Positions 1-52,534 of a stretch of 52,534 nt of DNA are shown here, piece by piece. The number at the start of each line of letters is the position of its first letter. The stretch's first letter is position 1. Made by a program: the position numbers and the translations under genes. Below the pieces are notes generated by a model. That model was not told the origin of the DNA. It saw nothing but the letters and a program-made list of their open reading frames with translations, and ran no database searches. Location of the stretch: the IMG/VR virus record IMGVR_UViG_3300027972_000016, positions 1-52,534 of that record; one strand, given 5' to 3'. Source of the stretch: a virus.

Positions 1-1
1 A

Positions 2-187
2 GTTGGAATACCTGTATCAGCTATTACTCCAGTAGATGATCCTGTACCTATAATTGTAGGAACTTTACAATTAACAGGAGAAGATTTACTTAATGCAATT
101 TCTACAAGTACTAATGATGTTGCAGAAAGATTAAGAAATGTTTCTACAGTACAAACTACAGGAGATCAAGTTACTGCTTTAAGTTAA
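2..187 (+). CDS. C-terminal fragment of a tail-fibre protein (5' end outside window)
   Basis: An open frame enters from the window edge and ends at TAA 185-187, giving the last 61 residues of a protein whose start is not visible. The final ~35 residues (EDLLNAISTSTN, then a RLRNVSTV segment and TTGDQVTALS) match almost position for position the C-terminus of the next gene, so the two are paralogues at least there. The next gene is a fibre with a carbohydrate-binding-like domain, so this is probably also a fibre or appendage subunit. The shared tail may be a trimerisation or assembly segment; that is inference. The stop is 18 nt before the next ATG, indicating a shared transcript. Confidence 0.75.
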   Translation, partial: VGIPVSAITPVDDPVPIIVGTLQLTGEDLLNAISTSTNDVAERLRNVSTVQTTGDQVTALS

Positions 188-205
188 CTATAAAAGATAT
201 AAAAT

Positions 206-1915
206 ATGGCAAATGTTTTTGCAATAAAATCAGGTAATTGGAATGATAATACTGTTTGGGATAGTCTTATTATTCCAACAAGTTCAGACTATGTATTTAC
301 TAATGGTTATACAGTTACAATAGATACAGATGTAGATGTTAATCAATTAAGAAATGGCAGTAATAATGGTCAGCTTCCAAATATGATTGTTCCAGTAATG
401 ACAAGTAATACTACGCCAAGTGGTGTTGCAAGTGCTTCTGCTAATAATACTACTGCATTTAATGCTTTTAATGGTATAGGGTGGTATCCTGCTACAAGTA
501 TTTTTACTTTACAATATAATTTTCCAAGTCCTGTTATAATTAAAAAATATAGAGTAGTATCTACATATAATAACGCACCTAAAACTTGGACATTTCAAGG
601 ATATAATACAACTACAAGCACTTGGGATAATTTAGATACAGTAACTACAAGTGTTAATGCAACTATTTGTTATATAAGTTCAATTTTAGCAAATCCAACT
701 GCTTATTCATCTTATAGATTAAATGTAACAGCAATTTGGTTTAACCCTGTTGTTATATATAATTTTGATATGACGCAAAGCAGTGCAGTTACAAACGGTT
801 CTGGAGCAGCTCCTACTACATTAATACAAACAGGAGGTACATATTCTGTAACAACTTTACCTGCAACTCCTTCCACAAGAACAATAACAGTTAGAGATAC
901 AACAACTGGAATACAAAATACAGGTGGTAATGTGAATGTACTTCAAATATCAGCAACATCAGGTATTTTAAACATTAATCACGCTACTTTAGGTAACTTA
1001 GTAGGAGGTGGAGGTTTAGTAATAAATCAATATAATATATATGCACTTCCAACTGCTACTTGTACTATAAATATAAATGGAAATTTACAGGGAGATACTG
1101 CAAATACAGGAGGTTCATCAAGAAATAATGCTGCTTTTGGAATTGCGGGGGCAATAACTGCTAATGTTACAGGAATTTTAAGAGCTGGTTATCAGTATAA
1201 TGATACTGGTGCTGCTTTTGGTTCTTCTGCTATTAATGTACTTGGATCTGCTGGTAATGCTATTGTTAATGTTACAGGTAATCTTTTTGGACAAGCTACT
1301 CCTTATGGTAGTCCTGGGAGTGATGTTATTTATTTAATAGGTAATAATGCTACTTTAAATATAACAGGTAATATTACTGCCAATCTTTTTTATGGCATAA
1401 GAACTTGGACTACTTACACAGGTAATATAAATGTAATAACAGGTACAGTACAAGCTTCCTCTCAAGCAATGGGAATATTTAATCAAGGAAGTGGCACAGT
1501 AACATTACTTTCTCCTGTTATTAATACTAATAATACTGTAGGAGTTATGTCTCAAAGAATAAAATTCTATCCTACAGGAATATCTCAATGGAGATTTCAA
1601 GACCAAACAGGAGCTAATTTAACTATATATAGCGGTACTGGTGCTGGTGTTGGTTATCCTGCAGTAGATACTGTAAGATATGGATCTCCTACTTATGGTC
1701 CTACTAACACTGAATACAATGGAACAATGAGAATTCCTGCAGTAACTAATGTTAATAAAGGAGTAGAATATGGTTATGGCTTAGTAGGTACTGCGGTATT
1801 AACTGCTGAAGATTTCTTAAATGCTATAAGTACTTCTACAAATCCTATGGCTATTAGATTAAAAAATGTTTCAACAGTAAATACAACAGGTGGTCAGCTA
1901 GCAGCTTTTTCATAA
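206..1915 (+). CDS. Tail fibre / receptor-binding protein with discoidin-like domain
   Basis: 569 residues. The N-terminus (GNWNDNTVWD near residue 10, then GYTVTID near 34) resembles the short beta-rich N-terminal module often seen on phage fibres. Residues ~65-190 look like an F5/8 type C (discoidin, galactose-binding) domain: AFNAFNG, a Trp, LQYNF, KYRVVSTYNNAPKTW, then SYRLNVTAIW. Residues ~200-470 are a Gly/Asn/Thr-rich stretch with repeated 'N(V/I)TGN' turns, compatible with a beta-helix. The last ~35 residues match the C-terminus of the truncated gene upstream. The likely role is binding a surface polysaccharide or protein on the host. Followed by another fibre gene and the lysis cassette. 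Fibre identity is fairly sure; the ligand is unknown. Confidence 0.75.
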   Translation: MANVFAIKSGNWNDNTVWDSLIIPTSSDYVFTNGYTVTIDTDVDVNQLRNGSNNGQLPNMIVPVMTSNTTPSGVASASANNTTAFNAFNGIGWYPATSIFTLQYNFPSPVIIKKYRVVSTYNNAPKTWTFQGYNTTTSTWDNLDTVTTSVNATICYISSILANPTAYSSYRLNVTAIWFNPVVIYNFDMTQSSAVTNGSGAAPTTLIQTGGTYSVTTLPATPSTRTITVRDTTTGIQNTGGNVNVLQISATSGILNINHATLGNLVGGGGLVINQYNIYALPTATCTININGNLQGDTANTGGSSRNNAAFGIAGAITANVTGILRAGYQYNDTGAAFGSSAINVLGSAGNAIVNVTGNLFGQATPYGSPGSDVIYLIGNNATLNITGNITANLFYGIRTWTTYTGNINVITGTVQASSQAMGIFNQGSGTVTLLSPVINTNNTVGVMSQRIKFYPTGISQWRFQDQTGANLTIYSGTGAGVGYPAVDTVRYGSPTYGPTNTEYNGTMRIPAVTNVNKGVEYGYGLVGTAVLTAEDFLNAISTSTNPMAIRLKNVSTVNTTGGQLAAFS

Positions 1916-1937
1916 AAAATAAAAAATAATAAAAGTT

Positions 1938-4382
1938 ATGGATATCCTTAATTATATAAGTTGGGTAAAAGAAAATAAATTGGTTACTACAATTAGTGAT
2001 CTAGATACAACTTTAATTCCATTAGGATTAAAAGATTCAAGAAGAGATGATAACTATTTATCAGTTGGTATATCCATTGCATCTTTAGCTGCTATAATTG
2101 GTGGTGGTACTGGTACAGGTACTGTAACTAGTGTAGGTGCAACAGCAGGTACAGGAATAAGTATTGCTGGTACAAATCCTATAACTACAAGTGGAAGTTT
2201 TACAATTACTAATACTGCTCCAGACCAAATAGTTACTTTAACTAGTGGAACAGGTATATCAACAACTGGTGCATATCCTAATTTCACTATAACTAATACT
2301 CAACCTTCAAGTGGAGGTACAGTAACAAGTGTTGGATTAACTATGCCAAGTGCATTTAATGTTGCTAACTCACCAATAACTGGTAGTGCAACATTTAATG
2401 TTACTGCAGCTGGTGTACCTTCTCAATATGTAAGAGGAGATGGTGTTTTAGCTTCATTTCCTGATATATCTGGAGGTGGCGGTGGACAAGTATACTATTT
2501 AAATGGAAGTGTTTCACAAGGAACAATAGGAGGTAATATTTTTGAACAATTAAGTACAGCTGCAATTACTACTCCTCCTGGTGTTGATTTTACATCAGGT
2601 ACTATAGATAATGTTGCTTTTGCTAATTTTATTACTGATGTAGGAAAACCTACACAAGAAGTTATACCTTCAGGTGTTTGGATATTTCAATGTTACTTTA
2701 CTTCAACAAGTAATACAACTGAAGTTTATGCAACTGTTGAGGTTTATGACGGAAGTACATTTACTGTTATATCTACATCTTTAAATGAAATTATAACTGA
2801 TGGTTCAAATCTACATTTATATACATTTACTTGTGCTGTACCAGAATATAATCCTTTAATTCCTGTAGATAGAATAGCAATAAGATTTTATCCAACTAAT
2901 CTTGGTGGAAACACTATTACATTACATACTGAAGATTCACATTTAGGCAGTATACAAACTACCTTTACTACAGGTGTAGCTTCTATAGATGGATTAACAG
3001 CAGCTGCACAGTATTTATCAGTAGGTACTACTGGTACAGATTTTAATATTGGAACAAGTGGAGTAGATACACATGTATTCAATTTACCAACGGCAAGTGG
3101 TACAGTGAGAGGAGCTTTAAGTAGTAGTAATTGGACTACCTTTAATAATAAGCAAAATGCATTAATTGGTGCAGGATTGGTATTCTCTGCAGGAGGAATA
3201 ATATCTTATGATTCAACTATATATACTCCTGAAAGTAGAACTCTTACAATTAATGGACTTACTTTAAATTTGTCTGGAAATAGAACGTGGAGTGTAGGCA
3301 CTGTAACTTCAGTATCTGCATTAACATTAGGTACAACTGGAACAGATTTATCTTCTACAATTGCAACTGGTACAACTACACCTGTAATTACTTTAAATGT
3401 ACCTACTGCTTCTGCATTAAATAGAGGTGCTTTAAGCTCAACAGACTGGAGTACATTCAATGGTAAAATAGGCGGTAGCGGAACTCTAAGTTATGTACCA
3501 AGATTCACTGGTACAACAACAATAGGCAATGGTGTTATTCAAGACAATGGCACTAATGTAGGTGTAAATGTTGCTCCAAATACTCCTTACAAGTTTAGAG
3601 TTAATACTTCTACCGCTGCTCAATATGCTATTTATGGTGAAGGATTAGGTCAAGGATTTAGCGGTGTAGCAGGTATAACAAATGGCGTTGGAGTTTTCCA
3701 AAATGTTGGTGTTTATGGTAGTTCAACTGGAAGTACAACTTTAAATGTTGGTGTTCAAGGAGAAATTGATAATGCTTTATCTGTTAATATAGGAGGTCAA
3801 TTCAGTGCAGCAAGCGGTAGTGCAAATTACTCATTACAACTTCAAGATGGTACTGAAACAGTTGGTAGATTTTTAAAGTGTATTACTTCTGATGGTAAGG
3901 CAAATTGGTCTGTGTTACCTACTAACGGTATTGGATTTTCACCAATGCCTATTTCAGTATGCGATACCGCTCCAACTGCTGCTACTACTCAATATTATTA
4001 TCAAACAATAAGTGAAGTTACAGGAACTATCTCCAAAGTAAAATTATGGGGTTTTTCTGGAACGGATTTAGTTCTATTTGGAATTTACAGAGGAGTTTTG
4101 GGTGGTTCAATGACTTTAATAGGTCAAGGATCTGCGACTTGCAGTCTTGGCGCAAATGAAATTACACTTGTAGCAGAAGTAGGACAAAATTTAAATTTAA
4201 CAGTTGGAGAAAATCTTGTTGTAGGTTACTATGCTGACGGAACGAGTTGGAGAACAATATATGATGTAGGGATTTCGGATGCTGCATTTGGAATAATTAA
4301 TACAGCAAATATATTAACTATGCCTTCAACACCAACTGGTACTGCTACTGCTATTCGCTTCGCTTGTACTTTATATTCATAA
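1938..4382 (+). CDS. Long tail fibre / appendage protein
   Basis: 814 residues, Gly/Thr/Ser-rich, with repeated 'TGTVTSV' strands in the first 180 residues and twice the module RGALSS..W.TFN.K (residues ~395 and ~495), which is common in trimeric phage fibres. The segment YSLQLQDGTE...SDGKANW (~residue 645) is another recurring fibre element. The final ~145 residues form a separate domain (starting around ISVCDTAP, with KLWGF and FGIYRG), a plausible receptor-binding tip. It is the last structural gene before the lysis genes. Trimerisation and receptor binding are inferred from family resemblance. No intramolecular chaperone motif is evident. Confidence 0.75.
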   Translation: MDILNYISWVKENKLVTTISDLDTTLIPLGLKDSRRDDNYLSVGISIASLAAIIGGGTGTGTVTSVGATAGTGISIAGTNPITTSGSFTITNTAPDQIVTLTSGTGISTTGAYPNFTITNTQPSSGGTVTSVGLTMPSAFNVANSPITGSATFNVTAAGVPSQYVRGDGVLASFPDISGGGGGQVYYLNGSVSQGTIGGNIFEQLSTAAITTPPGVDFTSGTIDNVAFANFITDVGKPTQEVIPSGVWIFQCYFTSTSNTTEVYATVEVYDGSTFTVISTSLNEIITDGSNLHLYTFTCAVPEYNPLIPVDRIAIRFYPTNLGGNTITLHTEDSHLGSIQTTFTTGVASIDGLTAAAQYLSVGTTGTDFNIGTSGVDTHVFNLPTASGTVRGALSSSNWTTFNNKQNALIGAGLVFSAGGIISYDSTIYTPESRTLTINGLTLNLSGNRTWSVGTVTSVSALTLGTTGTDLSSTIATGTTTPVITLNVPTASALNRGALSSTDWSTFNGKIGGSGTLSYVPRFTGTTTIGNGVIQDNGTNVGVNVAPNTPYKFRVNTSTAAQYAIYGEGLGQGFSGVAGITNGVGVFQNVGVYGSSTGSTTLNVGVQGEIDNALSVNIGGQFSAASGSANYSLQLQDGTETVGRFLKCITSDGKANWSVLPTNGIGFSPMPISVCDTAPTAATTQYYYQTISEVTGTISKVKLWGFSGTDLVLFGIYRGVLGGSMTLIGQGSATCSLGANEITLVAEVGQNLNLTVGENLVVGYYADGTSWRTIYDVGISDAAFGIINTANILTMPSTPTGTATAIRFACTLYS

Positions 4383-4477
4383 AATGGATAATGTAGCCAT
4401 AGAAATAAGAGAACAGTTTGAATTATAATACAAGTTAATAATATTAGTTTACAGTTAATTTTGATTATATAAAAAAT

Positions 4478-4488
4478 TTTATTATATT
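4478..4488 (+). promoter_or_regulatory. Candidate promoter element before the lysis cassette
   Basis: TTTAT followed directly by TATATT in a 154-base gap otherwise without a gene. The same arrangement recurs upstream of several other units (for example 21736-21746 and 43878-43888). Here it lies 48 nt before the ATG at 4537, farther than at the other sites. The gap is extremely AT-rich, so a chance match is possible. Confidence 0.35.
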
Positions 4489-4536
4489 ATATTATACTCA
4501 TTTTTGTAAAGTAATTAATATTAATATATATATATA

Positions 4537-4812
4537 ATGGATTTTAGTCAAATAACATTAGTTGCAATATCAGCTGCAATTACAATTATAGGATACTTTT
4601 TAAAACTTGTGCATTCTGATGTAAGAAGAGCTACGGAAGATATGGGAAAGTTAAAAGGTAAGATAGAACTTGTTGATCAAGAAAACAGATTAAAATACCA
4701 AGGTATTCAAGAAATCACTCAGCATGAATTAAAAAACATGGCTCAAAAAATTGGTGATTTGTCTGACACAGTTCATGAGTTAGTAAAATATCAAATAAAC
4801 CAAAGACATTAA
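4537..4812 (+). CDS. Small membrane protein with one TM helix and coiled coil; lysis cassette (holin- or spanin-like)
   Basis: 91 residues. Residues ~5-24 are a single hydrophobic helix (TLVAISAAITIIGYFLKLV), followed by a charged heptad-like region to the end, rich in Glu, Lys and Gln. One N-terminal membrane helix plus a coiled coil fits either a holin-type protein or an inner-membrane spanin. Four bases separate it from a second membrane protein, which is followed by the endolysin, so a lysis role is well supported by context. Which of the two membrane genes makes the pore cannot be decided from sequence. Confidence 0.6.
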   Translation: MDFSQITLVAISAAITIIGYFLKLVHSDVRRATEDMGKLKGKIELVDQENRLKYQGIQEITQHELKNMAQKIGDLSDTVHELVKYQINQRH

Positions 4813-4816
4813 TACT

Positions 4817-5053
4817 ATGAATATAAAACAAAGATTCTTAGCACCTACTCCAAAGTTTTGGAAAAAGATGCAAAAACTTGGTATTGCTTTAGGAGCAATT
4901 GGAGGAACTTTATTAACTTTACCTGTTTCATTACCTGCAGGAATAGTTACATTAGCTGGTTATTTAACAGCAATTGGAGCTACAGTTGCAGCAGTAAGTC
5001 AAGTAACAGTTGAACCTCAAGTTAATAAAGAAGAAGTAAATGAGCAAAAATAA
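4817..5053 (+). CDS. Putative holin (two TM segments)
   Basis: 78 residues. A basic N-terminus (residues 1-20) precedes a long hydrophobic stretch, ~21-65, that divides into two membrane helices around LPVSLPAG; the tail is short and charged (NKEEVNEQK). Small size, two helices and direct overlap (14 bp) with the endolysin gene are typical of holins, which open the inner membrane at the end of infection. No family signature was recognised beyond this architecture. Confidence 0.6.
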   Translation: MNIKQRFLAPTPKFWKKMQKLGIALGAIGGTLLTLPVSLPAGIVTLAGYLTAIGATVAAVSQVTVEPQVNKEEVNEQK

Positions 5054-5636
5054 TGTTAGAATCTATACTGATTCTCAAATATTAGATAGAATACAAAAAC
5101 TTAGTACATTCAAAGCTCTTCCTAAAGAATACTATATAGTAGGTATAAGAAGTACTGAAGATGATACAGATAAGTTTGATGATAAGTTTTACATCTTTAG
5201 AGATAAAGAGTTTGTAACAATGACAACAGGAACTACCAATCCTGGTAAACCTGTTTTAACTGGTGGATTTCTTAAGTATAATAAGAATGGTGCAGCTGTA
5301 GTTAAATCTGATTCTTGGTATTATGATGTATGGTCATATGGAAAACATATGAGTAAAATGCCAGCCTTATTACAAACAGGTCCTATAACTGTATATAGAG
5401 ATGGTGATCAAGATGGTAAAACAGAAGAACAAGGTAAATTAGAAACTGGATACTTTGGTATTAATTTTCATGCTGCTACTTATGATGAATCCTTTAAAGG
5501 ATTACAAGAAAACATTGGTGGATGGTCTGCAGGTTGTCAAGTAGTTAATGATAAGAAAAAGCATTTAGAAATCATAGCTCTAATAAAAGCACAGAAAAAA
5601 ATCAGTTATGTTTTATTAAAAGAATTTGATGTATGA
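5040..5636 (+). CDS. Endolysin-like L,D-transpeptidase (YkuD-fold) family protein
   Basis: 198 residues. The segment GINFHAATYDES followed by IGGWSAGCQVV holds the likely catalytic residues His144 and Cys166. The arrangement (His, ~18 residues, then S-x-G-C) is that of YkuD-type L,D-transpeptidases and related L,D-peptidases, except that the usual second His of SHGC is Ala here. Enzymes of this type act on the peptide stems of peptidoglycan. Position directly after two small membrane proteins makes it the best endolysin candidate. There is no signal peptide, so it would depend on a holin. The start ATG lies inside the end of the holin gene. Substrate and exact reaction are inferred. Confidence 0.6.
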   Translation: MSKNNVRIYTDSQILDRIQKLSTFKALPKEYYIVGIRSTEDDTDKFDDKFYIFRDKEFVTMTTGTTNPGKPVLTGGFLKYNKNGAAVVKSDSWYYDVWSYGKHMSKMPALLQTGPITVYRDGDQDGKTEEQGKLETGYFGINFHAATYDESFKGLQENIGGWSAGCQVVNDKKKHLEIIALIKAQKKISYVLLKEFDV

Positions 5637-5791
5637 AATTTAGAAACAATTGGGAATCTCCAAAAAAACAATGGGACAAGGTGTTGATAAAACTAAAACT
5701 TGCAAACCTAGAGTTTTTTGCTATAGAGATTGATGTAACAAGAAACTTTTATTTACTTACTATACTTAACTTTACTGTAAAGAATAGATAA
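5633..5791 (+). CDS. Small conserved-looking protein coupled to the endolysin
   Basis: 52 residues. Its ATG overlaps the endolysin stop as ATGA (5633-5636), so it is probably translationally coupled. It begins basic with Trp residues (KFRNNWESPKKQWDK), then becomes amphipathic or hydrophobic (LEFFAIEIDVTRNFYLLTILNFTV). No membrane helix is convincing and no family is assigned. It ends 21 nt before a rho-independent hairpin, making it the last gene of the lysis unit. Codon content resembles its neighbours. Confidence 0.6.
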   Translation: MKFRNNWESPKKQWDKVLIKLKLANLEFFAIEIDVTRNFYLLTILNFTVKNR

Positions 5792-5812
5792 TAATATAAA
5801 GATTAATTGAGT

Positions 5813-5841
5813 CCAGGTACCATAAGTATCTGGATTTTTTG
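5813..5841 (+). terminator. Rho-independent terminator after lysis cassette
   Basis: CCAGGTAC (5813-5820), a 5-nt loop, then GTATCTGG (5826-5833) pair with one G-U, followed by A and six T. It falls inside the 5' part of the long open frame that runs to 6178, which is one reason the downstream start at 5903 is preferred. Confidence 0.8.
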
Positions 5842-5864
5842 TTTTACACATTATAGATTTAAAC

Positions 5865-5880
5865 TTTTATTGTATATTTG
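5865..5880 (+). promoter_or_regulatory. Candidate promoter of the packaging operon
   Basis: TTTTAT then TG and TATATTTG (5873-5880). TATATTTG fits the TAnnTTTG -7 element of Bacteroidota primary-sigma promoters. It lies between a terminator and the ATG at 5903 (24 nt). A near copy, GGTATATTTGTTAAA, occupies the equivalent place at 31370. No clear -33 TTTG box at the usual spacing was seen. Confidence 0.5.
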
Positions 5881-5902
5881 TTTAAACTTAAAATGTATAA
5901 AA

Positions 5903-6178
5903 ATGAAAAATCAAACTACAGAAGAGCAATTGAGTCCAGAAGAACTACTTGCTAGAAAAGAAGAAATGAAACAATTCTATGATGAATCTGTTCCATATTT
6001 AGAATCACAATTAAAGTATGAGCATTTACTTACAGAGATTGAGAATGCTAGATTTAAAAGAGCAACTCTACAATATCAATGGGCTAGTATGATGCAAAAT
6101 TCAACTCCAGAAGAAGGTGCTGAAAATGAATCATCAGATAATGAATCTCCTAAAGAAAGAAAATTAAAAAAATCATAA
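5903..6178 (+). CDS. Small helical protein, first gene of the packaging operon
   Basis: 91 residues from ATG 5903. A longer frame from 5807 would translate a terminator and promoter-like sequence, so the internal start is chosen. The protein is almost entirely helical and charged (PEELLARKEEMKQFYDE..., YLESQLKYEHLLTEIENARFKRA), with an acidic Ser/Asn/Glu-rich tail and a final basic cluster. No function is recognised. It is followed after 3 nt by the helix-turn-helix-like gene, and the operon leads into HU-like, nuclease and terminase genes. Confidence 0.65.
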   Translation: MKNQTTEEQLSPEELLARKEEMKQFYDESVPYLESQLKYEHLLTEIENARFKRATLQYQWASMMQNSTPEEGAENESSDNESPKERKLKKS

Positions 6179-6181
6179 GAC

Positions 6182-6562
6182 ATGGCTTTAGTAAATCAAG
6201 TACAGAAGCGTGTTAAGATGCCCAAATGGGATGTAGTAAAATTTCAAATATTAACTCATTGCTATATTAATCACATAGCAATGAGTGAATCTGATTTAAA
6301 CTGTCTTACTTTACTTAGTTTTAATGAACCACTTGAGTTAACTGATTTTTGTTATGATGCATCTGCTGAAGAAGGATGGATTTTTAAATCTCCACAGACT
6401 GTTAGAAACTGTATTAATAAAGCAGAAAAAAACAACTTAGTAATTAAGGATACAGCTAATAAGAAATTGATTATGCTAAATCCAGATTTAAAAATTCAAA
6501 TTAAAGGAACTGTATTATTAGACTATAAATTTTTAGGCCATGATACCGAAGAAAGCAAATGA
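6182..6562 (+). CDS. Winged-helix-like DNA-binding protein (putative)
   Basis: 126 residues. After a basic start (VQKRVKMPKWD) it has several helices and, at residues ~68-90, FKSPQTVRNCINKAEKNNLVI, which reads as a recognition helix plus turn of a helix-turn-helix or winged-helix domain. The following KKLIMLNPDLKI could be the wing. It overlaps the HU/IHF-like gene by 23 bp. In this position it may regulate the late genes or belong to the packaging machinery; neither is shown. No catalytic motif is present. Confidence 0.5.
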   Translation: MALVNQVQKRVKMPKWDVVKFQILTHCYINHIAMSESDLNCLTLLSFNEPLELTDFCYDASAEEGWIFKSPQTVRNCINKAEKNNLVIKDTANKKLIMLNPDLKIQIKGTVLLDYKFLGHDTEESK

Positions 6563-6911
6563 GTTATATAAGTCAGTTGCTGAAGATCTAAACATAGAAG
6601 AATCTTTAGTAGAAGATCTAGTAGACTTCATGTATAAAAACTTAAGAAAAAATTTAAGTAACTTAACTCATCCAAGAATTAATCTTGATGGTTTAGGTCA
6701 GTTTGTTGTTAAAACAAAAGCAGTAAATAAATCAATAGAAAGAATTACTACTAACTTATTAAATCATGATACTTATACTTTTAGTGCCTACTTTAATAAG
6801 AAGACTCTAGAAAGTAAATTAGCTAGCTTGATTAAATTAGAGGCAGAAATAACACAGCAAAAATTAAAAAAGGATCAATTTAAAAAGAAAAAAGATGAAA
6901 CCAAATCTTAA
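6540..6911 (+). CDS. HU/IHF-like DNA-binding protein (putative)
   Basis: 123 residues. Residues ~1-60 follow the HU/IHF outline: two helices (NELYKSVAEDLNI, ESLVEDLVDFMYKNLRKNL), then a strand with INLDGLGQFVVKTK, comparable to the '(L/I)xGFGxFxV+' strand of HU proteins. The usual proline-tipped arm is not evident, and the C-terminus is a long Lys-rich helix. crAss-like phages are known to carry IHF-like proteins near the packaging genes, which fits. It likely bends or compacts DNA, perhaps at the packaging site. The 17-bp overlap with the next gene suggests coupled translation. Confidence 0.5.
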   Translation: MIPKKANELYKSVAEDLNIEESLVEDLVDFMYKNLRKNLSNLTHPRINLDGLGQFVVKTKAVNKSIERITTNLLNHDTYTFSAYFNKKTLESKLASLIKLEAEITQQKLKKDQFKKKKDETKS

Positions 6912-7197
6912 AGAAATCTGGAAAAATAGAAAACAAATAATAGAAGGTATAAAGAATTCTGTTATGAGAGATGCATTTGTAGAACAGATTGCTGCTGAAA
7001 GATCAGAGATCTGTAATGTATGTGTAAGAAAAGATGATGAAGGTGGCTCATGTGTAATGCCCGGAACTCAACCTTGTTGTAATCTATGTGGTTGTTCTTT
7101 ATCTTTTAAACTTAGATCATTGTCATCTGATTGTCCAGATCTAAGATGGAAAGCAATTGTATCAGAAGAAGTAGAAGATAAACTTAATGAACTATGA
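6895..7197 (+). CDS. Small zinc-binding (cysteine-rich) protein
   Basis: 100 residues: an N-terminal basic helix, then eight cysteines at 40, 43, 53, 61, 62, 65, 67 and 80 in the pattern CNVC ... C ... CCNLCGC ... C. CxxC pairs of this spacing normally bind zinc. It lies between the HU-like and coiled-coil genes in the packaging operon and overlaps the next gene (ATGA, 7194-7197). Proteins of this size and pattern occur next to terminase genes of other phages, but a precise function is not known to me. Confidence 0.6.
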   Translation: MKPNLKEIWKNRKQIIEGIKNSVMRDAFVEQIAAERSEICNVCVRKDDEGGSCVMPGTQPCCNLCGCSLSFKLRSLSSDCPDLRWKAIVSEEVEDKLNEL

Positions 7198-7484
7198 AAA
7201 ATCAAACATGGACATCAAATGTAACAGAAGAAGTTGATCTATCAATAACATTTAATGGTGGTCAAACTAGTATCATGAATAGTTTAACAGAATTAAGTGA
7301 AACACATGCTACAAATTCTGAAAGAATTGAAATGCTGGAAAGTGAAAACCTATTATTAAAATTAAGACTTCTTAAATTAGAAGCTGTATTTAATAATAAG
7401 GAAGTTGAAAATTTAAAGTGTATGTTGAGATCAGTTGATCCAGCATCAGTACAACTTGCTAAACATATTATTAAAAATGCATAA
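7194..7484 (+). CDS. Small coiled-coil protein
   Basis: 96 residues. The first ~35 are polar and beta-like; residues ~40-75 form a clear heptad-pattern coiled coil (IEMLESENLLLKLRLLKLEAVF). The ATG overlaps the stop of the zinc-binding gene, and the nuclease gene begins 3 nt after its stop. No family recognised. It may be an assembly partner of the neighbouring packaging proteins, by position only. Confidence 0.55.
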   Translation: MKNQTWTSNVTEEVDLSITFNGGQTSIMNSLTELSETHATNSERIEMLESENLLLKLRLLKLEAVFNNKEVENLKCMLRSVDPASVQLAKHIIKNA

Positions 7485-7486
7485 TC

Positions 7487-8323
7487 ATGAGCATAATATT
7501 TAATGCTGCAGATCATAGTTACAAAAGTTTAAGTTCTGAAGATAATATCAATTGGATTAGTGTTACTACTTTAATCTCTCATTTTAAAAAACCATTTGAT
7601 GCTAAAAAAGTAGCAGAGAAGGTAACTAAAAATAAAAGATCAAAGTGGTTTGGTCTTGATCCAAAAGTTATCCAAGAAATTTGGGATAATGAATCTAACA
7701 GAGCTCTAACACTTGGTACCTATTATCATAATCAAAGAGAAGCAGATTTATGTTCATTAGCCTCTATTGAAAGAGAAGGTATTACAGTTCCTGTGTTTCC
7801 ACCATCTGGTGAAACAAATGGAGTAAGAGTAGCACCAAATCAAAAACTAGAAGCAGGTGTGTATCCTGAGCATATGGTGTTTCTTAAATCAGCAGGCATA
7901 TGTGGTCAATCAGATTTAGTAGAAGTAGTAAATGGTAAAGTAAATATAATTGACTACAAGACAAACAAAGAGATTAAGAAAGAATCTTATGTAGATTGGG
8001 AAGGGGTATCTGATAAATTAACAGAACCTCTTTCTAATCTAGATGATTGTAATTTTAATCACTATGCTTTACAACTTAGTATTTATATGTATATTATACT
8101 AAAGCATAATCCTAAATTAAAACCAGGAAAGATGTTTATCCATCATGTATCATTTGATATAGAAGGAGAAGATTCATATGGTTATCCAATAGTAAAAAGA
8201 AATAGTAATAATGAACCAATTGTGAAAGAAGTTATTCCAATTGCAATTCCTTATTTAGTAGATGAAGTATTATCAATATTACATTATATTCAAGATCATG
8301 AAATCACAAAGAAAAGAAAATAG
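7487..8323 (+). CDS. PD-(D/E)XK-superfamily nuclease
   Basis: 278 residues. It shows the RecB/Cas4/lambda-exonuclease-type active-site pattern: GTYYHNQRE near residue 77 (motif with His and Glu), E128, GQSD with D143, IIDYKTN with D156 and K158, and LQLSIY with Q196 and Y200. These fit a metal-dependent DNA nuclease. crAss-like phages carry a PD-(D/E)XK nuclease in the packaging or structural block, so a role in DNA processing before or during packaging is plausible. No helicase or Cas genes are nearby and no FeS-cluster cysteines are seen, so this is not taken as Cas4. It overlaps the next gene by 26 bp when the later start is used. Confidence 0.8.
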   Translation: MSIIFNAADHSYKSLSSEDNINWISVTTLISHFKKPFDAKKVAEKVTKNKRSKWFGLDPKVIQEIWDNESNRALTLGTYYHNQREADLCSLASIEREGITVPVFPPSGETNGVRVAPNQKLEAGVYPEHMVFLKSAGICGQSDLVEVVNGKVNIIDYKTNKEIKKESYVDWEGVSDKLTEPLSNLDDCNFNHYALQLSIYMYIILKHNPKLKPGKMFIHHVSFDIEGEDSYGYPIVKRNSNNEPIVKEVIPIAIPYLVDEVLSILHYIQDHEITKKRK

Positions 8324-8561
8324 CAACTACATAGAGATTGAACTTATATTAGAAAATGCTATGTTAAAAGACTTAGGTATTACTGATGAGTTTACTGGTA
8401 AAATGATATTATGTTTGGATAGTATTGAAGGAGTAAGAAATGTGTACAATGAAGATATGGAATTAGTTGATGATGAGGTGTTATTATATTTGAAGAGCGG
8501 GGACATCTTTACAACAAAAGGTACATATGATTATTACAAAAAACTTTTAAATGTATGTTAG
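8298..8561 (+). CDS. Small acidic protein of unknown function
   Basis: 87 residues from ATG 8298. An in-frame ATG 36 nt upstream exists but sits deeper in the nuclease gene and would add an unlikely Tyr/Ile-rich start. The sequence is mixed alpha/beta (IEIELILENAMLKDLGITDEF..., VDDEVLLYLKSGDIF) and rather acidic. No family is recognised. It overlaps the following gene by 7 bp, so the nuclease, this gene and the putative small terminase are probably translated together. Confidence 0.55.
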   Translation: MKSQRKENSNYIEIELILENAMLKDLGITDEFTGKMILCLDSIEGVRNVYNEDMELVDDEVLLYLKSGDIFTTKGTYDYYKKLLNVC

Positions 8562-9070
8562 TAAAACTATTTGATGTACATAATGGAACAGTAGTACCTA
8601 CTGAACACTGTTATACATTATCTTCTCTAAAGGATTTAATGGATGACTATCCAGAAGATTACATAAAAATATATCAGTATTTGTTTTATATGACATGTCC
8701 TAATCCTGATATGAATCCTTTCTTTCATACACCTGATGTAGAAAAGGAACTTCTTATAATGACAGAGATTAAAGGAGAATTCTCTACAGAAGATGATAAG
8801 ATCTTTACTGCTCTTGCCTTCTGTAAAAAAATGTATGAGACACCTACATCTAGAGCATACAGAGGTATTGCATCTATGTTAGATAGATTAGGTAGATATA
8901 TGGAAACAACTCCTATCTCACATGGTAGAGATGGTAATATTTCAGCTCTGGTAAATGCAGCTAAGAATTATGAAGCTATCAGGACTTCATTCAAAGGTGC
9001 ATACAAAGATCTACAGGATGAACAACAAAGTAAAGTTAGAGGTGGACAAGGTTTAGCATATGACAGTTAA
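8555..9070 (+). CDS. Conserved packaging-operon protein; small terminase candidate
   Basis: 171 residues, immediately 5' of the terminase large subunit (2-nt gap). The first ~110 residues are helical with acidic patches (LKDLMDDYPEDYIKIYQYLFYMT, FSTEDDKIFTALAFCKKMYE); a second helical part contains ISHGRDGNISALVNAAKNYE and a Gln/Lys-rich tail. There is no evident helix-turn-helix motif. Position, size and helical content make it a candidate small terminase subunit, but sequence alone does not prove this; an alternative is a terminase-associated accessory protein. Confidence 0.5.
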   Translation: MLVKLFDVHNGTVVPTEHCYTLSSLKDLMDDYPEDYIKIYQYLFYMTCPNPDMNPFFHTPDVEKELLIMTEIKGEFSTEDDKIFTALAFCKKMYETPTSRAYRGIASMLDRLGRYMETTPISHGRDGNISALVNAAKNYEAIRTSFKGAYKDLQDEQQSKVRGGQGLAYDS

Positions 9071-9072
9071 TT

Positions 9073-11280
9073 ATGAGTGAAATTTATCAAGATATACCCA
9101 CATGGGATAATGGAGTTATTACTACAACTAGTTTTAACTCAAGAGAAGAATTCTCAGATTTTGTATTTTCTATATTTAAAATACCAGGACAATATAACTT
9201 TAATGCTACATCTTCAGAACTATTTACACAAGAATCTAGAAGTTTTAGAAAAAATAAAGTTTATTGTCTTGCTCCATTTAAATCTAAAGACTTTATAACT
9301 TACTGGGATGATAAAAAAATCAAATGCAGAAAAGGTTTTTTAATTAAAGATAAAGGTGACAGCTGGTTTATGACCCGTGAGTATTATATGTGGTTAAACT
9401 TCTTACCTATATTTAATAAGGAAATACAGCAGTTTGGTTTTGCAGATATAAGAGATGCACAGTATCATATGACTCTATATGAACTATTAGCTGAGTTAAA
9501 TTATAAACATGTTGCTATTCTTAAGAAAAGGCAGATTGCTTCTTCTTATTATCACATGGCCAAGTTATTAAATCAGCAATGGTTTGAAGAAGGGGTTACT
9601 CTTAAAATTGGTGCAAGTCTTAAGGATTATATTAATGAAAAAGGTTCTTGGAAATTTTTACAAGAATATGCTGCATTTTTAAATGAACATACTGCATGGT
9701 ATAGACCGATGTCACCAGATAAAGTAATGATGTGGCAACAAAAGATTGAGGTAAGAAAAGGGGATAGAAAAAATGAAGTTGGTCTTAAAGGAACTATACA
9801 AGGTATGTCTTTTGAGAAAGATCCAACAAATGGTGTCGGTGGACCAGTAAAATACTTCTTTCATGAAGAAGCTGGTATAGCTCCAAAGATGAATCAAACA
9901 TATGAGTACATGAGACCAGCAATGAGATCTGGTTTAATTACTACAGGTATGTTTATAGCTGCAGGTTCTGTGGGTGATTTATCTCAATGTGAACCTTTAA
10001 GAAAAATGATTATATATCCAACTGAAAATGATATATATGCAGTAGAGACTGATTTAATAGATGGTAAAGGTACAGTAGGTATATCAGGTTTATTTATTCC
10101 TGAGCAATGGTCTATGCCACCTTATATAGATGAATTTGGAAATTCTAAAGTAACAGAAGGTTTGATTGCTTTAGATAATCAATTTGAGAAATGGAAAAAA
10201 GAATTAGATCCACAGACATACCAGTTAAGGATATCTCAGCATCCAAGAAATATTGAGGAAGCTTTTGCAAATAGAACAGTATCTGTATTTCCTACTCATC
10301 TTATAGCAGCACAACAAAGAAGAATAGAAGATAAAGAATATGCTTATGAATTTTTAGATATATTTCCAGATCCTAATGGTAAGGTAAGAGTTGAACATAG
10401 TAATAGAAGACCAATCAATGAATTTCCAGTAACTAAAAATACTGAAGATAAGACAGGTGTATTAGTTGTTTGGGAAAGACCTATAGCTGATCCTACATTT
10501 GGTCAGTACTATGCTTCTATTGACCCTGTATCTGAAGGTAAGACTACTACATCTGAATCATTGTGTTCTATATATATCATGAAGGCACCTGTTGAAGTAA
10601 CAAAAGTTACTGGTGTAGAGACAGAAACTTATATAGAACAAGATAAGATTGTAGCTGCTTGGTGCGGTAGATATGATGATATAAACAAAACTCACCAAAA
10701 ACTAGAATTAATAATTGAATGGTATAATGCCTGGACACTTATTGAGAATAACATCTCTTTATTTATTCAGTATATGATATCCAGAAAAAAACAAAGATTC
10801 TTAGTACCAAAAAGTCAAATCATGTTCTTAAAAGATATTGGTGCTAATGCTTCAGTATATCAAGAATATGGTTGGAAGAATACTGGTACTTTATTTAAAG
10901 CTCATTTACTTAGTTACTGTATTGAATACACTAAAGAAGAATTAGATGTTGAAACTAAAACAGATGGTACAATAGTAAGAACTAAATATGGTATTGAACG
11001 TATACCAGATATAATGCTACTTAAAGAAATGTCTGCATACTCTGATGGAGTCAATGTGGATAGATTAGTTTCATTTTGTGCATTGGTTGCTTTTATGAGA
11101 ATTCAGCAAGCAAACAGAGGTTATAGTAAGAGAGTAGTCATGGATGATATGGCTAAAAACTTGCAAAAGTCAGAAAATTTGTTTAAATTAAATAACAGTC
11201 CTTTCCGTCATATGGGAGGAATAGGTAAACTATTGAATGGTCAAGGGTTTAAAAAATCCGCATTTAAAAATATTAAATAA
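9073..11280 (+). CDS. terL: Terminase large subunit (TerL)
   Basis: 735 residues, long for the family (usually ~450-650). The ATPase domain shows a deviant P-loop at residues 147-158 (VAILKKRQIASS), which lacks the canonical GK[S/T] but has Lys151/Lys152 at its start, as in lambda gpA-type P-loops. Walker B is YFFHEEAG, with H264-E265-E266. The RNase H-like nuclease domain shows D484 (ASIDPVSEG), E558 (LIENN) and D663 (NVDRLVSF). It pumps DNA into the procapsid and cuts concatemers. The portal gene follows after 2 nt. Function is confident. Confidence 0.93.
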   Translation: MSEIYQDIPTWDNGVITTTSFNSREEFSDFVFSIFKIPGQYNFNATSSELFTQESRSFRKNKVYCLAPFKSKDFITYWDDKKIKCRKGFLIKDKGDSWFMTREYYMWLNFLPIFNKEIQQFGFADIRDAQYHMTLYELLAELNYKHVAILKKRQIASSYYHMAKLLNQQWFEEGVTLKIGASLKDYINEKGSWKFLQEYAAFLNEHTAWYRPMSPDKVMMWQQKIEVRKGDRKNEVGLKGTIQGMSFEKDPTNGVGGPVKYFFHEEAGIAPKMNQTYEYMRPAMRSGLITTGMFIAAGSVGDLSQCEPLRKMIIYPTENDIYAVETDLIDGKGTVGISGLFIPEQWSMPPYIDEFGNSKVTEGLIALDNQFEKWKKELDPQTYQLRISQHPRNIEEAFANRTVSVFPTHLIAAQQRRIEDKEYAYEFLDIFPDPNGKVRVEHSNRRPINEFPVTKNTEDKTGVLVVWERPIADPTFGQYYASIDPVSEGKTTTSESLCSIYIMKAPVEVTKVTGVETETYIEQDKIVAAWCGRYDDINKTHQKLELIIEWYNAWTLIENNISLFIQYMISRKKQRFLVPKSQIMFLKDIGANASVYQEYGWKNTGTLFKAHLLSYCIEYTKEELDVETKTDGTIVRTKYGIERIPDIMLLKEMSAYSDGVNVDRLVSFCALVAFMRIQQANRGYSKRVVMDDMAKNLQKSENLFKLNNSPFRHMGGIGKLLNGQGFKKSAFKNIK

Positions 11281-11282
11281 CT

Positions 11283-14018
11283 ATGCAAGTATTTAACGCA
11301 CTACAATTAAAAAAAGGAGCAAAGACTACACAAAATAGGATGGGTAGTATTACTCAACCTTTACAATTTCTTTCTAAAAAAGATAAAGATGAAGAGTGGG
11401 CTGCATGGAATTTAGATTGGTTGGAGTGGAATGGTCTTAAACAGATAAGAAGAAATGCCCGCAAGTTGATGAAGAATTATAAACTTGCAAAAGGTATTAT
11501 AGATAAGACAGATTATATTGTAGAAGAAAACAATGAGATGAGAGACATAGTAGATGTACTCACCAGAGAAGATGCTTCAGCTTTAGAACTTAAGTTTTAT
11601 CCTATTATCCCCAATGTAATTAATGTACTTGTAGCAGAATTTGCTAAGAGATCAACTAAACTTACTTACCGTGCCATTGATGAGTTCTCATATAATGAGA
11701 TGATGGAGCAAAAAAGAAAGATGGTTGAAGATACTCTTATGGCAGATGCTCAGATGAAAATCCAAGCAGCATTATTAGAACAAGGTTTAGATCCTAATTC
11801 TCCAGAAGCACAAGAACAATTAAATCCTGAAAAACTTAAAGCTTTGCCAGAAATAGAAATGTTCTTTAAAAAAGATTACAGATCTATGATAGAACAATGG
11901 GCTGATCATCAACATAAAGTAGATGTTGAAAGATTCAGAATGGATGAGCTTGAAGAAAGAGCATTCAGAGATATGCTTATTACAGATAGAGAGTTCTGGC
12001 ATATGAAAATGATGGAAGATGATTATGAAGTAGAACTTTGGAATCCTCCTGTTACTTTCTACCATAAGTCTCCTGATGCAAGATATATATCACAAGGTAA
12101 CTGGGTAGGTAAAGTAGATATGCTTACAGTTGCTGATGTAATAGATAGATATGGTTTTATGCTTACTGAAGAACAACATGAATCTTTAGAAGCTGTTTAC
12201 CCTATCAGATCTGCTGGTTATACTATAGGTGGTCAAAATGATGGTACATTCTATGATGCTACCAAGTCTCATGAATGGAATACTAACATGCCTTCATTAG
12301 CATACAGACAATATACATCTATGATGGCTGGTTCTGTATATGATGGTGGAGATATTATTAATCAAATCCTATCTGAGGGTGAAGATTATTATGATCAAGG
12401 TACTGCATACTTGTTACGTTGTACTACATGCTATTGGAAATCTCAAAGAAAAGTAGGACACTTAACTAAAATATTAGAATCTGGTGAAGTTATAAATGAA
12501 ATTATAACTGAGGATTATAAGATAACAGATAAACCTTTGTATGATACTAGGTTATTTAAAAACAAAAACAAAGAGAATCTTTTATTTGGAGAACATATTG
12601 ATTGGATCTGGATCAATGAAGTATGGGGTGGAGTTAAAATAGGTCCTAATATTCCATCTTTCTGGGGTATGAATAATCCAGGAGGTTTTTCACCTATCTA
12701 TATTGGTGTAGATAGAAATCATATTAAACCACTTAAGTTTCAGTTTAAAGGAGATAACAGTCTTTATGGTTGTAAACTTCCTGTAGAAGGTGCAGTATTT
12801 TCTGATAGAAATACTAAGTCAACTGCATTACTAGATTTGATGAAACCGTATCAGATAGGATACAATATAGTTAACAATCAAATAGCTGATATTCTTGTTG
12901 ATGAACTTGGAACCGTAATAATGTTGGATCAGAACTCCTTACCAAGACACTCTTTAGGAGAAGATTGGGGTAAAGGGAATTATGCTAAAGCATATGTTGC
13001 TATGAAAAATTTCCAAATGCTTCCACTAGATACATCTATTTCTAATACAGAAAATGCATTAAACTTTAATCATTTTCAGAAACTAGATCTTTCTCAAACA
13101 GAAAGATTAATGTCAAGGATACAATTAGCAACTCACTTTAAACAACAAGCTTATGAGGTAATTGGAATCAATCCTCAAAGAATGGGACAACAGTTATCAC
13201 AAACTACAGCAACTGGTGTAGAGCAAGCAATGAGTGCTTCATATGCACAAACAGAAACTTTCTTTATACAACATTGTGATTACTTAATGCCAAGAGTACA
13301 CCAGATGCGTACAGACTTAGCTCAGTATTATAATTCAAATAGACCATCTGCCAGACTTACTTACCTTACATCAGCAGATGAGAAGGTAAACTTTGAAGTA
13401 AATGGAACAGAATTACTAATGAGAGATCTAAACATATTCTGTACAACCACAGCAAACCATAGAGCTATCCTAGAGCAATTAAAACAAATGGCTCTTAATA
13501 ACAATACTACAGGAGCATCTATATTTGACTTAGGTAAAATAGTTAAATCTGACACTGTATCAGAACTTACTTCTGTACTTAAAGATTCTGAACAAAAACA
13601 ACAAGCTCAGAAACAACAAGAAATGCAACAACAACAACAAATGCAACAAGAGCAAATACAATCTCAAGAAAAACAAAAACAAATGGAGATTGATGCTAAT
13701 GAGGCAAGAGATGAGAAGAATAGACAAAGAGATATTTTGGTTGCTGAAATCAGAGCTGCAGGTTATGGAGCTATGAGTGATGTAAACAAAAATGAAATGT
13801 CTGACTACAATGATGCAATGAAAGAAATCAGAGCAACTGAACAATACCAAGAACAAACAAGTTTGCAAAGAGAAAAGGAAGTAAATAGAATGAATCTAGA
13901 TACTCAAAAGAACCAAATTGAGAGAGAAAAAATACAATCACAGAGAGAGATTGCAAACAAACAACTACAAATTGCACAAGAAAACAAAAATAAATATGAT
14001 AAAAATGCAGGAAAATAA
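11283..14018 (+). CDS. Portal protein
   Basis: 911 residues, directly after TerL. It is a largely helical protein with Trp-rich N-terminal segments (WNLDWLEWNGLKQIRRNARKL), a central beta-rich part, and a very long C-terminal helical tail. From about residue 765 the tail is Gln-rich, with (CAA)5 at 13626-13640 and continuing heptads to the end. crAss-like portals are large (around 800 residues or more), so the size fits. It forms the dodecameric ring at the capsid vertex through which DNA enters and leaves; the helical tail is the likely barrel inside the head. The call rests on position and size; no short diagnostic motif exists for the family. Confidence 0.85.
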   Translation: MQVFNALQLKKGAKTTQNRMGSITQPLQFLSKKDKDEEWAAWNLDWLEWNGLKQIRRNARKLMKNYKLAKGIIDKTDYIVEENNEMRDIVDVLTREDASALELKFYPIIPNVINVLVAEFAKRSTKLTYRAIDEFSYNEMMEQKRKMVEDTLMADAQMKIQAALLEQGLDPNSPEAQEQLNPEKLKALPEIEMFFKKDYRSMIEQWADHQHKVDVERFRMDELEERAFRDMLITDREFWHMKMMEDDYEVELWNPPVTFYHKSPDARYISQGNWVGKVDMLTVADVIDRYGFMLTEEQHESLEAVYPIRSAGYTIGGQNDGTFYDATKSHEWNTNMPSLAYRQYTSMMAGSVYDGGDIINQILSEGEDYYDQGTAYLLRCTTCYWKSQRKVGHLTKILESGEVINEIITEDYKITDKPLYDTRLFKNKNKENLLFGEHIDWIWINEVWGGVKIGPNIPSFWGMNNPGGFSPIYIGVDRNHIKPLKFQFKGDNSLYGCKLPVEGAVFSDRNTKSTALLDLMKPYQIGYNIVNNQIADILVDELGTVIMLDQNSLPRHSLGEDWGKGNYAKAYVAMKNFQMLPLDTSISNTENALNFNHFQKLDLSQTERLMSRIQLATHFKQQAYEVIGINPQRMGQQLSQTTATGVEQAMSASYAQTETFFIQHCDYLMPRVHQMRTDLAQYYNSNRPSARLTYLTSADEKVNFEVNGTELLMRDLNIFCTTTANHRAILEQLKQMALNNNTTGASIFDLGKIVKSDTVSELTSVLKDSEQKQQAQKQQEMQQQQQMQQEQIQSQEKQKQMEIDANEARDEKNRQRDILVAEIRAAGYGAMSDVNKNEMSDYNDAMKEIRATEQYQEQTSLQREKEVNRMNLDTQKNQIEREKIQSQREIANKQLQIAQENKNKYDKNAGK

Positions 14019-14060
14019 ATCTAGTTAGCTATATAATGACCAAAAAGTTTTCCTGTATTT
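14008..14060 (+). terminator. Weak terminator-like hairpin overlapping portal stop
   Basis: CAGGAAAA (14008-14015) and TTTTCCTG (14048-14055) are perfectly complementary and the second arm runs into TATTTTAAATTT. The 32-nt loop makes it weaker than the other terminators here. It would separate the packaging genes from the scaffold and capsid genes. Confidence 0.35.
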
Positions 14061-14073
14061 TAAATTTATCAAG

Positions 14074-14088
14074 TTTATTTTGTATATT
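14074..14088 (+). promoter_or_regulatory. Candidate promoter for scaffold and capsid genes
   Basis: TTTATTTTG followed by TATATT (14083-14088), 26 nt before the ATG at 14115. The stretch ATTTTGTATATTA recurs exactly upstream of 25845. It precedes the shared 15-mer leader. Confidence 0.45.
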
Positions 14089-14098
14089 AAAAGTATAA

Positions 14099-14113
14099 TT
14101 AAAAACCAACAAC
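14099..14113 (+). promoter_or_regulatory. Repeated 15-nt leader (copy 1) before the scaffold gene
   Basis: TTAAAAACCAACAAC is identical to 17093-17107 and 24063-24077, each ending 1-2 nt before an ATG. It has no purine-rich Shine-Dalgarno character. It is probably a translation-enhancing, unstructured A/C-rich leader; function is inferred. Confidence 0.6.
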
Positions 14114-14114
14114 A

Positions 14115-15380
14115 ATGAATGAACCAGCACAGAATCTAAATGAAGAGGTACTAGACTCTACTACGGTAGGTCAAGTAGATGTAAACATTGATGAATTATT
14201 TGGTAATCCAGGTGCAGCTAATATAATGTTACCTGAGGATGAAAAACCAAAAACTATGTTTTCAAAAGAAAATATAGACACTACGTTCCTTGATAATACA
14301 GTAAGCACAGCTTCAGAAAGAAAAGAAGCAGCAGAGAAAAAAGCAGAAGTAGAAGATACTATTGCTGAACTTGATGGATTAATTTCTCAACAAGAAGATC
14401 CTACAACTAAAGGAAGACCTAAGGTAGATAAATCTGGTCTCTTTGAATTGGCAGAGAAAATGATTGAAGAAGGTAGTCTTATTCCTTTTGATGATGATAA
14501 ATCTTTAGAGGATTATACTGCAAAAGATTTTAGAGAATTATTTGAAGCTAACTTTCAAGAAAGAGAAAATAAAGTTAAGCAAGATGTTCCAAGAGAGTTT
14601 TTTGAATCTCTTCCTGAAGAATTACAAATTGCAGCTAAATATGTAGCAGATGGCGGAACAGATCTTAAAGGGTTATTCAGAACTCTAGCATATGTAGAAG
14701 AAATGATACAACTTGATCCAAGTAATGAAAGAGATCAAGAAGAAATTGCAAGACAATATTTACATGCTACAAACTTTGGATCAGCAGAAGAAATTGAAGC
14801 TGAGATAGTAGATTGGGCTGACATGAACAAATTAGAACAAAAAGCTAAACAGTTCAAACCAAAATTAGATAGAATGCAAGAAGAAATTGTTGCAAGACAA
14901 TTAGCTGAGCAAGAACATAAAAAAGAACAACAATCAAAGCAAGCAAAAGCATACACTGATAATGTATATAATACACTTGCTACAGGAGAAATAGGAGGAG
15001 TTAAACTAGATAAGAAAATCCAAGGTATGTTATATACAGGATTAGTACAACCTAATTACTCATCTATCTCTGGTAAATCTACAAACCTACTAGGACATCT
15101 GTTAGAGAAGTATCAGTTTGTAGAACCAAGACATGATTTAATTGCAGAAGCCTTATGGTTACTTGCAGATGCGGATGGATACAAAGCACGTGTAAGAGAA
15201 CAAGGAAATAAACAAGCTGTAGAAAAAACAGTTAGGCAATTAAAAACTGAAGAGTCTAGAAAGCTTACAGGTTCTTCTAATAATGGAGAAACTGATGAAG
15301 AAAGAAAACCTCTTTCTAACAATAGATCACAACAAAAAACAATATCAAGACCGAACAATATGTTCAAGAGAACTTTTTAA
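14115..15380 (+). CDS. Scaffold-like protein between portal and capsid genes
   Basis: 421 residues, strongly charged, with an acidic N-terminal third (EEVLDSTTVGQVDVNIDELF, LPEDEKPK) and long helices later (ERKEAAEKKAEVEDTIAELD, EQKAKQFKPKLDRMQEEI). The C-terminal ~40 residues are polar and Ser/Asn/Arg-rich, ending in MFKRTF, a short basic tail of the kind that docks scaffolds on capsid protein. Position between portal and major capsid protein, acidity and coiled-coil content all fit a scaffolding protein. No protease motif was found in it. It could alternatively be a cargo or minor head protein. Confidence 0.6.
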   Translation: MNEPAQNLNEEVLDSTTVGQVDVNIDELFGNPGAANIMLPEDEKPKTMFSKENIDTTFLDNTVSTASERKEAAEKKAEVEDTIAELDGLISQQEDPTTKGRPKVDKSGLFELAEKMIEEGSLIPFDDDKSLEDYTAKDFRELFEANFQERENKVKQDVPREFFESLPEELQIAAKYVADGGTDLKGLFRTLAYVEEMIQLDPSNERDQEEIARQYLHATNFGSAEEIEAEIVDWADMNKLEQKAKQFKPKLDRMQEEIVARQLAEQEHKKEQQSKQAKAYTDNVYNTLATGEIGGVKLDKKIQGMLYTGLVQPNYSSISGKSTNLLGHLLEKYQFVEPRHDLIAEALWLLADADGYKARVREQGNKQAVEKTVRQLKTEESRKLTGSSNNGETDEERKPLSNNRSQQKTISRPNNMFKRTF

Positions 15381-15409
15381 TTTAGTAACAAACAAAAACA
15401 AACAATAAA

Positions 15410-17029
15410 ATGGCAACTCCAATTTTAAACAATGGTATCTTTCTACGGGATACAGCCTACGCGGCAAGTTCACATGTAGACTCTTATCACTTGGTTAACA
15501 TGTTAAAAGATGCACAACCTATGGACTTAGGTCCAGTAGATCTTTGGGCTATGGCTCAAAAGGTTGAAATGCCTCTTTATCAAATGTCTAGCTTTGGTGG
15601 TAAAAATGTAATTATGGTTGATAATGCTCGTGGAGAGTACAGATGGCAAACTCCGGTTTCCATTGACCTACCTTATATCCTTGAGGACATTGAACCAGAC
15701 AATAACTTTAAAGGTATTGAAGGAACAACATTCCGCATCAAATTAAGCAGACGTGAGTTTGGTCATGGTGATATCATCACTTATGATAAATATAATGGTG
15801 TTGAGATGTACATTACTGCAGAAGATATTCTTCCTATAGGTGATGGTTTTATCTATACTGTACAGTTAGTAAACAATGATAACTTCAAATACTTGGATAA
15901 CAAGTATTTAGCCAATGGTACCAAAGTATTCCGTAAAGGTTCTGCTAGAGGTGAGTATGGCGAAAGATTTTCAGACATCCAAACAAGAGCAGGATTCCGT
16001 GAATTCTACAACTTTGTTGGTGGTGCTGAAGCTCACGTTCATTATTCTATCTCTTCTAGAGCTGACTTAATGATCAAAGGTGGAATGAATGCAGATGGAA
16101 CAGTTCCTGTAACTGAAATCTGGAGAACATTTGATTCTAACCTACAAGATCCTTCTGTTGCTAACCTAGAGGATATGGTTAAAAAACTTGGTAAAGACAA
16201 AGTTAAAAAAGCATTTGATAATGGTGATTTATCAAGAACTTTCTTAACTGCTATGGAATCTGCTCACTTGAGCAAAATTGCTACAGATATTGAAACCTAC
16301 TTAATGTGGGGTCAAGGTGGTAGAGTTAAACAAGATGGTCCAGATGATCTTAGATTATCAGTGGGTCTTTGGAAACAATTAGACAACTCTTTCAAAAGAA
16401 TCTATAACAAAAATAACTTTACATTAGATTTATTCCGTGGAGAAATCTACAACTTCTTTAATGGTAAAGTTGAATTCCAAGGTCCAGATCCAAAACGCTC
16501 TCTAGTTGTACAAACTGGTATGGGTGGTATGAGAATGGTAAATGAGGCTATCAAAAGAGAAGCTGTATCTTCTGGTCTATTAATTCAGGCTGCTGATATC
16601 GGAGCAATCACAGGTAAAGGTATGGACTTGAACTTTGGATTTGCATATACTTCTTATGTAATTCCTTTCTTGGCAAATGTTAAGTTTGTACTTAACCCAG
16701 CATTTGACAATGTTCATACAAATGATATTGAGAACCCAATCATTGATGGTTTCCCATTATCTTCTTACTCTTACATTATCTTTGATATCACTGATAACAC
16801 TAATGATAATATCTTCTTATTGAAATTATCTTGGGATAATCAATTGAAATGGTGGTATCAAAATGGTACTATGGACTACATGGGAAGAACTCAAGGGTTC
16901 CAATCTTCAGGTCAGTTCAATGGATACCGTGTAATGATGTCACAAACAATGCCAGCTATTTGGGTAAAAGATCCAAGTAAAGTATTGAAAATTGTAATGA
17001 GAAATCCAATCACTGGAGGATCATTCTAG
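15410..17029 (+). CDS. Major capsid protein (HK97-fold, putative)
   Basis: 539 residues, 29 nt after the scaffold gene. Features of HK97-type capsid proteins of this phage group include a domain of strands with EFGHGDIITYDKYNGVEMY (~residues 117-135) and the segment RSLVVQTGMGGMRMVNEAIK (~365), typical of the axial domain. Codon use differs from its neighbours: more CGT/CGC arginine and C-ending codons, consistent with high expression. The stop is a TAG-TAA-TAA run followed at once by a strong terminator. An A/C-rich leader (AACAAAAACAAACAAT) replaces a Shine-Dalgarno site. Together with the scaffold gene upstream this is the best capsid candidate; the 544-residue protein at 21784 is the alternative. 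Confidence 0.8.
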   Translation: MATPILNNGIFLRDTAYAASSHVDSYHLVNMLKDAQPMDLGPVDLWAMAQKVEMPLYQMSSFGGKNVIMVDNARGEYRWQTPVSIDLPYILEDIEPDNNFKGIEGTTFRIKLSRREFGHGDIITYDKYNGVEMYITAEDILPIGDGFIYTVQLVNNDNFKYLDNKYLANGTKVFRKGSARGEYGERFSDIQTRAGFREFYNFVGGAEAHVHYSISSRADLMIKGGMNADGTVPVTEIWRTFDSNLQDPSVANLEDMVKKLGKDKVKKAFDNGDLSRTFLTAMESAHLSKIATDIETYLMWGQGGRVKQDGPDDLRLSVGLWKQLDNSFKRIYNKNNFTLDLFRGEIYNFFNGKVEFQGPDPKRSLVVQTGMGGMRMVNEAIKREAVSSGLLIQAADIGAITGKGMDLNFGFAYTSYVIPFLANVKFVLNPAFDNVHTNDIENPIIDGFPLSSYSYIIFDITDNTNDNIFLLKLSWDNQLKWWYQNGTMDYMGRTQGFQSSGQFNGYRVMMSQTMPAIWVKDPSKVLKIVMRNPITGGSF

Positions 17030-17046
17030 TAATAAACAAATTAGAG

Positions 17047-17076
17047 AAGGAGGAGGTAAATCTCCTCCTTTTTTAA
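17047..17076 (+). terminator. Strong rho-independent terminator after capsid gene
   Basis: AAGGAGGAG (17047-17055) pairs perfectly with CTCCTCCTT (17062-17070), with a tight loop and a run of six T (17069-17074). It would stop most capsid transcription. Confidence 0.9.
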
Positions 17077-17082
17077 TATATT
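17077..17082 (+). promoter_or_regulatory. Candidate TATATT promoter element
   Basis: TATATT directly after the capsid terminator T-tract, 27 nt before the ATG at 17110. The spacing matches the other candidate sites, but the surrounding AT-richness limits confidence. Confidence 0.3.
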
Positions 17083-17092
17083 TAACCAACAA

Positions 17093-17107
17093 TTAAAAAC
17101 CAACAAC
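17093..17107 (+). promoter_or_regulatory. Repeated 15-nt leader (copy 2)
   Basis: TTAAAAACCAACAAC, identical to the copies at 14099 and 24063, 2 nt before ATG 17110. A partial second copy (AACCAACAATT) lies immediately upstream at 17084-17094. Confidence 0.6.
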
Positions 17108-17109
17108 AA

Positions 17110-18126
17110 ATGGAAAATTTTACAATGGTAGAAACTGGTAAAGGTGCTATCAAAAAAACAGCTATTGCTGTAAGACCTTATTTTGATAAAACTGCATCTA
17201 ACATGGGACTTGAGTCTTATGGTATGAGCATGTTTGATGGAATAAAACATAATGAACAACTTGCATGTTTAGATAACAATGGTGTAGTAAGATACATAAC
17301 CGGACTTAATGAATTTGCACCTGAAATTAAACTCCTTCCTACAGAAGAAAGAGAAGCTAGGATAAGAGAGATAAGAAATGCAATAGCTGAATTAGAAAAA
17401 GAATTAGTAGCTAATGTATTAGAAGTAGAAGATCCAATGTTCTGGAATAAAGTTAAGTTGTTACAACCTAACAATGCAGAGTTTTGGAATAAGATTACTA
17501 TTGGATGTGGTAATGAACCATTATATTTAAATCCAATTGATCCTTATGATAGAATTAAACTTTATGCAATTGAGGCCGGAGGGTTTTCAATAGTTGCAAA
17601 AAGTTATGAGGATGCAAGATCAAAAGCAGTTCCACCTAAATTTTATTTAGATAAGGAAGAAGAAACTGTAATGGTAAGAACTGAGTATAAAAAACTTAGA
17701 AATAAAGCTCTTGCAGAATTACAAAAATTATTTGATAAAAATAGTACTAAACTATTCTACATTGCAAAAGTTGTAGATATCAATAGTACACAATATAAAA
17801 AATCTACACCAAATGATGTTATCTATGAGAACATGGATAGATATATTAATGGTGAAGGAGGAGAGACTAACAAGGAAAGAGCAGCCAAATCATTTACGGA
17901 TGCAGCTAATTTAGACATGGAAGCATTAAAAATTAAGTCAATTGTTAGGGATTCTGTTTTTTTTAAGTATATTGTTAATAAGGCTGATGGTTATATATAT
18001 CATACTAAATCCGGAGCTATGCTTGGAAGAAATGTATCTGATGTAATAGAGCACTTGAAAAACCCTTTAAATGAGGATGTTTTAAAAGATCTTAACCAAG
18101 CTTGTGAAAAATATTGGAACTCTTAA
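17110..18126 (+). CDS. Conserved phage structural-region protein of unknown function
   Basis: 338 residues. A central helical, Glu/Arg-rich segment (TEEREARIREIRNAIAELEKEL, ~residues 78-99) is followed by two FWNK repeats (MFWNKVKLLQPNNAEFWNK, ~118) and an IEAGGFS segment (~155). The rest is mixed alpha/beta with a Lys-rich middle. It reads like a protein seen beside the capsid gene in other large phages of Bacteroidota, but I know no function for it. It is preceded by the repeated leader, suggesting strong translation. A head-completion or inner-capsid role is possible by position only. Confidence 0.6.
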   Translation: MENFTMVETGKGAIKKTAIAVRPYFDKTASNMGLESYGMSMFDGIKHNEQLACLDNNGVVRYITGLNEFAPEIKLLPTEEREARIREIRNAIAELEKELVANVLEVEDPMFWNKVKLLQPNNAEFWNKITIGCGNEPLYLNPIDPYDRIKLYAIEAGGFSIVAKSYEDARSKAVPPKFYLDKEEETVMVRTEYKKLRNKALAELQKLFDKNSTKLFYIAKVVDINSTQYKKSTPNDVIYENMDRYINGEGGETNKERAAKSFTDAANLDMEALKIKSIVRDSVFFKYIVNKADGYIYHTKSGAMLGRNVSDVIEHLKNPLNEDVLKDLNQACEKYWNS

Positions 18127-18138
18127 AACTAAAATAAA

Positions 18139-18324
18139 ATGGCAACTTACACTACAGGGAAAATTAAAAACCCAAATGCAAAAGTAACAAAACAAACAAC
18201 TCCTAAAGGTAGAGTTGGTGGAACATCTGTTGCACCAGGTAAAGAAGCAGTTAAATCTGCTAAACCAAAAGGAAGAGTTGGTGGAACTAGTACAGCACCT
18301 AAAAAAGCATCTCCTTCTAAATAA
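18139..18324 (+). CDS. Small basic protein with tandem RVGGTS repeats
   Basis: 61 residues, rich in Lys, Pro, Thr and Gly. The module PKGRVGGTS-x-AP occurs twice (residues ~22-35 and ~43-56), separated by a Lys/Ala linker. It has no hydrophobic core and is probably disordered and DNA- or protein-binding. Short basic proteins with this repeat occur near capsid genes of other large phages of Bacteroidota, from memory. It is the first member of the basic island, and its stop codon lies inside a terminator hairpin. Confidence 0.65.
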   Translation: MATYTTGKIKNPNAKVTKQTTPKGRVGGTSVAPGKEAVKSAKPKGRVGGTSTAPKKASPSK

Positions 18325-18341
18325 GGAGATGTTTTAATTTT
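18308..18341 (+). terminator. Terminator overlapping the stop codon of the preceding gene
   Basis: CATCTCCTT (18308-18316) and AAGGAGATG (18323-18331) are perfectly complementary around a 6-nt loop, followed by TTTTAATTTT. The gene's TAA (18322-18324) lies at the loop and descending arm, so a terminating ribosome would melt the hairpin. Confidence 0.75.
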
Positions 18342-18354
18342 AAATTTTATTATT

Positions 18355-18615
18355 ATGGCAAGACCTAAAAAAACAGTTGCTGAACCAAAGGTAAAAGCAT
18401 CTAAAGTAGAAAAAGCTCAAGTTAAAAAAGCTAAAGTTGAAGTTGAAGTAAAAGAAGAAACAATAGTTGAGAAAGTGGAAGAAGTAGTAGAGGCTGTTGC
18501 TGAAAAGATTCTTGAAGTTAACAAAGCTGTAGTAGCTGAAAAATCTTCACTTGAAAGTTTAAAAAATAAAATAGTTTCTAAAGCTAGATTTATTTTACAA
18601 ACAATCCGTGGTTAA
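18355..18615 (+). CDS. Small lysine/valine/glutamate-rich protein
   Basis: 86 residues. It starts MARPKKTVAEPKV and continues as a low-complexity Lys/Val/Glu helix (KVEVEVKEETIVEKVEEVVE). The last 25 residues are more ordered and basic (LESLKNKIVSKARFILQTIR). It reads as an amphipathic or coiled-coil protein with basic ends. No family is recognised. It begins after the 18308 terminator and is followed 12 nt later by a 49-residue basic gene. Confidence 0.55.
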   Translation: MARPKKTVAEPKVKASKVEKAQVKKAKVEVEVKEETIVEKVEEVVEAVAEKILEVNKAVVAEKSSLESLKNKIVSKARFILQTIRG

Positions 18616-18627
18616 TACTATATAACA

Positions 18628-18777
18628 ATGGCTAAGAAAATGATTAAAAGAGCAGATGGTAGTTATTCACAAAAAGGATTATGGGATAATATCCGTGCTA
18701 ATAAAGGATCAGGTAAAAAACCTACAGCAGAGATGCTGAAGCAAGAAAAGAAAATTAAATCTAAAACTAAAAAATAA
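18628..18777 (+). CDS. Very small basic protein
   Basis: 49 residues: MAKKMIKRADGSYSQKGLWDNIR, then ANKGSGKKPTAEMLKQEKK and a Lys-rich end. The 'KGLWDNI..NKGSGKKPTAEML' pattern looks like a small protein common to large phages of Bacteroidota, recalled rather than checked. It sits in a tight series of small genes (5 nt to the next ATG). The high lysine content suggests nucleic-acid contact; function unknown. Confidence 0.6.
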   Translation: MAKKMIKRADGSYSQKGLWDNIRANKGSGKKPTAEMLKQEKKIKSKTKK

Positions 18778-18782
18778 ATATT

Positions 18783-18947
18783 ATGAAAAAAGTAATTTTA
18801 ATTTTAAGTGTAATTGCATTAGCATCTTGTCATGCAGTAAGTGAAGGACCTCTTCCAGTAGCTGATTCTACTGCTGTTGATAGTTTAGTAATTGATACTT
18901 TAGTTGTTGTATCTGACTCAGTTAAAGTAGACTCTTTAAAAAAATAA
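18783..18947 (+). CDS. Tiny lipoprotein with type II signal peptide
   Basis: 54 residues. MKKVILILSVIALASC is a textbook lipoprotein signal: basic start, hydrophobic core and lipobox L-A-S-C with Cys16 as the lipidation site. The mature 39 residues are acidic with repeated '(V/I)DSL'-like units (AVDSLVIDTL, SVKVDSL), resembling short lipoproteins of Bacteroidota. No acidic export signal directly follows the Cys, so the final side of the membrane is uncertain. Possible roles are superinfection exclusion, blocking a receptor, or an outer-membrane spanin; its distance from the lysis cassette argues against spanin. It stands alone among basic head-region genes. Confidence 0.7.
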   Translation: MKKVILILSVIALASCHAVSEGPLPVADSTAVDSLVIDTLVVVSDSVKVDSLKK

Positions 18948-18949
18948 TT

Positions 18950-19240
18950 ATGGCACTTAAGAAAACATCTTCTAAGAAAGATTTACCTAAAGCACAAAAA
19001 GGTAAAAATGTTAACTTTAAAAGTTCTAATTATTGGGCTGATGATTATTCTTTAGATACTACTGGTTTAGCAAAAGGTAAATCAAACTATTATCCTTATG
19101 AAAGAAGTAATGGTACAAAAGGTGTTGTTACTACTAAAGAAGCTAAACAAATTGTAAAGGATGTTAAAAGCGGAAAATTACAAAAATCTGATTATTATAA
19201 AAAATCAGGTGGAGCAATAAAAACTAAAAAGAAAAAGTAA
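18950..19240 (+). CDS. Small basic protein
   Basis: 96 residues, Lys-rich at both ends (MALKKTSSKKDLPKAQKGK and KKSGGAIKTKKKK) with a Tyr-rich middle (YWADDY, NYYPYERSNGTKG). It includes one Ser-Gly-Gly near the C-terminus, similar to the GG dyads of the cargo proteins. Its TAA overlaps the next ATG (TAATG). It is probably a nucleic-acid-associated head protein by composition and position; this is not demonstrated. Confidence 0.6.
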   Translation: MALKKTSSKKDLPKAQKGKNVNFKSSNYWADDYSLDTTGLAKGKSNYYPYERSNGTKGVVTTKEAKQIVKDVKSGKLQKSDYYKKSGGAIKTKKKK

Positions 19241-19488
19241 TGGCAAAGACTCCAGCTTGGCAACGCAAAGAAGGCAAGGCTCCTTCTGGTGGTTTAAACG
19301 CAAAAGGTAGAGCTTCTTATAATAAAGAAACTGGTGGTAACTTAAAAGCTCCACAACCTGAAGGAGGTCCTAGAAAAAAATCTTTTTGTGCTAGAATGTC
19401 TGGTATGAAGAAGAAATTAACTAGTAGTAAAACAGCTAATGATCCTGATTCAAGGATTAATAAAGCTCTTAGAAAATGGAAGTGTTAA
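19240..19488 (+). CDS. Small basic protein resembling phage family DUF6321
   Basis: 82 residues. The distinctive order AWQRKEGKAPSGGLNAKGRA, then KKSFCARMSGMKKKLTS and DPDSRINKALRKWKC, closely matches a small conserved phage protein that I recall as DUF6321 (not verified here). It is basic, with a Gly-Gly and two conserved cysteines, and lacks hydrophobic segments. The family function is unknown; it is found mostly in phage structural regions. The start overlaps the previous stop as TAATG. Confidence 0.7.
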   Translation: MAKTPAWQRKEGKAPSGGLNAKGRASYNKETGGNLKAPQPEGGPRKKSFCARMSGMKKKLTSSKTANDPDSRINKALRKWKC

Positions 19489-19505
19489 TTTAAAATATAT
19501 ATATT

Positions 19506-19880
19506 ATGAAAAAGTGTATGAAATGTGGTGGTGCTAAAATGAAAAAAGGCGGTTCTACAATGAAAACAACTGTAGGATCTTCTACACCAAAAGGTCAAAT
19601 ATATGGTATTCCTAATGGTGGTCCAACAGGACCAAACTTACAAGGAATTGATACTATGAAAAAAGGTGGTTCTAAAGTAACTGCTGTTAAGGTTGGTTGC
19701 CCTCCAGGAACAGTTAGATCTGAATCAGGTGGATGTGTATCACAAAGACCAAGTCCTTTTTCTAAAATGAAAAAAGGTGGGTTTCCAGATTTAAATAAAG
19801 ATGGTAAAATTACCAAAGCTGATATCTTAAAAGGTAGAGGTGTTATTAAGAAAATGGGTGGTACAACTAAAAAGAAATAG
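19506..19880 (+). CDS. Basic protein with repeated KKGG motifs and an EF-hand-like loop
   Basis: 124 residues. Four K-K/M-G-G motifs occur (KMKKGGST near residue 16, TMKKGGSK, KMKKGGFP, KKMGGTT), plus CGG at the start. Between the third and fourth is DLNKDGKITKAD (residues 95-106), which satisfies the DxNxDGxIxxxD calcium-loop pattern of EF-hands and dockerins. The N-terminus has a CMKCGG pair. The protein looks like short modules joined by KKGG junctions. The same GG dyads recur in the giant cargo proteins at 39-46 kb, hinting at a common processing or assembly signal. Confidence 0.6.
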   Translation: MKKCMKCGGAKMKKGGSTMKTTVGSSTPKGQIYGIPNGGPTGPNLQGIDTMKKGGSKVTAVKVGCPPGTVRSESGGCVSQRPSPFSKMKKGGFPDLNKDGKITKADILKGRGVIKKMGGTTKKK

Positions 19881-19882
19881 TC

Positions 19883-20029
19883 ATGCCAGCTAAGAAAGAT
19901 AAAAAGTGGATACAAAAAGCAGTTAATCCTGAACACAAAGGATATTGTACTCCAATGACTAAACCTACTTGTACACCAAAACGCAAAGCTCTAGCTAAAA
20001 CTTTTAAAAAAATGGCTAAAAATAAATAA
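19883..20029 (+). CDS. Very small basic protein
   Basis: 48 residues: MPAKKDKKWIQKAVNPEHKG, then YCTPMTKPTCTPKRKALA and a Lys-rich end. The CTPMTK...CTPKRKAL segment with two cysteines is strikingly specific and looks like a conserved small phage protein, recalled rather than checked. It is 2 nt after the KKGG gene and 2 nt before the next, so it is part of the same message. Function is unknown. Confidence 0.6.
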   Translation: MPAKKDKKWIQKAVNPEHKGYCTPMTKPTCTPKRKALAKTFKKMAKNK

Positions 20030-20031
20030 TT

Positions 20032-20484
20032 ATGAAAAAAACAGATAAAGTTAATCCGTTAATAGCTTTTAGAAAAGCTAATGAAGCTAGACAAGCTGAA
20101 GTAAAAAAGTCAATAAAAAAATATCTGGATGGTGGAACACCTACTCCTTTTCAATCTTATATGAAAACTAAAGGAGCTAAAGCATCTGATACAACTGCTA
20201 CTGACCAAATAGCTGCCAAAGCAAAAGTAAAAGATAAACCTATTTTAAATAAAGCTTATGAATTAACTTATGGGCAAGATTTTAAAAATAGAGAAGTGGG
20301 AATGAAAAAAGAATACACACCAGATGGCCGTATAAAAATAAATGGTAAATTTCCTATTGATAATACAAGAGGAATGCATTCTGGATATTCTGATAAAACT
20401 AATGCATATAGAAAAGAATTTGAAAGTGATGTAGCAAAAAATAAAAAGACTGCTAAATCTAGTGCTGTAAAAAGAAAAAAATAA
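20032..20484 (+). CDS. Basic protein, last of the small basic island
   Basis: 150 residues. An Arg/Lys-rich helix (IAFRKANEARQAEVKKSIKKYLDGG) ends in Asp-Gly-Gly, the dyad seen in neighbouring and cargo proteins. A middle section is polar; the second half (MKKEYTPDGRIKINGKFPIDN) may be beta-structured, and the last ~15 residues are almost all Lys, Ser and Ala. No family is recognised. It lies just before the connector or ring protein gene. Confidence 0.55.
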   Translation: MKKTDKVNPLIAFRKANEARQAEVKKSIKKYLDGGTPTPFQSYMKTKGAKASDTTATDQIAAKAKVKDKPILNKAYELTYGQDFKNREVGMKKEYTPDGRIKINGKFPIDNTRGMHSGYSDKTNAYRKEFESDVAKNKKTAKSSAVKRKK

Positions 20485-20490
20485 TAGACT

Positions 20491-21189
20491 ATGTTAAACA
20501 GTGCAATTGAAATAAAAATGAAACAAAGGCTGAACAAATTGGACAGCCAAGATTATGACAACATTTATTGTTGGCAGATTGTTGAATCTTTTAATAAAGC
20601 TCAGGTAGAATGGGTTAGAAGACAATTGCATGGAACTAACATTGTTAAAGAAGGTGATGAGCAGTCTACAAGAAGGAAAGATGATTTACAAGCTTTATTA
20701 GTTACACAACCTATATCTGTTACAGATAAAGAATATTATTACAAAGGTAATCTACCTAGTAATTATTTACAATGGAAAAGAGTAGATGTGTATGCTAATA
20801 AAGGTTGTTGTGATAAAAGAAGAATGACTGTATATCTTGCAGAAGAAGGTAATCTTAATCAACTTCTCAGAGATAAATCTAAACAGCCAAACTTTGAATG
20901 GGCAGAAACATTTGTTACATTAATAGATAATACAATACATGTATATACTAATAATGAATTTGATATTGCTGAAACATCTTTAGTTTACTATAGACAGCCT
21001 GTAAAAATTCAAATAGAAAATTGTTCAGATCCTTACACGGGTGTTATTTCTACCTCAGATGTCCAATGTGAATTAAAAGATGATATAATAGAATTAATAA
21101 TAGATGAAGCTGTAGCAATACTTGCTGGAGATATTGAATCAGGAAATCAATACTCAAGGAATTCTGAAGGAGCTGAACGTAACAACTAA
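20491..21189 (+). CDS. Head-tail connector / ring protein
   Basis: 232 residues. The N-terminal helices (MKQRLNKLDSQDYDNIYCWQIVESFNKAQVEWVRRQLHG) are characteristic of a small structural protein of crAss-like and related phages. The middle is beta-rich (LQWKRVDVYA, RRMTVYLAEEGN, NTIHVYTNNEFD), and a C-terminal helix (LIIDEAVAILAGD) precedes a disordered tail. This outline resembles P22 gp4-like connector or ring proteins, which dock on the portal and lengthen the tail channel. Position after the head genes fits. The exact place in the ring stack cannot be read from sequence. Confidence 0.65.
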   Translation: MLNSAIEIKMKQRLNKLDSQDYDNIYCWQIVESFNKAQVEWVRRQLHGTNIVKEGDEQSTRRKDDLQALLVTQPISVTDKEYYYKGNLPSNYLQWKRVDVYANKGCCDKRRMTVYLAEEGNLNQLLRDKSKQPNFEWAETFVTLIDNTIHVYTNNEFDIAETSLVYYRQPVKIQIENCSDPYTGVISTSDVQCELKDDIIELIIDEAVAILAGDIESGNQYSRNSEGAERNN

Positions 21190-21197
21190 TATATAAA

Positions 21198-21716
21198 ATG
21201 GAATCTAAACCTAGAATGTTAAAAAGAAATTTTGAATCTGAAAAACCAATTAGCAGACCAGAATCTATAACTACTCAATCAAAAAATGAAGTTGTCAAAC
21301 CAGAGTCTGCATCAAATACAGGAATTGGCGGAAGCTCTTTAGATAATATGGTAGCAGCATGTGCATCAGACTTAATGAATGCAAGAACAAGTTTTCACAA
21401 ACTGCATCTTAAGATAACAGGAGAAGGTTCTTTTGCAGCACACAAAGCACTTAATGAATTATATGATGCATTACCTGATCATGCAGATTCATTATTAGAA
21501 GGATATCAAGGTGCTTCAGAAAAAATATTAAAATATTCTGAGGTTCCTCCAAGAACTTTAGATACTGTAGCTGATGGTATTTTTTATTTAAGAGATATTT
21601 ATGCTATGATAAATAAATTACAAGGTATGTTATCTTATTCTGAAATTGTAAATGAACTAGACAATGTGAAGTCTACACTTAATTCTGCAAAATATAAATT
21701 ACTTTTCTTAAAATAA
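21198..21716 (+). CDS. Dps/ferritin-like four-helix protein (DUF5856-like)
   Basis: 172 residues. After a disordered Ser/Lys-rich start, residues ~45-172 form a four-helix bundle. Helix 1 has NARTSFHKLHLKITGEGSF and helix 2 AAHKALNELYDALPDHADSLLE, an arrangement of His and acidic residues similar to Dps/ferritin-like proteins and to the phage family I recall as DUF5856 (unverified). Dps proteins bind iron and protect or compact DNA, but only part of the metal-site pattern (H near 67-70, D/E near 93-99) is visible. It lies between the connector and an abundant structural protein, so a virion role is possible. Confidence 0.55.
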   Translation: MESKPRMLKRNFESEKPISRPESITTQSKNEVVKPESASNTGIGGSSLDNMVAACASDLMNARTSFHKLHLKITGEGSFAAHKALNELYDALPDHADSLLEGYQGASEKILKYSEVPPRTLDTVADGIFYLRDIYAMINKLQGMLSYSEIVNELDNVKSTLNSAKYKLLFLK

Positions 21717-21735
21717 TTTTGAAAATTCAAAAACA

Positions 21736-21746
21736 TTTACTATATT
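21736..21746 (+). promoter_or_regulatory. Candidate promoter before the 544-residue structural gene
   Basis: TTTAC directly followed by TATATT, 37 nt before ATG 21784, in a 67-nt gap. It is followed by an A-rich leader (ACTAAAAACAAAAAAACA) like that of the capsid gene. Confidence 0.4.
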
Positions 21747-21783
21747 ATATAGTATTTATTTATTAACTAAAAACAAAAAAACA

Positions 21784-23418
21784 ATGAGTTATTTTAATCA
21801 TGCGTTTCAAAAGTCCTTTGTAGGAGTTAACGCGGCAAACCCAATGGGTCAAGGTTATACCCAATTAAACTTAGGTGTTCTTGGTACACCAGGAAACATT
21901 TTAGAAACTGGGCAGTATGCTTTTGTTAATGCAAAAACTTGGAAAGTTGTTGCTAAAACTGCTTATTCAAGTATAGGATGTTGTAATCTTATCCTAGCTT
22001 CAGGATCTCTTTATGCTAATGACAAAATTGGTCCATTCCACGGAGGATACAAAGAGTCTAATAAATCAAAAGAGATTAATCCTAAATATGTAAACAAATT
22101 TTATTTTGCTCCAGCTTGTGGTGCTCAAAGTAATGTTATACATGTTGGATATACTCCATACACTGATGACCAAGTATTAACAATTACTGCTCCTTTTACA
22201 AATGCTGGAGCTAATATTGCTGATGGTACTTATACTGATATCAATTTTGGTACTACTGGTACAGGAGTTGGTTTTAAAGCAACTTTAACTGTATCTGGTA
22301 ATGTTGTTACTACAATTACAATTACTAATGCAGGTACTGGTTATACAGCTAGTGATGCGCTTAATTTTATTGGAGTTGATGCTCCAGAAACAGCAGCTTT
22401 AGAATCTCAATTAATTGCTGATGATGGTACTATAGCTATAACATTCCCTGTATTTACTATTGCTACTGTAGGTGCAAAAGAAGGTTGTAAAAAAGATTTC
22501 TTATGTGGTGAAACTTATAACTTACGTTTAGATATTAAAGGTTCTCCTGCATTAAGATTCTTAAATCACAATGCTTACTTAACAGTTAGTGCTTACACTG
22601 GATGTTGTCCAGAAGGAACTATTGTTCCAGTTCCTGTTGATAGTACTTTGGTAATGATTGATTGGGCTTCTCAAATTGTTAACTCTCCATTAATCTCTCC
22701 ATTTGTATTACCAGTTGTTGTTGCTGAAGATAATTCATTATGGTATAAACCAGGTACTAATACTGCTGGATATGTTGCTCCTGTAGGTTACACTATTGGT
22801 GGTACTTGGGATTATTATGTATCTGCTGGTCACACAGTAGGTGAATATGCTGGTCTAGTATTATTTGGTGCTTATGTAGATACTAAATTTGGAGATTGTA
22901 CTTTCCAAGTATCTGATTTCTATGAAAAAGAACCTGTAAGACTTTATGCTTCTGAAACAGATTTAAATGGTGACCCATGTGCATTCAATGGTATATGTGT
23001 TGTTACTGAGTGTCAAGGTAGACAAGCTACTGGTTTAGGTGAAACTGTTTTGAGAGATGTTATTCTTTCTGAGCGTTACAACCAAAACTTCTTCCATTCT
23101 GATTTCAGGATCAGGGAGATTACTCAAGGTAACCAAATCCTAGAAGCTATCAGTAGAAATGCAAGTTATAACAAGTTCTACATTCAACATAATGTACCTC
23201 GTTTCAATAACCCAACTAGTACTTTTGATAATGATCAATATTTATTAGAAGTTATTGTTGCAAGTGATGTTACTCCAGAAAGTGGTGACGGTTTAGCTTT
23301 CACAACTTTTGTTCTTGGATGGTTAGAGGGTTGTAATTCATTCTGTGGTGGTTTAGAAACATTTGATTGTGTTACTGAATGTGAGCCAGTAGTTCCAATT
23401 GCAGCAGCAATACTTTAA
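21784..23418 (+). CDS. Abundant virion structural protein (second major structural protein)
   Basis: 544 residues, almost all beta-structure. The N-terminal ~100 residues (MSYFNHAFQKSF..., NDKIGPFHGGYKESNKSK) look conserved among related phages. Residues ~120-230 are an inserted Gly/Thr-rich domain (TNAGTGYTA). The C-terminal half contains NLRLDIKGSPALRFLNHNAYL and LRDVILSERYNQNFFHSDFR. Single-gene transcription (own promoter-like site, double stop, strong terminator), an A-rich leader and more C-ending codons near the 3' end all signal high expression. It could be a decoration or auxiliary capsid protein, a head fibre, a tail-tube-like protein, or even the capsid protein itself. I favour an abundant non-capsid component because 15410 follows the scaffold gene. 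Confidence 0.55.
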   Translation: MSYFNHAFQKSFVGVNAANPMGQGYTQLNLGVLGTPGNILETGQYAFVNAKTWKVVAKTAYSSIGCCNLILASGSLYANDKIGPFHGGYKESNKSKEINPKYVNKFYFAPACGAQSNVIHVGYTPYTDDQVLTITAPFTNAGANIADGTYTDINFGTTGTGVGFKATLTVSGNVVTTITITNAGTGYTASDALNFIGVDAPETAALESQLIADDGTIAITFPVFTIATVGAKEGCKKDFLCGETYNLRLDIKGSPALRFLNHNAYLTVSAYTGCCPEGTIVPVPVDSTLVMIDWASQIVNSPLISPFVLPVVVAEDNSLWYKPGTNTAGYVAPVGYTIGGTWDYYVSAGHTVGEYAGLVLFGAYVDTKFGDCTFQVSDFYEKEPVRLYASETDLNGDPCAFNGICVVTECQGRQATGLGETVLRDVILSERYNQNFFHSDFRIREITQGNQILEAISRNASYNKFYIQHNVPRFNNPTSTFDNDQYLLEVIVASDVTPESGDGLAFTTFVLGWLEGCNSFCGGLETFDCVTECEPVVPIAAAIL

Positions 23419-23440
23419 TAATACTTTAAAAATAACTATA

Positions 23441-23478
23441 AAGGAGAGTGAGAGTTTCAAACTCTTCTCTCCTTTTTT
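23441..23478 (+). terminator. Strong rho-independent terminator
   Basis: AAGGAGAG (23441-23448) pairs with CTCTCCTT (23467-23474). An inner AGAGT/ACTCT helix closes a 5-nt loop with a single bulge between, and six T follow. Its outer arm resembles the capsid-gene terminator. Confidence 0.88.
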
Positions 23479-23490
23479 ATTTAAATAGAT

Positions 23491-24060
23491 ATGGCAAATC
23501 ATGTATTAAGTTTAGAGATACCTACTGTATTAAATTCTTGTATTTTAAAGATATTAGATACAAGTGTTTATCAAACAAGTTCTCCTAGTATACCAATTGT
23601 ATGTCCAACATTATCTATAACTGCTCCAGGTTTTACAACTAGTGTAGAAATAGCTGGTACCAGGATGACAGATTTTGTTGATTACGGCCATATTACAATC
23701 ACAGCTTGTGATTTAGGTTTACAGTCAACAAATTGTGGAACATCTTACTATGATATACCAGATGGAATTTACATTGTTAAATACAGTGTATCTCCAAATA
23801 CTCAAGTATATGTAGAATATAACTATATGAGAATCACTAAAGCCCTGATCAGATATAATAAAATATTATGTGATGTTGATGTTGCTGCTTGTGATCCTCC
23901 TTACAAAATAAAAGAAAAGTTAGAAAGCTTAAGAATGATAAGAATGTATCTTGATGCTGCAAAAGCAAAAGTAGAATTTTGTCATGAGCCTCAAAAAGGT
24001 ATGAGTTTATATAACTATGCAATGAAACTTTTAAGTAAATTTGAGTGTTCAAATTGTTAA
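23491..24060 (+). CDS. Structural-region protein, beta-rich N-terminus and helical C-terminus
   Basis: 189 residues. The first ~120 are beta-rich with an Ig-like feel (VLSLEIPTVLNSCILKILDT, PGFTTSVEIAG, DGIYIVKYSVSPN). The remainder is helical (KIKEKLESLRMIRMYLDAAKAKVEFC) and ends CSNC. It has eight or more cysteines, like its downstream neighbours. No family is identified. It begins the cysteine-rich appendage block and is probably a virion protein. Confidence 0.55.
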   Translation: MANHVLSLEIPTVLNSCILKILDTSVYQTSSPSIPIVCPTLSITAPGFTTSVEIAGTRMTDFVDYGHITITACDLGLQSTNCGTSYYDIPDGIYIVKYSVSPNTQVYVEYNYMRITKALIRYNKILCDVDVAACDPPYKIKEKLESLRMIRMYLDAAKAKVEFCHEPQKGMSLYNYAMKLLSKFECSNC

Positions 24061-24062
24061 AC

Positions 24063-24077
24063 TTAAAAACCAACAAC
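24063..24077 (+). promoter_or_regulatory. Repeated 15-nt leader (copy 3)
   Basis: TTAAAAACCAACAAC, identical to 14099-14113 and 17093-17107, ending 1 nt before ATG 24079. There is no hairpin terminator or clear promoter between it and the preceding gene, so here it acts inside an operon, pointing to translation rather than transcription. Confidence 0.6.
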
Positions 24078-24078
24078 T

Positions 24079-24273
24079 ATGTCAACATGTTCAAATTGCA
24101 AAGGTAGAATGTCTTGCGGATGTCAAAGAAGGACAGCAAGCAATGGTGTTCAATGTTGTTCTTCCTGTGTTAAAGGATATGAGCAATCATTAAAAAAAGA
24201 TAAACAAGGTACAGAACTTTTAAATACTGTATCAAAAACTATTTGGGGAAAGAATAGATTTACAAATAAATAA
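24079..24273 (+). CDS. Small cysteine-rich (zinc-binding-like) protein
   Basis: 64 residues. CSNCKGRMSCGC then a second cluster CCSSC (residues ~32-36) give eight cysteines in the first 36 residues, with CxxC pairs able to hold one or two zinc ions. The second half is helical and basic (GYEQSLKKDKQGTELLNTVSK). It is preceded by the repeated leader, so it may be strongly translated. It might be a clamp or assembly factor for the cysteine-rich appendage proteins that follow; function is not known. Confidence 0.6.
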   Translation: MSTCSNCKGRMSCGCQRRTASNGVQCCSSCVKGYEQSLKKDKQGTELLNTVSKTIWGKNRFTNK

Positions 24274-24282
24274 CTTACTTAT

Positions 24283-25809
24283 ATGTTGTATGAAGTAACA
24301 GAATCAGAATTATATACTACACCATGTTATAGATTATATAACTGTTTTGATCAGTCAGAAATATATGCATCTAATACAGATTTTAGTTCAAGAGTAGGAG
24401 ATTTTGTTACTTTAGTTGACATACCAGGATGCTGGTATGTATCATTAACTAATCCATGTCAAAATCCAGAAACTGTTGAAATAGCAGAATCAGAATGCTC
24501 ATGTGATTTAAAATGTTATACAATAGGTGGATTTGGTACAGTTACTTATGTTAATGATGAAGGAACCTTAAGTACTGTTTCTGCTCCTGCTAGAATATGT
24601 TCATTAATCTATCCTAGAGTTTCAGGAAGTGTAAACAACTATATAGTAATAGATGAAGGAGAATGTGGAGAAACTGGTTGTCCTCCATTATGTTTTTTAC
24701 TAACTAACTGTGAAACTGAAGAAACTAAAATTTCTAATTCACAAAGTTTATTATCTGCATATGCATTTGGTCAAACAGTTACATTAGCTGGATTTAATGG
24801 ATGCTGGCAAGTTTCAGAAGCAGTAACTTGTGATTGCGCAATAAGTGTAACATTACAATTAGTAAAACAAAGTTGTGAAGACTGTTTACCAACAATTGCA
24901 TATAAGTTAACTAACTGTTTAAATCCTAGTAATATAATATATAGTGTACAACCAAATTTAAGTACACATGTAGGTAAAACAGTACAAATAGAATGCGGTG
25001 TTGAAGAAAGTTTTTGTTGGAATGTAACATTAATAGATTATACACCACCTGCAGACCCTCAAGTTGTAGATATATTAAATTCTTTTGAAAACTGTTATGA
25101 GTGTTCAAGAACTTATTATAAACTTACAGACTGTGAAGGTGAACTTGATCCTATTTATACATATTTTAATTTATCATCTTTCTTAGATAAAGTAATTAAA
25201 ATAAATGATTGTCCTACATGTTGGACAGTTGAAGTTACTACAGAACATTTAAATGCAACTAATATAACTGTAGCAGCATCATTTACTAATTGTATTACTT
25301 GTAGTGTAATTGAAACATGTACATGTACAAGAATTACTAATTATGCTACTGGTATAAGAGCATATATATATATTGATTGTTCAGGTAGTGTACAAAACTT
25401 TTCACTGGATCCAAAAGAAACTAAGAAAAAGTTTTGTGTAGGAAGATGGATTACAAGATATCCTACTACAGATAACTTAGAAGAGTTTGGAGATTGTATA
25501 GATAATGAACAAACTAAAATATGTCCACCAGATCCAACTGGAAGACAAGTTAGACCAGGTTATACTACTCCTTCATGTAATCCAGAACAATTTGAAAACA
25601 TAACTTGTAGAGCATCAGAAATACTATACAAAACTGTTCTTCAACAAAGATATGGTATAAGTAACTGTTGTCCTGAAGAAGATGATAAATGGTTAATTAA
25701 AAAAGAATTAATTGATTTAGCAGCATTAGAAGATAGTAACTATATATGTACAGTTGTTAATCCTTGTTGTGCACCATCAACTTGTGGATGTTCAAGTTGT
25801 AATTCTTAA
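24283..25809 (+). CDS. Cysteine-rich repeat appendage protein
   Basis: 508 residues with 43 cysteines (about 8.5%). Residues ~15-340 hold four repeats of ~65-85 residues with the pattern Y(K/R)L.(N/D)C ... I ... LS...G..V ... CW.V ... C..C. The C-terminal part (VRPGYTTPSCNPEQFENITC, then LYKTVLQQRYGISNCCPEED) is a separate conserved-looking domain, ending in a CC...C.C..C cluster. Repeats closed by paired cysteines suggest a rigid rod stabilised by disulfides or zinc; this is inference. Context (structural block) supports a head- or tail-appendage protein. Confidence 0.6.
   Translation: MLYEVTESELYTTPCYRLYNCFDQSEIYASNTDFSSRVGDFVTLVDIPGCWYVSLTNPCQNPETVEIAESECSCDLKCYTIGGFGTVTYVNDEGTLSTVSAPARICSLIYPRVSGSVNNYIVIDEGECGETGCPPLCFLLTNCETEETKISNSQSLLSAYAFGQTVTLAGFNGCWQVSEAVTCDCAISVTLQLVKQSCEDCLPTIAYKLTNCLNPSNIIYSVQPNLSTHVGKTVQIECGVEESFCWNVTLIDYTPPADPQVVDILNSFENCYECSRTYYKLTDCEGELDPIYTYFNLSSFLDKVIKINDCPTCWTVEVTTEHLNATNITVAASFTNCITCSVIETCTCTRITNYATGIRAYIYIDCSGSVQNFSLDPKETKKKFCVGRWITRYPTTDNLEEFGDCIDNEQTKICPPDPTGRQVRPGYTTPSCNPEQFENITCRASEILYKTVLQQRYGISNCCPEEDDKWLIKKELIDLAALEDSNYICTVVNPCCAPSTCGCSSCNS
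24325..25302 (+). repeat. Four tandem cysteine-framed protein repeats
   Basis: Within the 508-residue gene, YRLYNC, FLLTNC, YKLTNC and YKLTDC each open a unit. GCW, GCW, FCW and TCW occur about 30-45 residues later, and CSCDLKC, CEDC, CYEC and CITC close the units. Divergence is high at DNA level, so these are old protein repeats rather than a recent DNA expansion. Confidence 0.7.
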
Positions 25810-25813
25810 GAAT

Positions 25814-25825
25814 ATTTTGTATATT
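25814..25825 (+). promoter_or_regulatory. Candidate promoter of the appendage operon
   Basis: ATTTTG then TATATT (25820-25825), 19 nt before ATG 25845, in a 35-nt gap. The 13-mer ATTTTGTATATTA is identical to that upstream of the scaffold gene (14077-14089). Confidence 0.45.
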
Positions 25826-25844
25826 ATATAATATAAGTAAAGAT

Positions 25845-26870
25845 ATGAAACCTTTAAATTTAGATAATAGTCCATGTAGTCCAACCTCAAGTAACTGTGT
25901 TATTTGGCAAGGACCGGATTTAGTATGTATTAATCTTTGTACAGGAGATACTGTTTCAGATGTGATAGCTAAATTAGCTACAGAATTATGTACAATAATG
26001 GAACAACTAAAAATTAGCAATTATTTAGATAGTTTAAGTTGTTTTAATTTACAAGTATGTCCTCCTTCAGATTTTAAAGCATTGATTCAATTCTTAATTG
26101 AAAAAATCTGTGAATCAGAAGGTCTACCTGTTGTACCATCTGGTATTGCTACTACTGGAAACTGTCCTGATTGTGTAGTAAATGTTGCTCCTTGTTTTGT
26201 AGTAGGAAGTCAAACTACTATGCAGTTAACAGAATATGTTAATCAAATAGGAAATAGAATATGTGAAATTTTTTCTCAGATTAATGTTCTTACAACTGCA
26301 GTAAATGAATTAGATATCAGAGTTACCAATTTAGAAAATACACCAGCTCCAGTATCTATAATACCAAGTATACTAGTAAATTGTACATTAGATAATGCTA
26401 CAATTATTGGTGGAAATGTATATCCTATTAATGATGTCTTAGCTGCATTAGTTAATAATGGAGATCATGGTTATTGTTCTTTATTATCAGCTCTTGGTCA
26501 ACCGGTAGATATTTTAGCAGCAGCAGCTTCTGCATGTATATCAAGTACAGATATATCTTTAGCTGATTCACCTAATGCAATGTCAACAGCATATCCAAGT
26601 TGGATAACTTCACCGTTTACATTAAGTGATACTGTAAATAATTTGTGGTTATCTGTTTGTGACATATATACTTTTTTATCTACATCAACTACATTTGGAA
26701 AAGATGGTAGAGGGGTAGCAGTATTTGTTGGAGGAAGCTACGGAGCTCCTGGACCAACTAATACTAATTTAGCTACTGATTATGCATTAGTACCAGGATT
26801 TGGAGTAAATGCCTTACCAGGAGCTTTAACATTAAAAGCAGGAGATATCTGGATTAGAGTTTGTCCTTAA
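25845..26870 (+). CDS. Appendage protein with shared cysteine attachment domain
   Basis: 341 residues. Residues ~10-48 (CSPTSSNCVIWQGPDLVC, then TGDTVSDVIAKLATELC) match the N-terminal domain of the genes at 28873 and 29446 in spacing: C, C[VI]x[YW]xG, C, then a helix with [VL]xx[VA][LI]. Another cysteine-containing helical segment follows, then a short coiled coil (INQINVLTTAVNELDIRVTNLE-type, ~residues 145-167) and a C-terminal beta domain (GRGVAVFVGGSYG, GDIWIRVCP). This layout suits a fibre: base-attachment domain, stalk and distal knob. The next gene seems to supply the C-terminal domain that is fused in 29446. Confidence 0.6.
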   Translation: MKPLNLDNSPCSPTSSNCVIWQGPDLVCINLCTGDTVSDVIAKLATELCTIMEQLKISNYLDSLSCFNLQVCPPSDFKALIQFLIEKICESEGLPVVPSGIATTGNCPDCVVNVAPCFVVGSQTTMQLTEYVNQIGNRICEIFSQINVLTTAVNELDIRVTNLENTPAPVSIIPSILVNCTLDNATIIGGNVYPINDVLAALVNNGDHGYCSLLSALGQPVDILAAAASACISSTDISLADSPNAMSTAYPSWITSPFTLSDTVNNLWLSVCDIYTFLSTSTTFGKDGRGVAVFVGGSYGAPGPTNTNLATDYALVPGFGVNALPGALTLKAGDIWIRVCP

Positions 26871-26883
26871 TTAATTAACTTAT

Positions 26884-27774
26884 ATGGAAAGATATAGAGT
26901 ATTTGACGGAACCAATTGGAGAAGTATTTGTGGTTGCGGCTATCATGTAAGAGATACATCAGGAAACTGGAAGTTAGTTGATCCTGATAATTGTGATGTA
27001 AGATATTACAATGAAGGAACCTGGAAGCAGATTAACTGTTGTTATGAAACTTTACTTACTTCATGTGAATCTAGTGCTGTATATTGTAGTAGTACAAAGT
27101 TACTTGTAGAAGTAGCTCTTCCTGTTATGTTAAATGATAGAGTAACTGATGTTCCTTCTTGTAACTTATTAGACTCATATCCTTGTGAGGATCCTGTATA
27201 TCAGGCAAATTATTTAACTTGGAGAGTTAATAGAGATACTTTTCTTAGCCGTCAAGGTCAAAATTTTCAAGCTACATTAGTTGGTCTACCTGCTCCATAT
27301 GTATTAAACTATGCAGATGGCCAAACTAGTATATATATGCCATATGTTTGTACATTAAAAAAAGTAAACATATCAGCATGGTGTCCAGCAAGTACATATC
27401 CTGAATGGACAGTACCTGATCCAGTTACTTTATTAAGTCCTGATGATGTAATGCCTTCAGTATATAATTTTACATTTTTACCATCTGTAACAAGTATTGG
27501 TGACTTACCACCTTTTGGTTCACCAGGACAAGCTATATATGTTGTAGATCCTACTCCTGTAGCTTATGCATGGGATCAGAGTACATTATCTTGGTCAACA
27601 ACTTTTTATAATACATATTTTGATCCTATTCAGATAATAAGGATGAGTACATTTAATGCAAACTATGGAAAAAAAATAGGTCTATTTCAAGCATGGGGAG
27701 TTTATCTTTATTCTAATAATTATATACCATTTCATTTGTTAAAGAAAAAAACAATTGAAGCACCATGTTCATAA
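26884..27774 (+). CDS. Appendage protein with domain shared with the 29446 gene
   Basis: 296 residues. The first ~60 include two short WxxI/Cys units (NWRSICGCG, WKQINCC). Residues ~155-296 are paralogous to the C-terminal third of the protein at 29446: VNISAWCPASTYPEWTVPD here against VNISYACPASTYVGWTTPD there, then V.N.T.L..V...G.LP, A..LW/AYAWD, and a closing PFH/PCH-R/LLKK segment. Thus a domain that is fused to the attachment domain in one gene is separate in this one. Probably an appendage tip or collar protein. Ten-odd cysteines match the style of the block. Confidence 0.6.
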   Translation: MERYRVFDGTNWRSICGCGYHVRDTSGNWKLVDPDNCDVRYYNEGTWKQINCCYETLLTSCESSAVYCSSTKLLVEVALPVMLNDRVTDVPSCNLLDSYPCEDPVYQANYLTWRVNRDTFLSRQGQNFQATLVGLPAPYVLNYADGQTSIYMPYVCTLKKVNISAWCPASTYPEWTVPDPVTLLSPDDVMPSVYNFTFLPSVTSIGDLPPFGSPGQAIYVVDPTPVAYAWDQSTLSWSTTFYNTYFDPIQIIRMSTFNANYGKKIGLFQAWGVYLYSNNYIPFHLLKKKTIEAPCS

Positions 27775-27792
27775 ATTTAAAATGTATAATAT

Positions 27793-28308
27793 ATGTTATT
27801 TGATATAGAAGATTATTGTCTTTGTGGGTACATGGGAACAGGTGCTAATCCAGCATGGGAAGTATTTGATATGGAATGTCCTGGATATAATTTTTGTGAT
27901 TTGAGTGATGCAGCTAGTGTTTTTAGAGCTGTTGGTGATGCTTTTAGAAATGCTTTAATTGATTATATTGGAGTAGCTGGTGCTGTGTTAGGTGATGATA
28001 ACTACGGTGTTACAAATTTACCATGTAATAATGCTGTATGTTCACCAGGACCAATTGTAGATACAGGTTTAGCTGTACCAAATAAATATACACCAGCAGG
28101 ATTTAATAATTTTTATAATTTATATTTTGATCATAGAGCTAAAGTAAATGCATTACTAGATCATTTAATTGATATTCAAGGAGATCCTACTATTCAATTT
28201 AATCAGGCCTTTTATGATGATATGATTACTGCATTTAATTTAATGATGTGTGGATTTAAAGACTTGATGAAAATATTGGATGATGATGACTTTATAAATT
28301 ATTTCTAA
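27793..28308 (+). CDS. Small helical acidic protein of the appendage block
   Basis: 171 residues. The cysteine-bearing start (DYCLCGYMGTG, MECPGYNFCD) is followed by helices (AASVFRAVGDAFRNALIDYIG) and a long C-terminal helical part ending in the acidic DDDDFINYF. It occupies the same place relative to the 26884 gene as the 30725 gene does to the 29446 gene, although sequence similarity between the two small proteins is not convincing. May be a chaperone or minor subunit for its neighbour; this is a position-based guess. Confidence 0.5.
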   Translation: MLFDIEDYCLCGYMGTGANPAWEVFDMECPGYNFCDLSDAASVFRAVGDAFRNALIDYIGVAGAVLGDDNYGVTNLPCNNAVCSPGPIVDTGLAVPNKYTPAGFNNFYNLYFDHRAKVNALLDHLIDIQGDPTIQFNQAFYDDMITAFNLMMCGFKDLMKILDDDDFINYF

Positions 28309-28309
28309 T

Positions 28310-28876
28310 ATGAAAGGTTTATCAGAGTTTATAAATAATATTACTGAATCTAAACCTTTTTTACCAAAAGGCTTAATAAAGGATTTAGAGAGCTTTATTA
28401 TAAATTCTGGTTGTACTACTATAAGGTTTGAAGATATGTCATCTAAGGCCTTAGGATTATCAAATTATGATGAATGTATCTTAGGATACAAATTATTAAA
28501 GTTACAGTTTGAATATGTTCTTTATATAGTAATGCATGAAGTGGTACATCAGTATCAGTATAAGAAATATGGTAAGGATGTAGCATTAGAAGTATATAAA
28601 TCTAATATTAGTTTAGATAAAGCTGTAGATAAGTTATTGTATTTAGAAAAGACTGCTGATAGATTATCTATTGCTAAATTAAAACAACTGTTAAAGAAAC
28701 ATAGAGTACCATCTAATGTGGTAATAAGACCAAGATACTTAGAAGTAACAGATACTAATTATTTTGAAAAATATGTTACTGAGGTAAGAAGAGAAGTAGT
28801 AAAGAATAATTACACAACTATTGAAGATATTAATAGTTACATGTATAACAGAATTAAAAAAGTTGAACTAGTATGA
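28310..28876 (+). CDS. Zincin-type metallopeptidase (HExxH)
   Basis: 188 residues. VMHEVVHQYQYKKYG carries HExxH with His76, Glu77 and His80, and LEKTADRLS lies ~33 residues on with Glu113 and Asp117. HExxH plus a downstream E..AD is the zinc-binding layout of gluzincin-like or ImmA/SprT-like peptidases. It has no signal peptide, so it acts in the infected cell or in the virion. It overlaps the next appendage gene by 4 bp (ATGA) and follows another by 1 nt, so it is made with them. Candidate roles are maturation of appendage or head proteins, or cleavage of a host factor. Catalysis is inferred from the motif only. Confidence 0.65.
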   Translation: MKGLSEFINNITESKPFLPKGLIKDLESFIINSGCTTIRFEDMSSKALGLSNYDECILGYKLLKLQFEYVLYIVMHEVVHQYQYKKYGKDVALEVYKSNISLDKAVDKLLYLEKTADRLSIAKLKQLLKKHRVPSNVVIRPRYLEVTDTNYFEKYVTEVRREVVKNNYTTIEDINSYMYNRIKKVELV

Positions 28877-29439
28877 GTACTTGTAAAAAATGTGGATGTG
28901 AAGATAAATTCTTAACACCTGCTCCTTGCCCAGATCCTATTGGATGTCCAGAACCAGAACCATGTTCTGAGCTATTTGATGCACAGTGTGTTCAATACAC
29001 TGGAACTAGTATAACTTGTGGTGAGGAAACAATTGTACCTACTAATACAGATCTTGCAACAGCATTAAATTCAATAGCTGACTTAGCATGTAACCCAACA
29101 ATACCTGTTGCAAATAAATATGTTCAACTATTTGATAGTGAAATACCAGGTAGAGTTCAAAGTACATTAGTAAATATAACAGGTCCTGTAACATATGAAT
29201 GGAGTTTTGCAGATAATGCTGAAGATTTTACATTCTCAGGTGCTACAAATCTTTCTTATGTTAATTTAGTTTCTGTAGCAACAAACGGTCATTCTGCTGT
29301 TCTTGCAGATACAGCTGGTACAGCATCAACTAAATCTTGGAGAATGATGACATTATTAAAATTAAAAGTAACAGATGCAGCTGGTAATGTATATAGAGAT
29401 ACTTTCTTTTATATTCAAACTATAGGAACTTTTTTATAA
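28873..29439 (+). CDS. Short appendage protein: cysteine attachment domain plus Ig-like domain
   Basis: 188 residues, paralogous to the first ~190 residues of the next gene. The N-terminus KKCGCEDKFLTPAPCPDP is nearly identical to the neighbour's, followed by CVQYTGTSITC and a helix (LATALNSIADLAC). Residues ~85-188 are an Ig/PKD-like fold (GPVTYEWSF ... LKLKVTDAAGNVY). It stops where the neighbour continues into its C-terminal domain. It may be a shorter isoform occupying other sites, or the remnant of a tandem duplication. Start ATG overlaps the metallopeptidase stop. Confidence 0.6.
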   Translation: MSTCKKCGCEDKFLTPAPCPDPIGCPEPEPCSELFDAQCVQYTGTSITCGEETIVPTNTDLATALNSIADLACNPTIPVANKYVQLFDSEIPGRVQSTLVNITGPVTYEWSFADNAEDFTFSGATNLSYVNLVSVATNGHSAVLADTAGTASTKSWRMMTLLKLKVTDAAGNVYRDTFFYIQTIGTFL

Positions 29440-29445
29440 AAAATT

Positions 29446-30714
29446 ATGGCAAATACAAATTGTAAAAAGTGCGGGTGTCAAGATAAGTTCTTAACTCCAG
29501 CACCATGTCCAGAACCTCAAGGATGTCCTCAGCCTGAAAATTGCTCAGAGATATTTAATGCAGGTTGTATAGAATATACAGGAACTAACATTACATGTGA
29601 TGATGAAATTATTGTAGCTACTGGAGATAGAGTATCTGATGCGTTAATTGCTATAGCAGATCTTGCTTGTAATAGTGCACCTCTATGTAATATACAAGTT
29701 ACTATAACTAGTCAATCTGAGTATTTTCCTATATTAGAATCTAATATAGTAGGAGGAACAGCTCCTTATACATATAGTTGGAGTATAGTACAAGGACCAT
29801 TTGTAGGTCACACTATAATTGGAGTAACTAATGCTGCTGATTTAAATTTAGAGTGTATAGGTGCAAATGGTTTACAAAATGGAGAAGAAACAGTTAAAAT
29901 ATCTAGTATAAGATTAGATGTTACTGATGCTGCTGGATGTAAAGAATCTGTATATTATACATATGCTAGTCCATGTTATCCAATATTTACTAGACTACAA
30001 CCGGCTTTACCTCCATATGCAGGTGGACAGGGTGTTGAATTTTTTCCTATACCTTATGGTGGTATTGATTTTATGGATGATGTAACACAAATGCCAACAT
30101 GTGAAGAGTTAACAACTATGATATGTCCAGATTCTGAAACTTATGATATGGAAGAAACTGAGTTTGAAACAGCTAGAGATACATTTAATTATTATACTTA
30201 TTCTAATTTAAATGCTGAGTATTATGGTCTCCCTAATAATGATCCTATAGATTATACAATATATGAACCAGGAGAATTAGGTGATCAATTAGTATTTTAT
30301 AAAGGAGGATTAAAAACTGTAAATATATCATATGCCTGTCCTGCATCTACTTATGTTGGATGGACAACACCAGATCTTTTATTAGGTGGAGACAGTGTTG
30401 CAGATAGACTTCCCACTGTAGTTAATATAACTTGGTTAACTGCTGTTGCTAATGTTGGTTTATTACCTGTTACAGCACAACCTGGAGATGCTATTAAAGA
30501 TTTAAACACAAATATTAAATATTTATGGGATCCAACCTTAACTGCTTGGAGTCAAGATTTATATACAGCATATTTTACTAAAGTTGGAAATACTAAAGAA
30601 TATCAAATTGCAGTATTAAAAGCAGCAACTGATGCTGTAATAAGATCTATGAGACCTTTTACATGGGCCGCTGATTATGCTCCATGCCATAGATTAAGAA
30701 AAGAAATTATATAA
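29446..30714 (+). CDS. Three-domain appendage protein
   Basis: 422 residues. Domain 1 (residues ~1-85) is the cysteine attachment domain shared with 28873 and 25845 (KKCGCQDKFLTPAPCP, CIEYTGTNITC). Domain 2 (~85-185) is PKD/SprB-like Ig (GGTAPYTYSWS ... LDVTDAAGCKE). Domain 3 (~285-422) is paralogous to the C-terminal half of the 26884 protein (VNISYACPASTYVGWTTPD). It is therefore a fused version of modules that also occur separately nearby. PKD-like domains often present binding surfaces on the outside of virions. Likely a head or tail fibre; its ligand is unknown. Confidence 0.65.
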   Translation: MANTNCKKCGCQDKFLTPAPCPEPQGCPQPENCSEIFNAGCIEYTGTNITCDDEIIVATGDRVSDALIAIADLACNSAPLCNIQVTITSQSEYFPILESNIVGGTAPYTYSWSIVQGPFVGHTIIGVTNAADLNLECIGANGLQNGEETVKISSIRLDVTDAAGCKESVYYTYASPCYPIFTRLQPALPPYAGGQGVEFFPIPYGGIDFMDDVTQMPTCEELTTMICPDSETYDMEETEFETARDTFNYYTYSNLNAEYYGLPNNDPIDYTIYEPGELGDQLVFYKGGLKTVNISYACPASTYVGWTTPDLLLGGDSVADRLPTVVNITWLTAVANVGLLPVTAQPGDAIKDLNTNIKYLWDPTLTAWSQDLYTAYFTKVGNTKEYQIAVLKAATDAVIRSMRPFTWAADYAPCHRLRKEII

Positions 30715-30724
30715 AAAATTAAAT

Positions 30725-31294
30725 ATGGCAGGAAGTTTAAATTTAATTGCTGATTATTATAATAATGGTTTTATTGGAAATTGCAATCCTTTATATTCAG
30801 AGCCTATAACAGCTAATGCTTGGTTTGTAGCAAAACAAGCATTTACTCAAGAAAGAGACACTCATAATGCAGCAGCAAATGCTTTTTTTCAAGCAGCTTT
30901 TGCTATGAGATTATCTTATGATGGAGATGATCAAATTCCACCTAACTGTTTTACAACAGCAGGGATTGCTATTATAGAAGATGCTTATTATGGACCAACA
31001 GGTTGGTGGGAAAAATCTTTTGACTTCCGTAAAATATCAATGTTATTTTGGAACTCATTACAACAAGATCCATATAAATTTTATGGTACTTCCACTAATT
31101 TTATAAATAAACCATTACCAGACGGTACAAGTGTACCTGTTAGTTGGGTAACTGATTATGATTTATACCCTACAGTTACAAGAGCACTATATGAAGAATA
31201 TAGAACTAAATTAGAAAGTCAAATGCATGCACTTAAAGTATTATTTAAATTAATAAATAATGATACTTTTCCAACCTTTAATATACCGTCTTAG
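30725..31294 (+). CDS. Helical protein ending the appendage operon
   Basis: 189 residues, rich in aromatic residues and helices (ANAWFVAKQAFTQERDTHNAAANAFFQAAFAM; RALYEEYRTKLESQMHALKVLFKLIN). It has only two cysteines, unlike its neighbours. It follows the three-domain appendage gene by 10 nt and ends 46 nt before a strong terminator. No family is recognised. It may be a structural or assembly partner of the preceding protein. Confidence 0.5.
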   Translation: MAGSLNLIADYYNNGFIGNCNPLYSEPITANAWFVAKQAFTQERDTHNAAANAFFQAAFAMRLSYDGDDQIPPNCFTTAGIAIIEDAYYGPTGWWEKSFDFRKISMLFWNSLQQDPYKFYGTSTNFINKPLPDGTSVPVSWVTDYDLYPTVTRALYEEYRTKLESQMHALKVLFKLINNDTFPTFNIPS

Positions 31295-31301
31295 TTAGTT
31301 A

Positions 31302-31329
31302 GTTGCAGTTTGTTGGTTACTGTAGCAAC
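31302..31329 (+). other. Imperfect hairpin in non-coding gap
   Basis: GTTGCAGT (31302-31309) and ACTGTAGCAAC (31319-31329) can pair with a 3-nt bulge. It directly follows three TTAG units (31291-31302) that include the stop codon, and precedes the terminator. Its function is unclear; it may simply be part of the 3' end structure. Confidence 0.35.
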
Positions 31330-31339
31330 AACGGCAGAG

Positions 31340-31367
31340 CCCCCGCACTTGTGGGGGTTTTGTTTTT
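31340..31367 (+). terminator. GC-rich rho-independent terminator
   Basis: CCCCCGC (31340-31346) pairs with GTGGGGG (31351-31357) including one G-U, around an ACTT loop, and is followed by TTTTGTTTTT. It is the most GC-rich hairpin in the window and separates the appendage genes from the ring/muzzle operon. Confidence 0.9.
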
Positions 31368-31379
31368 ATGGTATATTTG
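31363..31379 (+). promoter_or_regulatory. Candidate promoter of the ring/muzzle operon
   Basis: TTTTTATGG then TATATTTG (31372-31379), 31 nt from TATATT to ATG 31409. It is nearly identical to the site at 5865-5880, which also follows a terminator. A second TATATT at 31400 is too close to the ATG to serve as promoter. Confidence 0.5.
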
Positions 31380-31408
31380 TTAAAGTCATATATTTTTAGT
31401 ATATTATT

Positions 31409-31990
31409 ATGAAAGAATTTAAAAAACCAGATGTAACTGCACCAAGATTTAGACCTGAAGTTTATAACATTTTAAACAAAGAGTTCTTTGAAAAATTTAA
31501 AATAAAATATCCAAAGTATAAGAACATTGGAAACAAAATTTTAAAGAATTATGCAAAGACATTTAACAAGATGGTATATCAGACAGTAATAGATACAAGA
31601 GATGGTGTACAGTTACCTGAACAAATTGGATGGTTATTTATTGGGACTTGTCAACAAAGTAAAAAACAGAATACTGACTTTGCAAAATCCCGGACATATG
31701 GTATGAGAGTTTCAAATAATAATTGGGCTACAGATGGAAAACTGGCCAAGATATTTTTTACAACTTATGCACCAAAACATAAAATTAAAAATAGAGAATT
31801 CTGGTCTTTTGTAGCATGTAGAGATTTTAAAAGAACAGTAGCTAAAACATATCCTGAAAATTGGAACATGTATGTAGCAGTTGACAACTTACAAGAATTA
31901 AAATTAATCTATAATAAAGCTTTATATAAAGACTATAGAATCAAACAAACTAAGGAAGCTTTAAAAAATTATAATGAGTTTGAATTATGA
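31409..31990 (+). CDS. Conserved-looking basic protein before the ring genes
   Basis: 193 residues, strongly Lys/Tyr-rich. It has helical ends and a central beta part (GWLFIGTCQQSKKQ ... KLAKIFFTTYAPKHKIKNREFWSF). The phrase 'FWSFVACRDFKRTVAKTYPENW' (residues ~132-153) is distinctive. I do not recognise a function. It starts a new transcription unit, 37 nt after a promoter-like site, and overlaps the ring gene by 4 bp (ATGA). Possible assembly factor for the tail rings. Confidence 0.55.
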   Translation: MKEFKKPDVTAPRFRPEVYNILNKEFFEKFKIKYPKYKNIGNKILKNYAKTFNKMVYQTVIDTRDGVQLPEQIGWLFIGTCQQSKKQNTDFAKSRTYGMRVSNNNWATDGKLAKIFFTTYAPKHKIKNREFWSFVACRDFKRTVAKTYPENWNMYVAVDNLQELKLIYNKALYKDYRIKQTKEALKNYNEFEL

Positions 31991-32658
31991 CAACAATAGG
32001 TGAAGCAGTATCAAGAGTTAGAAATACACTAAAAGCAGTTAAGGAAGATGCTTTCTTAACTGACAGAACTATTTATTATTCTTTATATAAATATGGTCAA
32101 ACTCTATTAAAAAGAGAAGATAACCAATATAAACTTATGAAGATAAGTTCAATATTTTCTGTTTTACCATATGTAGAGTTAATTGATGTAGATAGAGTAC
32201 AGGCAGGATGCGTTGGTGTATACTCTGGATGTTATTTCAAAAGATCAAAAGAAAAAATTCCAAATATATTAAGTGGATCATTTGGTCCTATTATCCGTAC
32301 AGTATCATCAATAGATGGTATGACAGAAATGTTCCGTACAGAACCTGGTACATGGGTTTCAATTACAAAATCAACTACATACAAATATAACAAAAGACAA
32401 TACTTTTGGTTCTTAGATGGTTATTTATATTGTCCTAATGTAGATTGGGATGCTATAAAAGTTGAAGCAATATTTGAAGGTGATACTTCTGGTCAAACTT
32501 GTGTTACACAAGATGACTGTAAAATTAGACAAGATCAACCATTACCTTTTCCAGAATATTTATTTTCTGAAATTGAACAGTTTGTAATAAAAGAATTAAC
32601 CATGACTATGCAAGTTCCATCTGATGGTTCTGATGATGGTCAAAACTCATTAAGATAA
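31987..32658 (+). CDS. Tail ring / connector protein
   Basis: 223 residues. An N-terminal helical pair (IGEAVSRVRNTLKAVKEDAFLTDRTIYYSLYKYGQTLLKRE) is followed by a beta-rich body (LPYVELIDVDRVQAGC, EPGTWVSITKSTTYKYNKRQYFWFLDGYLYC) and a C-terminal helix (LFSEIEQFVIKELTMTMQ). This outline and its place just before another ring-like gene and the muzzle match crAss-like ring proteins that stack below the portal. Its TAA overlaps the next ATG (TAATG), giving coupled expression. Confidence 0.65.
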   Translation: MTTIGEAVSRVRNTLKAVKEDAFLTDRTIYYSLYKYGQTLLKREDNQYKLMKISSIFSVLPYVELIDVDRVQAGCVGVYSGCYFKRSKEKIPNILSGSFGPIIRTVSSIDGMTEMFRTEPGTWVSITKSTTYKYNKRQYFWFLDGYLYCPNVDWDAIKVEAIFEGDTSGQTCVTQDDCKIRQDQPLPFPEYLFSEIEQFVIKELTMTMQVPSDGSDDGQNSLR

Positions 32659-33713
32659 TGGACTTTAACTATACACTTAAATATAGAACATTTGACCAGT
32701 TGCTGGAAGATGTTACTATTGATCTACATACTTTTGCTTTAGAGAATATGATAGAGCCTCAACAGCTTATCAAGTTAGCTAGAAAAATAAATTATGATTT
32801 AGGTCTAAGAATAAATCAAACTAAAGAAGAAGTTCTTGAAGTTTGTCATGGTAGAGTAAAATTACCTGATGATTTTTATGTTTGGAACTTTGGTATGACT
32901 TGTCATGAGAGAACAGAACATGTTGGTTATGATGGTATGGTTGGTGGTACTAATATACAAGAAGTACCATATCCTGCTGTAAGATACAATGAAGTTCCGG
33001 GATCAGTTGATATGTGTGCTGCTCCAACTGTAAATTGTAGGACTTGTAATTCTAATCCTTGCAATAATACCGCAGCTTGTGATCTTAATCATCCTATAGT
33101 AGATCCTATACCTACCTCTGTAGATCCTAATAATCCTTTTGGTAATACTTGTATTGCTCCAAGAGTATTTATGAACTGTAAAGGAGATAAGTATGAATTG
33201 ATCCAAGTAGTTAAATCTGGTTTAACCAGAAGCTATAGAGCATTAGTTCCACTAAGAATGAAAGCTAGTCAAGAAATAGATTGTGAATGTCCTAATCTAT
33301 ATTACAATGTATCTGATGAAGGTTGGATAAAAAATGGATTCTTATTTACAACATTTCAAACTGGTACAGTATATATCAATTACCAAGGAGAGATGACAGA
33401 TGAAACTGGTAGTTTAATGGTACCTGATCATCCAAGACTAAATGACTATTATGAGTATGCATTTAAGAAAAGAATACTAGAAAATCTTTATCTTAATGGT
33501 GAAGATGTAGCACAAAGAATACAACTGATAGCTCCTGAATTAAAAGAAGCTAGAAACAATGCTTTAAGTTTAGTAAATACACCAAACTTTAAAGAGCTAG
33601 AACAAATGTGGTGGACAAACAGAAGAGCTCAATACTCTAAATACTATGATATGTTTAAATCATATTCATCTGGCAATTATACAAGATTGAATTTCAACAC
33701 TAGAGTTCTTTAA
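32658..33713 (+). CDS. Tail ring protein
   Basis: 351 residues. The N-terminus (FDQLLEDVTIDLHTFALENMIEPQQLIKLARKINYDLGLRI) is a helical domain, followed by RVKLPDDFYVWNFGM, a beta domain with an inserted Cys/Asn/Pro-rich loop (~residues 118-165), and a C-terminal helical part (RILENLYLNGEDVAQRIQLI). The layout resembles crAss-like ring proteins. The cysteine-rich inserted loop (CRTCNSNPCNNTAAC) is unusual and may project from the tail. It is co-transcribed with the muzzle (2-nt gap). Confidence 0.65.
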   Translation: MDFNYTLKYRTFDQLLEDVTIDLHTFALENMIEPQQLIKLARKINYDLGLRINQTKEEVLEVCHGRVKLPDDFYVWNFGMTCHERTEHVGYDGMVGGTNIQEVPYPAVRYNEVPGSVDMCAAPTVNCRTCNSNPCNNTAACDLNHPIVDPIPTSVDPNNPFGNTCIAPRVFMNCKGDKYELIQVVKSGLTRSYRALVPLRMKASQEIDCECPNLYYNVSDEGWIKNGFLFTTFQTGTVYINYQGEMTDETGSLMVPDHPRLNDYYEYAFKKRILENLYLNGEDVAQRIQLIAPELKEARNNALSLVNTPNFKELEQMWWTNRRAQYSKYYDMFKSYSSGNYTRLNFNTRVL

Positions 33714-33715
33714 TT

Positions 33716-36700
33716 ATGGCAAAGAAAAATTTACAAGATACTTCTAAAGCAATCACAAACAGTTTTATAAAAGGTCTTAACAAAGATGCTGATCCATCAT
33801 ATGTAACAGAAGGAATGTGGACCCATGCTATCAACATGGTTAATAACTCTAAAATAGGTAAAGTTGGATCTATATCTAATGAGTCTGCAAACTATATTTG
33901 CTTTACTACAGGTTTAACTATGCCACTTACTGTAACTGAGAAATTAGTTATAGGAGTAATATATTTATTTTCTGATAAATGGATTGTGTTTACTGCTGGT
34001 CATGATTCTCAAGGTAGACCTATTTCAGCTGAGATAGGTTTATTTGAAGAAGAGTTATGTTTATACAGACCAATTGTACAAGATCCATGTTTAGCATTTG
34101 ATAAAAGATTTTTAATATCTGGTGCAGCAAGACTAAAATCAGATTGTTCATGGCAAGTGTATTGGGCAGATGGATTAAATCCTGATAGATATTTAAATAT
34201 TGGTGATCCAAAATCTTGGCCTCCTAGTAATTATATTTTTAATGGAGGTACTGGTTTAAATGGTAATTATTACATAGGACCTGCTGGAAGCAAAATACTT
34301 TGGCCAGGTGTACAATGGAATCAAAAATGTACAGATGAAAATGAAATAGTTGTTCCTAAACTTAATTATACTCCTATAGGTTGTATAACTTGTACAAATC
34401 TTAATACTCTTGATTGCACTAGAATAAGAATTGCAAGATTAATGGAAACTCCATGTTTAAATCTTAAACTTGGTGTTCAAGGTGGTACATTAGCTAATGG
34501 TACTTACTTTGCAGTTATTGCATATTTGATTGATGGTCAAAGAGTTACAGATTATTTTTCTCAAAGTAATAACCAACCAGTATTTTATGTAAATGATTTA
34601 GCTGGTTCATTAGATCTTGATGTACATGCAGATTCAGATAACTTTGATGAATTTGAATTAGTAATAGTTCAGAATATAAATCAAGGTACTGTAGCAAAAA
34701 GAATAGGTAATTATTCAACTAAGACAACAAGAATATCTATTGATCAAATTAATCCTTCAAACATAACTGTACCATTAGAACAATTACCTATTGTTACTCC
34801 TGTATATGAGAAATCTGATCAAATGGCTCAACTTAATAGTTATTTGTTAAGAGTTGGTCCAACATCTAAATTTGATTTTAACTATCAACCATTAGCTAAT
34901 TTAATTCAAGCTAAGTGGGCTTCAGTAGAATATCCTGGTGATTATTACATGAAAGGTGGTAACAAAACTAATTACTTGAGAGATGAGGTGTATGCATTTT
35001 TCATCCGCTGGGTATATGACACAGGAGATAAATCTCCTTCTTACCATATTCCAGGTAGAGTTCCTAGAGATTTTAATATTCCTGGTAGCGGAACAATAAA
35101 TGAAACTGCAACAATATATGCACAAGATTCATTAACTACTGATGATAAAACATTTGAAGTATTTAATACTGCTAGCGTAACAACTGGCTCATATGTTGGT
35201 ACTACTACTGATGATGGAGGTACTGTACTTGCTGTAGGAGATATGGGTTACTGGCAGTCATCTGAAAAATATCCAGATAATAGAGCTGATATATGGAATC
35301 CAAGTTATTACTGCTGGACAACTCCTGCTGGTAAAACTGGTGTATATGATCTATGTGGTAAAAATATTAGACATCATAAGTTTCCTGAAGATTATATCAA
35401 TGGAAGTACTAATACTAATGTAACTCATTTTGCATCTAATCCTAATCCTGCTACAGTAGGTAGTCAATATACTATAAGGTTATTAGGTGTATACTTTGAG
35501 AATATTATATTACCAAAAGATAATGATGGTGTTGATATTCCAGGTCTTGTTGGTTATGAAATATTAAGAGGTTCTAGAGAAGGTAATAAAACAATTATTG
35601 CCAAAGGAATGGTTAACAACTTTAGAACCTATAAGTTAAGAGGAGCAATAGGAACTAACCGTACAGGACTGTATGCTAATTATCCATTCAACACTATTAC
35701 ACCTATAACAAGTCCATTAAATGGTCATGCTGCAGGAGTTAATGATCCTTACATACAGTTAAGAGATGCTGATGATAATTACTATAGTCAAGAGATACCG
35801 GAAGATATATTTACTTTCCATTCTCCTGATACTATGTTCCGTACTCCATTTCTTTCTACACAAGAATTTAAGTTGTATGGAGTATTATCTGGTTATAGTA
35901 ATCAACAGTTTCAAGAACCAAGTCAACATCCTAGATTTAAATTACTAGCTGATGATGCAATAAAACCAATGCTTTTACTAGGTATTGCTGAAGCAATTGT
36001 ATCTATGGTAGGTAAAAGAACGGATTCAACACCTAGCATTATTCCTGCTACAGGTGTATCTGATGGTTTAGCTGTTGCTTATGGAGCATATGTAACTGCA
36101 GCTACAGGTCTGCAAACTTTACCAACACCTTTAACTTCTCCAATAACATTATACAATACATTTTTTAATAACTATTATTCATCAGGTGCAGCTATTGCGG
36201 ATATTGGACTAAGTCTTTTAAGTTTACCAACTACAGTAGACGTTGCTGAAGGACTTATAGTAACTGCATTAAATGCTACTTCTATTGCTCAAGTTAATGC
36301 GCCTATTATTAGAACAGGTACAATTGAGTTACCTGACTATGCTTATTTACCAGGGCCCTTAAAAATATTAGGAGGACTAAATCAAGCTTTGTTTTATTTT
36401 TCTGAAGGAGCCGATATAGCATTAAGAATACTATATGCTTCTACTTCTTATAAACAATATGCATTACAACAAATAGCATATGGTTATTATGGAACAATGA
36501 CTCCTCCTTCAATTAATAATCTTAGAAGATTTAAAATTGAAGATAGTTTTTACTTAAGAGATAACATACAAGAAGTTAGTAGATATCAAAATAGTTCTGG
36601 TGCATATGTATCTTATAATATTAACAATCTTAAAAGATCTGCTTCAGTTGTAGTAAGAACAGTAAGTGGTCCTTATAAAGATGCAAGTAAACCTAATGGT

Positions 36701-39145
36701 GTAACTACAGGTCCATATTTATTACCAGATGATAAATCTTTAACTACACTCGGTGGTGTTGTTCAAGGTAATCAATCATATTTTTTACCAGGTACATTAC
36801 CTACATTTGAAAGACCTACATTACCTTTTAGTTTACCAATTCAAAGTCATTATGGAGCTTTAAAAGGTAGAGTAAGAAATCAATATGGTCAACTAGACTC
36901 AATTAAACAAATTGTAATTACTCCTTGTGAACAAACATTTAATACTAATGAAATAGTTCCTACAGGACCAACTATTTGTTTAACCAAACCGTATTTATAC
37001 AAAACAATACAAAGAACTCCTATATTATTTGGAGGAGATACTTATATAAATAGATATACTGAAAAGAACAATATGATGTTCTTTTATGATTGGTTGTATG
37101 ATCAACCTGATGGGTTTGAATATAACTACTATTTAAGAAATATGATTCCTAATCCTAGGTTTAGGCTCAATAGTACTTTGTATGATGTTCAAAATTTAGC
37201 AAGTTTAATTTCTTTTAGTGCAAGTCCTAGTCCTGGTACTGGAGCATTACCTTCTATTTTTTATAATCTTGATTATTACTTTGATAGTATTAGATTTTAT
37301 AATTATAATAATGATACATTAGGAAATCCAGAGGCATTAGCAATTCTATTAGGAACTTATGACGGATTATTTTCTGTTAAAAAGGCTTTCTTTTATTTAG
37401 CTAATTCATCTATAAGAGATTTCTTTGTAGAGAGTGATGTTATTGTAGACTTTAGTCAACAAGGTGAAACTATTGGAGAAAAGCATTATGATCCATATAG
37501 ATACACTGATTACTTTGCAATGTTTGATATGAACCCATTAGTAATGGGTAGAAACAGTGCATACATATATGATTACTCATTAAGTGTATCTAAGTTATAT
37601 AACCAATATTTTTCTGCAGGTCTTACACAAAGTAGATATTATGATCCTAATGTAGCTGCATTATGTTTTACTTATTATCCTAACAGAGTAATATATTCAT
37701 TACCTCAACAAAATGAATCAGTAAAAGATAGTTGGTTTATATATTTAGCAAATAACTATAACCAGTTTTTATCACAAATCAGTGGTGTAAAAGCTATTAA
37801 TAAAAGTGGGGTTATCTTTACTTTTAAAAATGATAGTCCTGTAATGTATCAAGGTGTTGATACTTTACAAACTGATTTAGGTACCAAGATTACAATTGGA
37901 GATGGTGGATTATTTAGTCAACCTCAACAAGCAATCACTAATGCTGATAAAGCATATGAGTATGGAGCATCACAAAATAGACTGTCTGTTATATCTACAC
38001 CAGTAGGTATATATTATATGTCTCAAAGTGCTGGTAAAGTATTTAGTTTTGGAGATGGTTTACAAGAAATATCTCAGAATGGTATGAAGTGGTGGTTTAC
38101 TTTATTCTTACCATATAAATTAACTGAAGATTTTCCAAATTATCCTTATCAGGATAATCCAGTTGCTGGTATAGGATGTCAATCTGTATATGATAATACC
38201 AATGGAGTATTATACTTTGCTAAGAAAGATTATAAACTTAAATCAGAATATGAAGGAAGAGTAACTTATGTTCCTTTAAATCTAAATGGTACAGGAGATT
38301 ATTTCTTATTAGATGGAAACTCAGCTCAGTTCAGAATAGGTAATCCATTTTTATTTGATGATGCATCTTGGACAATTAGTTATGATCCTAAAAATCAGTT
38401 CTGGATTAGTTTCCATGACTGGCATCCAGATTTATTAATTCCAACAAAAGATGTATTTATTTCCACTAAGAAAAATGGAGGTTGGAGACATAATTGGTCA
38501 TGTACTAAATTCTGTAACTACTATGGTACAGATTATGCATGTGAAATAGAGATTCCAATTGTTACTGGTCAAAATGTAATGACTACTAGATCAATAGAAT
38601 ACATACTTGAAGCATATAGAAGATCAAACCATAACTGTGTAGATCAACATCATGTATTAGACTTTAACTTTGATACAGCTGTTATTTATAACTCAGAGCA
38701 AGTATCTGGTTACTTAAACTTAAATATATATCCTAAGAATGATATAAACTTAAGTAGACAGTATCCTAAACTAAATGCTAACAATTCTTCATTTGATATA
38801 CTCTTTTCTAAAGAAGAGAATAAATTCAGGTTTAATCAATTTTGGGATATAACTAAAAATAGAGGTGAGTTTCCAATTGGTTCTAACTATCCTCCTACTG
38901 GACCTGTTATTCCTGGTACAACAGTATTGAATGGTAATTATGAATCTCAGAATACATGGATTACCGCTCCTGATGGTTATACTAGAATATTAAATCCTAA
39001 TAACTTAAGTTATAATAAGTCAGACCTTCAAAGAAAAAAATTCAGACATTACTTGAATTTCTTAAATTTGAAAAGAAATGTATCTAATGACATCAACTTT
39101 ATATTGAAAGTTAGTAATAGTAAAAATGAAATATCCTTCAGATAA
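33716..39145 (+). CDS. Tail hub 'muzzle' / stabilization protein
   Basis: 1809 residues, the largest gene here. The start (ITNSFIKGLNKDADPSYV, then GMWTHAINMVNNS and ISNESAN) is the signature I associate with the crAss-like 'stabilization' or muzzle protein, functionally like T7 gp12 or P22 gp10 that closes the tail. The remainder is mostly beta-rich with many Tyr/Asn/Pro turns, consistent with propeller-like repeats and long insertions. It likely caps the tail channel and anchors fibres. It is much longer than T7- or P22-type equivalents, as in crAss-like phages. It ends TAATG, overlapping the first cargo gene. Confidence 0.75.
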   Translation: MAKKNLQDTSKAITNSFIKGLNKDADPSYVTEGMWTHAINMVNNSKIGKVGSISNESANYICFTTGLTMPLTVTEKLVIGVIYLFSDKWIVFTAGHDSQGRPISAEIGLFEEELCLYRPIVQDPCLAFDKRFLISGAARLKSDCSWQVYWADGLNPDRYLNIGDPKSWPPSNYIFNGGTGLNGNYYIGPAGSKILWPGVQWNQKCTDENEIVVPKLNYTPIGCITCTNLNTLDCTRIRIARLMETPCLNLKLGVQGGTLANGTYFAVIAYLIDGQRVTDYFSQSNNQPVFYVNDLAGSLDLDVHADSDNFDEFELVIVQNINQGTVAKRIGNYSTKTTRISIDQINPSNITVPLEQLPIVTPVYEKSDQMAQLNSYLLRVGPTSKFDFNYQPLANLIQAKWASVEYPGDYYMKGGNKTNYLRDEVYAFFIRWVYDTGDKSPSYHIPGRVPRDFNIPGSGTINETATIYAQDSLTTDDKTFEVFNTASVTTGSYVGTTTDDGGTVLAVGDMGYWQSSEKYPDNRADIWNPSYYCWTTPAGKTGVYDLCGKNIRHHKFPEDYINGSTNTNVTHFASNPNPATVGSQYTIRLLGVYFENIILPKDNDGVDIPGLVGYEILRGSREGNKTIIAKGMVNNFRTYKLRGAIGTNRTGLYANYPFNTITPITSPLNGHAAGVNDPYIQLRDADDNYYSQEIPEDIFTFHSPDTMFRTPFLSTQEFKLYGVLSGYSNQQFQEPSQHPRFKLLADDAIKPMLLLGIAEAIVSMVGKRTDSTPSIIPATGVSDGLAVAYGAYVTAATGLQTLPTPLTSPITLYNTFFNNYYSSGAAIADIGLSLLSLPTTVDVAEGLIVTALNATSIAQVNAPIIRTGTIELPDYAYLPGPLKILGGLNQALFYFSEGADIALRILYASTSYKQYALQQIAYGYYGTMTPPSINNLRRFKIEDSFYLRDNIQEVSRYQNSSGAYVSYNINNLKRSASVVVRTVSGPYKDASKPNGVTTGPYLLPDDKSLTTLGGVVQGNQSYFLPGTLPTFERPTLPFSLPIQSHYGALKGRVRNQYGQLDSIKQIVITPCEQTFNTNEIVPTGPTICLTKPYLYKTIQRTPILFGGDTYINRYTEKNNMMFFYDWLYDQPDGFEYNYYLRNMIPNPRFRLNSTLYDVQNLASLISFSASPSPGTGALPSIFYNLDYYFDSIRFYNYNNDTLGNPEALAILLGTYDGLFSVKKAFFYLANSSIRDFFVESDVIVDFSQQGETIGEKHYDPYRYTDYFAMFDMNPLVMGRNSAYIYDYSLSVSKLYNQYFSAGLTQSRYYDPNVAALCFTYYPNRVIYSLPQQNESVKDSWFIYLANNYNQFLSQISGVKAINKSGVIFTFKNDSPVMYQGVDTLQTDLGTKITIGDGGLFSQPQQAITNADKAYEYGASQNRLSVISTPVGIYYMSQSAGKVFSFGDGLQEISQNGMKWWFTLFLPYKLTEDFPNYPYQDNPVAGIGCQSVYDNTNGVLYFAKKDYKLKSEYEGRVTYVPLNLNGTGDYFLLDGNSAQFRIGNPFLFDDASWTISYDPKNQFWISFHDWHPDLLIPTKDVFISTKKNGGWRHNWSCTKFCNYYGTDYACEIEIPIVTGQNVMTTRSIEYILEAYRRSNHNCVDQHHVLDFNFDTAVIYNSEQVSGYLNLNIYPKNDINLSRQYPKLNANNSSFDILFSKEENKFRFNQFWDITKNRGEFPIGSNYPPTGPVIPGTTVLNGNYESQNTWITAPDGYTRILNPNNLSYNKSDLQRKKFRHYLNFLNLKRNVSNDINFILKVSNSKNEISFR

Positions 39146-42100
39146 TGGGAAATAGAAAAGAACTCATAAAAGCTACAAGAGAATTAGATAAAGCTAAAGC
39201 TCCTAAGAAACAAAAAGATATAATCACTGATCCTATGGGTCAGTGGAAATATCCTGGCCAACCAACTAGAATCCCTGGTAGTGATATTACTATGCAGGGA
39301 GTTAATTATCCTGTTATGGCAGTAGCAAGTACTGGTCAAAAACAAATGATGGTACCTGGTGCTGAGTATACATTTCCTGGAGCTGACTATGTAGATGAAT
39401 TTCCTCAGATGAAAAAAGGAGGAGGATTAAAAAGAGGAACTACAAAGAGTCTTTCAGGAACTAATAAGTTAATGAAGAAGAATCCTTTGTTTAAGAATTA
39501 TAAACATAAGTTATTTGATCCTAAGTCTAAACATTTTCAAAATGGTGGTATTAGAAAATTTGATGAAGGTGGTGATACAGAATCTACAACAGCACCAAGT
39601 AAACCATCAATAAGCCCAAAAGAACAATATCAAAATACAATAAAGAATAATTATAAAACATATTTACAATCTGTAAACAATGTTACTCCTTATACAAAAG
39701 CTACAAGAGAAGGAGAAATGAATTGTATACATGGTGTGTGTACAGTTATAGAAGGTTCTGGTGCTAAAAAGTTTGATAGTGAGTATATTGGTAACATGAC
39801 TTTTAATGATGCTAGAAAAAAAGAAGGCTATTATGAGGTAGATCCAAAAATTGAAGGTTTTGAAATAGGTGATATTGTACAATATGCAAGAACAAAAGCA
39901 AATGCAGCTTCTGCAGGAAGATTTAAACCAGGTAGTTCATTAACTCCAGTTAATAAAGATGATCTTATTCCGCAACATGCTAAAGTAATTTTAAATAAAT
40001 ATGTTGATGAAAATAACATTACCAGATATGTAGTTGGTCATAATGAAGGTACAGATAAATTTCTTATAAGTAAAGATGATGATGGTAATGATATAAAAGA
40101 AGAAACTTTATTTAAACATTATTTAGATGGCTATAATACATATGATGGACTTATTGTAAATAGATATGATCCAGAAGCAGTAGAAAAAAGAGAAAAAGAA
40201 AAAAGAACAAAGCAAGATATCATATTTGGGAAAAATAGTTATGCTAATATGTATAATGAAAAACCTGAAATAGTTCTCAAACAAGAAACCTTTGATGATA
40301 AGTTTAATAAAAAAATTGTAGAAAGTTCTGGTAAAAGAAAAGAATTATTAAACTATTACAAAAACAATTATAACAAGTTAGGTAAAACAGCAAACATGCC
40401 ACCTTCTGTTTTAAATAAATTATTTCATAATCAAATAGGTATAGCAGAACAAGAAAGTAAATTAGGTGAAGATTTAGGTATGAAAAATATTGTTCCTGAA
40501 AACTTACTTCCTACAGCAAGAAAACTAAAAGAAGCAACATCATCAAATGATGATTGGATAAAAGACTATTGGCAAAAAAATGCTAATAATGTTAAAACTC
40601 AATATAAAACTATTGATGATTTTAAAAAACATTTAAGTAGCAATAGTAAACTTAGTAAAGAAGCTAAAAACTATTTGTTTTATAATAGTCCAAAAAGTAA
40701 AGGTGTTTTTCAACAAAAAGAACTTTCAGAAAGAGGTAAATTATTAGGTTCAAACTTTGATACAAAAGAAAATGAGTTTTTATCTTCTATGTATTTAGCT
40801 ATTGATAACTATAGTATATTAAAAAATAAATATCCTGATTTATCAGAAGATGAATTAGTTGATCTTACTACTTTAATGCATAATGCTCCAGGAAAAGCTT
40901 TAACAAAAGAATATGTAGATTATTACTTAAAAAATAATGATATAGATTATGTAAATAAAGTTAAAGATCAAAGAGGTGTTATGGAAGTACCTGAGAAAAA
41001 ATCATTATCTAAATTAATACAAAATACTAATGATAATAAAAATAAACTTACAGATCAAGAAGCAGATAAATTAAAAAAATTTATAAACAGTAAACTACCT
41101 GCTAAACAAGATGGTGGTATGACAGGTATGATGAAAGGTAGAATTGCAACTGCTGCTCATTTTGGTAATCCAGCTGCTCAAAGAATGGTGAGTCCTAATC
41201 CTAAAAAAGGAATGACACCTGAAGGTGAAGGTACTCATTACATGGCAAGTATGGGAGAGTATGTTGTTCCATTCTTACAAGATAAAGGAGGAAACCGTTT
41301 AGAGTATAATGAAAATCCAGCACCAGGTAGAGAAGATATGAAATTTAATTCTCCAGAGGAAGCTGCTTATTTTGCAGAGCACTATAAAGAAGTTGCTCCA
41401 ATGATGAAAAATTATATAGAAGCAGAACTTACAGATGATGAAATAGAAGAATATAGAAAAGGTGGATATATTGTTGAAGATATATCTGTTCCTTCTTTAA
41501 ATCAGAGACAAGAGGGTGGAACTGAAAAACCTATTAATGCAGCTAACCCTTATTGGATACTAGATGAAGGAGAACCATTTAAAGTTAGACCATTTGATGC
41601 TCAGCTAGAATATAATAAAGCTAATCAAACTTTTGAGAATAGAATACCACAATCAGGTATGATAGAAGAAAGTGATATAGATCCTACAGATGTATTAAGC
41701 TTAGGAGCTGGTTTAGCTAAAACATTTGGTAAAGGTATTAGTAAAGCTTTATTAAAATCTGGAGCAAGAAGATTAGTAACTAAAAGTATAACACCTATTG
41801 GTTATGATCCATTTACTATAGCAGCTGCTCCTTTAGAATTACTTACACCAAAAGCATTAAAATTTAAACCAAAAACATATGCTACTAAAAATAGATATGA
41901 TGCATGGAAATTATATAATGGTTTAGAGCCTGAATTTAATACTTTTTCAAAAAATTTAGATGGTACATTAGCAATAAATGATTTTAGATTAAGTAAATAT
42001 AACTTACAAAATATAATTGATAATCCTAAAAAATCATTTGGTACTACAGACATAAAAAATGAATTTAATTTTGGAGGTGTTCATGGAAATGGATGGATCA

Positions 42101-43848
42101 CAAAAGGAGTAGATGAGAAAGGTAAAAAATTTATTGATTTTACAGATACTTGGGATTTACAACCTTTAAAAAATGTGAAAGGTTTACCTGATAAACTTAA
42201 AGAATTTGAAGTATCTTCTTTAACAGGAGGAAAACCTTTTGATTTAAAGAATAGAATTTATTATGATGATGCTGGTAATTTTTTTGATCATAAAGGAACT
42301 AAACTTGTTGAAGAAGTTCAACATTTTCCTAAGGGGATTGTGAAACAAAATGAAGCAGTAGATGAAATAATGTTAAGTACACCAAATGTTGTTGGAACAA
42401 AACAAATAGATGTATTAAAAGATTGGAACAAGGCAGTTAATCAAAAATTTTTTAAAGGGGCAGCTGCAGGATTTGGAAGTGTATTTGCAGGTCTAGAGTA
42501 TCATCTTAATAAATTAAAAGAAAAATCAAAAAAAGATTTAGATAAAAAAGCATATGGAGGTACTATAAAAAAGTTTGGTAAAGGAGGTAAAAAAGATTTA
42601 GATATATCAGTTAATCCAACTAAGCAACCATCTGCTTTTACTTTTACACCTTCTAGAATTCCAGGTAGTAAACAAGAGGCAGAAAGTATGTTAGCCTCAG
42701 GAGAACTTAAAGAAAGAAGTAATCCTCTTACTAAAGAAGATGTTAAACTTGCAGTAGATGCAGCTAGTGTAGGATTTTATCCAGCGGCAGTATTAGGATC
42801 CGCAATGGATGCTGCTGAAGGAAATTATATATCAGCGGCTTTGGGTTTAATACCTGTAGTAGGTAAAGCAGGTAAGCATGGAAAATTTTGGGGAAAAGCT
42901 TATACTAAAGCTATAAATGCAGGAGTTCCTAATGCTATTGCCTACCCCGCAAAAAAATATGGTAAAGCTTTTACACAAGGAAGTTCTATTGGTACTAATA
43001 TTCATGATGTTTATAATGATTTTAATCAAAACAAAAAAGCATATGGTGGATACATGCAAGAAGGTGGTATTAAAAATACACTTACTTTTCAAGAAGATGA
43101 AGAATCTACTTTATCTGATGAAGAATTTTTTAATCAACCTAATGAAAATGAAATATCTGATAAACCTACAAGATCAATGTATATTAGTGATCCAAGAAAA
43201 ATAAGAGCTACAACTGGTAAAAAAATAAGACCTAATGTTGATTTAAAAAGTGGAGAATATGATGTAGATGCAATTGAAAAATTAGCTGAATATGCAGTTT
43301 TAAGAGGTATAAATCCATATAGAGCAATTGCACAAGCATTGGCAGAATCAACTTTAGGAACAAAAACTCCTGATAATGTTGGTCATACCCGTCATGGTAA
43401 AAATAAAAACATGTATACTAATATGATGGATGCTATTATAGAAGGAGATTCATTAGCTAAAGTAAAAGGAAAAACTAAACCAGAAGAAATTATACAAGGA
43501 TATAATAGATATGGTAAGTTAACTTCTGATACTGAAAAAGATTATCATGGTGGTAAAGTTACTGGATTTTATGGTGTAAAGTTTCCAAAAGAAACAGGCT
43601 ACTTAGATATGAATAAAACTCCTTTGTATGGAATAGAAGTATTGGATTTACAAAAAAATGTACTTGAACCTAATGAAAAGATTAGAAGTATTGTACAACC
43701 ACAGCTACATCCTAGACCTCCGAAACCTGCAATACAGTACTTTAATAAAAATAGACCTGAGTTCTCTAAAGGTGGTGTAGTTGCTAAACTGAGTCAGAAA
43801 GAAATTGATGATTATATAAAACAAGGTTATATTGTAGAAGAAGAATAA
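39145..43848 (+). CDS. Giant cargo/ejection protein with several wall-hydrolase domains
   Basis: 1567 residues. Domain A (~180-310) looks like an NlpC/P60- or CHAP-type cysteine peptidase: C194 and C199, GDIVQYA, H278 in PQHAKVIL, and H299. Domain B (~425-650) looks lysozyme/transglycosylase-like: GIAEQES with E437, KGVFQQKE. Domain C (~660-760) carries GEGTHYMASMGEYVVPFL. Domain D (~850-1130) is unassigned. Domain E (~1360-1530) has another AQALAES (E1401) plus NVGHTRHG. GG dyads lie between domains (92, 134, 142, 657, 773, 791, 1138, 1147, 1301, 1307, 1543). A GG is followed by KLSQKEIDDYIKQGYIVEE at the C-terminus. Probably packaged in the head and ejected to breach the wall. Confidence 0.65.
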   Translation: MGNRKELIKATRELDKAKAPKKQKDIITDPMGQWKYPGQPTRIPGSDITMQGVNYPVMAVASTGQKQMMVPGAEYTFPGADYVDEFPQMKKGGGLKRGTTKSLSGTNKLMKKNPLFKNYKHKLFDPKSKHFQNGGIRKFDEGGDTESTTAPSKPSISPKEQYQNTIKNNYKTYLQSVNNVTPYTKATREGEMNCIHGVCTVIEGSGAKKFDSEYIGNMTFNDARKKEGYYEVDPKIEGFEIGDIVQYARTKANAASAGRFKPGSSLTPVNKDDLIPQHAKVILNKYVDENNITRYVVGHNEGTDKFLISKDDDGNDIKEETLFKHYLDGYNTYDGLIVNRYDPEAVEKREKEKRTKQDIIFGKNSYANMYNEKPEIVLKQETFDDKFNKKIVESSGKRKELLNYYKNNYNKLGKTANMPPSVLNKLFHNQIGIAEQESKLGEDLGMKNIVPENLLPTARKLKEATSSNDDWIKDYWQKNANNVKTQYKTIDDFKKHLSSNSKLSKEAKNYLFYNSPKSKGVFQQKELSERGKLLGSNFDTKENEFLSSMYLAIDNYSILKNKYPDLSEDELVDLTTLMHNAPGKALTKEYVDYYLKNNDIDYVNKVKDQRGVMEVPEKKSLSKLIQNTNDNKNKLTDQEADKLKKFINSKLPAKQDGGMTGMMKGRIATAAHFGNPAAQRMVSPNPKKGMTPEGEGTHYMASMGEYVVPFLQDKGGNRLEYNENPAPGREDMKFNSPEEAAYFAEHYKEVAPMMKNYIEAELTDDEIEEYRKGGYIVEDISVPSLNQRQEGGTEKPINAANPYWILDEGEPFKVRPFDAQLEYNKANQTFENRIPQSGMIEESDIDPTDVLSLGAGLAKTFGKGISKALLKSGARRLVTKSITPIGYDPFTIAAAPLELLTPKALKFKPKTYATKNRYDAWKLYNGLEPEFNTFSKNLDGTLAINDFRLSKYNLQNIIDNPKKSFGTTDIKNEFNFGGVHGNGWITKGVDEKGKKFIDFTDTWDLQPLKNVKGLPDKLKEFEVSSLTGGKPFDLKNRIYYDDAGNFFDHKGTKLVEEVQHFPKGIVKQNEAVDEIMLSTPNVVGTKQIDVLKDWNKAVNQKFFKGAAAGFGSVFAGLEYHLNKLKEKSKKDLDKKAYGGTIKKFGKGGKKDLDISVNPTKQPSAFTFTPSRIPGSKQEAESMLASGELKERSNPLTKEDVKLAVDAASVGFYPAAVLGSAMDAAEGNYISAALGLIPVVGKAGKHGKFWGKAYTKAINAGVPNAIAYPAKKYGKAFTQGSSIGTNIHDVYNDFNQNKKAYGGYMQEGGIKNTLTFQEDEESTLSDEEFFNQPNENEISDKPTRSMYISDPRKIRATTGKKIRPNVDLKSGEYDVDAIEKLAEYAVLRGINPYRAIAQALAESTLGTKTPDNVGHTRHGKNKNMYTNMMDAIIEGDSLAKVKGKTKPEEIIQGYNRYGKLTSDTEKDYHGGKVTGFYGVKFPKETGYLDMNKTPLYGIEVLDLQKNVLEPNEKIRSIVQPQLHPRPPKPAIQYFNKNRPEFSKGGVVAKLSQKEIDDYIKQGYIVEEE

Positions 43849-43863
43849 ACTTTATAGGTTTAT
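43845..43863 (+). other. Weak hairpin at the end of the cargo gene
   Basis: ATAAAC (43845-43850) and GTTTAT (43858-43863) pair around a 7-nt loop and overlap the stop codon. It is short and AT-rich, without a real T-tract, so only a weak terminator at best. Confidence 0.3.
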
Positions 43864-43877
43864 CAAAATTAATAAAA

Positions 43878-43888
43878 TTTATTATATT
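43878..43888 (+). promoter_or_regulatory. Candidate promoter of the second cargo unit
   Basis: TTTAT directly followed by TATATT (43883-43888), 18 nt before ATG 43907, in a 58-nt gap. Same arrangement as at 4478 and 21736. Confidence 0.4.
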
Positions 43889-43906
43889 TAGTATATATCA
43901 ATTACT

Positions 43907-46201
43907 ATGGAAAAAAGAACAGTTAGAATTTACAAAGCTCCAGATGGTGAAGGTAAATTCATAAACAAAACTTCTCAGTTTTTACAAAAGGCTCAGCAAG
44001 GTGCGCAAGTACAGAGACCTGAGGATAAGATGTTGAAATATGCACAGTTTGTTTATAACAGATTAAGCAGAGAAGATTCTCCAGAAGAGATATATGATGG
44101 ACTTATGCAACAAGGATTATCTCCTGAAATTGCACAAGGTATAATCAGTCAGGTAATGGATAAAATGATTGATGCTGGTGAGTTAGATCCTGATTATAAT
44201 AAACAAGATGAGGAACAAGCTGCAGAACAAGAAGCTCCAGAAGAAGAAGAACAAGTTAGTGATAGTCAAGAAGAGGAAGAAGAAGTCTTGTCTAATATGA
44301 ACTATGCGGAAGATGAAGAGGAAGAAGGTACTGAAGAAGAAGGTAATGAACCTTGGGCTACAGATATGTATCAAGATGGAGGAGAACTTATTTCTACTGA
44401 AGGTGCAGAAGAGGAAAGACAAATACAGTTTCCTGGTGTAGAATCATATCTTCCTGATTATAATCCTATTGTTTGGGATAACATAGATGCTTTACAACCT
44501 CAACAATCTTTAAAACATGGTGGTATGCCATCTAAGAAAAGCTTTGTTAAGAATGTAATGTCTATTATTAAAAGACAAGCTGGTGGAGAAGGAGCGGATG
44601 CATCTAATGATATTGGTAAAGGAAATCCATTTGATACTGCTACTAATACTTTAGAAAAAAGAAAAAGTGGATTTTTAGATACACTTAAAAATCAAACTAC
44701 TAAAGCTAAGACAGAAGATATATACAAAAAATTAGTAAGTTCAAATGATCCTGACTTACATAAAGTAGCATCAGTATTAGCTGGACAACAACAAGCTCCT
44801 CAAGACTATAACTTTCCTGAACAACCCTATGCTCAAGTAGGTGGTTTTACAGGTGGAGAAGATCCATTATATAAATTTGTATATGGTGGAGATGATGAAG
44901 TTAATCCTGAGTATTATGAAGAAGATTATTTACCTGAAGCTCAAGATGGAAAAACAGTAGAAAAGAAAGATACAGAAAAAAAAGATACAGATAAAAAAGT
45001 TGTGGATCCTTGGGAAGGATATGAAATTAGAAAAGCTAAAGTTTCTTATACCCCAAGAGTAAAGACAACTGCAGGCGGGTTGAGGGGAACCTTATTACCT
45101 TGGAATCCTATTGGGCGTGTGACAGGTCAAACTGCTGAACAAGTAGGTCAACCTTATAACATAAAAGATAATACACCTTACACAGGTTCAGTACAAGGTC
45201 AAACTCCTATTGCTAGATATACAACTAAAACTACAATGTTTGGAAGAAGACCAAAAGAATGGATTGATATCTATCAAGCTCCAACTTATCCTGGCCGTAC
45301 TCCAGAAAAAGTTTTATCTAAAGAAGAGTTAGCTGCTTTAAAAAAAGAAGAAGAAGTTGTAAAAATGCAGGAAGATACTAGAAAAAAACAATTTCAACCA
45401 TCTGTTAAACCTGCAACTATAAATACAACTAACACTGATAATCAAACTGAAACACTTGGTGAATCAAAATATGGTTATCAATATGGTGGTGCTTTAAGTA
45501 AATATTTTCCAGGTGGTATTACTGATCCAAGAGAGATAAGTAAAAAGAAATCTGATCCTACTAGTTATATGACAGAACAAGAGGGTTATCTAGGTAATCC
45601 TTTTGGAAGACCTACTTTTGGTAGATCAGAATCTTATGCTGATCAAAGAAATCCTTCATTATATGATAATGGTGTAGCTAATACTAATACACAAAGTTTT
45701 GATCCTACACGTATACAACCAATAAATGCATCTCCTACAGCAAATTCAACAGAAGAAGCAACTGTAAAACAATCAAATTTACCTCAACTTGGAACTGAGC
45801 CAGAATATTATGGTATAAAAGGTAAAGCAAAAAATCAAAGATCATTTGATGGTGAAGCTGCTGTAAATGTTTTCAATGCTGGTACTCAAGGAGTATTAGG
45901 TATGATAGAGAGAAGACAACAAGGTAAACAAGAAAGAAAGATGATGGAGAATGAGTTTAATGCAGATAACTTATATGCAACATCTACAGATAAAGATAGA
46001 GGAGATTGGGTAGACTATGGTTCTCAACTTGGTCAATATAGATTTGATCAGATGGGTCAAGATAGAAGTGGTAGATTCTCTTATGGACAAGAAGGTGGAT
46101 ATATGCAAGAAGGTGGATTTACAGAAGGGGAAGAAGTAGAAATGACAGAAGCTGAGTTAGCAGATTTTATTGCTAATGGAGGTGAAGTAGAATATATTTA
46201 A
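43907..46201 (+). CDS. Cargo/internal virion protein with acidic tract and GG dyads
   Basis: 764 residues. It begins RTVRIYKAPDGEGKFINKT, a start I associate with internal proteins of large phages of Bacteroidota. Residues ~100-150 are an extreme Glu/Asp tract. GG dyads recur: YQDGGEL, LKHGGMP, RQAGGEG, AQVGGFTGG, VYGGDD, YQYGGAL, and finally QEGGYMQEGGFT. The last 20 residues (EMTEAELADFIANGGEVEYI) match the tail motif of the preceding protein. No catalytic motif is recognised. Likely packaged with the genome; the acidic tract might screen DNA or mimic it. Confidence 0.6.
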   Translation: MEKRTVRIYKAPDGEGKFINKTSQFLQKAQQGAQVQRPEDKMLKYAQFVYNRLSREDSPEEIYDGLMQQGLSPEIAQGIISQVMDKMIDAGELDPDYNKQDEEQAAEQEAPEEEEQVSDSQEEEEEVLSNMNYAEDEEEEGTEEEGNEPWATDMYQDGGELISTEGAEEERQIQFPGVESYLPDYNPIVWDNIDALQPQQSLKHGGMPSKKSFVKNVMSIIKRQAGGEGADASNDIGKGNPFDTATNTLEKRKSGFLDTLKNQTTKAKTEDIYKKLVSSNDPDLHKVASVLAGQQQAPQDYNFPEQPYAQVGGFTGGEDPLYKFVYGGDDEVNPEYYEEDYLPEAQDGKTVEKKDTEKKDTDKKVVDPWEGYEIRKAKVSYTPRVKTTAGGLRGTLLPWNPIGRVTGQTAEQVGQPYNIKDNTPYTGSVQGQTPIARYTTKTTMFGRRPKEWIDIYQAPTYPGRTPEKVLSKEELAALKKEEEVVKMQEDTRKKQFQPSVKPATINTTNTDNQTETLGESKYGYQYGGALSKYFPGGITDPREISKKKSDPTSYMTEQEGYLGNPFGRPTFGRSESYADQRNPSLYDNGVANTNTQSFDPTRIQPINASPTANSTEEATVKQSNLPQLGTEPEYYGIKGKAKNQRSFDGEAAVNVFNAGTQGVLGMIERRQQGKQERKMMENEFNADNLYATSTDKDRGDWVDYGSQLGQYRFDQMGQDRSGRFSYGQEGGYMQEGGFTEGEEVEMTEAELADFIANGGEVEYI

Positions 46202-46211
46202 TTTTTATATT

Positions 46212-49058
46212 ATGCCAAAAGTTAGGATAACAAAATTGCCAATGGCAAGAACTGGATACCAAGTAAAGTATTCATTAGCTAATGATGTACCAGCAATGGG
46301 TGGTGCAGACTATAATGTTTACACGGGAGAGAAACAACTCAGACCAAGTAAAACTATCAGGGCTGTTCCTAGAGAAGAAGCTAATCTAGAAGCTGAAGGT
46401 GGTGAAACTGTATTTGGTGATCTTAATGGTGATGGAATGCCTGAGAGCAAAACCATTGTAGGACCAAGACATAGAGATGGTGGTGTTCCTTTAAATCTAC
46501 CAGATGATACTTATATCTATAGTGACTTTAGAGGAATGAACATTAAAGATCCTAAGGTACTTGCAATGTTTGGTAAAACTGGAAAAAACAGAGGTTATAC
46601 TCCAGCAGATCTAGATAAGCAATATGATATAATGAAGTATAGAACTATACTTCAAGATCCTAACTCAGATGATATAGATATTAAAACTGCTGAGTTAATG
46701 ATTAAAAATTATATCATGAAGAAAGGTGCATTAGCTCTAGCGGCTGAAGCTTCTAAAGGATTTCCTCAAGGTATCCCTGCTGTAGCAAAACCTTATATGC
46801 AAGCTAATGGTATTCAAGAAACAGATTTAATTCCTGAACAATTAGCAAATTTATCTAAACAAGTTGATGGTCAGTTAAAATCTCAGAACAGACAAGCTGA
46901 AGATGAAACAGATGAATCATTTTCAGAATATGATGCTGCTCAAGATATAAACCAAGGTCAACCTGTAGCTCAACCTACAATGGCTCAGTATGGAATGACA
47001 ATGGGTGGTTATGATATGCCATTTACTGATGAGGCTGGTACAGATTATAGTATTCCTGCTGCAGAGTATGGTATGTCTATGGGTGTTAATTCTAATAACT
47101 ACCAAGGTAGAACTAGAAGCATTTCCGGTAGCGGTCCTGTATATCCATTTAATACTAGAAGAGTTCCTGTAAGAGCATATGGTGGTGAATTAAACACATA
47201 TCAAGATACAGGTGCAGTTAAAGAATCAGAAAATAAACCTATTGATGTAACAGGTAAAACTGATGCTGAAATTTATAGGTTAATGTGGGATGCTAAACAA
47301 AAAGATTCTAAGGCTCAACCTGTGTTTACTAGAAATGGTAAAAAATTAAAATATAAAGAAGCTGCAGAATTTAAAGGAGAAGAAGCTGGAAAAAAAGTAA
47401 CTGCTGATGAACTTAAAGATTTAAATATTAAAGATACACCAACTAATAGAGCTGCTGCAGCTCAACATTTATTATTAAAAAAAGAACTGAGTGATCCTAA
47501 ATCAAAAGTAAGAGCTGAATATATTAAGCAAACAAGAGAATCCTTAAATGATCCTAATACTTATGGAAAAAAAAGAGGTAAAGAATTACAAGAACATTTT
47601 AAAACTAATGCTCCATCTGATGATGATATAATAAAATCAGCATTAAACATTAACAAAAGAACCCATATGCTTGCTGCAAATGGATTTGATGCAAGAATGT
47701 TTAATAATGCTGGTACAGGATTAGATACTCCTGAAAATTTAGTAAAAGATGGTGTTTATAAATCAGTTGATGAAGCTAAAAAAGCTATAGCTGATTATAA
47801 AACAAAAGGATGGACAGATAAGGATAAAGTTATTTCTAGTATAGGTGCTGAAGCATTAGGTAAAGATACAGATATTGCTTTAGAACAAGCAACAACACAT
47901 GGTTATAGAAGAATGCAAAATAATCTTTTAACTGGTGCATATAAAAATGATGCTGATGCAAATTATGCATTATCAGGTTTCTTAGGTGATCAAGGTAGAG
48001 AAATGAATGAAGGTAGATCTGATGAAAGAGATATTTATGGTGGTAAAGGTTCTAACATATCTCCTATTGATGCTGTAGCAGGTAATACTACATTAGCACA
48101 GAAACAAGCATCAGGTACTCAAATGGGTACCTTTGAAGAAGAAGCTGCTGCTTCAGCACCTACTAAAAAATGTCCAGTATGTGAAAAATCAGATGGTACA
48201 AAAGTTCTGTTAACAGTTGATCCAAATACAGGAGAATGTTATCCATGTGAAGAAGATGTACCAGTAGACTATGAAAAACCTGCTGAATGGTGGTTACAAG
48301 ATACAATCAAAACAGCCGGTGCTTTTGGTGACTTGATGAGAGCAAAGAAATATATGCCTTGGGCTCCTACTGCTAAGTTGGAAACTCCTAAAGCTACATT
48401 CTTAGATCCTACTAGAGAGTTAGCAGCACAAGCTGAACAAGCAAATATACAAACTCAAGCATTAGGACAATTTGCTGGACCTCAAGCTTTATCTGCAAGA
48501 TCAGCTGGTATACAAGGACAAGCTGCTAAATCAGCTGCTGATACTCTTTCTAGATATAACAATGCTAATGTTAATCTAGCAAATCAATATGAATCTGCTA
48601 ATGTTAATATTAGAAACCAGGAACAAGCTGGTAATCAAGCTATCAAAAAAGGATTGTATGATGCAAACACAATTGCTAATCAACAATTTGATAATACTAA
48701 AGGAGCTTTAAGAGGTAACTTCAGAAATCAATATGCCAATGCAATTACAAACCGTTGGAAAACTGATGCACTAAATCAAATAAATCCTCAGTATGCTGTT
48801 AGCGCAGGTGTTGGTGGTAAATTACAATTTACTCAAGGTAAGAAATTTAAACCTGAAGCATCTGGTAAAACATTTGATGAGTTGTATACATACTATAAAG
48901 ATCTAGGAGATCCGGATCCTTCAAAAGCTGCAGAGAGAGCGCTGCGCCCAAGAACTACATCAAAAGATGATAAGTTAGCAGCTTTAGAAGCACAGTATGG
49001 ACAAATGAAAAGAGGTGGGTTTATATATGCAGATATGATAACTCCATTCTTACTATAA
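46212..49058 (+). CDS. Cargo/internal virion protein with conserved PLNLP domain and zinc ribbon
   Basis: 948 residues. Residues ~50-106 hold EEANLEAEGGETVFGDLNGD, then RHRDGGVPLNLPDDTYIYSDF, a segment I recall as strongly conserved in internal or ejection proteins of phages of Bacteroidota. The middle is helical and Lys/Asp-rich. C654, C657, C676 and C679 (CPVC ... CYPC) form a zinc ribbon. Residues ~730-870 are Ala/Gln/Asn-rich long helices, as in ejection proteins that form channels. GG occurs in MGG, YGG and near the C-terminus KRGGF. Probably ejected with DNA. Confidence 0.6.
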   Translation: MPKVRITKLPMARTGYQVKYSLANDVPAMGGADYNVYTGEKQLRPSKTIRAVPREEANLEAEGGETVFGDLNGDGMPESKTIVGPRHRDGGVPLNLPDDTYIYSDFRGMNIKDPKVLAMFGKTGKNRGYTPADLDKQYDIMKYRTILQDPNSDDIDIKTAELMIKNYIMKKGALALAAEASKGFPQGIPAVAKPYMQANGIQETDLIPEQLANLSKQVDGQLKSQNRQAEDETDESFSEYDAAQDINQGQPVAQPTMAQYGMTMGGYDMPFTDEAGTDYSIPAAEYGMSMGVNSNNYQGRTRSISGSGPVYPFNTRRVPVRAYGGELNTYQDTGAVKESENKPIDVTGKTDAEIYRLMWDAKQKDSKAQPVFTRNGKKLKYKEAAEFKGEEAGKKVTADELKDLNIKDTPTNRAAAAQHLLLKKELSDPKSKVRAEYIKQTRESLNDPNTYGKKRGKELQEHFKTNAPSDDDIIKSALNINKRTHMLAANGFDARMFNNAGTGLDTPENLVKDGVYKSVDEAKKAIADYKTKGWTDKDKVISSIGAEALGKDTDIALEQATTHGYRRMQNNLLTGAYKNDADANYALSGFLGDQGREMNEGRSDERDIYGGKGSNISPIDAVAGNTTLAQKQASGTQMGTFEEEAAASAPTKKCPVCEKSDGTKVLLTVDPNTGECYPCEEDVPVDYEKPAEWWLQDTIKTAGAFGDLMRAKKYMPWAPTAKLETPKATFLDPTRELAAQAEQANIQTQALGQFAGPQALSARSAGIQGQAAKSAADTLSRYNNANVNLANQYESANVNIRNQEQAGNQAIKKGLYDANTIANQQFDNTKGALRGNFRNQYANAITNRWKTDALNQINPQYAVSAGVGGKLQFTQGKKFKPEASGKTFDELYTYYKDLGDPDPSKAAERALRPRTTSKDDKLAALEAQYGQMKRGGFIYADMITPFLL

Positions 49059-49065
49059 ACTTAAC

Positions 49066-49080
49066 ATGTTTATTAAACAT
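49066..49080 (+). repeat. Short perfect palindrome between cargo genes
   Basis: ATGTTTA, T, TAAACAT: a 15-nt inverted repeat 8 nt after a stop codon, followed by ATAAAATTTT. It may be a weak terminator, an operator, or chance in AT-rich DNA. The rest of this 65-nt gap shows no clear signal. Confidence 0.4.
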
Positions 49081-49123
49081 ATAAAATTTTAATAGATTTA
49101 CATAATAGATTATAAAATAAATT

Positions 49124-52100
49124 ATGGCTACTTATTTACAAGGTGTTACAGATTATATACCTGATTATCAACCATTTCAGCCGGATCTGAATTTTTATGC
49201 TAATGTACTTCAGACAAAGCAGAATCAGTATGATACAAATTATAAAGCTGTAAATAACTTATACGGTCAATTATATAATGCTGATTTAACTCACGGTGAT
49301 AATATAAAGAATAAATCAGAGCTCCTAAAACAAATAGATTTTAATTTAAAAAGAGTTTCAGGACTTGATTTATCTCTAGAGCAGAATGTAGAACAAGCTA
49401 CTCAAGTATTTAAACCTTTCTATCAAGATCAATACTTGATGAAAGATATGGCTTGGACTAAAAACTTTAATTCTACTTATGGATCTGCACAAGCTCTTCA
49501 AAATCATCAAGATCCAAAAAGAAGAGCTGAATACTGGGATACTGGTTTAAAAGAAATGCAGTATAGAAAAGAAGAATTTAGAAATGCAGATCTAGAGAAA
49601 ACATTAAATATAGGTAATGCACAATATACTCCATATGTAAATGCAGCAAAATTTTACGGTGAGTTAATGGATAAAGCTGATATAAATATGGTAACTAATT
49701 TACCAGATGCATCAGGTATGTATATGGTAAAACAAAAGAATGGTCAATTAGTATTACCAAGTTTACAACAATTACTTGTAAGTGAATATGCAAACAATCC
49801 TGCTTTACAGAAAGTATATGCCTCTAGAGCTTATGTTGAAAGAAATGATAGTGCGGTACAAAATGCAGAAAAATTTAATGGAGATAAATTAGCAGCAGAA
49901 AAAGACTTCTTACAGCAGAGATATAACTACTTATCAAACTATGCAGCCAAAAGAGCAAAAGAAAATAAACAATCTGAAACTGCTGTAGTCAAAAAAACAA
50001 ATGCAATAGAGAATGATATCCAATCTGGTAATGTTAATCCTATGCAAGGATCTTACTTAGATAGATTAAACTCTGCACTTAAAGTTGAATCAGCTGCAAG
50101 ACAATATAGTGATAAAATAAATGAAACTATTAATGGTGAATCAAGAACAGCAACTACAACTGGTCCTTCAGGAGCATCAGCAGGTTTAGATTTAACTAAT
50201 ATGGAATTAGCAAGACTTAAAGTTGATGCTGCCACTGCTTCTCAATTAGCTGAAACAGATATATTAAGTAGTGCTAATTATTATGCTACCAAAGGTCAAT
50301 CTATTGAGTATTCTGTAAATCAAATTGGTTTAGAAAATTTAAGACATTCTCATAACATACAAAGAGATATAATAAAACAAGAATATACTAAACAAAATTT
50401 AAAAGAAAAAGCTAGTGCAGATAGAGAGAATGAAAAAATTAAACATTATATATCAACTGGCTATTATGTTTATGGTGAAGATGGTGCTCCAAAATTAAAT
50501 CCTATATATGCCGCACTTGGTGTTGAACCAGGAACTACAGGATCAATAGCTGATGAGTCTATTAATATTGAAAAATACAATGAAGAACATATCAGTAAAA
50601 TAACACATGAAACTACTGATCCCTTCATTGGTACTTGGATTGGTAATATTTCTGACTTGATACGATCAGAAGAAATTTCTGAACAAGAACTTTATAGTAT
50701 GATGAATGGAGATGCAAAAAGTATTCCTTATGCAGCTTCAACAGATGCAAGAGATCCTTATGATGCATCAAATGTTTTCTCTAAAGCTTTAAGAAAACAA
50801 TCTGCTATTCAACAATTTGGAGATTTAAAAGCTGCTTATGAAAAAGATCCTGTTGCTGTAGCAAATAAATTAGTTAATAATAAACAACTTGAGAATATTT
50901 ATAATGGATTTACAAAATGGACTAATATAAACAATGGTCATAGTGTAAGTTTAGGTTATAATACGTCAGGTGCTAGATTAGCTATGCATAAACTTATGAG
51001 AGCTCAAAAAAGCTTTGATGAAGTTCAAAAACAAAATGATGACAAAATAATTAACAGATTATCTAAAGTACCTATTCTTAATTCAGAATTTAAAGGTTTA
51101 AACAAAGATGATATGACCTATTTAAGTTCATTATTTGCAAATGGTAAAACAGAAGAAGATTTTGTTAAAGAAGCTGTTGAATATGATAAAATTAATAAAC
51201 CAGTTACTACTACTACTATAAGACAATTTGATCCAGAATCAAGAACATGGACTGAAAGACCAACAAGTAGTGCAGGTTGGGGTACTAAAGATCGTTATTA
51301 TTCTCAATTATATAAAGCATTAGATGCTGAGTATAAAAAAGTTGCTTATGATCCAAATCCAGAAACAGGATTAAAATCAATTGTACCTACTATAGCTAAT
51401 AAAGCTGGTGAAGCTGGATTAGCTGCAGATACAGGATTTAAAATGGTAAATACAGCTATTCCAACTACCACAGGTACATTAACAGGTTTATATAATGATA
51501 TTAATAGAATTAATTGGAAACAAGGTGATGGTAATAAAATATCTATTGGTGGTATAACAAAGACCGGTATAGAAGATGAAGATAACTTATTAGAACCTGA
51601 AGTTGCAAAAAGTATAATAGCTGAACTTATGGGTGAAATAAAACCAAGTTCAAAAATAGGAGCTTTTAAAATTAGTCAAAATCAAATTGCTTTAGAAAGT
51701 AAAAATCTTGGTGCAATGACTGTTTATCCTCCTTTAGAATTTTTAAAGAAAAATATATTAAATGAAGCTGGAAAAGCAGATATGCCAAAAATTGATAAAA
51801 TTTTAACAAATGGTATTGCTTTTATTGCACCTAAAGATAGTTGGAACAATGACTTATTTAAACAAAGTCAAATTGGTATAACTGAATCTGTTCTTAATCT
51901 TAAAGGTGAAATTACCTATAATGATCCTAACAATGCAGGTGCTTATACAATTAAAAAAGAAAAGAATGTTCCTGGTGTAGATTATGGTGTTACTGCTAAT
52001 ATATATGCAATGGATGATAATGGAAATAAACAATTACGTCCTTTTGTCCCTATACAAAGTAATAGAGGTAATAGAGTAGATGATGCTGAAACATATGTAT

Positions 52101-52237
52101 TCAACATGCTTAATGTTATGGCTATGAAAAATTTAGAAAAGTACCGTTCTTTTCAACAACAAGGTAACTATGAAGCAATGAAAAATGCTGAAAAAAACTT
52201 TGGTCTTACACAATCAAATATAAACTGGAACTATTAA
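49124..52237 (+). CDS. Cargo/ejection protein of crAss-like type
   Basis: 1037 residues. The N-terminus (DYIPDYQPFQPDLNFYANVL, then QNQYDTNYKAVNNLYGQLYNADLT) and the following LDLSLEQNVEQATQVFKPFYQD are typical, in my recollection, of internal cargo proteins of crAss-like phages encoded between muzzle and virion RNA polymerase. The body is helical, Lys/Gln/Asn-rich, without membrane helices or catalytic motif. It has no run of GG dyads, unlike its upstream neighbours. The 1809-1567-764-948-1037 series suggests the virion polymerase genes lie just downstream of the window. Confidence 0.65.
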   Translation: MATYLQGVTDYIPDYQPFQPDLNFYANVLQTKQNQYDTNYKAVNNLYGQLYNADLTHGDNIKNKSELLKQIDFNLKRVSGLDLSLEQNVEQATQVFKPFYQDQYLMKDMAWTKNFNSTYGSAQALQNHQDPKRRAEYWDTGLKEMQYRKEEFRNADLEKTLNIGNAQYTPYVNAAKFYGELMDKADINMVTNLPDASGMYMVKQKNGQLVLPSLQQLLVSEYANNPALQKVYASRAYVERNDSAVQNAEKFNGDKLAAEKDFLQQRYNYLSNYAAKRAKENKQSETAVVKKTNAIENDIQSGNVNPMQGSYLDRLNSALKVESAARQYSDKINETINGESRTATTTGPSGASAGLDLTNMELARLKVDAATASQLAETDILSSANYYATKGQSIEYSVNQIGLENLRHSHNIQRDIIKQEYTKQNLKEKASADRENEKIKHYISTGYYVYGEDGAPKLNPIYAALGVEPGTTGSIADESINIEKYNEEHISKITHETTDPFIGTWIGNISDLIRSEEISEQELYSMMNGDAKSIPYAASTDARDPYDASNVFSKALRKQSAIQQFGDLKAAYEKDPVAVANKLVNNKQLENIYNGFTKWTNINNGHSVSLGYNTSGARLAMHKLMRAQKSFDEVQKQNDDKIINRLSKVPILNSEFKGLNKDDMTYLSSLFANGKTEEDFVKEAVEYDKINKPVTTTTIRQFDPESRTWTERPTSSAGWGTKDRYYSQLYKALDAEYKKVAYDPNPETGLKSIVPTIANKAGEAGLAADTGFKMVNTAIPTTTGTLTGLYNDINRINWKQGDGNKISIGGITKTGIEDEDNLLEPEVAKSIIAELMGEIKPSSKIGAFKISQNQIALESKNLGAMTVYPPLEFLKKNILNEAGKADMPKIDKILTNGIAFIAPKDSWNNDLFKQSQIGITESVLNLKGEITYNDPNNAGAYTIKKEKNVPGVDYGVTANIYAMDDNGNKQLRPFVPIQSNRGNRVDDAETYVFNMLNVMAMKNLEKYRSFQQQGNYEAMKNAEKNFGLTQSNINWNY

Positions 52238-52247
52238 TTAATTCAAA

Positions 52248-52534
52248 ATGGCAGAAGAAACTACAACTCCAAATGATGGTTTAAATGATTTATCTTTAAA
52301 TAGTACATTTATAAAGCCTGCTTCTATTGAAATGAGAGAACCTATGAGTTTACCATCTCTTAGTGCTCCTCTTCCTTCTAGTATTCAATCATTACCAGGA
52401 GGAAACAATGTTCCAAATAAAACATTTGATACTAAAGACTTTACTGTAGGTTCAACACCTACTTATCCTAAAAATATAGCAAGTAAAAATGTAAGTACTT
52501 CTGATTACATGGATGCATTAATTAATAAAACTAA
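52248..52534 (+). CDS. Start of a further cargo-region protein (3' end outside window)
   Basis: The frame is open from ATG 52248 to the window edge (95 full codons). The visible part is disordered and Ser/Pro/Asn/Thr-rich (MAEETTTPNDGLNDLSLNST, LPSLSAPLPSSIQSLPGGNN), including one PGG. It is 10 nt after the previous stop, so in the same operon. It is likely the N-terminus of another large cargo or polymerase-associated protein; this cannot be told from the fragment. Confidence 0.6.
   Translation, partial: MAEETTTPNDGLNDLSLNSTFIKPASIEMREPMSLPSLSAPLPSSIQSLPGGNNVPNKTFDTKDFTVGSTPTYPKNIASKNVSTSDYMDALINKT

What the first reader, a model, noticed from the sequence alone, without database searches (positions are those of the whole stretch)
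18139..49058. Gly-Gly dyads between modules of cargo proteins and in small basic proteins: possible maturation or assembly signal
Short motifs of the form K/Q/E/Y-rich residues followed by GG (MKKGG, QDGG, QEGG, YGG) occur about eleven times in the 1567-residue cargo protein, mostly at predicted domain boundaries. They recur about eight times in the 764-residue protein, several times in the 948-residue protein, and four times in the 124-residue protein of the basic island. Recurrent GG at domain junctions in packaged proteins would fit a processing protease cutting polyprotein-like cargo, or a docking tag. The HExxH peptidase at 28310 and the NlpC/P60-like domain in the cargo protein itself are candidate enzymes. 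The link is inference; the motif pattern is seen.
Basis: partly seen in the sequence, partly recalled or inferred. Interest (0 to 1): 0.7.

Follow-up and report, generated by a model that had tools for sequence, protein, structure and literature searches.

The report
Recurrent Gly-Gly motif in phage cargo
A crAss-like phage and its relatives string together the different parts of the proteins they probably pack inside the virus particle with one recurring short motif (an aromatic residue or Met, then Gln/Lys, then Asp/Glu/Lys, then Gly-Gly), which marks module joints and is nearly absent from the rest of the genome; it looks like a shared docking or processing signal, but cutting at it is not shown and is probably not the main role.

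Summary
Bare GG counts are only mildly above composition (1567-aa protein: 16 vs 10.5). The longer motif [FYM][QKRE]xGG is strongly enriched. In six complete relatives it occurs at 1.8-12.9 per 1000 aa in the cargo proteins after the muzzle and in small basic proteins near the capsid gene, against 0.10 in 207,825 aa elsewhere. In 89 non-redundant relatives, GG is the first and second of 303 dipeptides at edges of homology blocks. It follows a conserved N-terminal module in about 90% of cases although unrelated sequence comes next.

The HExxH gene is absent from all 32 relatives searched, no NlpC/P60 domain is detectable, and Pro is not significantly depleted after GG. Three GGs lie inside the virion-resolved domain of crAss001 cargo gp45. 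A second class of GG lies in a helix-Gly-strand tail where only one Gly is constant. Best reading: a docking/joint motif of modular, ejected 'polyvalent' cargo. Rivals: a maturation cleavage site, or a passive linker.

The parts
39145..43848 (+). C1-type modular cargo protein, 1567 aa, directly downstream of the muzzle gene
   Evidence: 24 related loci; same place after the muzzle in 6 of 6 complete relatives; no PHROG or Pfam hit
39223..39408 (+). Conserved N-module (residues 27-88, DPMGQWKYPG..ITMQGV.YPV..DEFP)
   Evidence: AlphaFold2 pLDDT about 90 (means of 10-residue blocks 79-94) over this part, falling to about 53 from residue 91; 333 IMG/VR stretches encode a relative; Foldseek match to phi4:1 virion protein gp040, E 5.7e-5
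39409..39423 (+). MKKGG joint just after the folded N-module
   Evidence: GG columns 92-93 at least 90% conserved in 44 full-length relatives; the following sequence is unrelated between members
39535..39549 (+). FQNGG joint (residues 131-135)
   Evidence: aligned with FQDGG/YQDGG/FEDGG in most of the first 20 relatives
41104..41118 (+). KQDGG joint before the 'GTHYMAS' module
   Evidence: module homologues
41416..41481 (+). Internal helix-Gly-strand element IEAELTDDEIEEYRKGGYIVED (residues 758-779)
   Evidence: 14 of 15 internal copies have GG, whereas 12 of 12 C-terminal copies in the same set have QG (one C-terminal exception with GG, L091)
41506..41520 (+). RQEGG joint (residues 788-792)
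42574..42588 (+). FGKGG motif (residues 1144-1148)
43054..43068 (+). MQEGG motif (residues 1304-1308), six residues after AYGG
43762..43776 (+). FSKGG motif before the C-terminal tail
43789..43845 (+). C-terminal helix-Gly-strand tail LSQKEIDDYIKQGYIVEEE
   Evidence: same kind of tail ends other C1-type and 764-type proteins in complete relatives
43907..46201 (+). 764-aa cargo protein with YQDGG, YQYGG and MQEGG motifs; tail MTEAELADFIANGGEVEYI at 46142-46198
   Evidence: homologues in 4 of 6 complete genomes at the same place
46212..49058 (+). 948-aa cargo protein; GG at residues 30-31 and 90-91 invariant inside a conserved block; MKRGG near the C-terminus (49005-49019)
   Evidence: 7-sequence alignment; weak BLASTP match to phi4:1 gp040, E 3e-4 in a four-protein comparison
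19506..19880 (+). 124-aa basic protein, mosaic of short cassettes joined by MKKGG (19539-19553, 19656-19670, 19767-19781), last cassette EF-hand/dockerin-like
   Evidence: homologues show cassettes exchanged after KKGG/AKGG; weak Dockerin/EF-hand Pfam hits below the curated cut-off
33716..39145 (+). Muzzle protein, context marker for the cargo cluster
   Evidence: Pfam crAss_MUZ 5.4e-23

Best explanation
The motif [FYM][QK][DEK]GG is a short linear motif in the joints between modules of proteins probably carried inside the virion of a crAss-like phage group. Shown: enrichment, near-confinement to the cargo cluster and the small basic proteins, position at module joints, conservation of the GG while the module after it changes, and a predicted folded N-module ending just before it. 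Inferred: the proteins are packed in the head and ejected through the tail. Inferred and less certain: the aromatic/Met - Gln/Lys - acidic part is a docking or condensation element recognised by a common partner in the assembling head (capsid, portal, another cargo protein, or the motifs themselves), and the GG that follows is a flexible hinge. The hinge lets modules be exchanged and lets the chain be threaded partly unfolded through the tail. A separate helix-Gly-strand tail (LTxxEIxxYxxxGYIVEE) shared by two cargo families is probably a second docking tag, in which GG is only a helix cap. Cleavage at GG is not required by the data.
For: Motif density in six complete relatives: small basic 12.9, 764-type 4.7, C1-type 2.4, 948-type 1.8, everything else 0.10 per 1000 aa. 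Logo over 426 non-redundant sites: F/Y/M three positions before the first G (z 7.5-10.5), Q two before (5-fold, z 18), D/E one before. A passive linker does not need this. GG ranks 1st (366 vs 191) and 2nd (532 vs 286) of 303 dipeptides at homology-block edges. Homology often ends exactly on the second G. The N-module is predicted folded and the joint lies just outside it. Its remote relative phi4:1 gp040, annotated in GenBank as a virion protein from MS/MS, carries FQAGG, YQNGG, FQIGG and FQSGG, 4 vs 0.19 expected. The shared C-terminal tail is found on two different cargo families. Tandem motifs six residues apart suit avidity better than cutting.
Against: No binding partner is known. Conservation lies on one side only of GG, which is also how a protease site looks. 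No direct proteomic evidence exists for this phage, and packaging rests on synteny with phi4:1 and crAss001. The small basic proteins are not shown to be virion proteins. The second structure model (GTHYMAS module with its GG joints) was too poor to use. Some members lack the first joint (L021, L086, L101), so a given copy is dispensable.
Confidence: 0.45

Rival explanations
1. Maturation cleavage: a protease cuts after (or between) the two glycines inside the prohead or after ejection, splitting polyprotein-like cargo and trimming small basic proteins, in the manner of adenovirus AVP ((M/I/L)XGG-X and XGX-G sites, acting on core proteins) or, from own knowledge, of T4 and phiKZ prohead proteases acting on internal proteins.
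For: Specificity lies on the unprimed side with an open primed side. Homology often stops exactly at the second G. The same motif is shared by large cargo and small basic proteins, as AVP sites are in adenovirus core proteins (PMC7998265). Internal N-modules are preceded by GG in 26 of 37 copies, so cutting would recreate a protein beginning near DPxGQW as in the N-terminal form. Zincin modules are common in the family, and processing by zincins has been predicted for phage polyvalent proteins (PMC5512222).
Against: Pro follows GG in 13 of those 26 junctions and is not significantly depleted after GG overall (20 vs 26.6). The HExxH gene at 28310 is absent from motif-bearing relatives. Members with their own HExxH have fewer motifs (2.8 vs 4.3 per 1000 aa, P 0.005). 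Three GGs lie inside the resolved portal-bound domain (425-552) of crAss001 gp45 in mature virions (PMC10172136), though these are not strict motif copies. No conserved protease was found among the window's core genes by Pfam.
Confidence: 0.25
2. Passive joint: GG is only a flexible spacer retained where modules are shuffled by recombination; flanking preferences reflect spread of a few linker cassettes by descent, not a read-out signal.
For: Block edges coincide with GG. Cassette exchange is visible in small proteins. Some joints have a single G (AQDGAIV) or none.
Against: The preference for F/Y/M and Q survives removal of similar sites (426 sites). The order is directional: the reversed motif is not clearly enriched, and [FYMW]QxG followed by non-G is not either. 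The motif is nearly absent from other large proteins of the same genomes. GG codons vary, so there is no conserved DNA joint.
Confidence: 0.25
3. Internal translation starts or another DNA/RNA-level signal: AAAGGAGG inside KGG codons acting as a ribosome-binding site.
For: Some joints read ATGAAAAAAGGAGGT.
Against: GGT GGT is the commonest codon pair; ATG 4-14 nt downstream is no more frequent after GG (0.238) than after any Gly (0.235).
Confidence: 0.02

Closest known systems
Crassvirus cargo proteins (crAss001 gp45/gp46; phi4:1 gp038-gp041)
   Same: Position directly after the muzzle gene; large proteins; phi4:1 counterparts annotated as virion proteins from MS/MS; crAss001 gp45 is also GG-rich (21 vs 13.2)
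   Different: Strict [FYM][QKRE]xGG motifs are absent from crAss001 gp45 and phi4:1 gp041 and present in phi4:1 gp040; C1-type size varies from 324 to over 2500 aa by module exchange
Polyvalent proteins of phages and conjugative elements (Iyer et al. 2017, PMC5512222)
   Same: Multi-domain phage proteins likely packaged and injected, rich in zincin metallopeptidases, with lysozyme domains in some; processing predicted
   Different: A fixed N-module and a defined joint motif; the paper's own domains were not tested one by one here; zincin presence and motif number are not positively linked
Adenovirus AVP (and, from own knowledge, African swine fever virus pS273R) Gly-Gly maturation sites
   Same: A Gly-Gly motif with unprimed-side specificity, found in internal proteins including small basic ones (PMC7998265)
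   Different: Hydrophobic residue one position further from GG; no such protease found; cleavage not shown; Pro tolerated after GG
Polymorphic toxin systems
   Same: Constant N-terminal part with exchangeable enzyme modules
   Different: Several modules per chain, phage-virion context, N-module not found in 84,980 bacterial and archaeal genomes by this method

Membership tests
Crassvirales cargo protein | Gene lies in the structural cluster right after the muzzle | tested here: met
   Muzzle by Pfam; cargo gene starts within about 10 nt of the muzzle gene in 6 of 6 complete relatives
Crassvirales cargo protein | Protein present in the virion | not testable with these tools
   Only indirect: phi4:1 gp040, a remote relative of the N-module, is annotated from MS/MS
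Phage polyvalent protein | Two or more domains incl. effector or peptidase domains in one chain, packaged with phage | tested here: inconclusive
   HExxH modules in 44 of 121 members and Phage_lysozyme in 6 of 44; no enzyme domain significant in the window's own protein
AVP-like GG maturation site | Viral protease with matching specificity, conserved with the sites | tested here: inconclusive
   Named candidate 28310 absent from 32 of 32 relatives; no other protease among the window's core genes by Pfam; only part of each genome was examined for proteases
AVP-like GG maturation site | Cleaved termini after GG in mature virions | not testable with these tools
   Needs virion proteomics
Double-glycine leader (C39 peptidase substrates, from own knowledge) | One GG ending a short N-terminal leader of a small secreted peptide | tested here: not met
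   Sites are internal, many per protein, in proteins up to thousands of residues
Dockerin/EF-hand (124-aa protein) | Pfam score above the curated cut-off | tested here: not met
   Dockerin_1 15.1 bits vs 22.9 needed
NlpC/P60 (1567-aa protein) | Match to PF00877 | tested here: not met
   No match at E 1e-3 in a six-frame search of the window nor at E 1 in hmmscan

The most novel reading that the evidence does not exclude
A crAss-like phage lineage uses one Gly-Gly linear motif as a common address or cutting code for everything stored inside its virion. Either an unknown phage protease matures modular cargo at [FYM][QK][DEK]GG, a phage counterpart of adenovirus-type Gly-Gly maturation, or the motifs act as repeated stickers that condense cargo and basic proteins in the head.
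Probability: 0.35. Interest if true: 0.8.

Novelty: new variant of a known kind. Interest (0 to 1): 0.55.

Why it matters
How crAss-like phages select, pack and eject megadaltons of cargo protein is an open question. A short motif that is almost confined to this class, in hundreds of contigs and in at least one cultured phage (phi4:1), gives a direct handle. It predicts which small proteins are virion-internal, marks module borders of otherwise unannotatable giant proteins, and can be tested by virion proteomics. The exchangeable modules between motifs are also a source of unknown injected enzymes.

Tried and rejected
NlpC/P60 as candidate enzyme: no Pfam support; PDB searches of two segments gave nothing convincing (the second gave only a lysozyme hit at E 0.0045 with no stretch passing on its own). 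HExxH 28310 as general enzyme: rejected. Zincin in cis as the reader of the motif: not supported by density. Internal starts and DNA-level joint: rejected. Search for the 764-aa protein in IMG/VR: no pattern match, uninformative. tblastn of the 764- and 1567-aa proteins in the phage collection: none. N-module in bacterial genomes: none. Fold of the N-module in PDB: no significant match, only weak cupin-like hits. Structure of the GTHYMAS module: model too poor. Breakpoint test on the small proteins: inconclusive. A 'GGWLxKY' follow-on motif seen by eye in internal-module phages: none in the six complete genomes. Literature searches for a described GG motif in phage cargo found none in the held library.

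Full report
What the window is. It is a 52.5-kb viral contig of 31% GC with a crassvirus layout: terminase and portal (the portal matches many crassviruses), major capsid protein, a run of small basic proteins (18139-20484), ring proteins, a muzzle protein (Pfam crAss_MUZ), and then four large genes of 1567, 764, 948 and 1037 aa. The same order follows the muzzle in complete relatives. In Cellulophaga phage phi4:1 the genes at this place, gp038-gp041, are annotated as virion proteins from MS/MS.

Checking the observation. The GG dyads are present. As bare dyads they are close to what composition gives. The excess is in the longer motif: [FYM][KQRE][KDENQ]GG is about 40-fold above shuffles in the 1567-aa protein, 150-fold in the 124-aa protein and 30-fold in the 764-aa protein, on small counts. 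So the real object is a short linear motif ending in GG.

Related sequences. A search with the 1567-aa protein gave 24 loci, and an alignment of its N-terminus matched 333 stretches in IMG/VR. Members range from 324 to over 2500 aa. All share a module of about 60 residues (DPMGQWKYPGxxTRIPxxxITMxGVxYPV...FPGAxYVDEYP) and then differ. AlphaFold2 gives this module about 90 pLDDT over residues 27-88, dropping to about 53 from residue 91, where the MKKGG joint lies. Foldseek finds it in phi4:1 gp040 (E 5.7e-5), and a profile search finds it there and in Leptolyngbya phage Lbo-JY46. It was not found in 84,980 bacterial and archaeal genomes by this method.

GG conserved, modules not. In 44 full-length relatives the GG after the module is at least 90% conserved. 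Over 88 scorable copies, 79 have GG within 3-5 residues after the module's last anchor, 76 of them at exactly the same place. What follows is unrelated: KSKKYTR, TAIPTVEDA, YMKGLVPMP, AAGCPPNCP, WSGGG and others. In 37 of the copies the module is internal or its ORF is open at the 5' end. GG then stands a few residues before DPxGQW in 26 of them (FKKGG-VII-DPRGQW, KQEGG-PIL-DPRGQW), while the remaining 11 mostly have a single G such as AQDG-AIV. Several of these 37 are similar to one another, so the number of independent cases is smaller.

Joints in general. In 89 non-redundant relatives, GG lies near block starts 366 times (191 expected) and near block ends 532 times (286 expected), ranking 1st and 2nd of 303 dipeptides. 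In the first 20 relatives homology ended exactly on the second G far more often than at any other offset. BLAST alignments tend to end on high-scoring matches, so the exact offset should be read with care; the dipeptide ranking is the control for this.

The motif. After removing similar sites, 426 GG sites show F, Y or M three positions before the first G (3.8-, 2.6- and 3.4-fold), Q (5-fold, z 18) or K two before, D or E one before, and little after GG beyond a mild I/L/V/T preference two residues on. The reversed motif is not clearly enriched, and [FYMW]QxG without the second G is not enriched.

Where it occurs. In six complete relatives (115-136 kb) the motif density per 1000 aa is 12.9 in small basic proteins, 4.7 in 764-type, 2.4 in C1-type, 1.8 in 948-type and 0.10 in the remaining 207,825 aa. 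The small-protein group was chosen after seeing which proteins had motifs, so that figure is partly selected. The C1, 764 and 948 groups are defined by synteny, and several of the 21 hits outside the groups are also small proteins.

A second kind of GG. Internal copies of LTxxEIxxYRKGGYIVEDIS have GG in 14 of 15 cases, while the C-terminal copies in the same set read QGYIVEE or a close variant in 12 of 12. One later sequence (L091) ends with GG. The 764-type proteins end in a similar tail...MTEAELADFIANGGEVEYI. Across these tails only one Gly is constant, as expected for a helix cap before a strand, so these GGs should not be counted as the same signal. In the 948-aa protein, GGs at residues 30-31 and 90-91 are invariant inside a conserved block.

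Cutting or docking. For cutting: one-sided specificity, the parallel with adenovirus AVP sites and substrates, and processing predicted for phage polyvalent proteins. Against cutting: Pro after GG in 13 of 26 internal-module junctions and no significant depletion of Pro overall; no conserved protease among the window's core genes by Pfam; the HExxH candidate absent from relatives; no positive link between zincin modules and motif number; tandem sites six residues apart. That most proteases disfavour Pro right after the cut is general knowledge, not tested here, and a cut between the two glycines would escape this argument. In crAss001 gp45, residues 425-552 are resolved as one domain at the portal (PMC10172136) and include GG at 427, 434 and 447. 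For docking: the preference for aromatic/Met and Gln, near-confinement to presumed virion-internal proteins, many copies per chain, and presence in MS-detected phi4:1 gp040. I favour docking plus flexible joint (0.45) over cutting (0.25) and passive joint (0.25). None is proven.

Payload. HExxH occurs 51 times vs 0.95 expected in 121 family members, in several sequence contexts, and six of 44 match Phage_lysozyme. The family thus looks like crassvirus 'polyvalent' injected proteins. That is resemblance; the defining domains of that class were not tested one by one.

Limits. Packaging of these proteins is inferred from synteny and one remote relative. ORF calls in the relatives are mechanical. 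The small basic proteins are not known to be in virions. The evidence linking phi4:1 gp040 to the 1567-aa protein concerns only its N-terminal part.

Noticed in passing
L076 9752-11971 (phi4:1 gp041): phi4:1 gp041, annotated 'tail protein' from MS/MS, has a lysozyme-like start by eye and two HExxH motifs (HEFTH, HELNH), so the enzyme-bearing cargo role seems kept without the GG motif.
   Followed up: partly
G001 contig (L227, L232, L233): The 135,860-base relative carries two capsid-protein-like genes (5333-6949 and 127508-129124) and two portal- and terminase-like genes near its ends, with slightly different termini: terminal duplication, two genomes joined, or an assembly artefact.
   Followed up: no
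41098-41532 and homologues: A recurring module (NAMMKARxAxANxxGNPAAQRM...GTHYMASMDNYAVP...PEDAxYFAEHYK) sits between GG joints in many relatives, sometimes directly after the N-module; no known family was found and the structure model was poor.
   Followed up: partly
19506-19880 and L025-L073: Small basic proteins are mosaics of interchangeable 25-40 aa cassettes (FPDLNKDGKITKADILKGRGVIKK; SxFGMLSVKAGVDKNPKPTAADRIAGAK; GLSKLPTAVRNKMGYMKK; CPPGTVRSxxGGCVSxRP) in different order in different phages.
   Followed up: partly
L014 10001-11332 and L147 6827-10921: Zinc-ribbon-like cassettes (CKKCGWEWNAADGGKDITTCHKCGG) recur among the modules; their GGs belong to the ribbon, not to the joint motif.
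   Followed up: no
28310-28876: A zincin-like HEVVH protein between the tail-related genes, without homologue in 32 related records; perhaps an accessory gene.
   Followed up: partly
L224 30388-32916 (crAss001 gp45): gp45 has several GGs between the piece resolved in the tail (214-245) and the piece resolved at the portal (425-552); whether both pieces belong to one uncut chain was not examined here.
   Followed up: no

What the first reader, a model, noticed from the sequence alone, without database searches (positions are those of the whole stretch)
41425..46198. Recurring tail motif resembling [LM][TS]xxE[IL]xx[YF]xxxGxxVE in cargo proteins
ELTDDEIEEYRKGGYIVED (internal, 41425-41481), KLSQKEIDDYIKQGYIVEEE (C-terminal, 43786-43845) and EMTEAELADFIANGGEVEYI (C-terminal of the next protein, 46139-46198) are clearly related. 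Two are exact C-termini; the internal copy sits 10 residues before another GG dyad, as though it were the C-terminus of a sub-protein fused in line. It may be a packaging signal for head cargo.
Basis: partly seen in the sequence, partly recalled or inferred. Interest (0 to 1): 0.65.

Follow-up and report, generated by a model that had tools for sequence, protein, structure and literature searches.

The report
C-terminal tag on phage cargo proteins
A family of uncultured aquatic crAss-related phages ends its rapidly changing putative injected-enzyme proteins with the same roughly 20-residue tail, which also recurs between enzyme modules and most likely acts as a docking or loading tag for proteins carried in the virus particle; that function is inferred, not shown.

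Summary
In relatives from IMG/VR the motif is the exact C-terminus of 31 of 38 non-redundant A-type proteins and 37 of 41 B-type proteins, although lengths run from 324 to 2,789 aa and the middles share almost nothing. Fifteen near-complete genomes carry 2-4 copies each, with one further chance-level hit. About 1,450 other phage proteins lack it, 5 of 79,050 shuffled tails reach the threshold, and an exact DNA form has no hit in 257 Gb of prokaryote genomes. A-type proteins carry swappable payloads (lysozymes, VanY, SLT, SET, ADP-ribosyltransferase) between a conserved N-terminal domain and the tag, with further copies between payloads. Codon use shows the conservation is of protein, not DNA. 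MS/MS virion proteins of cultured Cellulophaga phages occupy the same gene position and hold the N-terminal domain or similar payloads, but lack a convincing tag. Best reading: a docking/loading tag for virion cargo, working like T4's capsid-targeting sequence but C-terminal and with no cleavage shown. Binding partner and function are unproven.

The parts
33716..39145 (+). 1809-aa protein, putative muzzle / tail-end protein directly upstream of the cargo block
   Evidence: phrog_37948 virion structural protein, E=2.1e-43; same gene order as crAss001 gp44, FpV4 gp29 and phi4:1 gp042
39145..43848 (+). protein A (1567 aa), modular cargo protein with one in-line and one C-terminal tag
   Evidence: ORF; relatives L002-L025; homology islands
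39145..39573 (+). conserved N-terminal 'chassis' of A (aa 1-143), with a compact beta domain at about aa 21-90
   Evidence: 80-100 homologues; AF2 of the L009 equivalent has pLDDT about 76-92 over residues 21-90; BFVD match to phi4:1 structural protein S0A572
39592..41109 (+). payload region 1 of A (about aa 150-655), with residues suggestive of a Cys/His peptidase and a lysozyme-like module
   Evidence: mostly 1-4 homologues among 2471 locus proteins; no Pfam match at E<=1; module identity read by eye only
41107..41415 (+). 'THYMAS' domain (aa 655-757), shared with many A proteins
   Evidence: about 33 homologues; alignment A7
41425..41481 (+). in-line tag copy, ELTDDEIEEYRKGGYIVED, followed by ISVPSLNQRQEGG
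   Evidence: 113 phmmer hits over aa 750-800
41542..43644 (+). payload region 2 of A (about aa 800-1500)
   Evidence: essentially no homologues in the 2471 locus proteins beyond the first residues
43786..43845 (+). C-terminal tag of A, KLSQKEIDDYIKQGYIVEEE
43907..46201 (+). protein B (764 aa), cargo-block protein without recognised domain
46139..46198 (+). C-terminal tag of B, EMTEAELADFIANGGEVEYI (B-type tag)
46212..49058 (+). protein C (948 aa), similar over about 78 residues to FpV4 gp30, the gene after the muzzle there
   Evidence: hhalign E=9.9e-5 but probability only 58% to FpV4 gp30; no match to crAss001 gp45
49014..49055 (+). different conserved C-terminal tail of C (GGFIYADMITPFLL)
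   Evidence: conserved C-terminus in L002-L025 and alignment A6

Best explanation
The motif is a portable peptide tag of about 20 residues: an N-capped amphipathic helix, a Gly turn, and a short Val/Ile-Glu strand. It ends, and in A-type proteins also punctuates, proteins of a cargo cassette encoded directly after the tail-end (muzzle) gene in a clade of aquatic crAss-related phages. I propose that it docks these long modular proteins onto a conserved virion partner (a portal, tail-barrel or inner-head ring, or the neighbouring cargo protein C), so that very different payloads such as peptidoglycan hydrolases and host-modifying enzymes are loaded and later ejected. Shown here: the motif, its C-terminal position, its confinement to cargo-block proteins in the loci checked, protein-level conservation, modular payloads, and a gene position matching virion proteins of cultured relatives. 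Inferred: that A and B are in the virion, that the tag binds a partner, and that binding drives loading.
For: Exact C-terminal position in 31/38 A and 37/41 B non-redundant complete proteins despite extreme length variation; about 42 of 50 complete first genes in a muzzle-anchored, motif-independent sample, 12 of them a variant form (my hand count). Homology along window protein A is confined to the chassis, the THYMAS domain and the tags. In 15 genomes of 104-123 kb, 2-4 profile hits each; among 1581 complete proteins every C-terminal hit is in an A-, A2- or B-like cargo-block protein or a fragment of one; no hit to the DNA pattern in 257 Gb of prokaryote genomes. Payloads Phage_lysozyme, Phage_lysozyme2, VanY, SLT, SET, ART-PolyVal, GNAT and DUF2272 occur in these proteins, where located between or before tags, a repertoire like that described for virion-packaged polyvalent proteins (PMC5512222). 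In L024 the chassis and the payload are separate ORFs and the tag is on the payload ORF. Synonymous codons of tag copies agree no more than chance (0.584 vs 0.595 within proteins; 0.607 vs 0.590 between genomes). Synteny with crAss001 and FpV4. The chassis resembles part of phi4:1 gp040, and phi4:1 gp040/gp041 and phi14:2 gp081, downstream of the muzzle-like gene, are MS/MS-detected virion proteins. In crAss001 a 32-residue helical segment of cargo gp45 docks in 12 copies inside the tail barrel (PMC10172136), a precedent for short docking segments.
Against: No virion proteomics is known to me for any tag-bearing phage. Cultured relatives load comparable proteins without the tag, so a tag is not needed for cargo loading in general. 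Eight of 50 muzzle-anchored first genes lack it, some ending instead in GGDxxKLNKFI. No binding partner was identified. AF2 gives only a low-confidence helix for the tag (pLDDT about 50-59; and a poor model). Internal copies are not obviously needed for a loading tag.
Confidence: 0.5

Rival explanations
1. Processing signal: the tag (or the GG/LPKAQ linker after it) is recognised by a protease, so that a polyprotein is cut into separate proteins, each ending in the tag; the tag may be removed from mature proteins.
For: Internal copies followed by linkers look like in-line C-termini; internal VEELPKAQ corresponds to terminal VEEL(D/N). T4 and giant phages remove targeting peptides proteolytically (PMC7697877; PMC5694885). 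Homology between phi4:1 gp041 and phi14:2 gp081 begins exactly at a GG.
Against: No Peptidase_S78 or CLP-type protease found in 15 genomes (the S77 search had no positive control). A true C-terminus needs no cleavage site, yet the tag is most regular there. B proteins have the tag only at the end.
Confidence: 0.15
2. Assembly element within the cargo: the tag pairs with another tag, the chassis domain or another cargo protein, making cargo chains fold back or oligomerise, without being an address label.
For: Chassis and tag usually occur together in A; the tag's last residues could form a strand that extends a sheet; the chassis is predicted as a beta domain.
Against: B has the tag but its consensus does not show the chassis; in L024 the tag is on an ORF separate from the chassis; low-confidence tag placement in the model.
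Confidence: 0.17
3. Post-ejection function: the tag acts in the host (membrane, periplasm or binding a host factor) after injection.
For: Payloads act on the cell wall or are enzyme types that could modify host proteins, so a shared address in the host is conceivable.
Against: Mixed payload types (cell wall hydrolases and SET/ADP-ribosyltransferase domains) would need different destinations; B, with no enzyme domain detected, has it too.
Confidence: 0.1
4. The tag is a recombination junction or recently duplicated DNA that helps swap payload modules; its protein role is secondary.
For: It sits at payload boundaries and payloads vary extremely.
Against: Identical residues in tag copies use synonymous codons no more alike than random, within and between genomes.
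Confidence: 0.03

Closest known systems
Phage T4 capsid-targeting sequence (CTS) of internal proteins
   Same: Short portable peptide shared by otherwise different phage proteins; proposed role in loading them into the particle
   Different: CTS is N-terminal, about 10 residues and removed by the head maturation protease (PMC7697877); this tag is C-terminal or in-line, about 20 residues, and no S78 or CLP protease was found
Polyvalent proteins of phages (Iyer et al. 2017, PMC5512222)
   Same: Multidomain proteins near virion genes with ADP-ribosyltransferase, lysozyme and peptidase-type modules, predicted to be packaged and injected; ART-PolyVal domain found in L132
   Different: The passages of that paper I searched describe no shared terminal tag; here a fixed chassis and tag bracket the modules
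crAss001 cargo proteins gp45/gp46
   Same: Encoded directly after the muzzle gene; virion cargo; gp45 docks through short segments to portal and tail barrel (PMC10172136)
   Different: No tag in crAss001; B and C show no sequence match to gp45
Cellulophaga phage phi4:1 gp040/gp041 and phi14:2 gp081
   Same: Same genomic position; chassis-like domain in gp040, lysozyme/zincin-type payloads in gp041 and gp081 (zincin read by eye); MS/MS-detected in virions
   Different: No tag by the profile; a weak B-like stretch in gp041 overlaps the payload start GGxVDPP and is not counted
Encapsulin cargo-loading peptides (from memory)
   Same: C-terminal peptides directing cargo into a protein shell
   Different: Different shell and no sequence relation tested; analogy only

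Membership tests
T4-type capsid-targeting sequence | Located at the N-terminus | tested here: not met
   Exact C-terminus or in-line
T4-type capsid-targeting sequence | Removed by a head maturation protease | tested here: inconclusive
   No S78 or CLP family hit in 15 genomes; S77 search without positive control; no proteomics
T4-type capsid-targeting sequence | Sufficient to load a foreign protein into the head | not testable with these tools
   Needs an experiment
Phage polyvalent proteins | Several enzymatic domains in one protein next to virion genes | tested here: met
   Relatives of A combine e.g. SET+ART, lysozyme+SLT+VanY, DUF2272+lysozyme, next to a virion structural gene; for the window's own A no Pfam domain was detected
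Phage polyvalent proteins | Packaged in the virion and injected | not testable with these tools
   Inferred from synteny and MS/MS annotation of relatives
crAss gp45/gp46-type cargo | Sequence homology to gp45 or gp46 | tested here: inconclusive
   B and C profiles (A3, A6) vs gp45: no significant match; A was not compared with gp45, and gp46 was not compared with anything
crAss gp45/gp46-type cargo | Gene position directly downstream of the muzzle gene | tested here: met

The most novel reading that the evidence does not exclude
A phage-wide 'address code': class-specific C-terminal tags (A-type, B-type, the VDEATM..LGYTFE variant and the C-protein tail) each dock a cargo protein to a defined virion site, with in-line copies letting one chain carry several exchangeable injected enzymes, giving a modular protein-delivery system in widespread aquatic phages.
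Probability: 0.3. Interest if true: 0.85.

Novelty: new variant of a known kind. Interest (0 to 1): 0.6.

Why it matters
How tailed phages other than T4-like and giant ones select proteins for packaging and injection is largely unknown. A short recognisable tag would let injected proteins be spotted in metagenomes from sequence alone, would mark a large set of unknown payload domains as probable host-directed enzymes or wall hydrolases, and would give a directly testable docking site.

Tried and rejected
DNA-level conservation (recombination junction, recent duplication): rejected by codon comparison. General crAss-like signal: rejected, no hit in crAss001, FpV4, phi38:1, phi14:2, cr130_1 or phi4:1; the same profile does hit the 15 clade genomes. 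Chance motif: rejected. Known domain: no PHROG match to A, B, C or D and no Pfam match to A, B or C of the window. B or C as recognisable gp45 homologues: not found. phi4:1 gp041 internal B-like stretch (p about 0.001 against shuffles): set aside because its GGEVDPP part belongs to the payload shared with phi14:2 gp081. AF2 of the THYMAS domain plus tag gave a useless model (mean pLDDT 40). PDB fold search of the chassis gave no significant match. Direct peptide tblastn of the tag against phages found nothing, which is weak evidence for a 28-residue query. Alignment A5 contained a stray 1-residue row and was replaced by A6.
Full report
What is there. The window is a 52,534-bp IMG/VR virus record, 31.5% G+C, with terminase, portal and major head genes related at a distance to Crassvirales and Fipvunavirus phages (PHROG matches; terminase 23-26% identical over about 85-90% of its length to cr130_1, cr55_1 and FpV4). 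After an 1,809-aa virion structural protein (33716-39145, muzzle-like by position and PHROG) come A (39145-43848, 1,567 aa), B (43907-46201, 764 aa), C (46212-49058) and D (49124-52237). The three motif copies are exactly as reported.

Is it real? Twenty-four relatives of A in viral contigs show the motif at the C-termini of A and B over and over. A 16-position matrix finds 57 hits above 10 bits against 0.55 per shuffled pass. Because that matrix was built from the family, I added independent tests. A muzzle-anchored sample that does not use the motif gives about 42 of 50 complete first genes ending in the tag, 12 of them in a variant form VDEATMxxLxxLGYTFExI; this is a hand count, the sample contains near-duplicates, and I call the variant related by eye. 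Among non-redundant complete proteins recognised by their N-termini, 31 of 38 A and 37 of 41 B end with the tag. Profile comparison of the A and B families finds one match, the last 22 residues, E=0.0013. In 15 near-complete genomes of 104-123 kb a tag profile finds 2-4 places each with E from 1e-14 to 2e-5, the fourth place in one genome being a chance-level hit (0.059); I checked the position in the cargo block where the same contigs were held as loci, not for every hit. Among 1,581 complete proteins from all loci, every C-terminal tag found outside my A and B name patterns belongs to an A-like or A2-like ('MAKYRITSIPQ') cargo protein, a separate payload or B fragment, or a B-like protein. 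An exact DNA pattern for EIxxYxxGGYIVE[ED] finds 65 stretches in viral contigs and none in 257 Gb of bacterial and archaeal genomes; this tests one strict form only.

Anatomy of the tag. From 150 distinct cores: A-type C-termini read [ED]-L-[TS]-x-x-E-I-x-x-[YL]-x-x-x-G-Y-[IT]-[VI]-E-[ED]-[LVI], usually preceded by GG; B-type read M-[TS]-[ED]-E-E-[LI]-x-x-F-[LI]-A-N-G-G-E-[VL]-E-[YF]-[LI]; in-line copies read like the A type with GGYIVE[DE]. Gly at position 13 and Glu at position 17 are nearly invariant, partly by selection of the hits. The S/T-x-x-E start is a classical helix N-cap and the glycines a helix end, so helix-turn-strand is my reading; AlphaFold2 agrees only weakly (helix 143-151, pLDDT about 50-59). 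Synonymous codons in tag copies agree at the random rate, so selection is on the peptide.

Anatomy of protein A. Scanning window A against 2,471 locus proteins gives islands: the N-terminal chassis (80-100 homologues), a THYMAS domain (about 33), the in-line tag (113) and the C-terminal tag (about 20), with almost nothing matching the stretches between. In relatives those stretches are recognisable enzymes: SET - tag - ART-PolyVal - tag (L132); lysozyme - tag - SLT - VanY - tag (L119); lysozyme - tag (L012); DUF2272 - tag - tag - lysozyme - tag (L149) (domain positions; tag positions; others; several lysozyme matches lie just below Pfam's cut-off). The chassis is predicted as a compact beta domain (residues 21-90) and its closest predicted structures include the phi4:1 protein S0A572 (895 aa, E=4.4e-6), consistent with gp040 of that phage, whose N-terminal region reads IPSNSITMKGV like the chassis.

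Virion evidence. In crAss001 the genes after the muzzle gene encode cargo 1 and 2, detected in virions by mass spectrometry (PMC10172136; gene order). In Cellulophaga phage phi4:1 the genes after the 2,289-aa protein, gp041 (lysozyme plus two HExxH-type segments) and gp040 (chassis plus a C-like region, by eye), are annotated as structural from MS/MS; in the Crassvirales member phi14:2, gp081 right after the muzzle-sized gene is also MS/MS-detected and 50% identical to the second part of gp041, the homology starting exactly at a GG. So this slot in these phages holds virion-borne enzyme payloads. The tag itself is absent from those phages, so it is a feature of the uncultured clade.

Mechanism. 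I favour docking: the tag fastens long modular chains to a fixed partner so that any payload in the cassette is carried. Support is the constancy of the tag against fully exchangeable payloads, the L024 case in which chassis and payload are separate ORFs and the tag stays with the payload, and the crAss001 precedent of a short helical cargo segment bound in 12 copies inside the tail barrel. Partner, stoichiometry and site (head or tail lumen) are unknown. Processing, intra-cargo assembly and a role after ejection remain open; recombination-junction and chance readings are disfavoured.

Novelty. In the papers I could search I found no C-terminal cargo tag in tailed phages, a limited search of open-access text. 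The idea of a capsid-targeting peptide is known from T4, so I file this as a new variant of a known kind, by function only tentatively.

Noticed in passing
49014-49055 (C-terminus of protein C, 46212-49058): Protein C has its own conserved C-terminal tail, roughly GG[FY][IVM]Yx[DS]xx[YF]PF[ILM]x, across relatives, so a third cargo-block protein also ends in a fixed peptide.
   Followed up: partly
L194, L196, L200, L201, L125 (A proteins); L222 (second protein): Some A-type proteins without the tag end instead in (Q/K)QGGDxxKLNKFI[HY] or a similar KLNKF tail, perhaps an alternative terminal tag.
   Followed up: no
L184, L187, L189, L190, L192, L193, L230: Some relatives have an extra protein ('MAKYRITSIPQ...') between A and B; it carries the canonical tag while A carries the variant VDEATMxxLxxLGYTFExI.
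   Followed up: partly
window protein A about aa 655-757 (41107-41415): A domain beginning MMKxRxAxxxxxGNPAAxRM and containing GTHYMASM..YAVP.IQD recurs in about 33 A proteins, in many just before an in-line tag; unidentified.
   Followed up: partly
L132, L219, L111 (Pfam); L209, L232 (by N-terminal likeness): SET domains (protein methyltransferase fold) occur in these cargo-type proteins, in most at the very N-terminus in place of the usual start.
   Followed up: partly
L249:15695-17914 and L250:8587-10368: phi4:1 gp041 and phi14:2 gp081 share a 50%-identical zincin-like payload whose homology starts exactly at GGxVDPPTK, suggesting module exchange at GG dyads in cultured phages.
   Followed up: partly
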